NCBI GenBank assembly: GCA_022496185.1
Contig: WTXG01000050.1
Coordinates: forward strand, 124,001 to 188,000
Source: Multifurca ochricompacta
Lineage: Eukaryota > Basidiomycota > Agaricomycetes > Russulales > Russulaceae
Direction of reading: 5' to 3'
DNA: 64,000 nt
Shown in pieces: positions 1 to 64,000 of this stretch; within the stretch, counting starts at the first letter, position 1, and each line of letters opens with the position of its first letter. The notes beneath the pieces were generated by a model. It did no database searches, had not been told where the DNA came from, and saw only the letters and a list, made by a program, of their open reading frames with translations. A program made the position numbers and the translations under genes.

Positions 1-76
1 TGTAGGGTGGGTGGCAAGGAGGGGTCGTCGTTGGGAATGTGAAAGAAAACGGGGATGGATGGCAGAGGTCGTAACA
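1..76 (-). repeat. 3' LTR fragment of A1
   Basis: Matches 6896-6971 base for base by eye and ends in gtcgtaaca, the inner edge of every family A LTR here. The following bases (77-92) read as a purine tract on the minus strand, as expected next to a 3' LTR. Confidence 0.93.
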
Positions 77-107
77 TCACCCCCTCTTCTGGTTCTAGCA
101 GACCCGG

Positions 108-1307
108 CTAGAAACGACTCGTACCGTCATCATCTTGTACCAACTCCAAGTAGTCGTCAGCTACATTACGATCATCCATTGTATAATTCTCTTTGTCCTC
201 GTCTTGGGGACATTGGTGAGTACGGAGGAACCCATAGGGGCCGCGTCGACCACACATGCGGCACAGATCATGGACCGGGCAGTCCAGCTCTCGATGTCCT
301 GCATTATGACGCAGGCACTTGCCACACCATGCAGACGGGTTGTTGATCGTCGGGGCGACTCCCAGTTGACGGAAGATACAGAACCTGCTCCAGTGCAGGT
401 TGCTACGACAATGCCGGCACCATTTGCGATTGAGGGGGCAGTTCCAGCTGATGTGATACTTACTATCACAACACCAGCATGTCTCGCCTCGAGGGTTCTC
501 ATGCAAGCGCGGCATCTCAAACCGATTCGGCAGCAACACGGGAGCGGCCCCCAATGATCGTGGGGGCAGGGGCCGGGCATATGTGTCGGCGTACCTTTCC
601 GCAATTGTCTGATAAGCATCCCCCCTTTCCAATCTCTTCCGAATCTCCACCAATTCCTGCTCGACCTGGAACATCCCATTGGTCAGCCGGGCCATCATCT
701 TTGCGTGTTCTTTATATTGCTGGTTGAGTGTTTTGCGTAAGGTTAGATTCTTCCGCAGTCTCATTACCTCAGCTTTGAGACGCAGAAGTTGCATATCACT
801 CAGCACCTCGTCGATGGCGAAAGCCCGCGAATCTTCAGCAGCCAGATGCCCCAGCTGTTCGTTGGTCATGGTGTGATGCAGACGACCGGTGTACCTTTCT
901 TCCAGATATACCGGAGCTCCATAAACAGGGCCGTCCTTCTTCATGCATCCGGCCACATCCATTCCTCCGTTGGTGTAGAAAATGTACTTAGCGATAGCGA
1001 CCGTCCCATCACCCATGGTGATCTCCAGTGGGTAGTACGTGGAGGAATTGGGGTTGTTGACAAAGAAGGGGAACTCTGGGACCTCGTCGTCTGACTCCAT
1101 ACCTATCAAGTCGTTTGGGTGTGGCTCTTCGCAGTGGTCGAAGTCATCGTTGGGGTTGGGGGACTGGTTCTTGACTCGGGCTTCGGCGGCCTCGTAGTCG
1201 ATGGGTGAGGAGGGACGTGTGGAAGGGTGCGTGGAAGGGAAGTTCTCGACAACTACTGTAGTGGTGGCGAAAGCGTCAATGGCGGCGTTGGTAGCGATGA
1301 AAGACAT
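108..1307 (-). CDS. post-pol accessory protein with zinc-knuckle array (A1)
   Basis: Open frame of 399 codons from an MSF start at 1307; an in-frame upstream ATG at 1346 is possible. It lies downstream of the pol chromodomain and in the same frame as pol, separated by one TAA at 1383-1385. The N-terminal third is acidic and Pro/Asn rich, the middle holds a conserved globular stretch (PEFPFF, YIFYTNGGMDVAGC), then a Leu/Arg/Glu-rich helical segment, likely coiled coil. The C-terminus has CCHC-type knuckles (CWCC, CRHC, CGKC, CRMC each followed by His and Cys). Knuckles of this kind bind nucleic acid in gag proteins; the role here is unknown. Same order in A2, A3 and B1. Confidence 0.8.
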   Translation of the reverse strand: MSFIATNAAIDAFATTTVVVENFPSTHPSTRPSSPIDYEAAEARVKNQSPNPNDDFDHCEEPHPNDLIGMESDDEVPEFPFFVNNPNSSTYYPLEITMGDGTVAIAKYIFYTNGGMDVAGCMKKDGPVYGAPVYLEERYTGRLHHTMTNEQLGHLAAEDSRAFAIDEVLSDMQLLRLKAEVMRLRKNLTLRKTLNQQYKEHAKMMARLTNGMFQVEQELVEIRKRLERGDAYQTIAERYADTYARPLPPRSLGAAPVLLPNRFEMPRLHENPRGETCWCCDSKYHISWNCPLNRKWCRHCRSNLHWSRFCIFRQLGVAPTINNPSAWCGKCLRHNAGHRELDCPVHDLCRMCGRRGPYGFLRTHQCPQDEDKENYTMDDRNVADDYLELVQDDDGTSRF

Positions 1308-1382
1308 GATGGATTCGATGGTTGTAGGACGTTGCTGTGGGAGCATGTACTGGGGAGTCGATGGGGGTCTGGGGCAGTCCTT

Positions 1383-4300
1383 TTAAGCATTCTTGGGCGC
1401 TTCTGGATGTCGGATGTGGAACTCCGAGATAAGGTCCGGGGCAAAGACATCTCCGGCTGGTTCCCACGAATTGTCGGAGTCTGGGAATCCCTTCCACTTG
1501 ATTAGGTAGTGCAATTTGCGCCCTCAGCCTTGTCGCTTGGAGTCTAGAACATGTTCCACTTCCCACTCTTCTTCGCCATCGATAAGGTCAGGCGGGGGTC
1601 TTGGGAAGTTTTCTCCGTGAATGGAGGTTTCCTTGTAAGGGGTCAGAAGCTTGGCATGGAAGACTGGGTGGATCTTCCATTTCGGCGGCAGTTTCAATTC
1701 ATATGATACATCCGACAGCTTCCTTGTGATCTGGAAGGGTCCATGACGTCGGGGCGCTAGTTTGGCTGAGGGGTGTGACGTGTGAATGTTCCTGCCCTCG
1801 AGCCATACCCAGTCATTGGTCCGATAAGGTGTGAACGTGCTTGGCCATGCTATCAGAAGTTGTTGCGCCTTTGCCAGATTCTCATTGGCCGATTGTCGCA
1901 GTTCCTCCCATTGGCTTATCCTCTCGGTTACTGACGGGGCGTTGGTGGGCTTATCTGTCCATGTGGTGCGTGGGGTCCAGCCCATGATAAGGGAAAAAGG
2001 GGTAGCTTTTGTCGTGCCATTGGGCCACAAGTTATGGGCGAACTCCGCGGTCGATAGCCATTCTGCCCAGTCATCTTGCCTGCTGTTGCACCAGAATCGG
2101 AGGTACTGCTCTAGCCATTGGTTTGTCCGTTCCGACTGTCCATCTGTTTGGGGGTGGTATGCCGTAGAAATATTCTGTGTGATGTCCAATGTTTTGCATA
2201 AGGCCTTTGCAAATGCCGATGTGAAACGAGTATCCCGGTCAGAGATAATCTTCTTGGGGAGCCCGTAGTGGTGGTATACATGGTTCAGGTAGAGTTTTGC
2301 CACTCCTTTGGCTGTGATGGTTTCGTTACAGGGAATGAAGAGGGCCGCTTTGGAGCAATCATGATCGGTGATTGTAAGGATAGTGTCGAAGCCTTGTGAT
2401 TTGGGCAGCTTGACAATGAAGTCCATGGCGATGGTCTGGAATGGGGTCGATGCGATAGGAGTGATGGGGTACATTGGTGGGATCTTCGGGTGCGTGTTCA
2501 CCTTGTTTGCTTGGCATGATGCACATCCTTGTACGTAGTTTTCAATGTCCTTCTTCATGTTGGGCCACCAATAGTCTCTTTTAGCCAGGGCGTAGGTGTT
2601 GGCGATACCTGGATGGCCAGCAGAGGGAAGGTCGTGATGAAAATGGATCACCCCCCTCTTAATGTTGTCGCCACCAGTGACAACGAGTCGATCCCCGTCT
2701 TTCCACCAAAGACCGTCAATTTTCTTTAAATTGTGAGCGTCGGCCCATGAAAGGCACAGGTCTTGGTTCATATTTTGGGAAACTTGTGCCCAAAGGTCCA
2801 TGTTGTGGAGACTGACCACGGCCAATTTTGCAAAGACCTCTTCCGGGAGGACGGTGATGTCATTATTGTCGTCCTCTCCTGTATGCATATCCGGCCTTCG
2901 CGATAGGGCATCTGCTCTGGCATTCTGGCTTCCTGCAATATGTTTCAATATAAAGTTATACTCCTCCAACTCCAAGACCTCTCGTGCCACGCGTCGACTG
3001 ATTTTGTGGGGCTCTTTCCAATATAATAGATTGGAATGGTCAGTGTGGATGATGGTCTTGTGCGGGGTTCCTGCCAGATAGGGTCGCCAGTGTCGCAATG
3101 CTTTGACTATGGCCAAAAGCTCTCTGTCCCAGATGTCATAGTTTCTTTCGGCTGAGGAGAAGGTTTCAGAGTAGTATGCCACTGGATGAAGTATTTGTGT
3201 GGCGTCTCTCTGATATAACACTGCCCCGTTCGCAAAGTGAGAGGCGTCCACCTCTAGTTCGAAGGGGCGACTCAGATCCGGCTGGATGAGTACCGGTTCT
3301 GACCCAACAAGGTCCCTAATCTGCTCGAATGCTTGCTGCTGTGCTGCACCCCAATACCATAGTACATCCTTTTTCAGTAGATCATTCAGTGGCCGTGCTA
3401 TGCCTGAAAATCCCTTGACGAATCGTCGGTAGAAGTTGCAGAATCCGATGAACGACCGGACATCTTTGACGCAAGTCGGCACTGGCCACTCTCGAATTCC
3501 TTGTACTTTAATGGGGTCCATACGCACTCATCCTCCTTCCAAGATGACTCCTAGGTACTCAACACTCCGTTGCTCAAAGGAACATTTAGCCGGTTTGAGA
3601 TACAGGTCATGTTCTCGTAGTATGTCCAATACCTGGTGTACTCGGTCTCGATGGTGGTCTAAATTGTCTGAGGTAGCGACCAGGATGTATCCATGTAGAC
3701 CACTACTTCTCCAGTGAGAATAAGATCGCGGAAAATGTGGTTCATCATAGACTGGAATGTTGCCGGCGAATTCATGAGACCAAAGAACATGACATTGGGT
3801 TCGAACAACCCTTGATTCGTCTTGAACGCTGCTTTGCACTGGTCCCCTTCCCTGATTCTAACGTTGTTGTAGCCCCATCGCACGTCCATCTTTGAGAAGA
3901 GGGATTTATCCCTCATAGTGTCGATAAGTTCAGAGATGAGCGGCAGGGGGTAAGCATTTTTCACGGTATACACATTGAGTCGTCGATAATCCTGAACCGG
4001 CCGCAGCTTACCATCCTTCTTCTTGATGAAGAAGAAGGGCGAGGCGTACTGCGACTTGGAAGGGCGAATGTAACCTTTTGCCAAATGTTCTTCGAGGAAT
4101 TCCGTCAATGCTACCTGCTCCGACTGGGACAGTGGGTAGATTTTACAATCTATGGCGGTCAGTGTATCCGGGAGTAGGTCTATAGCATGGTCCCATGGTC
4201 TGGAGGGTGGAAATCGCTGGGATTCTTCCTCGGAAAATACCTTCCAATGCCGGTGGTAGGTACTCGGTACTATGTCGCTGTAGGTTTTTTCTGCCTGCCC

Positions 4301-4869
4301 CTGTATCGCCTTTTGAGCCAATTCTGATGCTTTGGTGACATAGCAGTAGTCTGGGTCTTCTTCCTCTGTACCAGTGGCCTTTATTATTGGATGTCTGACT
4401 GCATAATCATATCCCATCGACGTGATGATGGTGGGGTATGATTCCTTATCCATTGTTGCATCTGCCCAATTGATCTTTGGTTCGAACGCAGCGAGCCATG
4501 GGTATCCAAGAATAAGGTCTTCGTCTCCTAGATCCGTGATCAGGAAGCAAATGTTTTTTGTAGCTTCTCCAACCTGGACCCTCAGATCTGTGTAGTGAGT
4601 GATTTTCCCTGCACGATTGGCCGTCCCATCAATGTTCCAAATGTTCTTTTCCTGGGGAAGTGCCAGCCATCCCAAACCCATTGTTCTAAGTAGTCGTGGG
4701 TGAATAAAATTGTCTGTGGCTCCGGAGTCCACTAAGATGTCTCGATCGGCCATCCTCTGTGTAGTTTCAAAATGGACTGGTATTTTCAACGATTTGAATT
4801 GACTAGCATACACAGAGGTAACATGGAGTGCTCGCGCCCAGGCCGATGGGTTTGAGCCTAACAAAAATC
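1383..4869 (-). pseudogene. pol: gypsy pol of A1 (protease-RT-RNase H-integrase-chromodomain), broken
   Basis: Begins in the -1 frame at the gag overlap. Aspartic protease motif DSGATDNF lies near 4725; RT follows with SKMDVRWGYNN and FFGLMNSPATFQ; then RNase H (LEVDASHFANGAV), integrase zinc domain and DD35E core (MDFIVKLP, SDRDTRF, QSERTNQ), and a chromodomain (YLIKWKGF, NSWEPAG) near 1400-1512. Breaks: a one-base loss at 3683-3697 inside the catalytic YMDD codons, and TGA at 3528 and 1524 where sister copies have CGA. The frame after the last TGA stays open to TAA at 1383. Dead copy. Confidence 0.92.
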
Positions 4870-6370
4870 CTTCTTTGCAAACGCCTTCTCTACTAATAGG
4901 GCGCGCACTTCCTCACTCTCCTTCATCATATTAGCCCATATATCCTGAGCCTTTTCTTCTTTAGACCGCTTGTCCACCGTTGATGGGTTATTCTGAGCAG
5001 GATGTTCTGGCGCCATCGTGGCGGCAGTGACTCGCGCTCCCTTCTTGGGGCAGTCTCGAGACATGTGCCCCAATGCCCTGCAATGGAAACAGCGTCCTTC
5101 TTTCATGAGGGTTTGTCGTTCATCCTCTGTAAGCGTCGCTCGAGCTCGGGCTCGATCTGCGGAGGTGTCCATAGCGTTTGGGTCCCGCTGGGTGTGCTGG
5201 GCAGGCTTGACCCCGAAGGCGGCCTTCCACTGATCTCTGGTCTTTCCCTTTTTTGTATCGACCCCAAATCGTGTCTGGAAGTCCAAGTAATCTTGTTGTT
5301 GCCGCCGGGCGGCATCGACCCAGGTGTCCCAATCGTGGGGATGATGGAACTGTATGATGTTCTTGACCAGGGGGTTGGGTAGTCCCTGGGAGAAGAGGTC
5401 CAGCGTGGCCTCCTCGTCTGTGTCGTAGCCGGCTCTGTTGGCTAAACTTCTGAACTTGGCTACGTATGCGTCAAGTTCTCCTTTTTCCATCCTGAGGGAC
5501 TTTAGTTCCCGGGCTGCTTTCTGCTTGGCCTGCCCGTCTGTGAAGGCATCCTTGAACCTTTCTGCTATGGTCTCCCAAAGACCCTCGCTCGTGGTCCGGC
5601 GCCCGCTCTCAACCTGCTCATTCAGCCATTCTAACTGTTCCATGGTCCAGTCATCCACTGCATCCCCTCGATCAGGGACAGAAACAGATTGGCCCTTTGG
5701 AATGGGTTAACAATCTGCGGGACATCATGATTGAAGTTCTTGAAGGTTGTGAACTCCAACATGAACTTCTTGCTCTGCGAGCGATCCCCAGAGAATGTTT
5801 GGGGTAAAACTCCAGACAGACGTCCCGAGGGGGGAGGGATGTTTGGTGGTGGTGCCACAGGGGCTGGTGGGGCAGGGTCTGGAAGTTGGGCGGCAATTGT
5901 CGACATGTTTTGATAGAATGGGGTTACTGTGTCGGTGGATTGTATCGATATCTGTGGAGTTGTCAAGGCAGGGGCTCTGATCGTGACAACTTCAGGTGCA
6001 ACCGGGAACGTAGTCCTTGCTAATGCCAGTGCTTCTTCTTCACTGGGTTCTTCTACGTACTCCTCTGGTTCGGAGTCCGTGACAATGGCCGGAGGGTTTT
6101 CTCTCCACGGGCCTAGTCCAAATTCGGGTGGGGCAGGTCTGGTTGTGACCCAAGAGTTTCGACTGTCTGAGTATCGGATACAATACCAAACTCTTTTCTC
6201 ATCATCGTATTCTACCAGTTGGTATCTTCCGTCGTGATAGACGTAGTATCCAAACTCGGTTTCAAAGTCTTTCCAGGTGGCAGAGCCAAGTACTTGCTGT
6301 GAAAGATTATTCTCGTCTCTGCGCTCGATGAGCTCTTCTCGGAAGAGGGTCTGACTGCGCTAGAAGCCAC
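4858..6370 (-). pseudogene. gag: gypsy gag of A1, frameshifted
   Basis: Capsid/nucleocapsid precursor. The visible order is an N-terminal region that opens at a GTG next to the primer site, a Pro-rich linker with MSTIAAQLPDPAP, the capsid region (GDRSQSKKFMLEF), and one CCHC knuckle (CFHCRALGHMSRDC) near 5060-5100. It ends at TAG 4858-4860, overlapping pol. Compared with A2 and B1, one base is lost near 6360 (AGC-GCAGTC) and one near 5669 (ATCGAGGGG against ATTCGAGGGG), so the protein is split into three frames. Confidence 0.87.
4864..4870 (-). promoter_or_regulatory. -1 frameshift heptamer GGATTTT, gag-pol (A1)
   Basis: On the minus strand the gag codons are GAT TTT; slipping back one gives GGA TTT, and the -1 frame runs directly into pol. 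G GAU UUU is a known -1 slippery heptamer in dianthoviruses. Six bases downstream, 4830-4857 can fold: GCTC/GAGC outside, CCCA/TGGG inside, loop of six. Confidence 0.7.
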
Positions 6371-6376
6371 TGTGAG

Positions 6377-6387
6377 AGACTCGACTT
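6377..6387 (-). promoter_or_regulatory. self-complementary primer-binding site (A1)
   Basis: On the minus strand AAGTCGAGTCT lies two bases inside the 5' LTR. It is the exact reverse complement of AGACTCGACTT in the LTR (6610-6620), which begins 34 bases after the TATATAA box (6648-6654), where the transcript should start. This is the Tf1/sushi self-priming layout. No tRNA 3'-end match (TGG start) is seen. Confidence 0.8.
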
Positions 6388-6389
6388 GA

Positions 6390-6971
6390 TGTTACTCTGG
6401 TGTGAGACGTTCTGCACGACTTGTGTGACAGCTCTGTTCGTAGGTTCAGATAAGAGGCCAATAGGACCTCTGGAGTTTCAGGGGAAGAGTCAAAGTCAAA
6501 GGGGCTGCTCCCTAGTGACGATGTTAAGTGGAAAGTGCCGAAAGCACTGAGATGGTCGAGTCAAAGAGTTCAGGGGAGAGTCCGAAAGACAAACACCGAT
6601 GTATTCAATAAGTCGAGTCTGAGGTCTACAGCATAGCTACAGCGGACTTATATACGTAACTCAATGGCGTCTACAAGATAAGGATACGGAGTCAAGTGGG
6701 CCCGAATATACAGAAGCGGACGGCGTAAAGTCTAGCTTCTGATAGGGTATTAAGTAAGTGTCCGTCGTAAAGATAAGGTGATAAGAAGATAAAGAATCAA
6801 GCATGAGTAAACATCGCATCAACAGATACAAAGTGAGTCATGGGGATGGAAGTAAGGCATGTGACGGATCCCACGATGGAGACGTGATTGAGAAGTGTAG
6901 GGTGGGTGGCAAGGAGGGGTCGTCGTTGGGAATGTGAAAGAAAACGGGGATGGATGGCAGAGGTCGTAACA
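6390..6971 (-). repeat. 5' LTR of A1 (582 bp)
   Basis: Bounded by tgttac and gtaaca (TG...CA). Minus-strand TATATAA at 6648-6654. Closely similar to the A2 and A3 LTRs. Flank on the right is Cop1 leader. Confidence 0.93.
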
Positions 6972-7254
6972 GCTATACACCCTTTGTCTCTAATGGAACT
7001 TGCGGTTGGCTCCTCCATGACATGACTCCCAGTCTTGTTTACACTGGACACTCTGGCTAGTCTACCAGAGCTTATGTCCAGTTACAGGATTGCGCTAGAC
7101 AGCTTTACTATACCTAGAAAGTCGCACAACAAAGGCAGGACCTTCTTAGGTTCTGAAGCATAGCGCCACAGTATAGGGTGGCACTCTTAAGCAAGACCTG
7201 GGCACTGGTTCTAACTGCTCCTTGGAACCAGGAACACTTTATAACATCTCAAAA
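6972..7254 (+). other. Cop1 leader, 3' part
   Basis: Non-coding; parallels 48851-49132 of Cop3 and the inverted stretch before the Cop2 start codon. Ends in ttataacatctcaa just before the gag ATG at 7255. No open frame of note. Confidence 0.8.
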
Positions 7255-7289
7255 ATGCCGTCCTCTATTGTCTTCCCTCCCTCCTCCAA
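7255..7289 (+). pseudogene. gag: Cop1 gag, first 12 codons cut off by the solo LTR
   Basis: ATG at 7255 reads MPSSIVFPPSS and is then split by the solo LTR. The same start is intact in Cop2 (47477) and Cop3 (49133), so this is the true start of the polyprotein. Confidence 0.85.
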
Positions 7290-7886
7290 TGTTACAAACC
7301 CCGCTACATCGTCTTGTTTCCCTTTTCCTCTTCATGTGACCCATTGTTTGGTTGTGCTTGCGCCTCTGTTGACTGTGTTGTGACTGGCGTTGTACTTATT
7401 TGTCCCTTATCTTTGACCCGGGGCTGTGCTTATCTCTGACTCATATTTTACACAAGAACTCTTACGTATTTTCCCACCAGAATCGCAACTATACCGGATC
7501 CGTCTACATATATTCTCATCTGGCCCACAGTGACTCCATTCCCCATTCAGATATATTACGACTTTGTTGATACATCGAGTACGACACTCCGATTCAGACT
7601 CCAACCTCTATTACATATATAAGGCCTGCCTAGATAGCCTGTATGCCTTAGACTCGACTTCTTAATTGACTTGGTGCATTACCTTCTGGGTGATTCCTAA
7701 GACCCGACTCTTGAATCGTCTCAGTGCTTTTGGCACTCTTCTGCTCACCGATACTAGGGGATTAGCTCCTTGGTATTGACTCCTCACCTGAACTTCGTGC
7801 ACTTGAAAGACAGTGCACACCTGACTTCGTAGTTTTGCTACACGATTTATCACACGTTGTGACGAATGCCCACACCAGGCATTACA
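7290..7886 (+). repeat. solo LTR, gypsy family B (597 bp)
   Basis: Starts tgttac, ends attaca, flanked by the 5-bp duplication tccaa (7285-7289 and 7887-7891). Matches the B1 LTRs in inverted orientation, with TATATAAGG near 7614 and the AGACTCGACTT transcript start after it. A single LTR with a perfect duplication is the normal product of LTR-LTR recombination of a full element. Confidence 0.94.
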
Positions 7887-7892
7887 TCCAAG

Positions 7893-10800
7893 ATGGAGCA
7901 CCTTGATGGCTCAAACTGGCAGGTTTGGTCTGCCAACTTCAATGCGCTTTTGAGGATGAATGGGCTCAGGAGGCACATTGTAATGCCTTACCCTGACATG
8001 CCTCTCCTCCCTGAGGACAAGGAGGAAAAGGAGAAGATGCAGAAAGAAGTAATTGACCCCATCCTTAGGGAATGGATGGGAGAAGAGGAAATGCTAATTG
8101 GGCTCCTCTTTCTTAACGTCACCCAAGAAGTCTACTCACAAGTAGCTTCTGATGCCAATTATCCTTCTCTTAGTGAGAAGTATAATAAGTTGGAGTGGCT
8201 TTATGGCTCTGTAGGTAGCATGGCCACATATAATCTGTGGCTTGCCCTGGTGTCCTTCCGTCTTGATGAAGGACAGACATTTAGAACCCAATTACAAAAG
8301 GTTCTAGATGCCAGGAGTACCCTTAGGGAGAATGGGATGGAGGTCAATGACCTCCAGATGAGCTTCATTTTGTTGAAAGCTCTCCCTGACTCCTACAGTG
8401 CCATTGCTGGCTCCATACTGGCCTCTGGCAATCCAGAGTGTCTTTCTCCTCAGGACCTTGTGCAGAGGTTCCTGAATGAGGAGAGTCGCCTGGCAGGTCC
8501 CTCGGGAAGTGGTAGTGAAGTCCTATCTAAGGCTGCACCTGTCAAATCTAAACAAAAACATACAAATTTATCACCACTTCCCACTGCTGCCCCTGGTTCA
8601 CAAGGGGTGGTCTGCTTCTATTGCCAAAAGCCTGGACACAAGTCCAATGCTTGTGCAAAGAAGAAGAAGGACCTGGAGAATGCCAAAAAGGGCAAGGCAG
8701 GGAACAAGAAGGGGGCTGAAGCCCAACATGTACATACTATAGCCACCGTAGTTAATGGGAGTGGCAAAATAGAGGAGGTGCAAGAAGCACCTCGAATTCG
8801 CCTTTATGTTCACACCTATAATCTGGACATCAACTCAGATTATTGGATGCTTGATAGTGGAGCAACAGCCCATTTCAGTCCCAACCTTGAAGACTTTGAT
8901 ACATATAAAGTTGACACAACCCATGAAGTATCACTAGGTGACAACTCCATAGTCAAAACAAGTGGAGTTGGCACTGTGGTCATCAGGACTGATCAAGGTT
9001 TTGACTTAGAATTGAGCAATGTGCTCCACATGCCTGGAGGACATAAAATACTCTCCACCAGTGCCCTGGTAGAAAAAGGGGCAACTGTGTTCTTTGATAA
9101 TAAGAAGGCAACAATTAAATATGGCGATAATATCATAGCGGAAGCATGGAAGTTTGGCAAATTGTATTGGGTACTAGGCAAACACATCCTGAATAGTATC
9201 CATACATCTGCATCTGCCTCACTTGAAATCTGGCATCAAAGAATGGGGCATATGTCAAAAGAGGCCCTAAAGAGATATGCTCCTGAGGCGGTTAAAGGCC
9301 TCAGAATTAATAATAGCCAAGTGGAAGACAAGCTGTGTTATGGCTGTGAAATGGGCAAGTCCCATCATCTTCCATTTCCCCCATCTTCAAAGTGCGCATC
9401 AGCCCCCCTTGAGATCCTTCATAGTGATCTTGTAGGTCCCTTGCAATGCAGTTCAATACAAGGGAATCTATACTTTGCCACCTTCTTGGACGACTTTAGC
9501 AAATACACTTTAATCGTTCCAATGAAGTCTAAAGATCTGTTTACACCAGTTTTTAATAAACTGAAGACACTACTAGAAAATAAATTCAATCATAAAATCA
9601 AGTGTCTTCATACAGATCATGGTGGCAAGTATGTGAACAAGGTGCTGAAGGCAACGCTTGAAGATTTTGGCATAGAGCATAAACTTACAATGCCGTATAG
9701 TCCACAACAGAATGGAAGGGCCGAGAGGTTCAACAGAACCATTATGGAAAAAGGCACTAGCATGCTGCATGATGCTGGCCTGTCCCTTGGCTTCTGGGAG
9801 TGTGCTGTTGAAACAGCATGTCATATATATAACAGAACTCCCATTTGTTCTAATAAGTGGAAAACTCTGCTTGAGCTTCTGGTTGGGAACAAACCAGATG
9901 TCTTGTATTTTAAGGTCTTTGGTTGCAAAGCCTATTATCATGTTCCAGAGGGCAAGCAGCGAAAACTAGATCCCAAAGCCAGGGAAGCCGTCTTTGTCAG
10001 ATATGAGCCCACTTCTAAGGGCTATACACTTTGGGATAGTCGTATCCAGTCTCTCATCTCTTCACGAGATGTTACATTTGATGAGAGATCCTTCCCATCC
10101 CGCTCTGTGAAGGACAGCAGAGCAGATAAACCAATAGAGCAACCTAGTGAAGGTGGCTCATTTACTATACCTGGTGGCAATGTCCAGCCACCACCAGCAA
10201 CTGCTACACATGTTCCTGAGGCTCCTCAAGATGACGAAGACCTAGAAGAGGAACAGGAGGACATCATACCTCCTCAATTACCACCTCAGCCTACCACACC
10301 CACACGTAATGTAGACACCACACACCCTCAGACTATATATCAGACTCCTCCATCACAAGTCATGGAACCTTCCTCCCCTCCCAAAAGAACCCATGCAATT
10401 AGAAAATCAGAAAGAATTGCAGGCAGACTTCCTCAACCTAATTTTCAGAGGACAAGTCCACGCTCTGAACAACGAGATAGGGCAATCCAAGAAGATTTAG
10501 ACTTGGATACTGCACGTCCCAATCACAATCGTCATCTGAATCCCTGCTTCTACAACGAGGATAATGCAGAGTTTGTGCAGGGTTCTTCCAGACTTGGTCA
10601 GATGGATCTACTCAATGCTGCAGGATCCCCTTATAGGGATCCTCTTACTTTTAAAGAAGCAATGGAGTCTGATAATGCCAGTGATTGGCTTGAGGCATGT
10701 CAATATGAAATTGATGCCTTAGAAAAACTTAAAGTGTGGTGCCTTGAAGACCTTCCTGAAGGTAGAAAGGCTGTAAAGTCAAAGTGGGTCTTTAAATTGA

Positions 10801-12182
10801 AAGCAGATGGACGCTTTCATGCTAGGCTTGTAGCAAAAGGGTTCACCCAAATAGAGGGGGTGGATTTCGACGAAACCTTCTCCCCAGTCACCAGATTTGA
10901 GTCTCTTAGACTATTATTAGCATTGGCCGTGCTTGAGGATTGGGAAATCCACCAGATGGATGTCAAATCAGCATTCCTACATGGTGATCTGGATGAGGAG
11001 ATTTATATGGAGCAACCTATTGGTTTTGTTGTTGCTGGACAAGAGTCCAAAGTTTGTAGGCTACAGAAGGCTCTGTATGGCCTCAAACAAGCTTCCCAGG
11101 CATGGAACTTGCAATTCCATGCAGTTCTCAATGAACTGAGCTTCACTTGGACATACTCTGATGCAGGAGTATATATGTATCATCACCAAGAGGGGGATGG
11201 TTCACTTTTCGTCATTCTATATGTTGATGACATCACTATACTTGGGTCCTCCACTAAGAAGATTCAATGGCTGAAGGACTCTCTATCTAACTGATATGAG
11301 ATGACCGATCTTGGCAAAATCCAGTCTTACCTTGGAGTTAATATCACCAGGGATCATCCTAACAAGACACTGGATATTGACCAAACAGCCTATATGTCTT
11401 CCATAGTTGAGAAGTTTGGAATGGGGGATTCCAACCCAGTATATACTCCTCTACCCTCTGGCGTGGATGTTCATTTGGTCAAGTTTGAAGACCAGGCATC
11501 TACTTCTGATATTAAGAAGTATCAGCAGTTAATGGGGTCTCTGCTTTGGGTGCAGATTGGAAGCAGACCTGACATTAGTTTTGCTGTTGCACGCCTTAGC
11601 CAATTCGCTTCCAACCCTTCCCAGCAGCACATGCGACTAGCAAAGTATGTCTTAGCTTACTTAAATGCTACAAAAGACTACAAGTTGTGCTATTCTGGAG
11701 GGAATGGTGAAGCTGGCCTTCACAGCTATGTGGACTCCTCATGGGGAGATCAAGAGGACTGCCACTCCACCTCAGGCTATGTCTTTTTCCTTGCTAATGG
11801 AGCCATTAGCTGGTGTTCCAGAAAGCAGAAGACAGTAGCACAGTCCACCACTGAAGCCGAGTATATGAGCCTTGCTGAGGCTTCAAATCAGGCAGCGTGG
11901 TATAGGACGTTCATGCAGGAATTGGGATATGAAGTTGATTCACCCATACAACTGCATTGTGACAATAAGGGTGCAGTAGATCTTGCATTAAACCCTGTCA
12001 CAGGAAGGTGATCAAAGCACATACCAATAAAGTACCATGCCATTAGGGAGTATGTAGAATCGCACCAGATTGACTTGGTACGAACTCCCACTGGAGAGAT
12101 GCTGGCAGATGGCCTTACAAAGTCTCTGCCTAGATCATCTTTTGATCTTATGGTAACTGGATTTGGACTAGTGCTGGAATGA
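7893..12182 (+). pseudogene. gag-pol: copia gag-pol polyprotein of Cop1, two in-frame TGA
   Basis: About 1430 codons in one frame. Domains by position: copia gag (LDGSNWQVWSANF), CCHC knuckle CFYCQKPGHKSNAC near 8613, protease WMLDSGATAHF near 8844, GAG-pre-integrase (IWHQRMGHMS), integrase core with D at 9426, D at 9615 and E 36 residues later (GRAERFN), reverse transcriptase with KALYGLKQ and YVDD at 11220, RNase H with SSWGDQEDCHSTSGY and ADGLTKSL, stop at 12180. TGA interrupts at 11292 (between SN and YEMTD) and 12009 (between TGR and SKH). The solo LTR removed the start, though an ATG inside that LTR (7866) is in frame. Confidence 0.93.
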
Positions 12183-12432
12183 AGGAGCTGGAATCTGGAG
12201 ACTTTGTATACCAGTCTCACTTTCCCACCATGAGCACGTTCTCGACCTCGAAAGTGACACAAGAGGTGTGTAGAGTTTGCATAAGCGAATATACACCTCG
12301 TATGCAAAACTCACAACTCGCACTTGAGAGTTAGAGAAGTTGGATCTCTGGCGATATGTTCATTCAATTGTGAACAGTGGTGTGCTCATTTAACTCATTT
12401 CCATTATGATTGATGCCTTCACCATGGAGGGA
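12183..12432 (+). other. Cop1 3' untranslated region and purine tract
   Basis: No open frame. Ends ccatggaggga directly before the LTR, the polypurine tract for plus-strand priming. The inverted counterpart in Cop2 lies at 35325-35619. Confidence 0.75.
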
Positions 12433-12623
12433 TGTTGACACAGGATGTGTCTGGAGATGCTTCAGGCATCTAAGGATCGCTTTAGCTGTAGATAAGATTA
12501 GATTAGGTTCCGGAGTTTCGGACTTTTTACATTATCTTTATTACATTTCTTTCTCACCTTACTCAGCTGATTAGTGATGTACTCAGTAATGTGCAGTAAG
12601 CACGTGATATCTCCTTGGCCAAT
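12433..12623 (+). repeat. copia LTR shared by Cop1 and Cop3, first part
   Basis: Starts tgttgacacagg and is cut after 191 bases by A2. Continues at 33976. Aligns with the Cop2 LTR on the opposite strand. Confidence 0.92.
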
Positions 12624-13211
12624 TGTTACATCCGGTGTGGGACATTCTGCACGATGTGTGCGACAGCGTTGGTCAGAGGTTTCAGATAAGAAGCCAATAA
12701 GACTTCTTAGAGTTTAGAGGGATGAGTCAAAGTCAAAGGGGCTGTTCCCTATGACAGTGTTAAGTGGAGAAGTACCCAAAGTACTGAGACAGACGAGTCA
12801 AAGAGTTCAAAGGGAAGTCCAGAAGACAAACACCAATGTATTCAATAAGTTGAGTCTGAGGTCTACAAGGTAGCTACAGCGGACTTATATATGTAACTCA
12901 GTGGGCGTCTATGAGATAAGAATACGGAGTCAAGTGGGCCCGAATATCTGAAAGTGGAGGGCGTAAAGCCTGGCTTCTGATAGGGAACTAAGTAAGTGTC
13001 CAATCATAAGATAAGGAGATAACAAGATAAGAAAGGCAAGCATAGACAAATAGTGTATACACAAGTCCAAACAACAGTCACGGGGATGGGAGCAGTGCAT
13101 GTGAGGGGTCCCACGAGGGAGATGTAATAAGGAAGTGCAACGTCGGTGGGTGAGTGGGGTCTCTGTTGGGGAGGGTAAAGAAAATAGGGCTGCTGGGCCC
13201 TGGTCGTAACA
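12624..13211 (-). repeat. 3' LTR of A2 (588 bp)
   Basis: tgttac to gtaaca. The transcript-start match reads AGACTCAACTT here, one CpG decay away from the primer site. Purine tract follows at 13212-13226. Confidence 0.94.
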
Positions 13212-13242
13212 TCACCCTCCTTTCTGGCTCGAGCTGACCCAG

Positions 13243-14436
13243 CTAGAAGCGCGCACCATCGTCATCCTGGACCAAGTCCACATAATCATCTGCCAGATTC
13301 CAATCTTCTATAGTGTAAGTCTCATCCGCAGCACATTGGTGTGTGCGCAGAAACCCATATGGGCCGTGTCACCCACACTGGCAACACAGGTCATAGACAG
13401 GGCAGTCAAGCTCACGATGTCCCGCATTATGTTGCAGACACTTTCCACACCAACCTGAGGGATTGACGATGGTGGGAGCGACACCCAGATGTCGAAAAAT
13501 GCAGAATCAGCTCCAGTGTAGGTTACTTCGGCAGTGATGACACCATTTGCGGTTGAGCGGGCAATTCCAGCTGATGTGATACTTGCTGTCACATCACCAG
13601 CAGGTCTCTCCATGGGGGTTTTCGTGCATACGTGGCATCTCGAATCGGTTTGGCAACAGTTGTGGCGCTGCTCCTAATGATCGTGGGGGAAGGGGTCATG
13701 CATAGGTGTCTGCGTACCTCTTGGCAATTGTCTGATATGCATCCCCTTTCTCCAGCCTCTTCCGAATCTCTGTCAACTCCTGCTCCACTTGGAACATCCC
13801 CCTCGTAAGCCTTGTCATTTGCTTTGCATATTCTTTGTACTGGGTATTGAGCGTGGTGTGAAGTGTAAGGGTCTTCCGCAGCCTCATTACTTCGGCCTTG
13901 AGGCGCGGGAGTCACATGTCGTTCAACACCTTGTCAATTGCAAATGCTCGGGGATCATCAGCTGCAAGGTGTCCCAACTGTTCATCACTCATCGTGTGGT
14001 GAAGACAGCCTGTATACCGTTCCTCCAAATAAACTGGGGCTCCATAGACAGGCCCATTCTTTTTCATACATCCCGTGACATCCATCCCTCCATTGGTGTA
14101 GAATATATACTTCGCTATGGCCTTTTCTCCGTCAGTCATGGTGATTTCGAGAGGGAAGTACATTGACGAGTTGGGGTTGTTGGCAAAGAATGGGAACTCG
14201 GGTACATCGTCATCTTGTTCCATATTGAGGAGGTCGTTGGGGTGGGGTTCTTCGGAATGAGTGAAGTTGTCATTGGGATTAGGTGACTGGTTCTTGACTT
14301 GTTCTTCAGCAGCCTTGTAATCAATAGGGGAGGAAGGATGAGTAGAGGGGTGAGCGGAAGGAAAAGCCTCTACAACCACATGAGTGGCGGTGAAGGCGTC
14401 AATGGCAGCGGAGGCAGCGATGAAAGAGGAAGACAT
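13243..14436 (-). pseudogene. post-pol accessory ORF of A2, several stops
   Basis: Same protein as in A1 and A3, start MSSSF at 14436, end TAG 13243. It is in the same frame as pol, with an open frame between the pol TAA (14509) and the ATG. TGA replaces CGA at 13912 and 13696, and further stops fall in the zinc-knuckle part (around 13600, 13505 and 13375). The coiled-coil-like middle (13696-13887) is well preserved. Confidence 0.85.
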
Positions 14437-14508
14437 ATCAGTTGTGGTTAGGACATTGCTGGTGGAGCGTTGTTCTGGGGGGAAAGAGGTTGGGAGTCTG
14501 TCCTTCTT

Positions 14509-17426
14509 TTAATTGTTTTTGGGCGCTTGGGGATGTCGTAAGTGGAACTCCGCAATCAGGTCCGGAGCAAAGATATTCCCGGCTGGTTCCCACGAATTGT
14601 CAGAGTCTGGGAAACCCTTCCACTTGATCAGGTAATGCAGCTTGTGCCCTCGGCCTCGATAGGCGGAGTTTACAATCTGCTCCACTTCCCATTCTGCTTC
14701 TCCATCTACTAACTCCAGTGGGGGTCTTGGGAAGTTTTCCCCATGAATGGACATTTCTTTGTATGGTGTGAGAAGCTTGGCGTGGAAGACCGGGTGAATC
14801 TTCCATGTGGGAGGGAGATCAAGCTCATATGACACGTCTGATAATTTCCTTGTGATTCTGAAAGGTCCATGACATCGGGGTGCCAGTTTAGCTGTGGGGT
14901 GTGACGTATGGATGTGCTTCCCTTCCAGCCAAACCTGTTCATTGACTTGATAAGGTGTGAATTTCGAGGGCTTGTCCAATAGGGTCTGTTGTGCCTTCAG
15001 CAGGTTTTCATTGGCCGATCTCTGGACCTCATCCCATTGGTCAAGTCGCTGTGAGGTCATGGGAACGTTTGTAGGCTTATTGGTCCACATGGTACGTGGC
15101 ACCCAGCCCATGATAAGGGAAAATGGGGGGGTCTTTGTTGTGCCGTTAGGCCAGGAGTTGTGTGCGAATTCTGCTGTTGCCAGCCAATCTGCCCAATCGT
15201 CCTGTCGTCCGTTACACCAGAATTGGAGGTATTGCTCCAGCCACTGATTGGTACGCTCTGACTGTCCATCTGTTTGGGGGTGGTAGGCTGTTGAGATGTT
15301 TTGCTTTATGTCCAGGGTCTTGCACAGTGCTCTGGCAAATGTCAAGGTGAAGCGTGGATCCCGGTCAGAAATGACCTTGTTTGGGAGGCCGTAATGCCGG
15401 TAGATGTGGTCAAGATAGAGTTTGGCTACTCCTTCAGCTGTGATAGATTCTTTGCATGGTATAAAGAGCGCTGCCTTCAAGTAGTCGTGGTCCGTGATGG
15501 TCAGAATGGAGTCAAAGCCTCTGGAGTTGGGTAGTTTGACTATAAAATCCATGGCGATTGTCTGGAATGGCAGAGAAGCCATGGGAGTGATGGGGAATAG
15601 TGCTGGTGGGTGCGGGTGTGTATTCACTTTGTTGGCCTGGCAGTCTGCGCATCCTTTCACATAATCTTTGATATCTTTTTTCATGTTTGGCCACCAGTAA
15701 TCTCGTTTGGCAAGAGCATAAGTGTTCGTGATGCCAGGGTGGCCAGCAGAGGGAAGGTCGTGGTGAAAATGGATCACCCCCCTCTTAATGTTGTCACCAC
15801 CAGTGACAACAAGTCGGTCTCCATCTTTCCACCAAAGGCCGTTAACTTCTTTTAGATTGTGTGTGTCGGCCCACGAGCGACATAGTTCCGGGTTCATGTT
15901 CTGTGAGACTTGTGCCCACAGGTCCATATCATGGAGGCTGACTACGGCCGTCTTTGCAAACACCTCTTCTGGGAGGACGGTTATGTTGTCATTGTCGTCT
16001 TCTCCTGTGTACATGTCTGGCCTCCGTGACAGTGCATCTGCCCATGCATTTTGACTTCCTGCAATGTGTTTTAGGGTGAAGTCATATTCTTCGAGCTCTA
16101 GGACCTCTTGTGCTATGCGTCGACTGATTTTGTGAGGTTCTTTCCAATATAATAGATTGGAGTGGTCAGTATGGATGATGGTTTTGTGAGGACTCCCTGC
16201 AAGATATGGTTGCCAATGTCGCAATGCCTTGACTATGGCCAAGAGTTCTCAATCCCAAATGTCATAATTTTGCTCGGCGGATGAAAAGGTTTCTGAATAA
16301 TATGCCACTGGGTGGAGTACTTGTAAACCATCTCTTTGATACAGCACTGCTCCATTTGCGAAGTGGGAGGCGTCCACTTCTAACTTGAAGGGACGATTTA
16401 AATCAGGTTGGGTGAGTACTGGCTCCAAGCCAACTAGGTCTCTGATCCGTTCGAATGCTCGCTGTTGTTTGGCTTTCCAGTGCCATGGCACATCCTTTTT
16501 CAAAAGGTCATTTAAGGGTTGTGCAATGCCCGAAAATCCCTTGATGAAACGTCGGTAGAAGTTACAGAATCCAATAAAGGATCGAACATCTTTGACACAG
16601 GTTGGCGTTGGCCATTCCCGGATCCCTTGTACTTTCACAGGGTCCATACACACTTGTCCTCCTTCCAGGATAACTCCTAGATATTCGATGCTTCGCTGTT
16701 CAAAGGAACACTTTGCCGGTTTGAGGTATAGATCATGTTCATGTAATATGTTGAGCACCTGATGCACTCGCTCCTGGTGGTGGCTTAAATCGTCTGTGGT
16801 GGCAACCAGGATGTCGTCCATGTAAATTACCACTTCGCCAGTAAGGATAAGGTCTCGAAAGATGTGATTCATCATGGATTGGAACGTCGCTGGTGAGTTC
16901 GTAAGTCCAAAGAACATGACGTTTGGTTCAAACAATCCTTGGTTTGTCTTAAATGCCACTTTACACTGGTCGCCTTCTTTGATCCTGATGTTATTGTAAC
17001 CCCAACGTACATCCATTTTTGAAAAGAGGGACTTATCCCTCATGGTGTCGATAAGTTCAGAAATGAGAGGCAGGGGATAGGCGTTTTTTACAGTGTACAT
17101 GTTGATCTTTCGGTAGTCCTGGACAGGTCATAGCTTGCCATCCTTCTTCTTGATGAAGAAGAAGGGTGAGGCATATTGTGACTTGGATGGACGAATATAT
17201 CCCTTGGCTAGGTGCTCTTCCAGGAATTCAGTGAGTGCCACTTGCTCTGACTGGGATAATGGATAGATTTTGCAATCTATGGCCACTGGCGTATCGGGGA
17301 GGAGGTCGATGGCATGATCCCATGGTCGCTTTGGGGGAAAGCGGTGTGACTCCTCCTCAGAGAATACCCTCCAATGTCGCTGATAGACGCTCAGTACTAC
17401 ATCCTGGTAAGTCTTCTCAGCCTGCC
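14509..17426 (-). pseudogene. pol: gypsy pol of A2, RT to chromodomain segment
   Basis: From the A3 insertion point down to TAA 14509. Contains the protease-RT linker (RHWRVFSEEES), RT with YMDDILVATTDD intact near 16820, RNase H, integrase (SDRDPRF, QSERTNQ) and chromodomain (YLIKWKGF). TGA for CGA at 17128 (KL-stop-PVQ) and 16249 (DIWD-stop-ELL). The 577-codon stretch 16242-14509 is otherwise open. Confidence 0.92.
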
Positions 17427-18016
17427 TGTTACATCTGGTGCAGGACGTTCCACATGACTTGTGTGACAGCGTTTGTTCATTATCAGGTAAGAAACCAATA
17501 AGGCCTCTTGGAGTTATGCGGGAAGAGTCAAAGTCAAAGAGGCTGTACTCTAAGACGATGTTGAACGGGAAGTACCAGAAGTACTTGAGATGGTCGAGTC
17601 AAAGGGTCCAAAGGGAAGTCCAGAAGACAAGCACCAATGTATTCAATAAGTCGAGTCTGAGGTCTACAAGGTAGCTACAGTGGACTTATATATGTAATCG
17701 AATGAGTGTCTAAAGATAAGATAAGGTGGAATCATGTGGGCCCGAATATACGAAAGCAGAGGGCGTAAAGCCGTGCTTCTGATAGGGAATTAAGTAAGTG
17801 TCCGGTCATAGAGATAAGAGATAAGAGATAAGCAATGATGAGCCAAACATAAGTACAACGACACAAACAAGGGCAAAGGCAGTCATGGGGAAGGGAGTAG
17901 GGCACGTGATGGGTCCCAGGAAGGGGACGTGATCAAGAAGTGGAGAGTCAGTGGAAGGGAAGGGTCGTCGTTAGGGAGAGTGAAGAAAATTGGGTTGCTG
18001 GGCAAGGGTCGTAACA
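17427..18016 (-). repeat. 3' LTR of A3 (590 bp)
   Basis: tgttacatctgg to gtcgtaaca. Keeps the exact AGACTCGACTT transcript start on the minus strand (within 17640-17665). Purine tract follows at 18017-18032. Confidence 0.94.
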
Positions 18017-18047
18017 TCACCCCCTCTTCTGGTTCTAGCAGACCCGG

Positions 18048-19247
18048 CTAGAAACGACTCGTACCATCATCATCCTGCACTAGATCTAGATAGTCGTCAG
18101 CTACATTACGATCATCCAGGGAGTAATTCTCTTTGTCCGAATCCTGGGGACATTGATGAGTGCGGAGAAACCCGTAAGGGCCATGCTGTCCACACGAGTA
18201 GCAGAGATCATGAACGGGGCAGTCCAGCTCACAATGTCCCGCGTTGTGGCGAAGACACTTGCCACACCATCCGGAGGGGTTGATGATGGTTGGAGCAACG
18301 CCAATGCGACGGAAAATGCAGAACCGGCTCCAATGCAGATTGCTGCGGCAATGACGACACCATTTGCAGTTGAGGGGACAGTTCCAACTAATGTGGTACT
18401 TGCTGTCGCACTGCCAACATGTCTCTCCGCGGGGGTTCTTGTGCATTCGCGGCATCTCGAACCGGTTTGGCAGCAATGTGGGAGCAGCTCCCAATGATCG
18501 TGGAGGGAGGGGTCGTGCATATGTGTTGGCATACCTTTCGGCGATTGTCTGATACGCATCTCCCTTTTCTAACCTCTTCCTAATCTCCACCAATTCCTGT
18601 TCCACCTGGAACATTCCACTCGTCAGCCGCGTCATCATCTTTGCGTGTTCTTTATACTGTCTATTGAGTGTTGTGCGCAGTGTCAGGTTCTTCCGCAGTC
18701 TCATCACTTCGGCTTTGAGACGCGGAAGGCGCATGTCGTTCAGCACTTCGTCGATGGCGAAGGCCCAGGAGTCTTCAGCAGCCAGGTGTCCGAGCTGCTT
18801 GTCGCTCATTGTGTGGTGGAGACGTCCTGTGTATCTTTCTTCCAAATAAACTGGGGCCCCATAAACTGGACCGTTCTTCTTCATGCATCCGGCCACATCC
18901 ATCCCTCCATTGGTATAAAAGATGTACTTAGCTATAGCGACCTCTCCATCGGCCATGGTGATTTTGAGAGGGTAGTACATGGACAAGTTTGGGTTGTTGG
19001 CAAAGAACGGGAATTCTGGGACTTCATCATCCAACTCCATCCCCAAAAGGTCGTTTGGGTGAGGCTCTTCGCAGTGGTCGAAGTTGTCATTGGGGTTGGG
19101 GGATTGGTTTTTGACTCGTGCCTTGGCGGCTTCATAATCAATGGGGGAGGAGGGGCGTGTAGAAGGATGGGCAGACGGGAAGTTCTCGATGACTACGGTG
19201 GGAGAAGTGAAGGCATCGACAGCGGCATTGGCAGCAACAAAAGACAT
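18048..19247 (-). CDS. post-pol accessory protein with four zinc knuckles (A3)
   Basis: Uninterrupted 399 codons from MSFVAANAAVDAF to TAG; an upstream in-frame ATG at 19286 also exists. Order: low-complexity acidic N-terminus, conserved middle (YIFYTNGGMDVAGC, GAPVYLEERYTG), predicted coiled coil (RLKAEVMRLRKN to EIRKRLEKGD), then knuckles at 18378-18419 and 18318-18359 (both CX2CX4HX4C), 18219-18266 (CX2CX6HX4C) and a looser fourth at 18150-18203 (CX2CX11HXC), and an acidic tail. Unlike A1 and A2 it is one frame off from pol because of an indel after the pol stop. Function unknown; a gag-like nucleic-acid chaperone role is possible. Confidence 0.82.
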   Translation of the reverse strand: MSFVAANAAVDAFTSPTVVIENFPSAHPSTRPSSPIDYEAAKARVKNQSPNPNDNFDHCEEPHPNDLLGMELDDEVPEFPFFANNPNLSMYYPLKITMADGEVAIAKYIFYTNGGMDVAGCMKKNGPVYGAPVYLEERYTGRLHHTMSDKQLGHLAAEDSWAFAIDEVLNDMRLPRLKAEVMRLRKNLTLRTTLNRQYKEHAKMMTRLTSGMFQVEQELVEIRKRLEKGDAYQTIAERYANTYARPLPPRSLGAAPTLLPNRFEMPRMHKNPRGETCWQCDSKYHISWNCPLNCKWCRHCRSNLHWSRFCIFRRIGVAPTIINPSGWCGKCLRHNAGHCELDCPVHDLCYSCGQHGPYGFLRTHQCPQDSDKENYSLDDRNVADDYLDLVQDDDGTSRF

Positions 19248-19324
19248 GATAGAGTGGAGGGTGTTAGAACGTTGCTGAGAGAGCATGTACTGGGGAATTT
19301 GGTGAGGTCTGGGGTTGTCCCCTT

Positions 19325-22300
19325 TTAACTGTTCTTGGGCACTTCTGGGTGTCAGGTGTGGAACTCCGAGATAAGGACCGGGGCGAAGATATCCCCGGCT
19401 GGTTCCCACGAATTGTCAGAGGCTGGGAATCCTTTCCACTTGATCAGGTAATACAGCTTGCGCCCTCGGCCTTGTCGCTTCGAGTCTAGAATGTGTTCTA
19501 CTTCCCACTCTTCTTCCCCATCGATTAGGTCAGGTGGGGGTCTTGGGAAGTTCCCTCCATGAAGGGAGGTTTCCTTATACGGGGTCAGAAGCTTGGCATG
19601 GAAGATGGGGTGGATCTTCCATTTCGGCGGCAATTGCAGTTCATAAGACACATCTGACAGCTTCCGCATGATCTGGAAGGGTCCATGACATCGGGGTGCT
19701 AGTTTGGCCGAGGGGTGTGAGGTGTGAATGTTTCGCCCCTCTAGCCATACCCAGTCATTGGTCTGATAAGGTGTGAATGTACTTGGCCTTGTTGCCATAA
19801 GTTGCTGTGCCTTTACCAGATTTTCATTGGCGGATTGCCATAGCTGCTCCCATTGGCCCATCCGTTGGGTTACTGAAGGGACATTAGTGGGTTTATTGGC
19901 CCATGTGGTACACAGAGTCCAGCCCATGATAAGGGAAAATGGGGTGGCTTTTGTTGTCCCGTTGGGCCATGAGTTATGAGCAAACTCTGCCATTGATAAC
20001 CATTCTGCCCAGTCATCTTGCCGGGTGTTGCACCAAAACCGAAGGTATTGTTCTAACCATTGGTTTGTTCGCTCAGACTGTCCATCCATCTGTGGGTGGT
20101 AAGCCATTGAGATATTCTGTGTAATGTCTAACACTTTGCACAGGGCTTTAGTGAAGGCCGAGGTGAATCGTGTATCTCGGTCGGATATAATCTTCCTAGG
20201 GAGTCCGTAGTGGCGGTATACATGGTTCAGATAGAGCTTTGCCACTCCCTCAGCTGTAATGGTTTCGTTGCAGGGAATAAACAAGGCTGCCTTGGAACAG
20301 TTGTGATCGGTGATTGTGAGGATAGTGTTGAAACCCTGTGACTTGGGTAGTTTGACTATGAAGTCCATGGCAATAGTCTGGAAGGGGGTTGACGAGATAG
20401 GAGTGATGGGGTACATTGGTGGGACTTTTGGGTGTGTGTTGACTTTGTTTGCTTGACATGCTGCACATCCCTGTATGTAGTTCTCGACGTCCTTTTTCAT
20501 GTTGGGCCACCAATAGTCTCGTTTGGCCAGGGCGTAAGTGTTGGCAATGCCAGGGTGTCCTGCGGAAGGGAGGTCATGGTGAAAATGGATCACCCCCCTC
20601 TTAATGTTGTCGCCACCGGTGACAACGAGTCGATCTCCATCCTTCCACCATAGGCCATTGACTTCCTTTAGGTTGTGTGCCTCAGCCCATGAACGGCATA
20701 GTTCTTGATTCATATTTTGGGAGATTTGCGCCCACAGGTCCATGTTGTGGAGACTGACTATGGCAGTCTTTGCGAAGACTTCCTCTGGTAGAACGGTGAC
20801 GTCATTATTGTCATCTTCACCCGTATGCATATCTGACCTGCGCGACAGCGCATCCGCTCTAGCATTCTGGCTTCCAGCAATATGTTTCAAGGTGAAGTTA
20901 TACTCCTCTAGCTCCAGGACTTCTCGTGCCACACGTCGACTGATTTTATGGGGTTCCTTCCAGTATAGTAGGTTGGAATGGTCAGTATGGATGATGGTCT
21001 TATGGGGAGTTCCTGCCAGGTAAGGTCGCCAGTGTCGCAGTGCCTTGACTATGGCTAGGAGTTCTCTGTCCCAGATGTCATAGTTCCATTCAGCTGGCGA
21101 GAAAGTTTCGGAATAGTATGCCACCGGGTGAAGTATTTGCATGGCATCCCTCTGGTACAGCACGGCCCCATTTGCAAAGTGAGAGGCATCCACTTCTAAT
21201 TCAAAGGGACAGCTCAGATCTGGTTGAATGAGTACTGGTTCTGAGCCGACAAGGTCCCTAATTTGTTCAAAAGCCCATTGCTGCGCTGTATCCCAATGCC
21301 ATGGTATATCCTTTTTCAATAGATCATTTAAGGGGCATGCGATGCCTGAAAATCCCTTGACAAAGCATCGATAGAAGTTACAGAATCCGATGAATGATCG
21401 GACGTCCTTGACGCAGGTTGGCATGGGCCACTCCCAGATTCCTTGTACTTTAACAGGGTCCATGTGTACTTGTCCTCCTTCTAAAATAACTCCCAGGTAT
21501 TCGACGCTCCGCTGCTCGAAGGAGCACTTGGCTGGTTTGAGATACAGGTTGTGTTCTCGTAATATGTCCAGTACCTGATGTACGCGCTCTCGATGGTGGT
21601 CTAAGTCGTCTGGGGTGGCTACTAAGATGTCATCCATATAAACCACCACTTCACCGGTGAGGATAAGGTCGCGGAAGATGTGATTCATCATGGATTGGAA
21701 CGTTGCGGGCAAATTCATAAGACCAAAGAACATGACATTTGGTTCGAATAGCCCTTGATTTGTTTTGAATGTGGCTTTACACTGGTCACCGTCTTTGATT
21801 CTGACATTGTTGTAACCCCATCGTACGTCCATTTTGGAGAAGAGGGACTTATTCCTCATGATGTCAATGAGCTCAGAGATAAGTGGCAAGGGATAGGTGT
21901 TTTTTATAGTGTAAGCATTGATTCGCCGGTAGTCCTGGACTGGTCGCAACTTGCCGTCCTTCTTTTTGATGAAGAAGAAGGGCAAGGCATACTGTGACTT
22001 GGATGGGTGAATATATCCCTTTGCCAAATGTTCTTCGAGGAATTCTGTCAGCGCTGCTTGTTCAGACTGGGACAATGGGTAAATCTTGCAGTCTATTGCT
22101 GCCGGCGTGTCGGGGAGTAGATCTATGGCATGATCCCATGGTCAGGAGGGTGGAAATCGCTGCGATTCTTCTTCAGAGAACACTTTCCAATGCCGGTGAT
22201 AGACATGCGGTACTATGTTGCTGTAAGTCTTCTCTTTCTGCCCCTGTATTGCTTTCTGGGCTAACTCTGATGCCTTGGTCGCATAGCAGTGGCCTAGGTC

Positions 22301-22812
22301 TTCCTCACTTGTGTCTGCTGCTCTTACTTCCCTATGTCTGACTGCATAGTCATATCCTATTGACGTAATGATGGTGGGGTAGGAATCTTTGTCCATCGTT
22401 GCGTCAGTCCAGTTAATTTTGGGTTCGAATGCGGCAAGCCATGGATACCCCAAAATAAGGTCTTCGTCCCCTAAGTTGGTGATCAGGAAATGGATAACCT
22501 TTGTTGTTTCCCCAACTTGGACATTTAGGTCGGTGTAGTGTGTGATCTTTCCAGCGCGATTGGCTGTTCCATCAATATTCCAGATATTTTTCTCTGTGGG
22601 GAGTGCCTGCATCCCTAGTCCTAAGGTTTTAATCATCTGTGGACTGATGAAGTTATCTGTGGCTCCAGAGTCCACCAGGATATCTCAATCGGCCGTCCTC
22701 TGTGTAGTTTCGAAATGAACTGGTATTTTCAACGATTTGAATCGACTAGTATACACAGAGGTAACATGGAGTGCTTGCGCCCAGGCCGATGGGGTAGAGC
22801 TCATCAAAAATC
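19325..22812 (-). pseudogene. pol: gypsy pol of A3, four TGA stops
   Basis: Near full length. Protease DSGATDNF near 22670, RT with YMDDILVATPDD near 21630, RNase H, integrase (SDRDTRF, DGQSERTNQ) and chromodomain (LIKWKGFPASDNSW) near 19390-19450, ending at TAA 19325. TGA stands where CGA is expected at 22685, 22142 and 19352. The 907-codon run 22075-19352 is open. Reading enters from gag by the -1 site at 22807. Confidence 0.92.
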
Positions 22813-23408
22813 CTTCTTTGCGAATGCCTTCTTGACAAGGATGGCTCACACTTCCTCACTTTCTTTCATCATACTTGCCCAGATGTCTTGGGCTTTTTCT
22901 TCCTTGGTTCGTTTGTCTACGGTAGGCGGGTTGTTGCGGACGGGGGCCACAGGTGCAGTGGTTGCTTCTGCGACTCGTACCCCCTTCTTTGGACAGTCTC
23001 GGGACATATGCCCTTGTCCTCTACAGTGGAAACACCACCCCTCTTTCATCAGTGTCTGCCGTTCATCCTCGGTGAGCATGGCTCTTGCCTGGATCCTGTC
23101 TACTGAGGTGTCCATAGCATTGGGATCCCTTTGGGTAGTATGCGCTGGTTTGACTCCAAACGCTGTTTTCCACTGCTCTCGAGTTTTTCCCTTCTTTGTG
23201 TCGACTCCAAATCGAGTTTGGAAGTCAAGGTAGTCCTGCTGCTGTCGTCGAGCAGCATCAACCCACTCATCCCAGTCATGTGGGTGGTGAAACTGGATGA
23301 TATTTTTGACAAGCGGGTTTGGCAATCCTTGGGAGAAGAGGTCCAAGGTTGCTTCTTCATCCGTATCATAACCTGCTCGGTTTGCCAGGCTTCGGAACTT
23401 TGCCACAT
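22804..23408 (-). pseudogene. gag: gag C-terminal third of A3, fused to its LTR
   Basis: Starts abruptly at YVAKFRSLANRAGYD where the LTR ends. Keeps the end of the capsid and the CCHC knuckle (CFHCRGQGHMSRDC). A TGA replaces CGA at 22846 and the stop overlaps the pol frame. Without the N-terminal capsid and primer site this copy could not have been copied as it stands. Confidence 0.88.
22807..22813 (-). promoter_or_regulatory. -1 frameshift heptamer GGATTTT, gag-pol (A3)
   Basis: Same position and frame as in A1: GAT TTT TGA in gag, GGA TTT TTG in pol. The zero-frame stop follows at once. Confidence 0.68.
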
Positions 23409-23409
23409 A

Positions 23410-23999
23410 TGTTACGTCCGGTGCAGGACGTTCCACACGACTTGTGTGACAGCATTCGTTCATTATCAGGTAAGAAACCAATAAGGCCTCTTGGAGTTAT
23501 GCGGGAAGAGTCAAAGTCAAAGAGGCTGTACTCTAAGACGATGTTGAACGGGAAGTACCAGAAGTACTTGAGATGGTCGAGTCAGAGTGTTCAAAGGGAA
23601 GTCCAGAAGACAAGCACCGATGTATTCAATAAGTTGAGTCTGAGGTCTACAAGGTAGCTACAGTGGACTTATATACGTAATTGGGTGAGCGTCTAAAGAT
23701 AAGATAAGACAAAGTCATGTGGGCCCAAATATACGAAAGCGGAGGGCGTAAAGCCTGGCTTCTGATAGGGAATTAAGTAAGTGTCCAGTCATAGAGATAA
23801 GAGATAAGAGATAAGCAATGATGAGCCAAACATAAGTACAACGACACAAACAAGGGCAAAGGCAGTCACGGGGAAGGGAGTAGGGCACATGATGGGTCCC
23901 AGGAAGGGGACGTGATCAAGAAGTGGAGAGTCGGTGGAAGGGAAGGGTTGTCGTTAGGGAGAGTGAAGAAAATTGGGTTGCTGGGCAAGGGTCGTAACA
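23410..23999 (-). repeat. 5' LTR of A3 (590 bp)
   Basis: Pairs with 17427-18016; differences such as acgtccgg against acatctgg are CpG changes. Its inner edge abuts gag with no primer site. Confidence 0.94.
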
Positions 24000-24340
24000 C
24001 TGCCCCTCTACTGCCTTCTGGGCTAACTCTGACGCTTTAGTGACATAACAATGGCCAAGGTCATCTGCTTCCTTGGTACGGGTGGTCCTTCCTACTGGAT
24101 GTCTGATCGTGTAATCATAACCCAGTGATGTGATGATGGTTGGGTAGGATTCCTTGTCCATGGTTGCGTCGGCCCAGTTAATTTTTGGTTCAAAGGCGGC
24201 AAGCCATGGATACCCCAAAATGAGATCTTCATCTCCTAGATCCATAACTAAAAAGCGAATAACCTTTGTCATCTCTCCAACTTGGACTTTTAGGTTGACG
24301 TAGTGGGTGATCTTTCCAGCACGATTGGCTGTTCCGTCAA
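24000..24340 (-). pseudogene. pol: A2 pol, protease-to-RT linker segment
   Basis: The part of A2 left between A3 and C1. Encodes DIDGTANRAGKITHY and GDEDLILGYPWLAAF, the region after the protease active site that recurs in all family A copies. Cut at both ends by insertions, open within. Confidence 0.9.
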
Positions 24341-24918
24341 TGTCACAGCCAGGTGCTAACTGTGTGCAAGTCAATTCGCGTCAAGGAGATTAAATCAAGT
24401 ATCAATGCTTCAAGGGGATCACCAAGTCGTTCAAGCTCTGAAGGTCGCAGCAGATGCGTGCGCGAGTCGAAATTGGACAGAGACGCGTAGTCTTGTCACT
24501 AGATACTGGGGACGAAGACTCCTAAGGCGCGGCTTAGGGGCTCAAGTGGAATCAAGGTTCTTGTCTGATATGGAACACCTGTATTGGCACAGGAGAACAG
24601 ACTTGGTCTGTCTCTGTGAACTGGTAGGTCCTTAAATACAGGGATATTGACAGTAATCTAACATAACTATCTAGGCTTATGACGACTGATAGGGCTGGGT
24701 CATAGCTATGTCACAACTACATCATGGAGGGGTGAGCAGTCTGGGCAAACCAGTGGGAGATGCAGGTGGATAAGGAGGGGCTACGTCATTAGAAGTCATG
24801 CTAGTCTAGATGTAAATAAAAGAGAAGCTTAATATGTATAACCCTGGAGTGATAAGTGACGAAACGCCGAAACGCAAGGTCGAACGCTGAAATGCAAAAG
24901 TTGAAAATACATGTTACA
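24341..24918 (-). repeat. 3' LTR of C1 (578 bp)
   Basis: tgtcacagcc to atgttaca. The purine tract AAGAAGGGGG follows on the minus strand at 24919-24933. Confidence 0.95.
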
Positions 24919-24958
24919 TTACCCCCTTCTTATGGTTGTGCTTGCCCCCAAGCACCCC

Positions 24959-26061
24959 TTAGTCACTACATGTAAGATCGATAACGTGGGGCGGGGTACG
25001 GCGCAGGCGACGACGACGAGGTAGGTAGGTGCTGCCGATACCGCCCGCTTGGAGGACGGTGCATAGTTTGGGGTGTGGGGCGTATCGGGTGGCTTCTTCT
25101 GGGCGCATGTGTCGATTGTTAGTATAAGCATATGTGAGGAATGGGAATAATCGATAATACACGTCCCCCCTTGAGAGGGCGTGAACTGCTAGTTGGATAT
25201 CTTGATTTGCGTGATCAGCTTGATGGCGCCAATGGGCTAATTCAGAGTGAGCTTGATCCAAGCATCTAGTAGTGTAGCGATAACGGGAGACCTCGGCCCA
25301 AGCGCCTGGGTCCTGTAGATCGTCCAGCGCCGCACTAACCAGTGGGGTGAATGTCTGCTCTGCCTCGAACAGATGTTGTTGGAATCGTGTAAGAACTGGG
25401 TTTGATCCTCGAGTGAAACACGGATAAGGTTGAGCATAGAGGGGTAGGTAAGTGATTGGCTGTCCCACTCCCATCGTGAGGGCGATGCGCGGATCGGCGC
25501 AATGGTACTTGAAAGCCCGCCATCGGGCAACATTGACTCGGCCTTCATAGTCGGAGATGCGGTGGTCGATGTAATTGGGGGTGTATTCATGATTGGTTGA
25601 AAGGGTGGAGGAGGGGATTCGTATTCAGTAGTCATGCGTGCCGCTGCATTAACTTCAGTTACTGTTTGTTCTACTACAGCTTCATCAGGGAGTTGTCCTA
25701 GCTCTGGAGTGACTGGCCGATAGACTGCAGCTTCATCTGTGATTTCCGGAGGGGCATAGATAGCTTCCAGACGTGCCCTAGCTTCCTGAAGCATAGCAAG
25801 AACCCTAGTCCGAACCTCAAGCTCTAGATCTTGATTCTGTGCAGTAAGTGTAATCGCATTAGCTACATTCTGTGAGGGATCATCTGTCATGGGGAAGGAA
25901 GGGTGTGGCGGAGGTGTTGGACTCGTTGGGGTGGCAGGAAGTGTCGGGGCATCCATAGGTCGTCTAAGGGCTGCCTTAGTTGCCGCGTCATTTATTGCTG
26001 CGATAGTCTGGCCAATGATGGCGGGTTCTGTGGTACAGGATGGGAGTGTGTCGGGATGTAG
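24959..26061 (-). pseudogene. post-pol extension of C1 (counterpart of the family A accessory ORF)
   Basis: In frame with pol after a TGA at 26062: NDAATKAALRRPMDAP, a Pro-rich stretch, a helical Glu/Arg segment (DLELEVRTRVLAMLQEARARLEAIY), then a frame change near 25470 into a second helical part (25474-24959) with RGDVYYRLFPFLTYAYTN. That short stretch resembles KGDAYQTIAERYANTYARP of A3, so the two may share an origin. No zinc knuckles seen. Function unknown. Confidence 0.7.
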
Positions 26062-26064
26062 TCA
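26062..26064 (-). promoter_or_regulatory. TGA CTA stop between C1 pol and its extension
   Basis: The stop is followed in frame by CTA. UGA CUA is the leaky context used for programmed readthrough, including peroxisomal isoforms in fungi. It may instead be a decayed CGA like the other stops here. Confidence 0.4.
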
Positions 26065-29000
26065 TTCTTGGAGTGTTTCGCGTTTGTTTGGAAACAGAAA
26101 GGCGGATTGTGTGCTTGTTGCGGGCCAGAATGAAGGTCTTGAGTGGGATAGGGAGGGGAAAAACAGAAAATTCGCCCCCCATTTAAGGACGGCGTCGACC
26201 CTGATGCTGTGGGAGAGAACTATGATACTGCGCGAGGAGGTCCGGGGCGTGACAGTGTCCTGATCGACCCAGGAGTTCTCGCTTGCCGGATAGCCAACCC
26301 AGCTGACCAGGTATTGTAATTTCCTATTACGACCTACGAGTCTGTGGTTCAGGATGGAGGCGACTTCGTATTCTTCCTCCTGATTAATCAGATTGGGTGG
26401 GGGAGCAAAACGTTGGGGCCATGGGCATCTGTTTCGCAATAGGGTGATAGGAGATTGATGTGGAAGACATTATGTATCTTCATGTGTGAAGGTAACGATA
26501 GGCGATAAGCGAGGGGGAGATCTGGGTCAAGATCGTGAAGGGGCCGTAACGTCGTGGGGCGAGTTTAGTCGAGGGAAAGTGTGTCTTGAGGTGTTTACCT
26601 TCTAGCCAAACTTGCGAGCCAACAGAAAAGGCAGGCTGGGGTGGTGGAGACGCATGTGATCGGAATGCCTCTTCTGCTGAGTGCGTGCCGCCAGGAGGTT
26701 TTGAATTCGAGCGTCTACTTGTGGGACATCCGTGTCCACTGCCTGGGCACTCCAGGTAAGAGTAGTTCCATGGAGTAAAGCGTGTGGTGTTAGCTTAGTT
26801 TTATCGTGCGGCCAAGAGTTATGAATGTATTGGCCAGTGGCAGGTAATGGGGCCATTGATGTTGATCGTCGCCAAGCCATAAGCATAGGTATTGTTCAAG
26901 CCAAAGATTCATTCGTTCGCTCGAACCGTCTGTCTGAGGATGGAACGCCGTTGATAAATTTTGTTGGATTTGCAGGACTTTTGCAAGTGCGTGTGAGAAG
27001 TGAGATGTAAATCGGGGATTGCGATCAGAGATAATTCGTTGTGGGATGCCAAAGAGCGGAAAAATATGTCGATAGTATAGTGTGGCTATTCCTTCGCCCG
27101 TGATGTCTTTCGAGCATGGGATAAATCTTGCGGACTTCAAGCATCCTTGATCGACAATCATGAGTACCGTGTCATATCTACCTGATGGGGGAAGATCTGT
27201 AATGAGATCCATAGCAACATACTGAAATGGACCAGCGGAAGCCGGTACGTCTAGCGGGAAGGAAGGGGCCTTTTTCGTAAGCTTCGGCTTATTTTCTTGA
27301 CATTTGGCGCATCCTCGGACGTAATCTTGTACGAATTCTCGTAAGCCGGTACCTGAATATTCTTGCTGGACTTTTCGCGTTGTCTTATCTATCCCCGGGT
27401 GTCCCGCTAGTACGTGGTCGTGATGCTGTTGGAGGATCTCACAGCGTTCGACTAAGGTTCCGGGAAATGGGAGCTTGGCATTGGAGATTGCATGGATGAA
27501 CAGATCGGCAGGTAGGACAGTGATCTCATCATTGTTGTCCCCACCCTGATCGGCATCGGGTCGGCGCGAGAGCATATCTGCAACGGTGTGTAATTTTCCT
27601 GGGACATGTTCGAGCGAAAACTCAAAGTCAGCAAGCTCTTGGAGCCATTGAGCCTGTCGTCGATTTAGCTTTTGGGGTTCTTTAAAATATTGCAAGTTGT
27701 TATGATCTGTGCGGATTTGAACTTTGTGTCTTGCCCCCAGAAGGTACTGGCGCCAGGATCGGAGGGCAACTATAACCATGAACAATTCCCGATCGTAAAT
27801 GTCCCAGTTCCTTTGAGTCGCATCTAGGGTTTTTGACAAGTAGGCTACAGGATGAAGGCGGCCTTCGTGGTCTTTTTGGCTGAGAGTGGCGCCTAGGGCA
27901 TATCCAGACGCATCCGTGTCTACAATGAAAGGTTTGTCAAAGTCAGGTTGTGCCAGAACCGGTTGCGAGGTGACCTGCTGTTTCAACGTATCGAAGGCAT
28001 CCTGCTCTTGACTTGTCCAGTGCCATGGGTTTTTCACGCTTGTGAGCACGTTCAGGGGTGCTGCGATCTTACTAAACCCCTGAATAAAGCGACGATAAAA
28101 CTGACAGAATCCAAGGAATGAACGGACTTCCTTGACGGTGGTAGGCGTTTTCCAGGTGGCGACTCCTTCCACTTTGATGGGATCCATATGCACCTGATTA
28201 GCCTCCAGAATGAGTCCGAGATATTCAATGCGCGTTTGTTCGAAGGAACACTTTTCCGGTTTGAGATATAGATCTAAGTTGTTGAGTTTGTCTAAGATGT
28301 GATGCACTTTATGGCGATGGTTTTGAAGATCTTGATCAGTATGGATCAGGATATCATCCATATAGACTGTAAACCAAGCCCTTCCTGAGGCATCATGCTC
28401 GTTTAGTTCTTCTCTAAATTCTGCATTCATCATTGTTTGAAACGTTGCGGGAGAGTTTGTCAAGCCAAAAAACATGACATTGGGTTCATAGAGGCCGCGA
28501 TTTGTTTTGAAAGCTGCCTTCCATCGATCTTCCGGTGCTATCCGAACATTATTATAACCCCATCGGATATCCATCTTTGTAAAAAGCGTGCTTCCTCGAA
28601 CGCGATCAATAAGCTTGGGAATCAGCAGGAGTGGGTATGTATTCTGAATAGTCCAGTCGTTCAATTTTTGGTAGTCCTGGACCGGTCATAATTTTCCGTC
28701 CTTCTTCTTGATAAAAAAGAATGGAGAAGCATAAGGGGACTTCAACTCTTGTATGTACCCCTTCTGCAAATGTTCCTCCAGGAAGACGTTTAATGCGTCT
28801 TGTTCTCCTGGTCCGAGCGGGTAGATCTTGCAATCCAAGGTTGCAGGGGCATCTGGCTTTAATTCGATCCTATGATCCCAAGGCCGTGAGGCTGGGAACC
28901 TTTGTGCTTCCTCATCGCTAAAGACCTTTCGGTGCCGATGATACTCCTGTGGTACGATCTGATCCCAAGATCTTTCTGTCTTATCTTTCGCTTTGATAGC

Positions 29001-29485
29001 CAATTCCTGTGCAATATTAAGGCGGGAGATCCGTTCATCTGGTACAGTGAAGGAAATTGACTGCGCGAGTTGTCCTGAGGTCCAATTGATACTGGGGTTG
29101 CTAGCCGCAAACCATGGGTATCCGAGGATCATATCATCTATTCCAATGGACGCTATGTAGAATCGGTGTCGTTGGGTGTCTTTTGCAGTGGTAATAAGGA
29201 GATCCACGCATTGATCTATTTTGTTTGTAGCATTAGGAGAGCCATCCGCGTTTTGTAACTTCTTGGGAATTGTTAATCGTTTTATGGGGAGTCGATATTT
29301 GATTACTGCTCGGTAGCTGATAAAATTCTCGGTTGCACCGCTGTCCACTAGTGCTTCTATTGTGGCCTTTCGATTCACTCCATGTAAGGGAACAAACAAT
29401 TTCATTGATTTGAGTGGTGATCTAAATACATGGTGTGAGACTAGAGCCCAAATGAAGGCCATGTCATTCAGGCGATATAAAAATC
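26062..29485 (-). pseudogene. pol: gypsy pol of C1
   Basis: Protease ALVDSGATENFIS near 29340, RT with SPATFQTMMN and YMDDILIHTDQD near 28350, RNase H (VDTDASGYALGATLSQ), zinc domain, integrase (MDLITDLPPSGRYD, SDRNPRF, GSSERMNLW), and a chromodomain (YLVSWVGYPASENSW) near 26270-26370. Breaks: TGA for CGA at 28686 (KL-stop-PVQ), a lost base near 26815 (before IHNSWP), and a frame change near 26620. Ends at TGA 26062 followed by CTA. Confidence 0.92.
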
Positions 29486-29486
29486 C
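29480..29486 (-). promoter_or_regulatory. -1 frameshift heptamer GGATTTT, gag-pol (C1)
   Basis: Gag reads GAT TTT TAT; the -1 frame reads GGA TTT TTA and runs into pol (GFLYRLNDMAF). Same heptamer and frame as families A, B and D despite different proteins. Confidence 0.68.
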
Positions 29487-30477
29487 TCATTTCCTTTGAA
29501 TTGGTCTTGCAGCTCAAGATGTTGCTTGTCTGTCATTGTCTTTAGGACCGTGGCGAGTGTCGACATGCTGATGGTGGGGGTGACCGACACTGGGGAAGTT
29601 GCAGGCGTTCCATTAGATCCGTTGGGTACCGCCGCAGTCGTGGGTGGGACTTCTGAGATGGTGGTGGTCCGGGCCGAGCTATTTGGGCTTGATTGGGGTT
29701 TTCTATTGGGGCAATCTCGAACCAAATGCCCTCGTCGTCCGCACTCAAAGCATCGTCCTTCCTTTCAGTACTGTTCCTTTTCCTCCGTGGTAGTTGCTTT
29801 CCTAACCACATCCACATCCATTGCATTTGGGTCCTTTTTGCGATAGAACGTGAACTTATTTCCCCGAGGTGACGGGGTAGTGACTGTTTTATTCCTAGTC
29901 AGGCTTTTCATAAAAACCCAATTTGCGTGGTGATGTCGAGCGGATGTTGATGCTTCTTCGAAATTTTCCGGCTGATCTTGCGTCAGCATTGTCGCAACCA
30001 ATTGGGTTGGTAAGCTGCGATAGAAGTATTGTCGTGCGGCTGTGTCATCAATGTGTAGTCCGGCCCGAATTGCTAAGTTGCGGAATTCGGCAATATAATC
30101 ATCAATATTTCCCTCCTTCATTTGTAATTTTTCAAGCGCTTGTAATGCTTTTTGTCCTGCCGCGACGTCTGTCCATGCAGCAAGAAATGTTTGCCGGAAT
30201 GTTTCCCACACATTTACAACTCCGATTCGTCCTGTGTTAATGTCGGCCAGCCAGTATACTTGTTCCTCCACCCATTGATCTACTTTTGGACCTCGGATTA
30301 TTCCTAACGCATAGGCCACCTTGGATCGCTCGTTCTGGACTAGGGGCACGAACGCATTAAGGGCGAAGTGGAGTTCGAGCAAGGCGAACCATCGTTTCGC
30401 ATGGGCCCTGTCGCCGTCAAAATAAGAGGGAGGGGCTCCTTCCATACATCCTCCCTGTGGCATTGGGATGGGAGCTC

Positions 30478-30602
30478 CCTGGGGGTTTCCTCCTGGATTC
30501 CCTCCAGGGTTTCCTCCTGGATTTCCGCCTATGTTTCCTCCTGGGTGCCCATTTGGATCTCCTCCAGGGTGTCCACCTGGGTTTCCTCCTGGTGGGCCTC
30601 CT
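30478..30602 (-). repeat. Gly-Gly-Asn-Pro coding minisatellite in C1 gag
   Basis: About ten imperfect 12-base units coding GGNP, GGHP, GGDP. Low-complexity linker before the capsid region. Confidence 0.85.
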
Positions 30603-31028
30603 AAATTAAGAGGGTCATTCTTTGGTTGTCTCGTGGTATGACTGAGTTGGGTATGTGTTCGTCCTGGTTCGGTGAGTGTAATGGTGGCCATTTCTTCAAG
30701 AAGGGGTGGAAGTCTGGATGGGAGAGGTGCTGTGGGGGTTTCGGTTTGGGGGCTTTCAGCAGGGGAATCACTTGCGAGTAATGCAAAGCGATTTTGGTTT
30801 TCGAATGGTACGTCTCCAAATCTTTGTCTGGCTGACTGTTCTGGTAGGTTTCGTTCTGGTGACTGGTAGTCGAGGGATTCGTCGTCTGTCGAGGAGGCCG
30901 AGGAGGTCAAAGGGGTCTGGGGTTCGCATGCCGAATATGACGTGATTGTTCCGGGTTCGTGCAAGGGGACGTGTCGTCAGTTGCCTTGCGGTTTTGGGTG
31001 AGTGGTTCTGTTTTCTGTGAAGTCTGAA

Positions 31029-31038
31029 AGTCTGTTCT
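31029..31038 (-). promoter_or_regulatory. self-complementary primer-binding site (C1)
   Basis: AGAACAGACT on the minus strand, two bases inside the LTR. Exact complement of AGTCTGTTCT in the LTR (31294-31303), which starts 35 bases after TATTTAA (31332-31338). Confidence 0.78.
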
Positions 31039-31040
31039 AA

Positions 31041-31618
31041 TGTCACAGCCAGGTGCTAACTGTGTGCAAGTCAATTCGCGTCAAGGAGATTAAATCAAGT
31101 ATCAATGCTTCAAGGGGATCACCAAGTCATTCAAGCTCTGAAGGTCGCAGCAGATGCGCGCGCGAGTCGAAATTGGACAGAGACGCGTAGTCTTGTCACT
31201 AGATACTGGGGACGAAGACTCCTAAGGCGCGGCTTAGGGGCTCAAGTGGAATCAAGGTTCTTGTCTGATATGGAACACCTGTATTGGCACAGGAGAACAG
31301 ACTTGGTCTGTCTCTGTGAACTGGTAGGTCCTTAAATACAGGGATATTGACAGTAATCTAACATAACTATCTAGGCTTATGACGACTGATAGGGCTGGGT
31401 CATAGCTATGTCACAACTACATCATGGAGGGGTGAGCAGTCTGGGCAAACCAGTGGGAGATGCAGGTGGATAAGGAGGGGCTACGTCGTTAGAAGTCATG
31501 CTAGTCTAGATGTAAATAAAAGAGAAGCTTAATATGTATAACCCTGGAGTGATAAGTGACGAAACGCCGAAACGCAAGGTCGAACGCCGAAATGCGAAAG
31601 TCGAAAATACATGTTACA
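31041..31618 (-). repeat. 5' LTR of C1 (578 bp)
   Basis: Twin of 24341-24918. Differs at six CpG sites only, by eye. Confidence 0.95.
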
Positions 31619-31860
31619 GTCAATGTTCCAGATGTTTTTTTCCTGGGGAAGTGCCAGTCTTCCCAAACCCATTGTTTTAATCAGTCATGGGTGAATGAAG
31701 TTATCAGTGGCTCCAGAGTCCACTAAAATGTCTCGATCAGCCGTCCTCTGTGTAGTTTCAAAATGAACTGGTATTTTCAATGACTTGAATCGACTAGCAT
31801 ACACAGAGGTGACATGGAGTGCTTGCGCCCAGGCCGATGGGTTTGAGCCTAACAAAAATC
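31619..31860 (-). pseudogene. pol: A2 pol, protease N-terminal segment
   Basis: Contains the start of pol after the -1 site and the protease motif DSGATDNFIHP near 31700, where CGA has become TGA right after HP (31684 region). Continues beyond C1 at 24340. Confidence 0.88.
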
Positions 31861-33363
31861 CTTTTTCGCAAATGCCTTCTCTACCAATATAGCGTGCACT
31901 TCCTCACTCTCTTTCATCATGTTGGCCCATATATCCTGAGCTTTCTCCTCTTTTGTTCTCTTGTCCACAGTGGGTGGGTTGTTTTGAATGGGTCCTTCTA
32001 CCATGACGGTTGCTGTGGCCACACGTGCCCCCTTCCTGGGACAGTCCCAAGACATATGTCCCAATGCTCTACAGTGAAAGCATCGTCCTTCCTTCATTAG
32101 CGTCTGCCGTTCATCCTCTGTAAGTGCTGCCTGAGCTCGGGTCCAGTCCGCAGAGGTATCCATAGCGTTTGGATCCTTCTGCGTATGCTGGGCAGGTTTT
32201 ACTCCGAAGGTGGCCTTCCATTGGTCTCGGGTCTTTCCCTTTTTGGTGTCAGTTCCAAATCACATTTGGAAGTCCAGATAATCCTGTTGCTGCTGCCGGG
32301 CAGCATCAACCCAACTGTCCCAGTCATGAGGATGATGGAACTGTATAATATTTTTGACTAGCGGGTTAGGCAGTCCTTGTGAGAAGAGGTCTAATGTAGC
32401 CTCCTCGTCTGTGTCGTAACCGGCTCTATTGGCCAGGCTTCTGAACTTGGCGATGTATGCATCTAGTTTGCCTTTCTCCATTCTGAGGGATTTCAATTCT
32501 CGGGCTGCTTTCTGTTTGGCCTGCCTGTCTGTAAAGGCATCTTTGAACCTGTTGGCAATGGTCTCCCAAAGACCTTCACTGGTGGTGCGACACCCGCTTT
32601 CAACTTGTTCGTTCAGCCACTCCAACTGCTCCATGGTCCAGTCATCTACTGCATCCCCTCGAATTAAGGAGAGGAACAGATTGGCACATTGGAATGGATT
32701 GACAATCTGTGGGACATCATGATTAAAGTTCTTGAAGGTCGTGAACTCTAGCATGAATTTCTTGCTCTGCGAGCGATCCCCTGTAAACGTTTGGGGTAGC
32801 ACTCCTGACAGTTGCCCTGACGGAGGGGGAATGTTGGGTGGTGCCACCGCAGGGGCTGGTGGCGCGGGATCAGGGAGTTGAGTGGCGATGGTAGACATGG
32901 GTTGATGGAAAGGGGTGACTGTTCGTGCGGATTGTATTGATATCTGTGGGGTTGTCAAAGCAGGGGCTCTGATCGTGACAACTGCCGGTGCAACCAGAGA
33001 TGTAGACGCTGCTAATGCTGGTGCTTCTTCTTCGCTGGGTTCTTCTATGTACTCCTCTGGTTCGGAGTCCGTGACAATGGCGGGAGGGTTTTCTCTCCAC
33101 GGGCCTAGTCCAAATTCAGGTGGGGCAGGTCCTGTAGTGACCCAAGAGTGTCGGCTATCTGAATATTGGATACAGTACCAAACTCTTTTCTCGTCATCGT
33201 ATTCTACCGGTTGGTATCTTCCGTCGTGATAGACATAGTATCCAAACTCGGTTTCAAAATCTTTCCAGGTGGCAGAGCCAAGTACTTGCTGTGAAAGATT
33301 ATGCTTGTCTCTGCGTTTGATGAGTTCTTCTTTGAAGAGGGTCTGACTGCGGCTGGAAGCCAC
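31849..33363 (-). pseudogene. gag: gypsy gag of A2
   Basis: 504 codons with one stop. The frame opens at GTG 33363, 7 bases from the primer site, and has no ATG until MSTIA at 32898 (codon 156). The N-terminal region (WKDFETEFGYYVYHDG) is conserved in B1. Capsid region, then CCHC knuckle CFHCRALGHMSWDC near 32060-32090. At 32260 ACG CGA has become ATG TGA. Ends TAG 31849. Confidence 0.88.
31855..31861 (-). promoter_or_regulatory. -1 frameshift heptamer GGATTTT, gag-pol (A2)
   Basis: As in A1, with the same following hairpin bases except one CpG change in the outer stem. Confidence 0.66.
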
Positions 33364-33369
33364 TGTGAG

Positions 33370-33380
33370 AGACTCGACTT
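33370..33380 (-). promoter_or_regulatory. self-complementary primer-binding site (A2)
   Basis: AAGTCGAGTCT on the minus strand. Its LTR partner at 33606-33616 now has one mismatch (CG to CA), 34 bases after TATATAA (33644-33650). Confidence 0.75.
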
Positions 33381-33382
33381 GA

Positions 33383-33970
33383 TGTTATGTCTGGTGTGGG
33401 ATGTTCTGCATGATGTGTGTGACAGCATTGGTCAGAGGTTTCAGATAAGAAGCCAATAAGACTTCTTAGAGTTTAGAGGGATGAGTCAAAGTCAAAGGGG
33501 CTGTTCCCTATGACAGTGTTAAGTGGAGAAGTACCCAAAGTACTGAGACGGACGAGTCAAAGAGTTCAAAGGGAAGTCCAGAAGACAAACACCAATGTAT
33601 TCAATAAGTTGAGTCTGAGGTCTACAAGGTAGCTACAGCAGACTTATATACATAACTCAGTGGGCACCTATGAGATAAGAATACGGAGTCAAGTGGGCCC
33701 GAATATCTGAAAGTGGAGGGCGTAAAGCCTGGCTTCTGATAGGGAACTAAGTAAGTGTCCAATCATAAGATAAGGAGATAACAAGATAAGAAAGGCAAGC
33801 ATAGACAAATAGTGTATACACAAGTCCAAACAACAGTCACAGGGATGGGAGCAGTGCATGTGAGGGGTCCCACGAGGGAGATGTAATAAGGAAGTGCAAC
33901 GTCGGTGGGCGAGTGGGGTCTCTGTTGGGGAGGGTAAAGAAAATAGGGCTGCTGGGCCCTGGTCGTAACA
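33383..33970 (-). repeat. 5' LTR of A2 (588 bp)
   Basis: Twin of 12624-13211, followed by the target duplication ccaat. The mismatch pattern is mostly CpG decay. Confidence 0.94.
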
Positions 33971-33975
33971 CCAAT

Positions 33976-34295
33976 GGCCTTTATCCCTCATTATTTATTA
34001 TCTGGCACTTGTGGACTTATTCCCAGTGCGCACAGACCATTTCCCCTGGCCCCCATGGGTATATAAGGGTGTCTGTTTCATCTCTTCCACTTCAGAGTTC
34101 TTCTAACCTCTGAAGTGTAAGTTCCTTTTACTATACTCTTCTTTACCTTTGACTAACTGTCTTCTGTAGACTACTTGTCTTTTAGGTCAGTAGTATAGTT
34201 GTATAGAGTTCTTCTAACCTCTGAAGTACTACTTGTCTTTTAGCCTCACTGCTACTAACCACAGTCAGTATAACCAGCAGCATGATTGTTTGACA
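33976..34295 (+). repeat. copia LTR shared by Cop1 and Cop3, second part
   Basis: Completes a 511-bp LTR with 12433-12623. TATATAA at 34060-34066; an inverted repeat CTTCAGAG/CTCTGAAG at 34090-34115 sits where transcription should start. A 111-bp unit is tandemly repeated (starts 34094 and 34205). Ends tttgaca at the primer site. Confidence 0.92.
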
Positions 34296-34307
34296 GGTTA
34301 TGGGCCC
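34296..34307 (+). promoter_or_regulatory. copia primer-binding site (Cop3)
   Basis: GGTTATGGGCCC directly follows the LTR. It can pair with the anticodon arm of initiator tRNA-Met (GGGCUCAUAACC), with one G-U pair, as in Drosophila copia, which uses a cut half-tRNA. Confidence 0.65.
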
Positions 34308-34918
34308 TGACCACTCATACTGACTGTTTATTCCCCTTTGTTCATAAACAGCTCAACTCACTTTTTGCACATCAAGCTCACAAAGGCTTCAAAGTCTTTC
34401 CCACCAGCTTCTTCCTGTGAGCTTTCTTATTTACCATCTGTGCACCTTAACACCCCACAGGATGATGCAGTTTACTGCTCATCCTGAACTGTTTGGCTAG
34501 CCCTTTGGGGTTCTTGCAAAAGGTGATGAGGGACCCTAAGTGGGTGAAACACCTTGAGCTCCTTGAGTGTGCACTAGGTATTAGTAATTTCTTAGTTGTA
34601 GCTGGGTTTTCATCCCATAGATAGTCTTAGTAGGCCTATAGCCAGAAGCTTGTGGCTTTAAGTCCAGTTAATGCTTGGCTCGATCTGTAAGCCAGGTTTA
34701 GTGACCTGCAGGTAGAGTTTAGGGTCTAGAACAAGGCATGGGTAGTCACTCCTATGATGCTTGGGCTCGATACAAGTAGGCTGCACTACTATAGTCTTTA
34801 CATAGTAGCTAGAAGGTTTTGTCTCTGGGCAGAAGTATTCACTGCCATGTTGTGGGGGTTCGCCCCACCAGAGGAAACCTAATAGTCTACTCAGTCATGG
34901 CCCCAATCATCTAGGGCT
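34308..34918 (+). other. Cop3 leader, 5' part
   Basis: Non-coding 5' leader between primer site and the Cop2 insertion. Similar stretches occur in Cop4 (50236 on) and, inverted, in Cop2 (47478-48402). No frame of note. Confidence 0.8.
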
Positions 34919-34923
34919 TAATC

Positions 34924-35324
34924 TGTCAAACAATCATGCTGCTGGTTATACTGACTGTGGTTAGTAGTGGTAAGGCTAGAAAGACAAGTATACTTCAGAG
35001 GTTTGAAGAAACTCTGAAGTGAAAGACACGAAACAGACACCCTTATATACCCATAGGGGCCAGGGGAAATGGTCTGTGCGCACTGGGAGTAAGTCCACAA
35101 GTGCCGGACAATAAACAATGAGGGATAACAGCCATTGGCCAAGGAGATATCACATGCTTACTGTGCATTACTAAGGACATCACTAATCAGCTGAGTAAGA
35201 AGGGAAAGAAGTGTAATAAAGATAACATAAAAAGTCCGAAACTCCGGAACCTAATCTAATCTTATCTACAGCTAAAGCGATCCTTAGATGCCTGAAGCAT
35301 CTCCAGACACATCCTGTGTCAACA
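34924..35324 (-). repeat. 3' LTR of Cop2 (401 bp)
   Basis: tgtcaaacaatc to tgtcaaca on the plus strand. Followed by the purine tract read on the minus strand as ggaggga. Confidence 0.94.
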
Positions 35325-35619
35325 TCCCTCCATGGTGAAGGCATCAATCATTAATGGAAATGAGTTAAATGAGCACACCGCTGTTCACAATTGAATGAAC
35401 ATATCACCAGAGATCCAACTTCTCTAACTCTCAAGTGTGGGTTGTGAGCTTTGCATACGAGTTGTAGATTCGCTTATGCAGGCTGAAACGCCTGACATAT
35501 TTGAATGTCTACTTCTGGCAAGCTCACACCACTTGCATCACTCTTGAGGTCGAGAACATGCTCATGTTGCATGGTGGGAAAGTGAGACTGGTATACAAAG
35601 TCTCCAGATTCCAGCTCTT
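35325..35619 (-). other. Cop2 3' untranslated region
   Basis: Inverted counterpart of 12183-12432 with small indels. No open frame. Confidence 0.7.
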
Positions 35620-37773
35620 TCATTCCAGCACTAGTCCAAATCCAGTTACCATGAGATCAAAAGATGATCTAGGCAGAGACTTTGTAAGGCCATCTGCTAG
35701 CATCTCTCCAGTGGGAGTTCGTACCAAGTCAATCTGGTGTGATTCTACATACTCCCTAATGGCATGGTACTTTATTGGTATGTGCTTTGATCACCTTCCT
35801 GTGACAGGGTTTAATGCAAGATCTACTGCACCCTTATTGTCACAATGCAGTTGTATGGGTGAATCAACTTCATATCCCAATTCCTGCATGAATGTCCTAT
35901 ACCACGCTGCCTGATTTGAAGCCTCAGCAAGGCTCATATACTCGGCTTCAGTGGTGGACTGTGCTACTGTCTTCTGCTTTCTGGAACACCAGCTAATGGC
36001 TCCATTAGCAAGGAAAAAGACATAGCCTGAGGTGGAGTGGCAGTCCTCTTGATCTCCCCATGAGGAGTCCACATAGCCGTGAAGGCCAGCTTCACCATTC
36101 CCTCCAGAATAGCGCAACTTGTAGTCTTTTGTAGCATTTAAGTAAGCTAAGACATACTTTGCTAGTTGCATGTGCTGCTGGGAAGGGTTGGAAGCGAATT
36201 GGCTAAGGCGTGCAACAGCAAAACTAATGTCAGGTCTGCTTCCAATATGCACCCAAAGCAGAGACCCCATTAACTGCTGATACTTCTTAATATCAGAAGT
36301 AGATGCCTGGTCTTCAAACTTGACCAAATGAACATCCACGCCAGAGGGTAGAGGAGTATATACTGGGTTGGAATCCCCCATTCCAAACTTCTCAACTATG
36401 GAAGACACATAGGCTGTTTGGTCAATATCCAGTGTCTTGTTAGGATGATCCCTGGTGATATTAACTCCAAGGTAAGACTGGATTTTGCCAAGATCGGTCA
36501 TCTCATATCAGTTAGATAGAGAGTCCTTCAGCCATTGAATCTTCTTAGTGGAGGACCCAAGTATAGTGATGTCATCAACATATAGAATGACGAAAAGTGA
36601 ACCATCCCCCTCTTGGTGATGATACATATATACTCCTGCATCAGAGTATGTCCAAGTGAAGCTCAGTTCATTGAGAACTGCATGGAATTGCAAGTTCCAT
36701 GCCTGGGAAGCTTGTTTGAGGCCATACAGAGCCTTCTGTAGCCTACAAACTTTGGACTCTTGTCCAGCAACAACAAAACCAATAGGTTGCTCCATATAAA
36801 TCTCCTCATCCAGATCACCATGTAGGAATGCTGATTTGACATCCATCTGGTGGATTTCCCAATCCTCAAGCACGGCCAATGCTAATAATAGTCTAAGAGA
36901 CTCAAATCTGGTGACTGGGGAGAAGGTTTCATTGAAATCCACCCCCTCTATTTGGGTGAACCCTTTTGCTACAAGCCTAGCACGAAAGCGTCCATCTGCT
37001 TTCAATTTAAAGACCCACTTTGACTTTACAGCCTTTCTACCTTCAGGAAGGTCTTCAAGGCACCACACTTTAAGTTTTTCTAAGGCATCAATTTCATATT
37101 GACATGCCTCAAGCCAATCACTGGCATTATCAGACTCCATTGCTTCTTTAAAAGTAAGAGGATCCCTATACGGGGATCCTGCAGCATTGAGTAGATCCAT
37201 CTGACCAAGTCTGGAAGAACCCTGCACAAACTCTGCATTATCCTCATTGTAGAAGTGGGGATTCAGATGACGATTGTGATTGGGACGTGCAGTATCCAAG
37301 TCTAAATCTTCTTGGATTGCCCTATCTCGTTGTTCAGAGCGTGGACTTGTCCTCTGAAAATTAGGTTGAGGAAGTCTGCCTGCAATTCTTTCTGATTTTC
37401 TAATTGCATGGGTTCTTTTGGGAGGGGAGGAAGGTTCCATGACTTGTGATGGAGGAGTCTGATATATAGTCTGAGGGTGTGTGGTGTCTACATTACATGT
37501 GGGTGTGGTAGGCTGAGGTGGTAATTGAGGAGGTATGATGTCCTCCTGTTCCTCTTCTAGGTCTTCGTCATCTTGAGGAGCCTCAGGAACATGTGTAGCA
37601 GTTGCTGGTGGTGGCTGGACATTGCCACCAGGTATAGTAAATGAGCCACCTTCACTAGGTTGCTCTATTGGTTTATCTGCTCTGCTGTCCTTCACAGAGC
37701 GGGATGGGAAGGATCTCTCATCAAATGTAACATCTCGTGAAGAGATGAGAGACTGGATACGACTATCCCAAAG
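35620..37773 (-). pseudogene. pol: Cop2 pol, integrase C-terminus to RNase H
   Basis: Second half of the polyprotein after the B1 insertion. RT (LYGLKQ, YVDDITILGSS) and RNase H are well kept. TGA at 36502-36504 and 35791-35793, at the same two codons as in Cop1. Ends at TGA 35620. A short CpG change (FNETFSP for FDETFSP) and few others separate it from Cop1. Confidence 0.93.
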
Positions 37774-38367
37774 TGTAACGCCTGGTGCGGGCGTTCGTCA
37801 CAACGTGTGAGGAGTCACGTAGCAAAACTACAAAGTCAAGTGTGCACTGTCTTTCAAGTACACGGAGTTCGAGTGAGAAGTCAATACCAAGGAGCTAATC
37901 CCTTAGTACCGGTGAGCGGAGGAGTGCCAGAAGCACTGAGACAATTCAAAGGTCGGGTCTTAGGAATCACCCAGAAGGTAATGCACCAAGTCGATTAAGA
38001 AGTCGAGTCTAAGGCATACAGGCTATCTAGGCAGGCCTTATATACGTAATAGAGGTCGGAGTCTGAATCGGAGTATCGTACTTGGCGTATCAACAAGATC
38101 GTAATATGTCCAAAGAGGGAACGGAGTCAAGTGGGCCAGATGAGAATATACGTAGACGGATCTGGTATAGTCATGATTCTGGTGGGAAAATACGTAAGTG
38201 TTCCGACGTAAAGTACGAGTCATAGATAAGCACAGCATGAGTCAGAGATAAGGGACAAACAGGGACAAAGCCTGTCACAACACAGTCAACAAAGAGGATC
38301 AACACGTCCCAACAACAAGTCACATGATGGGGAAAGGAGACAAGACGATGCAGTGGGGTTTGTAACA
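37774..38367 (-). repeat. 3' LTR of B1 (594 bp)
   Basis: tgtaacgcctgg to tttgtaaca. Keeps the perfect partner of the primer site (38000-38010), 34 bases after TATATAA (38038-38044). Confidence 0.95.
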
Positions 38368-38398
38368 TTACCCCCTCTCTAAGTCCTAGCAGAGCCAG

Positions 38399-39589
38399 CT
38401 AGATTGGCATACCATCGTCATCCTGGACAAGGGAGAGATAGTCGTCGGCTACGGCATAGTGATCAGCATCGTAGTTTTCCTTTTCTTCGTCTGCGGGGCA
38501 AACGTGTGTTCGTAGAAAACCGTAGGGCCCCCGTCTCCCACAGCGAAAGCAGCCATCGTAAACATGACAGTCGATCTCTCGATGACCGGCATTGTGGGAG
38601 AGACACTTGCCACACCACCCTGAGGGGTTCTGGATGGTGGGGGCCTGCGTGAGCCGTCGGAACAAGCATTGGCGACTCCAGTGCGAGGTGCTTTGACAAT
38701 GTCGGCATCATTTCGCGGCCTTGGGGCAACACCAGCTGAGATGGTACTTGCTGCTGCAGCGCCAGCAAAGCTTGCCATCAGGATTTTCATGGAGGCGTGG
38801 CATTTCAAGGCAGTGGGGGTTAAGCCGGGGTGCAAGGTCGAGGTGGCGACGAGGGAGTGGTCGCGCAAAAATATCGGCGTACCGTTCGGAAATGATTTGG
38901 TAAGCCTCTCCGTGTTCCAACCGTGTCCTGATGCTCACCAGGTGCTGCTCTATATCAAAGACCCCCCGGTTAAGCTTTACCATCTGTCGTTCGTAGTCGC
39001 GGCGTTGCATCTCTAAGTTATCCTGAAGTGCCTGGAACTTGCGGAGTCGTGCAATTTTGGCGGTTAATCGCGGCATCCGTAGGTCTCGAAGTACTTCATT
39101 AATTGCAAAGGCGTGTGGGTCATGGGCTGAGAGATGTTGCAAATGTTCAGGCCCTAGGACAAAATGCAGTCGTCCGACGTTCTTCTCTTCGAGATAGACC
39201 CAGGCCCCATAGACAGGCCCTCCCTTCTCTAGGCACCCAGCTACGTCCATACCTTCATTGGTGTAATAAATATATTTGGCCACCTCTGTAGTGCCGTCGT
39301 TCTTGGTCGATGGGATCATAAGCGGGAAGTAGAATTGTGAGTTGGGGTTGTTGGGGAAGAAGGGGAACTCAGGAGACTTGTCACCGAAATCAATGTCAAT
39401 CAGGTTGTTTGGATGGGGGTGTTCGGGCAAATTAAAATCTTTGTCGATGTCGATGATTCTGTCCCCTTGGGCCACTTGGGCAGTCGCATCGTAGTTAATA
39501 GGAGAAAGTGGGCGAGAAGGAGGATGCAGAGGAGTAAGTATGGGAAACGCATCGATGGCGGCAGAGGCGTGGATCTTAGATGATGACAT
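38399..39589 (-). pseudogene. accessory extension of B1, fused in frame to pol
   Basis: The same protein as the A1/A3 accessory ORF (start MSSSK at 39589; YIYYTNEGMDVAGC, CWRCSSKYHLSWCC, CGKCLSHNAGHREIDC). Here pol runs into it with no stop: DFYRRHPEADKEPEK continues straight to MSSSK. One TGG has become TGA at 38708 before the second knuckle. The family B arrangement shows the accessory part can be a C-terminal pol extension. Confidence 0.85.
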
Positions 39590-42500
39590 GGGTGAGTTTC
39601 TGATCAGTTGTGGGGGAGAGAGCTGTTTGGCAACTCGTATTTTCTCTGGCTCTTTATCTGCCTCTGGGTGGCGTCTATAGAAGTCTTCGATGAGCTTGGG
39701 TGCAAAGACATCCGCAGCAGGTTCCCACGAGCTGTCGGCATCTGGGAATCCCTTCCATTTGATCAAGTAATGAAGTCTTCGATTACGTCCTCGACCCTTC
39801 CATTTGGTGTCAGCAATATGTTCTACTTCCCATTCCGGTTCTCCATCAACGAGGTCAGGGGGAGGTCTGGGAAAGTTCTGTCCATGAATGGCGGTTTCTT
39901 TGTACGGCGTCAGAAGGTTCGCATGGAAGACAGGGTGTATCTTCCAGGTGGCGGGTAACATGAGCTTATACATAATGTCCAAGAGCTTCTGTTCGATCAC
40001 GAAGGGGCCATGGCGTCTGGGAGCTAATTTTGCCGTTGGGTGTGACATGTGGATATTGCGCCCTTCTAGCCAGACTTGATCTCCGACATGGTAGGGCATA
40101 AACTTAGTGGGCTTCTCGGCCAGGGTCCTTTGCGCCTTCTGAAGATTTCTACTGGCTGATTCCCATATTTCTTCCCATTGGTCGATGCGCTGTGTCACAG
40201 ATGGTACATTCGTAGGTTTGTCTGTCCATGTAGTGCAGGGGTTCCATCCCATAATAAGGGAGAAGGGAGTGGTCTTTGTCGTTCCATTTGGCCAACTATT
40301 ATGCGCAAACTCAGCTGTTGCTAGCCATCCTGCCCAGTCATTCTGTCGTTCGTTACACCAGAACCGAAGGTATTGTTCTAGCCATTGGTTCGTCCGTTCC
40401 GACTGTCCATCCGTCTGAGGGTGATACGCAGTGGAGATGTTCTGCTGAATGTCGAGACGTTTACAGAGGGCTCGAGCGAACATGGAGGCGAATCGTGGGT
40501 CTTGGTCAGAAATAATCTTCTGTGGCAGTCCGTAATGTCGGTAGACATGATTCAGGTAGAGTTTCGCAACTCCCTCTGCTGATATTGTCTCGTTACAGGG
40601 GATGAAGAGGGCAGCCTTTGAATAGTCGTGGTCTGTGATGGTGAGTATCGAGTCGTATCCTTGTGACCGTGGGAGTTTGACAATGAAGTCCATGGCGATG
40701 GTCTGAAAGGGAGCTGTCGCAACTGGTGTGATGGGTGAAAGTGCTGGCGGTCTCGGGTGAGTGTTTACTTTGTTCGCCTGGCATTCTGCACATCCTTTGA
40801 TGTATGCTTCAATGTCCTTTTTCATGTTTGGCCACCAGTAATCTCGTTTGGCAAGGGCGTAGGTATTTGCAATGCCAGGGTGTCCTGCAGAGGGAAGGTC
40901 GTGGTGAAAATGAATCACCCCCCTCTTAATGTTGTCGCCACCGGTGACAACCAATCGATCGCTGTCCTTCCACCAGAGGCCGTCCTTTATCTTTATGTTG
41001 TGCGGTTCTGCCCAAGATTTGCATAATTCCTGGTTCATATTCTGCATAACTTGGGCCCACAAATCCATGTTGTGGAGGCTAACTACAGCGGTCTTTGCGA
41101 AGACGTCTTCTGGTAAAACAACGATGTTGTCATTGTCGTTTTCTCCTTCATCTCGTCCGGCTGGTCTGGACAGGGCGTCGGCTCGTGCATTACGAGCCCC
41201 GGGTAGGTGCTTGAGTATGAAGTTATACTCTTCAAGCTCCAGGACTTCTCGTGCTATTCGTCAGCTGATCTTGTGCGGTTCTCTCCAGTACAAAAGGTTG
41301 GAGTGGTCGGTATAGATGATGGTTTTGTGCGGAGATCCAGCCAAATATGGTCGCCAATGTCATAACGCTTTAACGATAGCCAATAATTCCCTGTCCCAAA
41401 TGTCATAATTTCTTTCTGCCGGTGAGAACATTTCCAAGTAGAATGCGACGGGATGAAGAATTCCTTCAGTATTTCTCTGCGACAAGACTGCGCCATTGGC
41501 ATACATGGAAGCATCGACCTCCAGTTCAAAGGGTTTGGCTAGGTCGGGTTGAATAAGAACCGGCTCAGAGCTGATAATTGTTTTAATCTGGTCGAATGCT
41601 TTCTGCTGTAGTTCGTCCCAGTGCCAGGGCATGTCTTTTTTCAACAAATCATTAAGCGGTCGGGTGATGGCCAAGAATCCTTTGACGAAGCGTCGGTAGA
41701 AATTACAGAATCCAATGAATGATCTGACATCCTTTGTACATTGTGGGGCGGTCCATTCTCGAATGCCTTGTACCTTCACAGGGTCCATGCGTACTTGTCC
41801 CCCTTCTAGGATAACCCCCAGGTATTCAACCGTTGTCTGTTCGAAGGAGCATTTGGCGGGTTTCAGATAGAGGTCATGTTTTGCCAGGATCTCCAGTACT
41901 TCGTGAACTCGGGTTCGATGGTGATGGATGTCATCCTTCGTGGCTACCAAAATGTCATCCATGTACACCACAACCTCCTCTGTGAGGATCAGGTCTCGGA
42001 AAATGTGATTCATCATGGCTTGGAAGGTCGCCGGTGAGTTTGTCAAGCCAAAGAACATAACGTTGGGTTCAAAGAGTCCTTGATTGGTCTTGAAGGCGGC
42101 TTTAGGCTGGTCACCTTCTCGGATACGAATGTTGTTATACCCCCAACGAATGTCCATTTTCGAAAACAAGGCTTTGTCGTGCATTTTATCAATGATTTCT
42201 GAGATTAAAGGAAGTGGGTAGTTGTTTTTCACCGTGAGTTCGTTAATTCGTCTGTAGTCTTGTACCGGTCGCAGTTTCCTGTCCTTCTTCTTAATGAAAA
42301 AGAAGGGTGACGCATAAGGCGAGTTGGAAGGTCGTATATATCCTTTCGCCAGGTGTTCCTCCAGGAAGGTAGAAAGCGCTTCCTTTTCTGGTTGTGATAA
42401 GGGATAGATCTTACAGTCCACTGATCGTGGGGCATCCGGGACGAAGTCAATAGCATGGTCCCAAGGTTGAGAGGGAGGGAAGCGTTGTGATTCTTCTTCT

Positions 42501-43164
42501 GAGAAGACCTTCCAGTGTCGATGATATTCTGCCGGGACTACTTCTTCAAACGTCTTTTCTGGGTTCTTCTGTGCCTCTGCCTGGGCCAGTTCCAATGACT
42601 TCATAACATAACAATACACCTGATCCACAGGTTCTACGTCACTCCAGGTGACAGCCGATCCCATGACAATAGCATGGGTGAGAGGGTGTCGTGCAGCATA
42701 GTCATACCCTAGGGACGTGATGATGACTGGGTAGAAGTCCCTATCCATGGTGGCCTCTGCCCAATTGATCTTGGGTTCGAATGCTGCCAACCATGGGTAT
42801 CCTAGAACCATGTCTTCCTCTCCTAGATCTGTGATGAGGAAACGAAGTTGCTTCGTTCGTTCCCCAACTTGTACTTCCAAATCACAGCAATGCGTGATCT
42901 TCCCAGCTTTGTTAGCTGTCCCATCTATGTTCCAAATGTTTTTCTCTTGGGGGAGTAACTGCGTCCCCAGTCCTAGCGTCCTCTGGAGTCGTTGGCTAAT
43001 GAAGTTGTCTGTAGCTCCAGAGTCAATCAAGATTCGTCTGTCGGCCGTCTTCTGTTTGGTTTCAAAATGTACTGGTATTTTTAATGATTTGAAACGACTA
43101 GTGTACACAGAAGTTACATGGAGTGCTCTTGCCCAGGCCGATGGGGTCGAGCCGATCAAAAATC
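39590..43164 (-). pseudogene. pol: gypsy pol of B1, two TGA stops
   Basis: Protease LIDSGATDNFIS near 43020, RT with YMDDILVATKDD near 41960, RNase H, integrase (ISDQDPRF with DQD, QSERTNQ) and chromodomain (YLIKWKGFPDADSSW) near 39700-39780. TGA for CGA at 41358 (KAL-stop-HWRP) and 41261 (KIS-stop-RIA); otherwise one frame from the -1 site to 38711. Confidence 0.93.
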
Positions 43165-44685
43165 CTTTTGGCCAAAGGCCTTGTCGACGATCAAGGCATG
43201 TACTGCCTCGTCTTCGTTCATCATATGCTCCCAGATGGCTGCCGCTTTCTGTTCTTTGGTCTTTGGGGCGGTCACTGGGTTTTCTTTTACTGGGGTAGGT
43301 AGGTTCTGCACTGGCGGTGTCGTGATGGCGGCGGCTACTGTTGCTTCAGCGGCACGAACTGTCCTTTTTGGGCAAAATCGCGACATATGCCCTTGCGCTC
43401 GGCAGTGAAAGCAGCGCCCTTCCTTCATGAGGTTCTTTTTTTCATCATCGGTAAGGGCTGCATGGGCCTTGGTGCGATCTGCCGATGTGTCCATGGCGTT
43501 GGGGTCTCGAGGGTGGGTAGGTTTCACCCCAAACGCCGCCTTCCACTGATCACGGGTTTTACCCTTCTTCATATCAACTCCAAATCGTGTTTGGAAGTCG
43601 AGATAATCCTGCTGCTGTGTTCTGGCAGCGCTTGTCCACTGGCTCCATGACTCGGGGTGATGGAATTGGATGATGTTTTTCACCAGGGGGTTGGGCAATC
43701 CCTGGGAGAAGAGGTCAAGCGTTGCCTCCTCATTCACATCGTACCCCGCTCTTTTGGCCAGGTTGCGAAATCTGGCTACATAGCCATCCAGGTCACCTCT
43801 CTCCATTTTGAGGGACTTCAGTTCTCTGGCAGCCTTCTGCTTGGCCTGCCCATCTGTGAAGGCGTCTTTGAATCTTTGCGCCACTACATCCCACAGATCT
43901 TCGTCTGTGGTTCTGGTTCCGGCTGTAACTCTGTCGTTCAGCCATTCAATCTGCTCCATTGTCCAATCATCGACGGAATCCCCTCTGATAAGTGAGAGGA
44001 AGAGGTTGGTGTGTTGGAAGGGGTTCACAATCTGTGGGACGTCATGATTGAAATTTTTGAACGTCTCGAACTCGAGCATGAACTTCTTGCTCTGTGATCG
44101 ATCACCAGTGAATGTTGTCGGCAGGACCCCCGTAAGGCGTCCTGATGGAGGGGGAAGGTTCGGGGCAGGGACAACTGGAGCGGGGTCGGGTAACTGTGCA
44201 GCGATGGTCGACATCTTTGGGTAGATGATGGTTGGGGTGTCTGAGGTTTGTCGTGTAATCTGGGGAGAGACTAAAGCAGGTGTTCTGAACGTAGTGCTCT
44301 CTGGTGCAACTGTCTGAGCCGTAAAACTAGTGGCTATGACTTGTGCGTCTTCGCTGCCTTCTTCGATATATTCTTCTGGTTCTGAATCTGTGACGATGGC
44401 TGGAGGATTTTCTCTCCAAGGTCCTAAGCCGTACTCTGGTGGGGTGGGTCCTGTGGTGACCCAGGAACGATGGCTTCTAGAGTAACGGATACGGTACCAG
44501 ACCCTCTTCTGTTCGTCGTATTCAACTGGCTGGTACTGATTGTCGTGATAGACGTAGTATCCAAACTCGGTTTCAAAATCTTTCCAGACGGCAGAGCCAA
44601 GGACTTGTTGTGAAAGATTATCCTCGTCTCGGCGGTCGATGAGTTCTTCGTTGTGCAAGGTCTGACTGCGGCTGGATGAAGCCAC
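43156..44685 (-). CDS. gag: gypsy gag of B1, intact
   Basis: 509 codons with no break. The frame opens at GTG 44685 with A at -3 and G at +4, ten codons from the primer site, and an in-frame TAA just before; the first ATG is codon 158 (MSTIA, 44214). N-terminal conserved region WKDFETEFGYYVYHDN, acidic linker, Pro-rich PDPAP, capsid (GDRSQSKKFMLEF), knuckle CFHCRAQGHMSRFC near 43410. Whether translation starts at the GTG, at the ATG or after splicing cannot be told from sequence. Confidence 0.88.
   Translation of the reverse strand: MASSSRSQTLHNEELIDRRDEDNLSQQVLGSAVWKDFETEFGYYVYHDNQYQPVEYDEQKRVWYRIRYSRSHRSWVTTGPTPPEYGLGPWRENPPAIVTDSEPEEYIEEGSEDAQVIATSFTAQTVAPESTTFRTPALVSPQITRQTSDTPTIIYPKMSTIAAQLPDPAPVVPAPNLPPPSGRLTGVLPTTFTGDRSQSKKFMLEFETFKNFNHDVPQIVNPFQHTNLFLSLIRGDSVDDWTMEQIEWLNDRVTAGTRTTDEDLWDVVAQRFKDAFTDGQAKQKAARELKSLKMERGDLDGYVARFRNLAKRAGYDVNEEATLDLFSQGLPNPLVKNIIQFHHPESWSQWTSAARTQQQDYLDFQTRFGVDMKKGKTRDQWKAAFGVKPTHPRDPNAMDTSADRTKAHAALTDDEKKNLMKEGRCFHCRAQGHMSRFCPKRTVRAAEATVAAAITTPPVQNLPTPVKENPVTAPKTKEQKAAAIWEHMMNEDEAVHALIVDKAFGQKDF
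43159..43165 (-). promoter_or_regulatory. -1 frameshift heptamer GGATTTT, gag-pol (B1)
   Basis: GAT TTT then TGA in gag; GGA TTT TTG in pol. A hairpin (GCTC/GAGC around CCCA/TGGG, 43125-43152) begins six bases after the heptamer. Confidence 0.72.
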
Positions 44686-44694
44686 AGTGGGGAG

Positions 44695-44705
44695 AGACTC
44701 GACTT
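44695..44705 (-). promoter_or_regulatory. self-complementary primer-binding site (B1)
   Basis: AAGTCGAGTCT, as in family A, two bases inside the LTR. Perfect partner in the left LTR; one CpG mismatch in the right LTR (44934-44944). Confidence 0.8.
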
Positions 44706-44707
44706 AA

Positions 44708-45301
44708 TGTAACACCTGGTGCGGGCGTTTGTCACGACGTGTGAGGAGTCGCGTAGCAAAACTACGAAGTCAAGTGTGCACTGTCTTTCAAGTACACGGA
44801 GTTCGAGTGAGAAGTCAATACCAAGGAGCTAATCCCTTAGTACCGGTGAGCGGAGGAGTGCCAGAAGCACTGAGACAATTCAAAGGTCGGGTCTTAGGAA
44901 TCACCCAGAAGGTAATGCACCAAGTTGATTAAGAAGTTGAGTCTAAGGCATACAGGCTATCTAGGCAGGCCTTATATACGTAATAGAGGTCGGAGTCTGA
45001 ATCGGAATATCGTACTCGGCATATCAACAAGATCGTAATATGTCCAAAGAGGGAACGGAGTCAAGTGGGCCAGATGAGAATATACGTAGACGGATCTGGT
45101 ATAGTCGTGATTCTGGTGGGAAAATACGTAAGCATTCCGACGTAAAGTACGAGTCATAGATAAGCACAGCATGAGTCAGAGATAAGGGACAAACAGGGAC
45201 AAAGCCTGTCACAACACAGTCAACAAAGAGGATCAACACGTCCCAACAATGAGTCACATGATGGGGAAAGGAGACAAGACGACGCAGTGGGGTTTGTAAC
45301 A
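44708..45301 (-). repeat. 5' LTR of B1 (594 bp)
   Basis: Twin of 37774-38367, equal length. Differences are few and mostly CpG. Confidence 0.95.
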
Positions 45302-47477
45302 CAAAGTGTATAGCCCTTAGAAGTGGGCTCATATCCGACAAAGACGGCTTCCCTGGCTTTGGGATCTAGTTTTCGCTGCTTGCCCTCTGGAACATGATAA
45401 TAGGCTTTGCAACCAAAGACCTTAAAATACAAGACATCTGGTTTGTTCCCAACCAGAAGCTCAAGCAGAGTTTTCCACTTATTAGAACAAATGGGAGTTC
45501 TGTTATATATATGACATGCTGTTTCAACAGCACACTCCCAGAAGCCAAGGGACAGGCCAGCATCATGCAGCATGCTAGTGCCTTTTTCCATAATGGTTCT
45601 GTTGAACCTCTCGGCCCTTCCATTCTGTTGTGGACTATACGGCATTGTAAGTTTATGCTCTATGCCAAAATCTTCAAGCGTTGCCTTCAGCACCTTGTTC
45701 ACATACTTGCCACCACGATCTGTATGAAGACACTTGATTTTATGATTGAATTTATTTTCTAGTAGTGTCTTCAGTTTATTAAAACTGGTGTAAACAGATC
45801 TTTAGACTTCATTGGAACAATTAAAGTGTATTTGCTAAAGTCGTCCAAGAAGGTGGCAAAGTATAGATTCCCTTGTATTGAACTGCATTGCAAGGGACCT
45901 ACAAGATCACTATGAAGGATCTCAAGGGGGGCTGATGCGCACTTTGAAGATGGGGGAAATGGAAGATGATGGGACTTGCCCATTTCACAGCCATAACACG
46001 GCTTGTCTTCCACTTGGCTATTATTAATTCTGAGGCCTTTAACCGCCTCAGGAGCATATCTCTTTAGGGCCTCTTTTGACATATGCCCCATTCTTTGATG
46101 CCAGATTTCTAGTGAGGCAGATGCAGATGTATGGATACTATTCAGGATGTGTTTGCCTAGTACCCAATACAATTTGCCAAACTTCCATGCTTCCGCTATG
46201 ATATTGTCGCCATATTTTATTGTTGCCTTCTTATTATCTAAGAACACAGTTGCCCCTTTTTCTACTAGGGCACTGGCGGAGAGTATTTTATGTCCTCCAG
46301 GCATGTGGAGCACATTGCTCAATTCCAAGTTGAAACCTTGATCAGTCCTGATGACCACAGTGCCAACCCCACTTGTCTTGACTATGGAGTTGTCACCTAG
46401 TGATACTTCATGGGTTGTGTCAACTTTATATGTATCAAAGTCTTCAAGGTTTGGACTGAAATGAGACATTGCTCCACTATCAAGCATCCAATAATCTGAG
46501 TTGATGTCCAGATTATAGGTGTGGACATAAAGGCAAATGCGAGGTGCTTCATGCACCTCCTCTATTTTGCCACTACCATTAACTACAGTGGCTATAGTGT
46601 TTACATGTTGGGCCTCAGCCCTCTTCTTGTTCCCTGCCTTGCCTTTCTTGGCATTCTCCAGGTCCTTCTTCTTCTTTGCGCAAGCATTGGACTTGTGTCC
46701 AGGCTTTTGGCAATAGAAGCAGACCACCCCTTGTGAACCAGGGGCAGCAGCGGGAAGTGGTGATAAATTTGTATTTTTTGGTTTTGATTTGACAGGTGCA
46801 GCCTTAGATAGGACTGCACTACCACTTCCTGAGGGACCTGCCAGGCGACTCTCCTCATTCAGGAACCTTTGCACAAGGTCCTGAGGAGAATGACGCTCTG
46901 GATTGCCAGAGGCCAGTATAGAGCCGGCAATGGCACTGTAGGAGTCTGGGAGAGCTTTTAGCAATATGAAGCTCATCTGGAGGTCATTGACCTCCATCCC
47001 ATTCTCCCTTAGGGTACTCCTGGCATCCAGGACCTTTTGTAATTGGGTCCTGAATTGCTGTCCTTCATCCAAACGGAAGGACACCAGGGCAAGCCACAAA
47101 TTATATGTGGCCATGCTACCTACAGAGCCATAAAGCCGCTCCAACTTATTATACTTCTCACTAAGAGAAGGATAATTGGCATCAGAAGCTACTTGGGAGT
47201 AGACTTCTTGGGTGACATTAAGAAAGAGGAGCCCAATTAACATTTCCTCTTCTCCCATCCATTCCTTAAGGATGGGATCAATGACCTCCTTCTGCATTTT
47301 CTCCTTTTTGTCCTTGTCCTCTGGGAGAAGGGGCATATCAGGGTAGGGTGTAAGAATATGCCTCCTGAGCCCATTCATCCTCAAAAGGGCATTAAAGTTG
47401 GCAGACCAAACCTGCCAGTTGGAGCCATCAAGGTGCTCCATCTTGGAGGAGGGAGGGAAGACAATTGAGGACGGCAT
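45302..47477 (-). pseudogene. gag-pol: Cop2 gag-protease-integrase, frameshifted
   Basis: True start ATG 47477 (MPSSIVFPPSSKMEHLDG). Gag, CCHC knuckle (CFYCQKPGHKSNAC), protease (WMLDSGAMSHF; Cop1 has GATAHF), integrase zinc region, then a one-base deletion in a run of A (45781-45784, four where Cop1 has five) that shifts the frame inside the integrase core. The rest of the core (NGRAERFN) continues to the B1 insertion. Confidence 0.92.
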
Positions 47478-48402
47478 TTTGAGATGTTATAAATGTTCCT
47501 GGTTCCAAGGAGCAGTTAGAACCAGTGCCCAGGTCTTGCTTAAGAGTGCCACCCCACACTGTGGCACTATGCTTCAGAACCTAGAAAGGTCCTGCCTCTG
47601 TTGTGCAACTTTCTAGGTATAGTAATGCTGTCTAGCGCAATCCTGTAACTAGACATAAGCTCTGGTAGACTAGCCAGAGTGTCTAGTGTAAACAAGACTG
47701 GGAGTCATGTCATGGAGGAGCCAACCGCAAGTTCCATTAGAGACAAAAGGTGTATAGCCCTTCCTCTAATGCTGGTGGTGGAGTCCATGATTAAGCCCTA
47801 GATGATTGGGGCCATGACTGAGTAGATGTCTAGTCTGTCTCTGGTAGGGTGTGGTTACCCTACAAAGGCAATGGATACTTATGCCCAGAGATGAAGACTA
47901 TATCTGCTATGTATAGACTATAGTAGTGCAGCCTACTTGTATCAAGCCCAAGCGTCATGGGAGTGACTACCCATGCCTTGTTCTAGACCCTAAACTCCAC
48001 ATGCAGGTCGCTTAACCTGGCTTACAGACAGAGCCAAGCATTGACTGGACTTAAAGCCACAAGCTTCTGGCTATAGGCCTACTAAAACTATCTATGGGAT
48101 GAAGACCCAGCTACAACTATGAAGTTACTAATACCTAGTGCACACTCAAGGAGCTTAAGATGTTTCACCCGCTTAGGGTCCCTCATCATCTTTTGCAAGA
48201 ACCCTGACAGGCTAGCCAAACAGTTCAGGATGAGCAGTAAACTGTGTCATCCTGTGGGGTGTTAAGGTGCACAGACTGTAAATAGGAAAGCTCACTGGAA
48301 GAAAGCGGTGGGAAAGATTTTGAAGCTTTTTGTGAGCTTAGTGTGCAAGAGCAAGTTGGGCTGTAATGAACAAAAGGGAATTACAGATCAGTATGAGCGG
48401 CA
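47478..48402 (-). other. Cop2 leader
   Basis: Complete 0.9-kb non-coding leader between primer site and gag ATG. Contains the same blocks as the Cop3 and Cop4 leaders. No RNA gene recognised. Confidence 0.75.
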
Positions 48403-48414
48403 GGGCCCATAACC
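48403..48414 (-). promoter_or_regulatory. copia primer-binding site (Cop2)
   Basis: GGTTATGGGCCC on the minus strand, directly inside the 5' LTR, identical to Cop3 and Cop4. Confidence 0.68.
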
Positions 48415-48815
48415 TGTCAAACAATCATGCTGCTGGTTATACTGACTGTGGTTAGTAGTGGTAAGGCTAGAAAGACAAGTATACTTCAGAGGTTTGAAGA
48501 AACTCTGAAGTGAAAGACACGAAACAGACACCCTTATATACCCATAGGGGCCAGGGGAAATGGTCTGTGCGCACTGGGAGTAAGTCCACAAGTGCTGGAT
48601 AATAAACAATGAGGGATAATGGCCATTGGCCAAGGAGATATCACATGCTTACTGCGCATTACTAAGGACATCACTAATCAGCTGAGTAAGAAGGGAAAGA
48701 AGTGTAATAAAGATAACATAAAAAGTCCGAAACTCCGGAAGCTAATCTAATCTTATCTACAGCTAAAGCGATCCTTAGATGCCTGAAGCATCTCCAGACA
48801 CATCCTGTGTCAACA
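48415..48815 (-). repeat. 5' LTR of Cop2 (401 bp)
   Basis: Twin of 34924-35324 with a handful of differences, mostly transitions. Followed by the duplication taatc. Confidence 0.94.
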
Positions 48816-48820
48816 TAATC

Positions 48821-49132
48821 ATGGACTCCACCACCAGCATTAGAGGAAGGGCTATACACCTTTTGTCTCTAATGGAACTTGCGGTTGGCTCCTCCATGAC
48901 ATGACTCCCAATTCTGGTTACACTAGACACTCTGGCTAGTCTACCAGAGCTTATGTCTAGTTACAGGATTGCGCTAGACAGCTTTACTATACCTAGAAAG
49001 TCACACAACAAAGGCAGGACCTTCTTAGGTTCTGAAGCATAGTGCCACAGTATGGGGTGGCACTCTTAAGCAAGACCTGGGCACTAGTTCTAACTGCTCC
49101 TTGGAACCAGGAACTTTTTATAACATCTCAAA
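48821..49132 (+). other. Cop3 leader, 3' part
   Basis: Continuation of 34308-34918 after Cop2. Ends just before the gag ATG. Non-coding. Confidence 0.8.
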
Positions 49133-49706
49133 ATGCCGTCCTCAATTGTCTTCCCTCCCTCCTCCAAGATGGAGTGCCTCGATGGGTCCAACTGGCAGGT
49201 TTGGTCTGCCAATTTCAATGCCCTTTTGAGGATGAATGGGCTCAGGAGGCACATTATCACTGCCTACCCTGACATGCCCCTCCTACCTGAAGATAAGGAG
49301 GAGAAGGAAAAGATGCAAAAAGAAGTCATTGATCCCATCCTTAGGGAATGGAGGGGAGAAGAGGAAATGTTGATTGGGCTACTCTATCTCAATGTAACCC
49401 AAGAGGTTTACTCTCAAGTAACCTCCAATGCCGACTATCCTTCTCTTTTTGAGAAGTATAGTAAGTTGGAGCGCCTCTATGGTGCTGTAGGGAGCATGGC
49501 CACGTATAATTTGTGGCTTGCCCTGGTGTCCTTCTGCCTAGATGAAGGACAGTCTTTCAGGACCCAATTACAAAAGGTCCTGGATGCCAGGAGTACCCTT
49601 AGGGAGAACGGGATGGAGGTCAATGACCTCCAGATGAGCTTCATTTTGTTGAAAGCTCTCCCTGACTCCTACAGCACCATTGCCAGCTCCATACTGGCCT
49701 CTGGTG
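49133..49706 (+). pseudogene. gag: Cop3 gag, truncated
   Basis: 191 codons from MPSSIVFPPSSK, close to Cop1 and Cop2 gag, open until the Cop4 LTR cuts it after SILASG. The rest of Cop3 is not in the window. Confidence 0.9.
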
Positions 49707-50223
49707 TGTTGAACACAGGATGTGTTTGGTGATGTTTCAGGCATCAGGAGATTAGATTAGCTACTTTGTGGATTAGATTAGATTCCGGAGTTTCAGACTT
49801 TTTACTATATCATTATTACTTTCTTTCTCACATTCCGCAGTAGCTGACTGATGTACCTTAGTAATGATGTACAAGCATGTGATTCCTTACTGGCCAATGG
49901 CCTTATGCCCTCATGTTTATTGTTTGGATGTTGTCCGGCACTTGTGGACTTATTCCCAGTGCACAGACCATCCCTTGAAGAGTATATAAGGGTGTCTGTT
50001 CCGTCTCTTACACTTCAGAGTTCTCTTCACCTCTGAAGTGTAAGTCCTATCTCTCTTACTTACTACCTTACCTTTGACTAACCGTCTCATGTAGATAACT
50101 TGTCTTTCTAGGTGTGTAGTATAGTATAATAGAGTTCTCTTCACCTCTGAAGTATAACTTGTCTTTCTAGCCTAACCTGCTAACTCTTACAGTCAGTATG
50201 CTGCGCACCATGACTGTTTCACA
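49707..50223 (+). repeat. 5' LTR of Cop4 (517 bp)
   Basis: tgttgaacacagg to tttcaca. Like the Cop1/Cop3 LTR it has the CTTCAGAG/CTCTGAAG element and a second copy about 110 bases later. Confidence 0.9.
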
Positions 50224-50235
50224 GGTTATGGGCCC
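50224..50235 (+). promoter_or_regulatory. copia primer-binding site (Cop4)
   Basis: GGTTATGGGCCC next to the LTR; conserved although the gag proteins have diverged. Confidence 0.65.
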
Positions 50236-51160
50236 TGGGCACACTTAACTGATCTGTCTCTCTTTTTCTTTTGATCAGTCCAACCTTTGACTAAAAGCTT
50301 CACAAAAGCTCAAAAGCAACCTTCCCAATCAGCTTTTCTTTGTGAGCTTCTATTCATTCGATCTTTGCCCTTAACTGTCCACAAGGTGGTGTGCTTTATG
50401 TGCCCACCTTGATCTGTCTGGCTAGTCCCTCAGGGGATTCTTACAAGAGGTGATGAGGGACCCTAAGCGGGTGAAACACCTTGAGTTCCTCATGTGTGCT
50501 CTAAGTAAATAGTATTCATAGTTGTAGCTGGGTCTTTGTCCCATAGATAGTCTTAGTAAGCCACTTGCCCAGAAGGCTTGAGGCTATAGGTTCAGTCAAT
50601 GCTTGGCTCGATCCATAAGCCAGGTTTAGCGACCTGCAGGTAGAGTTTAGGGTCTAGAAAAAGGCATGGGTAGTCACTCCCATGACGCTTGGGCTCGATA
50701 CAAGTAGGCTTGAACTACTATAGTAGTTACAAAGTAGCTAGAAGGTCTTGTCTCTGGGCAGAAGTATCCGCTGCCACAGTTGGGGGTTCGCCCTAACCAG
50801 AGGATACCTGATAGTCTACTATAGTCATGGCCCCAATCATCTAGGGCTTAATCATGGACTCCACCACCAGCACTAGAGGAAGGGCTATATACCCTTTGTC
50901 TCTAGTGGAACTTGCAGTTGGCTCCTCCATGACATGACTCCCCATCTATTTACACAATGTCCCCCTGATGTGGGCTTAGGACCTGTTGTAGATGGTGCTA
51001 GACAACTTACTATACTACTTAGAAGTCACACATCAGAGGCAGGACTTTTTTAAGTTCTGAAGCATAGCACCACAGAGTGGACAGGCCCTCTTAAATGAGA
51101 CCTGGACAACTGGTTCTAACTGCTCCTTGGAACCAGGATCAACCTTTTTAAATCATCTCA
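50236..51160 (+). other. Cop4 leader
   Basis: 0.9-kb non-coding leader with blocks shared with Cop2 and Cop3. No open frame or RNA gene seen. Confidence 0.75.
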
Positions 51161-52514
51161 ATGTCTTCCATTGTCTTCCCACCTACCTTCAAGTTTGACA
51201 AGCTTGATGGCTCCAACTGGCAGCAGTGGTCTGTGTCTTTCACAGCCCTGCTCAGGATCAATGGATGAAGAGGCACATCACACATGATGCCCCTGAATTC
51301 CTGAATCTGCCAAGCCAGAAGATGGAGAAAAGGATGATGAGTATGCCAAATGCTTCGCAAGTTGGTCGGAGCCTATGTACCTAGAATGGAACAGAGTGGA
51401 GGAAGTCCTCATGGGAGTTCTGGTGATGGTAGTATCATCAGAAACATACTCCCAGATTGCCTCTGACAGAACGTATCCAACTGTCAATGCCAAGTATGAG
51501 TGATTGGAATCACTCTACGGCTCAGTAGGAAGCATGGCCACCTACAATTTGTGGTGTTCTGTGTCTTCTTTCCACTTGGAGGAAGGCAAGCAATTCAGAC
51601 CCCAATTGCAGCATGTGTTGGATGTGAGGAGTACTCTCAAAGAGAATGGGATGGAGATCTCTGATCTCCAGATGAGCTTTATATTGCTCCAATCCCTACC
51701 TCCATCCTACTCAGCCATTGCTGGCTCAATCCTGGCATCAGGTCCCCCTGACCGACTTTCCCCTCAGGACCTCATGCAGAGGTTCCTAAATGAGGAAAGC
51801 CGACTAGCTGGCCCCGCAGGAAGTGGTGTTGGGGCTGCCCTTAACAAGGCAGCCCATGTCAACAAAAATAAAAACAAAAAACAAGTAGCTTTCACGCCAC
51901 AACCTGCAGGTGCATCATTGTCCAATGATGTCACCTGCTTCTATTGCCAGAAGCTGGGCCACAAGGCTAATGAATGTTGGCAAAGGAAACAGGACAGAGC
52001 CAATGCTGATGCAGGCAAAAAGGGCAACAAGAGGAAGGGGCAAGGCCCCAGTGTACAAACAAACTCCACACAAGTAGCTACTGTAGTTAATGGTAGTGGC
52101 AGAATACAGGAGGTGCATGAGACACCTCGCATTTCACTTTATTCCTTGACTGAACATATGCAAGAAGTCGATGATGGCAGCAACCCTTGGATGATGGACA
52201 GCGGAGCCACCACTCACTTCACACCATACTTAGAAGACTTCTCTGAGTATCTCCCACATACGGGACACCAGGTGACAATTGGTGATGGCTCCATAGTCCA
52301 AGTCGAAGGAACAGGCAAAGTCATTCTCAAAACTCATAATAATTATGAGTTAGAATTGAATAATGTCTACTATATGCCTGGCAGTGAAAGAATACTGTCA
52401 ACAAGCTGCATCACCAACAAAGGCAGCTCAGTGGAGTTTACTCCATCTGAAGTCAGAATAAAGTATAATAATGCAATAATAGCGGAAGGTGTCAAGGCTA
52501 TGGGACTTTATTGG
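51161..52514 (+). pseudogene. gag: Cop4 gag-protease, frameshifted and truncated
   Basis: Start MSSIVFPPTFKFDKLDG. Frame changes near 51265 (after RING) and near 51305, and a TGA at 51501 (KYE-stop-LESLYG), split the N-terminus. From 51504 the frame is open: gag, knuckle CFYCQKLGHKANEC near 51936, protease MMDSGATTHFTP near 52190, then cut by the D1 LTR after GLYW. Confidence 0.88.
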
Positions 52515-53090
52515 TGTTACAACTCACTGTCGACTGCCTGGACAGTGGGTTGTATGCAAAGGGGAAGGGGTTTTGGAAGTGGGCAAAGGATGAGAGTGAG
52601 GGTGAAAGTGCAAGGGAGACGAAGTGAACAGCTCAAGGGCAAGGGATGAGAAGCCTTCCACAAGGTGCGGCTAATCTCCTAGGTAATCAGGAACCGGATC
52701 ACAAGTGGACAGTCTGGAGCTGTCCATTCTATTCCAAAAGGGTTTATATACATAATTACAACTGGGACTTTGGCCTGTGCACCACTTTAGGGGAGGTTAA
52801 CTTCACTTTAACTCCCTACTGATCCACCAATGAGAATAGCCCCACTTTTGGGCTTAGAAATCCGCAGTCCGCAGTCCGCAGTCTGTGGGCTGCTGTTTAG
52901 GCATTGTGGGGTTCTGTTAGTACTCTTCCCACAGGTCTCCAATTTGGCAGGAGTCCGGCCCTGGTCCAGACTGGCCTTTCTCTGGTCTTAATCTAGGGTT
53001 ATCTTCGTCTTTGAGGGTTCTACAAGGTCTCTGGGAGCGTCTGGGGACTTCTGGGAGGTCAAGAGGTTTTCTGGGTGTCAGTTCATGACA
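52515..53090 (-). repeat. 3' LTR of D1 (576 bp)
   Basis: tgttacaactc to ttcatgaca. Holds a 7-bp tandem repeat (cagtccg, about three units) near 52861. Purine tract AAAGAGGGG follows on the minus strand. Confidence 0.92.
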
Positions 53091-53179
53091 CTATCCCCTC
53101 TTTAGGGTCTTGCTGTGCCACAGCAAGTTTGTCAGAGGTGTGGGGGTCTAGGCAGGGTGGGGTGTCGATGATGGAAGTC

Positions 53180-56100
53180 TCAAAGCAGGGTCATGGCATT
53201 CTTCATTTCAGTGAAGGGGACCCAAGAGTTTTCTGAGGCAGGGTAGCCTTTCCATTTGACAAGGTAACAGATGCCCTTCCTGTTAGGGGTGTGAGCAGAC
53301 TGTAAGATGGTCTCTATCTCGTAATGGTCTTCTTCCCCATTCACAAGTTCTGGTGGTGGTCGAGTGAAGTTGGGTCCATGGACTGGGGTTTCTTTGTAGT
53401 GGGACAGGAGAGAGTTGTGAAAGACTGGGTGGATGCGCCATGACTTGGGAGTTCAAGCTTGCAGTTAACAGGGCCAGAGTGTATGACTTTGAAAGGACCA
53501 TGGTGTTGGGGGCTGAGTTTGGCTTTGGGGTGAGTGGTGCATATATTTGTCCCTTCCAACCAAACCAGCTCTCCTGTTTTGAAAGCATGGAGGGGTCCAT
53601 CTGGTCTCAATTGTTTCATGAGCTTTGCAGCCACCTGGAGGGCAGCAGCTACTTCACTACGGATAATTTCTAGGGTGCAGAGTCTTTCTTCCACTGACAG
53701 GATAGGGGTGGTGAAATGGAGTGGGGGAATAAACTCTGGTTGGAAGCCATACCAGATTTCAAAGGGAGATCTTTTAGTAGCACTGTGAGTTCTAGCATTG
53801 TGGGCAAACTCCATAAAGGGGATCAGTTCTGCCCAGTCATCTTGTTGGAAGTTGCAAAAGACACGGAGGTATTGTTCTAGTTCTTGGTTGACCCGTTCAG
53901 TCTCTCCATCAGTCTGGGGGTGATAGGCGGTGCTCAAGGATGATTGTACCCCTAGCTTGCTCCACATTTCCTTCATGACTTTGGATGCAAACTGGGGGCC
54001 TCGATCAGAGATGACTTGGTCTGGGAGGCCAGTGCGTCTCCATACATGTTCAAGGAATAGTTTGGAGGTTTCTGGAGCAGTGATATCTTTGGTGCAAGGA
54101 ACAATGATGGTGGCTTTACTGAACCAGTCCACCACCACAAATAGGGAGTCATATGACTGAGACAGGGGTAAATCTGTGATGAAGTCCATGGTGATTGTTC
54201 CCCATACTCGAGTTGGAACTTGGTTGGGTTGCAAAGGGATGGGTAGTCGAGGTTGAACTTTGGTTTCTTGGCAGGTGGCACATCCATCCACATATTCTTT
54301 GACAAAGGAGGACATCCCTGGCCACCAAAATTCTCATGATACTAGTTCATAGGTTTCCATCTGCCTGGATGTCCTGTGGCAATGGAATCATGGTGTAACT
54401 TTACAATGTCTCTTCGTAGTTCTTGGGACTTGGGGATGTAGACTTGGCCTTTATGTAGGATTAGGCCATTCTCTAGGTTCCAGTCCTCCAGTCCTTTGGC
54501 GAGGGAGCATGGCCCATTGTGCAAGATGGTGGTCAGGGCTTGGGTGACTTCATCGTCATGGTCTTGGCAGTCTTTGATTCTGTGGTGTAGAGTGGAGTCA
54601 TGAGTTGTTGTGACTGTGGTTTTCATGGCCTGAATGCAAAAGAACTTAGAGTCCAGGAGTATGCGCTCATCATTGTCATGCTCTATCCCCTCTTTATGGT
54701 CTGGATGCCAGGACAGAGCATCAGATTTGTTGAAAGAGCCAGGTTTGTGAACAATGGTGAAGTTGTATTGAGACAGTTCAAGGGCCCACCATGCTTGGCA
54801 GTGGGAGAGCTTCTGCTTGGAGCGGAAGTAAGTCAGGTTGTTGTGGTCAGTCCACACTCAAAGGGAAGGGCTGCGCCCTCAAGGTAGTGTCTCCAGGTGT
54901 CCAGAGCATGAACAATGGCAAGAAGTTCTTTGTCATGGATGTCATAGTTGTGTTCAGCATCCAGCATGGACTTGGATAGGAAGCAAGGGGATGGTAGCGA
55001 TTGAGTTCATCAGGTTGTTCAAGGATAGCACCAATAGCAAAGTCACTGGCATCAGTGATGACATGGAAAGCTTTAGTATGGTCAGGGAGGGCGAGGACAG
55101 GGGCAGTGGTGAAAGCATTCTTTAGGGTGGAAAAGGCAAGGTCATGGTCAGAAGTCCAGAGGAAAGGGGTATCTTTCTTGGTGAGATCATGGAGGGGGCA
55201 GGCAATAAGGGAGAAGTCTTTGATAAAATGTCGGTAGAAGTTGCAGAATCCAAGGAAGGCTTGGAGTTGCTTTAGGGTGGTGGGGGAGGCCATTTGTAAT
55301 ACCCTCTAATTTAGCAGGGTCCATCTGGACACAGCCAGCTGTGATGACTAGGCCAAGATATCAATGGTTGTCTGAGCAAAGGTACACTTCTCAGGCTTTA
55401 GATATAAGTCAAACTGTTGGAGGCGTTGAAGGACTTGGTGAGTAAGTGTTCTGTGGTGTCCATGGTGTCTGTAAATATTAAGATGTGTCCATATAGATGA
55501 CAACATGGTCGTGGCAAGGAGATCTTCGAAGGCTCTATTCATGAAGGCTTGGAATGTGGCAGGGGAGTTACAGAGTCCAAAGAACATGACAAGGGGTTCA
55601 AAGAGACCTCGGTTGGTCTTAAAGGCAGCTTTCCATTCATCTCCTTCTTTGATACGGATATTGTTATATCCCCAGCGATATCAAACTTGGTGAAGTAGTG
55701 AGCATGGTGAAGTTTGTCAATGAGTTCTGGGATCAAGGGTAGGGGGTAAGCATTCTTTACTGTGATTTCATTCAAGGCTCGATAATCTTGGACAGGACAT
55801 AGTTTTCCATCCTTCTTTTTTACAAAGAAGAAGGGGCTAGCAATGGGGGACTTAGATTCTCTGATATATCCCTTGGCAGGTGGTCATTTAAGAAAATGTC
55901 CAGGGCTTTCTGTTCTTCAGGGGTGAGCTTGTAGATGCCGCAGTCGGCACTTTGGCATCTGGTTTGAGTTCTATGGCATGGTCCCATGGTTGGTGCTGTG
56001 GCAAACATTGAGAGGCTTTCTCTTCAAAGACAGATCGGTATGTGAGGTATTCAGGAGGGAGTTGGTCTTCTAAGGATGTAGGGGTCTTTACTTGATCTGC

Positions 56101-56844
56101 AGCAATCTGAGTGGATATGGTGGTCTTGGCACGGATATGGACAATGAATTTGGGAGGCACTTCTTCTGGGTAATCATGGGGTGATCTGTGATTAGGGCTG
56201 CAAAGGTTTCTGCTGCTGCTATGAGTGTCTGGTCCATCAGGGGTTGTACTGTGATTGTAGACAGGGCGGGCAAGAGGGGTGTGTCGAAGCAAAGGTCAGA
56301 GGGGTCATGGTAAGGGTGCAGGATGTGGGGCAATGTTTTAAGGTCAGGGTGTCATCTTTCCAGTTTACTTCTGGGTTGTGGCAACGTAGCCAGTCAGTTC
56401 CTAAGATAATGTCATGGTCCCCTATATTAGTAACATAGAACTCTGCAAGTTCTTCATGGTATTGGTCTCGGAGGGGTAGTCGTAGGATTTGGGTTGTGGT
56501 GTAGTAAATGGCTCTGTTAGCATTACTAGTTCCATCCACATTTTTGACTCAGAGAGGCTTGGCAAGGGTGCTCAAGGTTAGGTGATGTGCTTTGGCATAG
56601 TCTTGATGGATTATTAATCCTTCTGCCCCACTATCTATTAGGGCATGGCACTGATTTTCTTCCTAGTGTTTGTCCAATGAGTTCTGCTTTGAGCACAATA
56701 GAAGGTGATCTAGCATTTCTAGTCACTAACAAGGATACATGCTCAAAACCAAGGTTATCTAGGACCGCAGAGCGGTCGTACAAGGAACACTGGGGTTACA
56801 AGAAGTCCTCACAGACAGTGCAGCTGTAGGATGTGTTAAAAATC
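53180..56844 (-). pseudogene. pol: gypsy pol of D1, many frame breaks
   Basis: Protease region (NIGDHDIILGTDWLRCH, with an upstream DSGAE near 56630), RT ([37 protein letters not shown]), RNase H, an open 324-codon integrase stretch (54315-53341: CATCQETK, MDFITDLPLS, SDRGPQF, GETERVNQ) and a chromodomain (YLVKWKGYPASENSW) ending TGA 53180. At 55485-55500 one base is lost in the YMDD codons (GGACACATC for GGACGACATC). At least six other shifts or stops. Confidence 0.88.
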
Positions 56845-59013
56845 CAAAGGTCTGTCTTCATCCATCATGTATGGTACTGGATCTTCATAGCTCTTGGTAG
56901 CAGATACTGAGAGGTAGTCAGGGGGGGTCGTGGTGCTTGGGGGGGTGCTTCTTCTGATGCCAGGGCTCTCACTGGGGTAGGGCGAGGAGGTCCTTGACCT
57001 TGGATGGCTCTGGTCTTGCTGGGCATTGATTGGTGATGTGATTAGGCTTCCCACAATAGAAGCAAAGCTTATTTTCTCGTCGATACTTCTTTTCTTCTGG
57101 GGTTAACTTGGTAGTGCATGGAGGGGTGTTAGGGTTTCTGGGCTGGGAAGAGGCAACAAAGTTGACTTGGGCTTCTGGGTTGTCAGTGGTAGCTTCTCCA
57201 ACATGCAGATGGAGAGGCTGAGGCTTGGTGGTCTTGCCATAAAGCTGCCATGCTGCATCAAATTCTCTGGCCTTAGTGACAAGATCTGGAGTGTGGTGGG
57301 CTGGGGGGATAGTCCAAGGAGCTTCTGTCCTAGACCTTGATTGATCATGCTTCGGAAGGCATAGATCTTGGTGTTTTCATCCACTGTAGCACGAGTAGCA
57401 TGGGTGGACCATTCTTGGTACCAGTCATTGAAGGGGCGAGTGCCTTGGCGAATTTCATACATGGCTTGGTGGACAGGAGGCGACTCTCTACTGGAATGAA
57501 CTGTTTTTCAAAGTCAATTCTGAAGCGGTCCCAGTCCCGAAGGAAGGGGGGTTGGCTTGGAGTGCAGTGTTGGTGCGGTCTCTGGCCCATTCGCCTGCTG
57601 GTGTATCAAGTTTAAAGTGGGTGAGGGCTGCAGAGACTTGTCTACTCTCATCAGTGAAGGCACCTTCATTCAGGTAGTAGTAGTTGGCTAGCTGGGACCA
57701 GAAACATTCTGCTTTAGAGCTTGACCATCAAAAGATTCTGGGGGTGATCCCAGGATCTTTCCATTGGAGGTGGCAGTAGTACTCATGATATTCAGAGGTG
57801 TTGGTGTCTTTGGAGGGTGTGAAGCAATAGCAGTAGTTGTGGAGGCAAGGGATATGGATGGGAGAGTAGGGGGGGTTCTGAGGGTGATAGCATGAAGGGA
57901 TTGCTCTACAGCTTCAAGGGACTGGGATACTTCTTCTTCATCTGAGGTGATAGAAGCAACTGGGAATTGGACATGGTGGTTATTAAGGTAGACCCACGCT
58001 GTATGGGTGTCAGACCAACGGACTTCCTTTCCGTTGTATGTTCCTAGAATGTGTGGGGGTCAAGGTTGCTGATGAGGTCGATGTTGGGGAAATTACTGAG
58101 ATATTCGTTTACAGGAAGGATGCAACTGTCCCAAGACGTTTCCAGTCGTGTCCAAGAGTCTGAGTGTAGTAGTTGTCTCCTTTCCAGGTAGCAACAAAAG
58201 CACGGTTGTCATAGTCAAAGATAGGGTGGGTAAAGCCAAAGGGGACTTGAGCTAATTCTTCAGCAGTAAGAGATCGTTCTGAGGTCATTCAGAGCAGGTG
58301 CTAAGGCGGTATGTAGTCCACCCTTGGGCGTTCCAGGCGTAGTAGACTTGATAGGCTGGGCGAAGGACAGCACGGTCTAGACGATAGTTGCGGATGTTTC
58401 TGTGGATCCAGTAATACTCTTCAACTATTCCTGGGGCAGAGATAACAATGCGAAGTCGCCAAAGGAGGTTTTCAAAGTACAGGGGGTCTGTGGTGATACG
58501 ATTAGCTTCACTCAAGGGATGGTAGATGTCAAGGTGATTGGCTCTTTGAGTTGCAAGCTGAGCAGAACAATGAAGGTGGAATTCTCATAGTTCACTAGGG
58601 TTTCGAGTGGGTAATGTCCTAGAGACAAAGATATCTGTGGCAGGATAGATATGGTTGACTTGATGAACAATGGAAGGGGATGGGACCAAGACTGATCAGA
58701 TTCTACTACTGGGAGGTTCAGGAAGGGTGTTGATGTCAAGGCAAGCTGGGTGGATGTTGGTGGGATGGGGGAGTAGTTTAGATGAGCGAGGAAGGGTTCT
58801 GGGACAGGGGGAATTGGTGTTCTGGCGGTGGTGCACTAGGACTGGGTGGGTTTGTGCTCTTTGTCTTCTGGAGGTGCGATGGGGGGCAGGTGTGGCAGGT
58901 GTGTCATTGCTACTACGTCTTCTAGGATTTCTTCTTCTGTCTTGGGGGGAGTTGGACTGACTTCTTCTGTGTTGGGATGCCAGGTTGATAGCCCAGTCAG
59001 TAATACTAGCCAC
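56836..59013 (-). pseudogene. gag: gypsy gag of D1, broken
   Basis: Long gag with N-terminal region from a GTG at 59013 (ASITDWAINL), Arg/Ser-rich part, conserved tyrosine-rich stretches (YFENLLWRLRI, PFGFTHPIFDYD), capsid (LANYYYLNEGAF, DWDRFRIDFEKQF, FNDWYQEWSTHA) and knuckle CFYCGKPNHITNQC near 57020-57067. Ends DF-stop at 56836. Start and internal frames are uncertain because of several indels. Confidence 0.75.
56839..56845 (-). promoter_or_regulatory. -1 frameshift heptamer GGATTTT, gag-pol (D1)
   Basis: GAT TTT TAA in gag; GGA TTT TTA in the -1 frame, reading GFLTHPTAAL. The zero-frame stop follows at once. Confidence 0.65.
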
Positions 59014-59259
59014 GATGCAAAGGAGTCTTTTATTTCTTTTCCCTACTTAGATTGAGTAATGTGAAGGTAAGTATGTATCAAAGGCTGAAGGCCTCCACAA
59101 TACTATGCCTAGGGGGGTAGGGGGAGTATCTGGACAAAGTTACAGGTACAGAGGTCAATATCACAGAGGCAGCGTTGTCTGGATACAGGGGAACTTTCTT
59201 CGAAGTCAGAGGTGTTTTCTGTGGGGGTCTCAGATCAGACCAAGTGGTAGTGTTACCAA
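59014..59259 (-). other. spacer between D1 5' ORF remnant and gag
   Basis: Stops in all minus-strand frames; no gene seen. Confidence 0.5.
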
Positions 59260-61130
59260 TTAAGACTGTCTGGGTCTGGGTGAGGCGTTCTTCTTCTTGG
59301 GTGACTGCTGCAAGGGAAAGGGTAGGGAAGGTGAGCTCTTCTGGTTCTGGGGAAGGTTCAGCGTAGGTGGGGAGGTAAGGGGGGTCTGTGAAGATGGGGG
59401 GGTTAACAGGAAGGGGCAGTGGTTGCGTGAGGTGGTCTCCCAGTAATCAGCAGTCCACAGGTATTCAATTTGTATTCCTTCTGTTTCTACAAGGCGCCAG
59501 CCAGAAGGGGAGGGAGCAGAGTGAAGGCGGATCTCATCAAAGGTAAGGTTGATTCTGGTATGGTCTAGATGAAAGGTAGAGAGGTAGTAGAGGCGTTCTC
59601 CTCTGAGCAAGAGTGTTTCAAGTTCTGGGATGAGGGGGAATGTGTTCTTTCCAAAGGTATTCGTCGTTGACACAGACTAAGAGTGTTTCAAGGGGGTCTC
59701 CTGTGGAATGGGTGAGTTGAGCAAGGTGCCAATAGAGGAGTTGGTGCTGGGAGTCTCGAGGAATGGCCTGACAGGGTCCGGTCAGGAACTGGTTGTACTG
59801 GGTTTGGGAGAGGACTTGTCCAAAGGGGAGGAGAATTCGAAGGGGAAGATAGATGGTATCTACATCACACCAACCTTCTGCTTGTCCATCGTCGTGGAGG
59901 GTGCTGATAAGTGGTTCTGGGTAGAGGAGGGCGAGTTGTGCTTCTCTGTGGAGCTGGAAAGGTGGTTGAATTGTCTTTGGACACGTTGGAGGCGTTCTTC
60001 TCTTTCTGCAGGAAAGGACACTATTTTCTGGACCAAGGAGTTGTCTTTATTTACTAGGGACCTCTACAGTTAGGTGCACAACGTACTGTTTAGAGGTTAC
60101 TATGAAATCTATGTCTTCAAAGCACGAGTACCCGTCTGCAGGTTGGATGGGGAGGAGGGTAAGGGATTGGTAGGTAAGCGGACAGGGTTAATAAGGGGAC
60201 AAGTTCTAAGTGATTCCTGAGTGCATCCCGAACTGTAAAGTATCTTTCCTCCACCAAGACTCCTAAATCAGTGAAGCTCAGGGTCCCGAAGATGCAGATA
60301 AAGCGTCCGTCTAGCAGGTCAAACCCCTGAAGTAATGCTCTGGCTCCACTGAAGACGTCTTGCAATTCTGGGGAGAGGGTGCGGTCCAGGGGGCAATGGA
60401 AGCTTCCAAGAATAGACTAAGAGACCACTGGGGAAGGTGCGAGGGTTGGGGGCCAAGTATCCTACTTTGGCACAGAGATTGAGGTTTACAAAGTGGGAGG
60501 TGGGGTAATGAGGGGAACGAAGGAATCGATCAATGCAAGGACGAATAGGAAGTTATGAAAGTGAGGGAAGCGGATAGGAATGTGAGTCCCAGGGAGGTAA
60601 TTAGCCTGATCACGAAGCACATCCAAGTAGCAGGGAAATTGGTCAAAAAAGCTGACTCTCTGGAAAACTGGGCAGGCACCCAAGACTCCTGTCGACCGTC
60701 AAGCGAGTAGTAGATAAGAAACTGATGAGGGTTGGTTGGATGATCGATACAAATAGGACGATGAACAAGAGAAGGAGGAGGTGTCCGATGGTTAGGGCCA
60801 GGGTGGCGAGGGGAGAGGGCGTTTGCAGTAGTGGGAGGGGGTGGAGCTGGGGTTGGAAGGCGAATATAACGAGGAGGGGGGGTGCCAAAGGTGTTGGACG
60901 TGTTTAAGAGGCCTGGGGGAACGAGAGGGGGCAATTGGAGGGTGGGGGAGGGCACAGGGAAAGGATGAAGTTCTGGGAGTTCCAGAGGAGGCAAGACCGA
61001 TGAAGGGGGGGCAGGGGATGCTGTGGCAGCTGCCTCTACTAAGGCAGCGAAGTTGAGGATTTCGTGGGGGGGGGTAAGCTCGTAGGGGGGGAGGCTGCTT
61101 GATCCGAGGTGTAGGACACAGGAGAGCTGT
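59260..61130 (-). pseudogene. unrecognised broken coding region at the D1 5' end
   Basis: Between primer site and gag lie protein-like stretches in changing frames: a Pro/Leu-rich start (FAALVEAAATASP, LPPLELPELHPFPVP), then YYSLDGRQ, LQDVFSGARALLQGFD, RFICIFGTLSFTDLGV, YNQFLTGPCQAIPRDSQ and ELETLLLRGERLYYLS. They read as one decayed protein of roughly 600 residues with short indels. I recognise no domain. It could be an enlarged gag N-terminus, a captured gene or an envelope-like or accessory ORF; no evidence favours one. Confidence 0.5.
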
Positions 61131-61185
61131 TTTGGGACACTAGGGCACTTTGTCAGTCACTGTCTGCTGTGAAAGAGACTGTCCA

Positions 61186-61195
61186 AATGTTACAA
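61186..61195 (-). promoter_or_regulatory. self-complementary primer-binding site (D1)
   Basis: TGGACAGTCT on the minus strand, two bases inside the LTR. Exact complement of AGACTGTCCA in the LTR (61376-61385), 35 bases after TATATAA (61414-61420). Confidence 0.77.
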
Positions 61196-61197
61196 CT

Positions 61198-61761
61198 CAC
61201 TGTCGACTGCCTGGACAGTGGGTTGTATGCGAGGGGAAGGGATTTGGAAGTGGGCAAAGGATGAGAGTGAGGGTGAAAGTGCAAGAGAGACAAGCGAACA
61301 GCTCAAGGGCAAGGGATGAGAAGCCTTCCACAAGGTGGGGCTAATCTCCTAGGTAATCAGGAACCGGATCACAAGTGGACAGTCTGGAGCTGTCCATTCT
61401 ATTCCCAAAGGGTTTATATACGTAATTACAACCGGGACTTTGGTCTGTGCACCACTTTAGGGGAGGTTAACTTCGCTTTAACTCCCTACTGATCCACCAA
61501 TGAGAATAGCCCCACTTTTGGGCTTAGAAATCCGCAGTCCGCAGTCCGCAGTTTGTGGACTGCTGTTTAGGCATTGTGGGGTTCTGTTAGTACTCTTCCC
61601 ACAGGTCTCCAATTTGGCAGGAGTCCGGCCCTGGTCCGGACCGGCCCTTCTCTGGTCTTAATCTAGGGTTATCTTCGTTTCTGAGGGTTTTACAAGGTCT
61701 CTGGGAGCGTCTGAGGATTTCTGGGGGGTCAGGAGGTTTTCTAGGGTGTCAGTTCATGACA
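61198..61761 (-). repeat. 5' LTR of D1 (564 bp)
   Basis: Twin of 52515-53090 with about 25 differences and small indels. Directly followed by gypsy A pol. Confidence 0.92.
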
Positions 61762-63543
61762 AGCTGCGGCCAGTCCAGGACTATCGACGAATCAATGCAT
61801 ATACCGTGAAAAACGCCTACCCCCTGCCGCTCATCTCCGAACTCATCGACACTATGAGGGACAAAGCTCTCTTTTCGAAGATGGACGTGCGGTGGGGTTA
61901 CAACAATGTTAGAATCAAGGAGGGTGATCAGTGCAAAGCAGCGTTTAAGACAAACCAAGGGTTGTTCGAACCCAATGTCATGTTCTTTGGTCTCACAAAT
62001 TCGCCGGCAACGTTCCAATCCATGATGAATCACATTTTCCGCGACCTCATTCTCACAGGAGAAGTAGTGGTCTACATGGACGACATCCTGGTTGCTACCT
62101 CAGACAATCTAGACCACCATCGAGACCGAGTGCACCAGGTACTGGATATACTACAAGAATATGACCTGTATCTCAAACCCGCCAAATGCTCCTTTGAGCA
62201 ACGGAGTGTGGAGTACCTAGGAGTCATCTTAGAAGGAGGACGAGTGCATATGGATCCCATTAAAGTGCAAGGAATCCAAGAGTGGCCAGTGCCGACCTGT
62301 GTCAAGGACGTCCGGTCGTTCATCGGATTCTGTAACTTCTACCGACGATTCGTCAAGGGATTTTCAGGCATAGCGCGACCATTGAACGACCTACTGAAAA
62401 AGGACGTACCATGGCATTGGGGTGCGGCACAACAGCAGGCATTCAAACGAATTAGGGACCTTGTTGGGTCAGAACCAGTACTCATTCAGCCGGATCTGAG
62501 TCACCCCTTCGAACTAGAAGTGGATGCCTCTCACTTCGCGAACGGAGCGGTATTATACCAAAGGGACGCCGCACAAGTACTTCACCCAGTGGCATACTAC
62601 TCTGAGACCTTCTCCCCCGCTGAAAGGAACTACGACATCTGGGACAGGGAGCTATTAGCCATCGTAAAAGCATTGCGACATTGGCGACCGTACCTGGCAG
62701 GAACCCCTCATAAGACCGTCATCCACACTGATCATTCCAACCTCCTATACTGGAAAGAACCCCACAAGATCAGCCGACGTGTGGCACGAGAAGTCCTAGA
62801 ATTGGAAGAATATAACTTTACGCTGAAACACATCGCAGGAAGCCAGAATGCTAGAGCAGATGCACTGTCACATAGATCAGACATGCATACAGGAGAAGAT
62901 GACAATAACGACATCACTGTCCTCCTGGAAGAAGTCTTTGCAAGAACGGCCGTGGTCAGTCTCCACGACATGGACCTTTGGGCACAAGTCTCCCAAAATA
63001 TGAATCAAGACCTGTGTATTTCATGGGCCGACACTCACAATTTGAAGAAAATCAACGGTCTTTGGTGGAAAGACGGGGATCGACTCGTTGTCACCGGTGA
63101 TGACAACATTAAGAGGGGGGTGATCCATTTTCACCACGACCTTCCCTCTGCAGGACATCCAGGCATTGCCAACACCTATGCCTTGGCTAAAAGAGACTAT
63201 TGGTGGCCCAATATGAAAAAGGACATTGAAAGCTACGTACAAGGATGTGCGTCATGTCAAGCAAATAAGGTGAACACGCACCCGAAAGTCCCACCAATGT
63301 ACCCCATCACTCCCACTGCATCGACTCCGTTCCAGACCATCGCCATGGACTTCATTGTCAAGTTGCCCAAATCACAAGGCTTCGACACTATCCTCACCAT
63401 CACAGATCATGACTGCTCCAAAGCGGCCCTCTTTATCCCCTGTAACGAAACCATCACAGCCGAAGGAGTGGCAAAACTATACCTGGATCACGTATACCGT
63501 CACTACGGGCTCCCCAAGAAGATCATCTCTGATAGGGATACCC
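61762..63543 (+). pseudogene. pol: gypsy A4 pol fragment (RT to integrase), plus strand
   Basis: Open for about 593 codons without a stop: RT from LRPVQDYRRINAYTVK, YMDDILVATSDN intact near 62080, EGGRVHMD with the CGA that is TGA in A1, RNase H, zinc domain and integrase up to ISDRD. Truncated on the left by D1 and on the right by the family E LTR. Any start upstream in the D1 LTR is accidental. Confidence 0.93.
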
Positions 63544-63990
63544 TGTGACATTTTCTTGCTGCTGTTTCGGCTTTTCTCCTTTTTTCTTCTATGCCCCTCT
63601 CTTTTGATGTCATAGACCTTGTGACCTTAGTATGATATCATAGTACATTACATCTAGACTATGACTTCATAGTAGCTATATTGTATTTAAGGACTTCAAT
63701 AAATCCAAGGACAGACTAAGTCTGTTCTCCTTGTACCAATCAAAGGTCCTTAAGAAGTCCCTTCAGCCCTCTTCCAAGATGTGACTTGAGAGGGTTTGGC
63801 TCACCAGTAACTCCAGCAAAGGCTCTTGCCTTGCTATCTGAACACCCTGACTTCACACGCGACGTTCAGACTCGTTGCCTTGATCCATACTGGCCGCGTG
63901 CTGTGTGACACCTGCCTACCTTGATTGCCTTGATTGACTGTGACCCTGACTGACCTGAACCGACGCACGCCGAAGGACCTGTGTGCGACA
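63544..63990 (+). repeat. 5' LTR of a family E gypsy element (447 bp)
   Basis: tgtgacattttc to gtgcgaca, inserted in A4 integrase. TATTTAA at 63684-63690 and AGTCTGTTCT at 63719-63728. The TATTTAAGGA box and transcript-start match are shared with family C; the rest differs. The element body lies beyond the window. Confidence 0.8.
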
Positions 63991-64000
63991 TTAGAACAGA
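63991..64000 (+). promoter_or_regulatory. start of the family E primer-binding site
   Basis: TTAGAACAGA, identical to the first ten bases inside the C1 LTR. AGAACAGA is complementary to TCTGTTCT in the LTR, 35 bases after the TATA box to the start of the full match. The window ends here. Confidence 0.7.

Follow-up and report, generated by a model that had tools for sequence, protein, structure and literature searches.

Tf1 and elements of the sushi group prime from the 5′ end of their own RNA, and in Tf1 an RNase H cut behind base 11 frees the primer. According to passages in three papers, the first 11 bases of the Tf1 RNA act as the primer (PMC7175516, PMC4600332, PMC10085805). Further passages propose self-priming for Tcn1 of Cryptococcus (PMC7175516) and predict it for most moss and club-moss Tcn1 elements (PMC6317226); one Selaginella Tcn1 element is described, in an excerpt of PMC2864245, as showing no self-priming, and other ways of priming are proposed for Tcn2-5 (PMC7175516, in part). 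The legend to the tree in PMC10085805 includes marY1 of Tricholoma matsutake.

The window analysed here is a stretch of 64,000 nt from Multifurca ochricompacta (Basidiomycota; Russulales; Russulaceae; assembly GCA_022496185.1, contig WTXG01000050.1, positions 124,001-188,000, forward strand). CpG is depleted in it. Just downstream of the 5′ LTR, after a gap of 2 nt, five gypsy families (A-E) have a site (the primer-binding site, PBS) that is reverse-complementary to 10-12 bases within the LTR, and this LTR partner block starts 33, 34 or 35 nt after the first T of the TATA box. If the transcript begins at that block, as presumed, its first 10-12 nt are complementary to the PBS in intact copies. 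Pairs of this length compare with the first 11 bases of Tf1, and the combination of a chromodomain with an RNA 5′ end complementary to the PBS is that of Tf1/Tf2 (Schizosaccharomyces pombe), Tj1, Tosmo1-3 and Tcry1, as far as the relevant passages of PMC7175516, PMC4600332 and PMC10085805 describe them. By description, the families also resemble the Tcn1 clade (Cryptococcus, mosses) and marY1 as fungal or moss chromoviruses, and differ from Tf1 and its fission-yeast relatives in that several pair types occur in one genome. Fish sushi elements are likewise self-priming chromoviruses, as cited in parts of PMC6317226 and PMC10085805, but have, by description, a vertebrate host. The features of the window are as follows.

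6390..6971, minus strand, A1 5′ LTR
6377..6387, minus strand, A1 PBS AAGTCGAGTCT, 2 nt beyond the 5′ LTR end
6610..6620, minus strand, A1 self-primer block AGACTCGACTT, inside the 5′ LTR and 34 nt downstream of the first T of TATATAA
about 33383-33973, A4 5′ LTR, the sixth copy with a pair
33370..33380, minus strand, A4 PBS AAGTCGAGTCT
33606..33616, minus strand, A4 self-primer block AGACTCAACTT, complementary to the A4 PBS except for one CpG>CpA mismatch
44695..44705, minus strand, B1 PBS AAGTCGAGTCT
44934..44944, minus strand, B1 self-primer block AGACTCAACTT in its own 5′ LTR, one mismatch
38000..38010, minus strand, B1 3′ LTR primer block AGACTCGACTT
31028..31038, minus strand, C1 PBS AGAACAGACTT
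31294..31304, minus strand, C1 self-primer block AAGTCTGTTCT, 34 nt after TATTTAA
61176..61185, minus strand, D1 PBS TGGACAGTCT
61376..61385, minus strand, D1 self-primer block AGACTGTCCA, 35 nt after TATATAA
63544..63990, plus strand, E 5′ LTR; element internally deleted, 3′ LTR outside the window
63717..63728, plus strand, E self-primer block TAAGTCTGTTCT, starting 33 nt after TATTTAA (63684-63690)
63993..64000, plus strand, first 8 bases of the E PBS, the remainder lying in locus L069

Among window copies with a 5′ LTR, four have perfect pairs, two have one mismatch and one has no site; the last is the seventh copy, A3 (17427-23999), in which no PBS adjoins the 5′ LTR. The earlier note had reported complementarity between bases near the 5′ LTR and an LTR block shortly after TATA in five families, which is confirmed with small corrections. 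It placed the site two positions inside the 5′ LTR; the spacing of 2 is right, and the site lies past the LTR 3′ end. The complementarity, given there as 8-11 bases, measures 10-12 nt. For A1, both sites (6377-6387 with 6610-6620) and the spacing of 34 were exact, with 11/11 bases matching. The B1 PBS at 44695-44705 and its complementarity to 38000-38010 also hold, but that partner sits in the 3′ LTR; the relevant partner is the 5′ LTR block, because the 5′ LTR templates the RNA 5′ end, and with this block 10/11 bases pair, one CpG>CpA change intervening.

Spacings of 34 for A and B and of 35 for C, D and E had been distinguished, of which 34 for A1 and 35 for D1 stand. The C1 sites were correctly located, but the pair is one base longer (11 nt) and so begins at 34; the E site was also correct, but its pair extends to 12 nt and begins at 33, the PBS being complete in locus L069. 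Part of the split between 34 and 35 is artificial and reflects the point at which the match had been ended. For D1, which pairs at 10/10 bases, the partner block at 61376-61385 is retained, whereas the PBS had been placed 10 bases off, at 61186-61195. The LTRs of E are identical (448/448 bases).

Two further families outside the window, F and G, show two further pair types at the same spacing. The F PBS was predicted from the LTR and proved perfect in 5/5 fetched copies (locus L128, a row under F, is an A copy and was left out of this count); conversely, the G LTR block was predicted from the PBS and was found in 2/2 copies, one with a G.U. Perfect pairs are present in 20/21 D copies and in 10/13 C/E rows, the other 3/13 having one G.U; these 13 rows represent 12 elements (9/12 perfect), since L039 duplicates the window C1. 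The A/B copies comprise 23/36 perfect pairs, 6 with G.U departures only and 7 with a mismatch, in a set from which L130 (one-base deletion in the PBS) was excluded and in which 19/36 copies carry an altered PBS, most of them chosen for that reason. Five pair types, none with fewer than two copies, occur in this one genome, and the pair differs on both sides between families. The covariation of LTR block and PBS had been put forward with three pair types as an argument for function, and it now extends to five, two of them found by prediction. Under a Tf1-like mechanism, every round of replication should copy the PBS anew from the primer, so that matched changes would show use and not selection restoring pairing; the argument would then hold for a pair in use, not for such selection.

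Within family A, the primer AGACTTGACTT occurs in 7/13 copies with PBS AAGTCAAGTCT versus 1/17 with the unchanged PBS (Fisher p 0.009), and in 2/6 copies with PBS AAGTTGAGTCT. We do not claim this as compensatory change or covariation because these are CpG sites, which decay in old copies, because of the 2/6 count for AAGTTGAGTCT, and because the 7 copies with AAGTCAAGTCT/AGACTTGACTT do not form one clade (34 rows).

The Pfam Chromo domain was found, at the integrase end, in A (A3, A4), B, C and D. Matches to SH3_Tf2-1 were seen, that of C falling below the curated cut-off. For E the sole such sign is a match to the A and B integrase end, and no reverse transcriptase was found in this element. 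One hydrophobin match over the cut-off is read through two stops; together with the CpG depletion it hints at a fungal host, perhaps a basidiomycete, and a 5.8S search returned no match. Both the PBS and the chromodomain were found as expected for the Tf1/sushi group of chromoviruses, of which these elements are candidate members.

We consider it very probable (about 0.92) that A-D are chromodomain Ty3/gypsy elements (chromoviruses), that E, which has an internal deletion, is a non-autonomous relative, and that all self-prime from their own RNA like Tf1. Priming from the RNA 5′ end, as the earlier note proposed, is supported as the best explanation by the five pair types, two of which were predicted. 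On the model of Tf1, transcription would start at or beside the first base of the primer block and the RNA 5′ end would fold back onto the PBS. The element's RNase H may then cut behind the duplex, and the freed RNA end would start minus-strand DNA. Each new copy's PBS would be re-copied from the primer, which would keep both sites matched. Points against self-priming are that A4 and B1 are imperfect with their own 5′ LTR and that A3 is without a site; another is that the spacing varies (33, 34 or 35), and the folding results and the incomplete tRNA sample described below weigh on the same side.

The two sites might instead pair for RNA circularisation, dimerisation or packaging while something else primes, which we regard as very unlikely. 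What the sequence reveals is pairing alone, and in folding an intramolecular primer structure has no advantage over shuffles: the predicted primer:PBS pairing did not exceed that obtained with shuffled spacers, which was as high in 11 to 34 of 40 shuffles. In the three-duplex 'pretzel', the central duplex is possible; the flanking duplexes are at chance level save in one of 16 tests (in this set the C1 slice was one base out of register). Unlike in Tf1, 'pretzel' duplexes here are indistinguishable from chance. Predicted RNA folding adds no support beyond the complementarity itself. However, the site occupies the place required of a PBS, 2 nt past the LTR, its partner lies at the expected transcript start, and related chromoviruses are described as self-priming in passages of PMC10085805 and PMC6317226.

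Priming by the 3′ end or an internal fragment of a host tRNA, with the LTR match incidental, is extremely unlikely. The D PBS starts with TGG, as expected for a tRNA CCA end, and the tRNA set, from 50/62 tRNA places read, lacks Met and other isotypes. Against this, 5/6 of the PBS words tested (A/B, C, E, F and G) lack an initial TGG, the best 3′-end match among 34 distinct tRNAs was 0-1 nt (4 nt for D), and internal matches of 6-8 nt were within the shuffled range. An acceptor-stem pattern fitting D occurs at a single genomic position, where inspection by eye showed no T-arm motif. The search for a competing tRNA primer that the earlier note had suggested covered 51 sampled tRNA genes, 34 of them distinct, with initiator tRNA-Met among the isotypes absent; none beats the LTR match, and on this sample tRNA priming is unsupported.

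The self-priming pair was also recovered by an agnostic scan of the window and 88 loci, which used no family motifs and called for a TATA-like word, a 9-mer 20-49 nt later and its reverse complement 120-600 nt downstream, 0-3 nt after ACA. It gave 120 reverse-complement matches (12 distinct 9-mers), and in 115/120 the 9-mer lay 33-37 nt beyond the TATA word. These 120 include overlapping 9-mers, TATA registers and loci overlapping the window, and 80/120 are D, many D and C copies having been fetched deliberately. A PBS-type pattern gave 1342 matches versus 68 for its reversed control. The copia elements yielded no delimited LTR pair, and within the window all primer/PBS-type pairs recovered by the scan belong to the gypsy families. 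In an offset test (380 internal offsets each for A1, C1 and D1; 194 for E), offset +2 gave the longest complement to the element's own 5′ LTR in A1, C1, D1 and E (11, 11, 10 and 12 nt). That the LTR and the internal sequence are complementary by chance is a negligible prospect and is rejected on the scan controls and the offset test: 8- and 9-nt complements do turn up at unrelated offsets, but both partners are fixed in position, the 120 matches stand against 1, 6 and 1 in the reversed, direct and complement controls, and the two forward predictions (F and G) came true.

The mechanism is already known from Tf1/sushi chromoviruses, of which the elements here are probably further members. The LTR-end part of the search rule has also been published (PMC6317226, in its methods). 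Once the TATA spacing is added, the rule predicts where the partner site lies and where transcription is likely to start; two further families were predicted correctly in this way. With TATA at a nearly fixed distance, the five pair types form a natural set for reading start site and primer together. To our knowledge, direct self-priming experiments rest on very few elements. We suggest, as a tentative and rather doubtful extension, that the primer/PBS pair is a self-consistent, freely drifting address: because each new PBS would be re-copied from the primer, families could move on to other pair types (five here) with no prolonged loss of pairing, the pair may separate co-expressed families, and E-like elements may retain an address of their own even when copied in trans.

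The gypsy elements of the window, which lies in a genome of 53.8 Mb (605 contigs), are nested and mostly on the minus strand. Our reading of a self-comparison of the window places the copies of families A to E as follows.

Gypsy elements of the window
6390-6971: 5' LTR of A1, whose 3' LTR precedes the window
12624-13211: 3' LTR of A4, 97% alike to the A4 5' LTR
17427-23999: A3, inserted in A4
about 24339-31618: C1, inserted in A4
about 33383-33973: 5' LTR of A4
about 37774-45301: B1
52515-61761: D1
from 63544, plus strand: E, continuing beyond the window

The stretch 12624-33973 is thus an insertion nest with A3 and C1 within A4. A B-like solo LTR (7290-7887, 86% to B1) sits in a copia element and retains a primer block (7650-7660), which follows the TATA box of this LTR at 34 nt. 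An A-type polymerase gene fragment without LTRs (61761-63541, 89% to A1) appears to have received the insertion of E. The window has a CpG observed/expected ratio of 0.53 and elevated CA and TG, whereas tRNA loci totalling 91 kb have a ratio of 0.85. This pattern looks like methylation-driven transposon decay.

Similar to what an earlier note had claimed, the primer-binding site (PBS), 2 nt past the 3' end of the 5' LTR, pairs perfectly on direct reading with a block in the element's own 5' LTR in A1 (11 nt), C1 (11 nt), D1 (10 nt), and E (12 nt). When 380 internal offsets each for A1, C1, and D1 and 194 for E were compared with the respective 5' LTR, the longest complement was always at +2 from the LTR end, and unrelated offsets gave 7-9 nt at best. 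A4 and B1 pair at 10 of 11 positions because each has a single CpG>CpA substitution in its 5' LTR, and no PBS adjoins the 5' LTR of A3. The observation of complementary pairs as a whole is confirmed with corrected coordinates and counts: the complement previously named for B1 exists but is located in its 3' LTR, and the PBS coordinates of D1 were 10 bases off. The proposed spacing of 34-35 nt from the first T of the TATA box to the block holds for A and B (34 nt) and D (35 nt), whereas C and E, previously placed at 35 nt, are at 34 nt (11-nt register) and 33 nt (12-nt register), respectively.

An agnostic scan of the window and 88 loci searched for a TATA-like word, a 9-mer 20-49 nt later, and its reverse complement 120-600 nt downstream, 0-3 nt after ACA. 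It returned 120 reverse-complement matches (12 distinct 9-mers), 115 of them with the 9-mer 33-37 nt after the TATA word, versus one reversed, six direct, and one complement match in the control modes. The 120 matches include overlapping registers, loci overlapping the window, and C and D copies fetched purposely (80 are D), and are no genome rate; what counts is the contrast with the control modes.

Among further copies, 20 of 21 D copies are perfect, all at 35 nt. Among 13 rows of C and E, representing 12 elements because one is C1 itself, 10 are perfect and three carry a single G.U; the rest of the 30 fetched C loci gave no PBS row, and in many of these the query alignment starts only at the LTR end, as expected of 3' or solo LTRs. 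The 36 A/B copies (33 at 34 nt, three at 35 nt) comprise 23 perfect pairs, six with G.U departures only, and seven with a mismatch, a rate that is unrepresentative because many copies were purposely chosen: 19 of the 36 have an altered PBS, 15 of them fetched for that alteration and some others also purposely taken.

For two families outside the window, one half of the pair was predicted from the other. Family F came to light through an LTR block in sequences retrieved for C, with a spacing of 34 nt from the preceding TATATAA, and all five of its fetched copies pair perfectly (four at 34 nt, one at 35 nt). A whole-genome search with its predicted PBS gave 161 matches versus 0 for the reversed control. 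Among about 100 matches listed, inspection by eye showed the spacer ACATT at eight and ACAAG at the rest; five of the eight ACATT places, those of the fetched copies, have an ACAAG match on the opposite strand 407-489 nt away. The ACAAG match is the LTR block itself in the fetched F copies, so that most of the 161 are probably block rather than PBS. Family G was discovered as a PBS in a genome search with a PBS pattern (1342 matches versus 68 for the reversed control), and both fetched copies have its predicted LTR block 34 nt downstream of TATTTAA, pairing perfectly in one and with a G.U in the other. Among about 100 matches listed from this pattern, all but three are by eye one of five pair types (A/B, C/E, D, F, and G) or their decayed forms; because the pattern held the last five PBS bases fixed (ARWCT), additional pair types may exist.

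Among the tRNA genes sampled for a competing primer, a check proposed in the earlier note, none fits these sites well. Fifty of 62 tRNA places were read, in which ARAGORN identified 51 genes (34 distinct; Met and other isotypes are absent from the set). Compared with these 34, the D PBS matches a tRNA 3' end over at most 4 nt and the other sites over 0-1 nt at best, and internal matches, 6-8 nt long, are inside the shuffled range. Of all the sites, only that of D starts with TGG, which is complementary to the tRNA CCA end, and an acceptor-stem pattern fitting D has one genome place, with no T-arm motif there by eye. Fourteen of the 51 genes are tRNA-Ser(aga)-like, 74-75 nt long, and found in many repeats (e.g., loci L032 and L035-L038), possibly a tRNA-derived short repeat.

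The primer:PBS duplex has a predicted mean probability of 0.73-0.96 in six elements, and of 40 shuffles of the sequence between and after both sites, 11 to 34 equal the real duplex. For the flanking duplexes of the "pretzel" described for Tf1 (PMC10085805), 15 of 16 tests were no better than shuffles at 0.05, the exception being B1 (0.023). These predicted foldings leave a full Tf1-type structure neither supported nor excluded.

Chromodomains were identified in A, B, C, and D, with SH3_Tf2-1 matches beside them (that of C under the curated cut-off), and A-D are likely members of the Tf1/sushi group. In previous studies, chromoviruses of this group have been shown or proposed to self-prime in fission yeasts, Cryptococcus, fish, and mosses (PMC7175516, PMC4600332, PMC6317226, PMC10085805), and a Tcn1 element of Selaginella is reported to lack self-priming (PMC2864245). 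For the elements studied here, it is the pairs that point to a self-priming mode.

E has about 2.95 kb between LTRs that are identical at 448 of 448 aligned bases, indicating that it is probably a recent insertion. Comparison with six window proteins matched E to the integrase ends of A and B (1.6e-26 at best) and weakly to a C gag piece (4.5e-5); reverse transcriptase queries among these six gave nothing better than an E-value of 0.49. A 393-aa open frame is located at 1769-2950 of L154, a locus that carries E. E is an internally deleted element, probably non-autonomous and copied in trans, and it retains the 12-nt pair.

Our literature search, at the level of titles and abstract starts and with subscription papers mostly outside it, did not find a paper reporting a single genome with more than one type of primer/PBS pair at a constant distance from the TATA box, which is a weak sign of novelty. 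In family A, matched CpG changes are indistinguishable from decay. In Tf1-type replication, plus-strand synthesis uses the attached primer as template, and any change in the primer is thereby carried into the PBS. The mechanism therefore predicts that the pairs covary between families; this covariation is good evidence for it and would need no separate selection on both sites. The mechanism itself is already known, and the elements described here are probably further examples of it.
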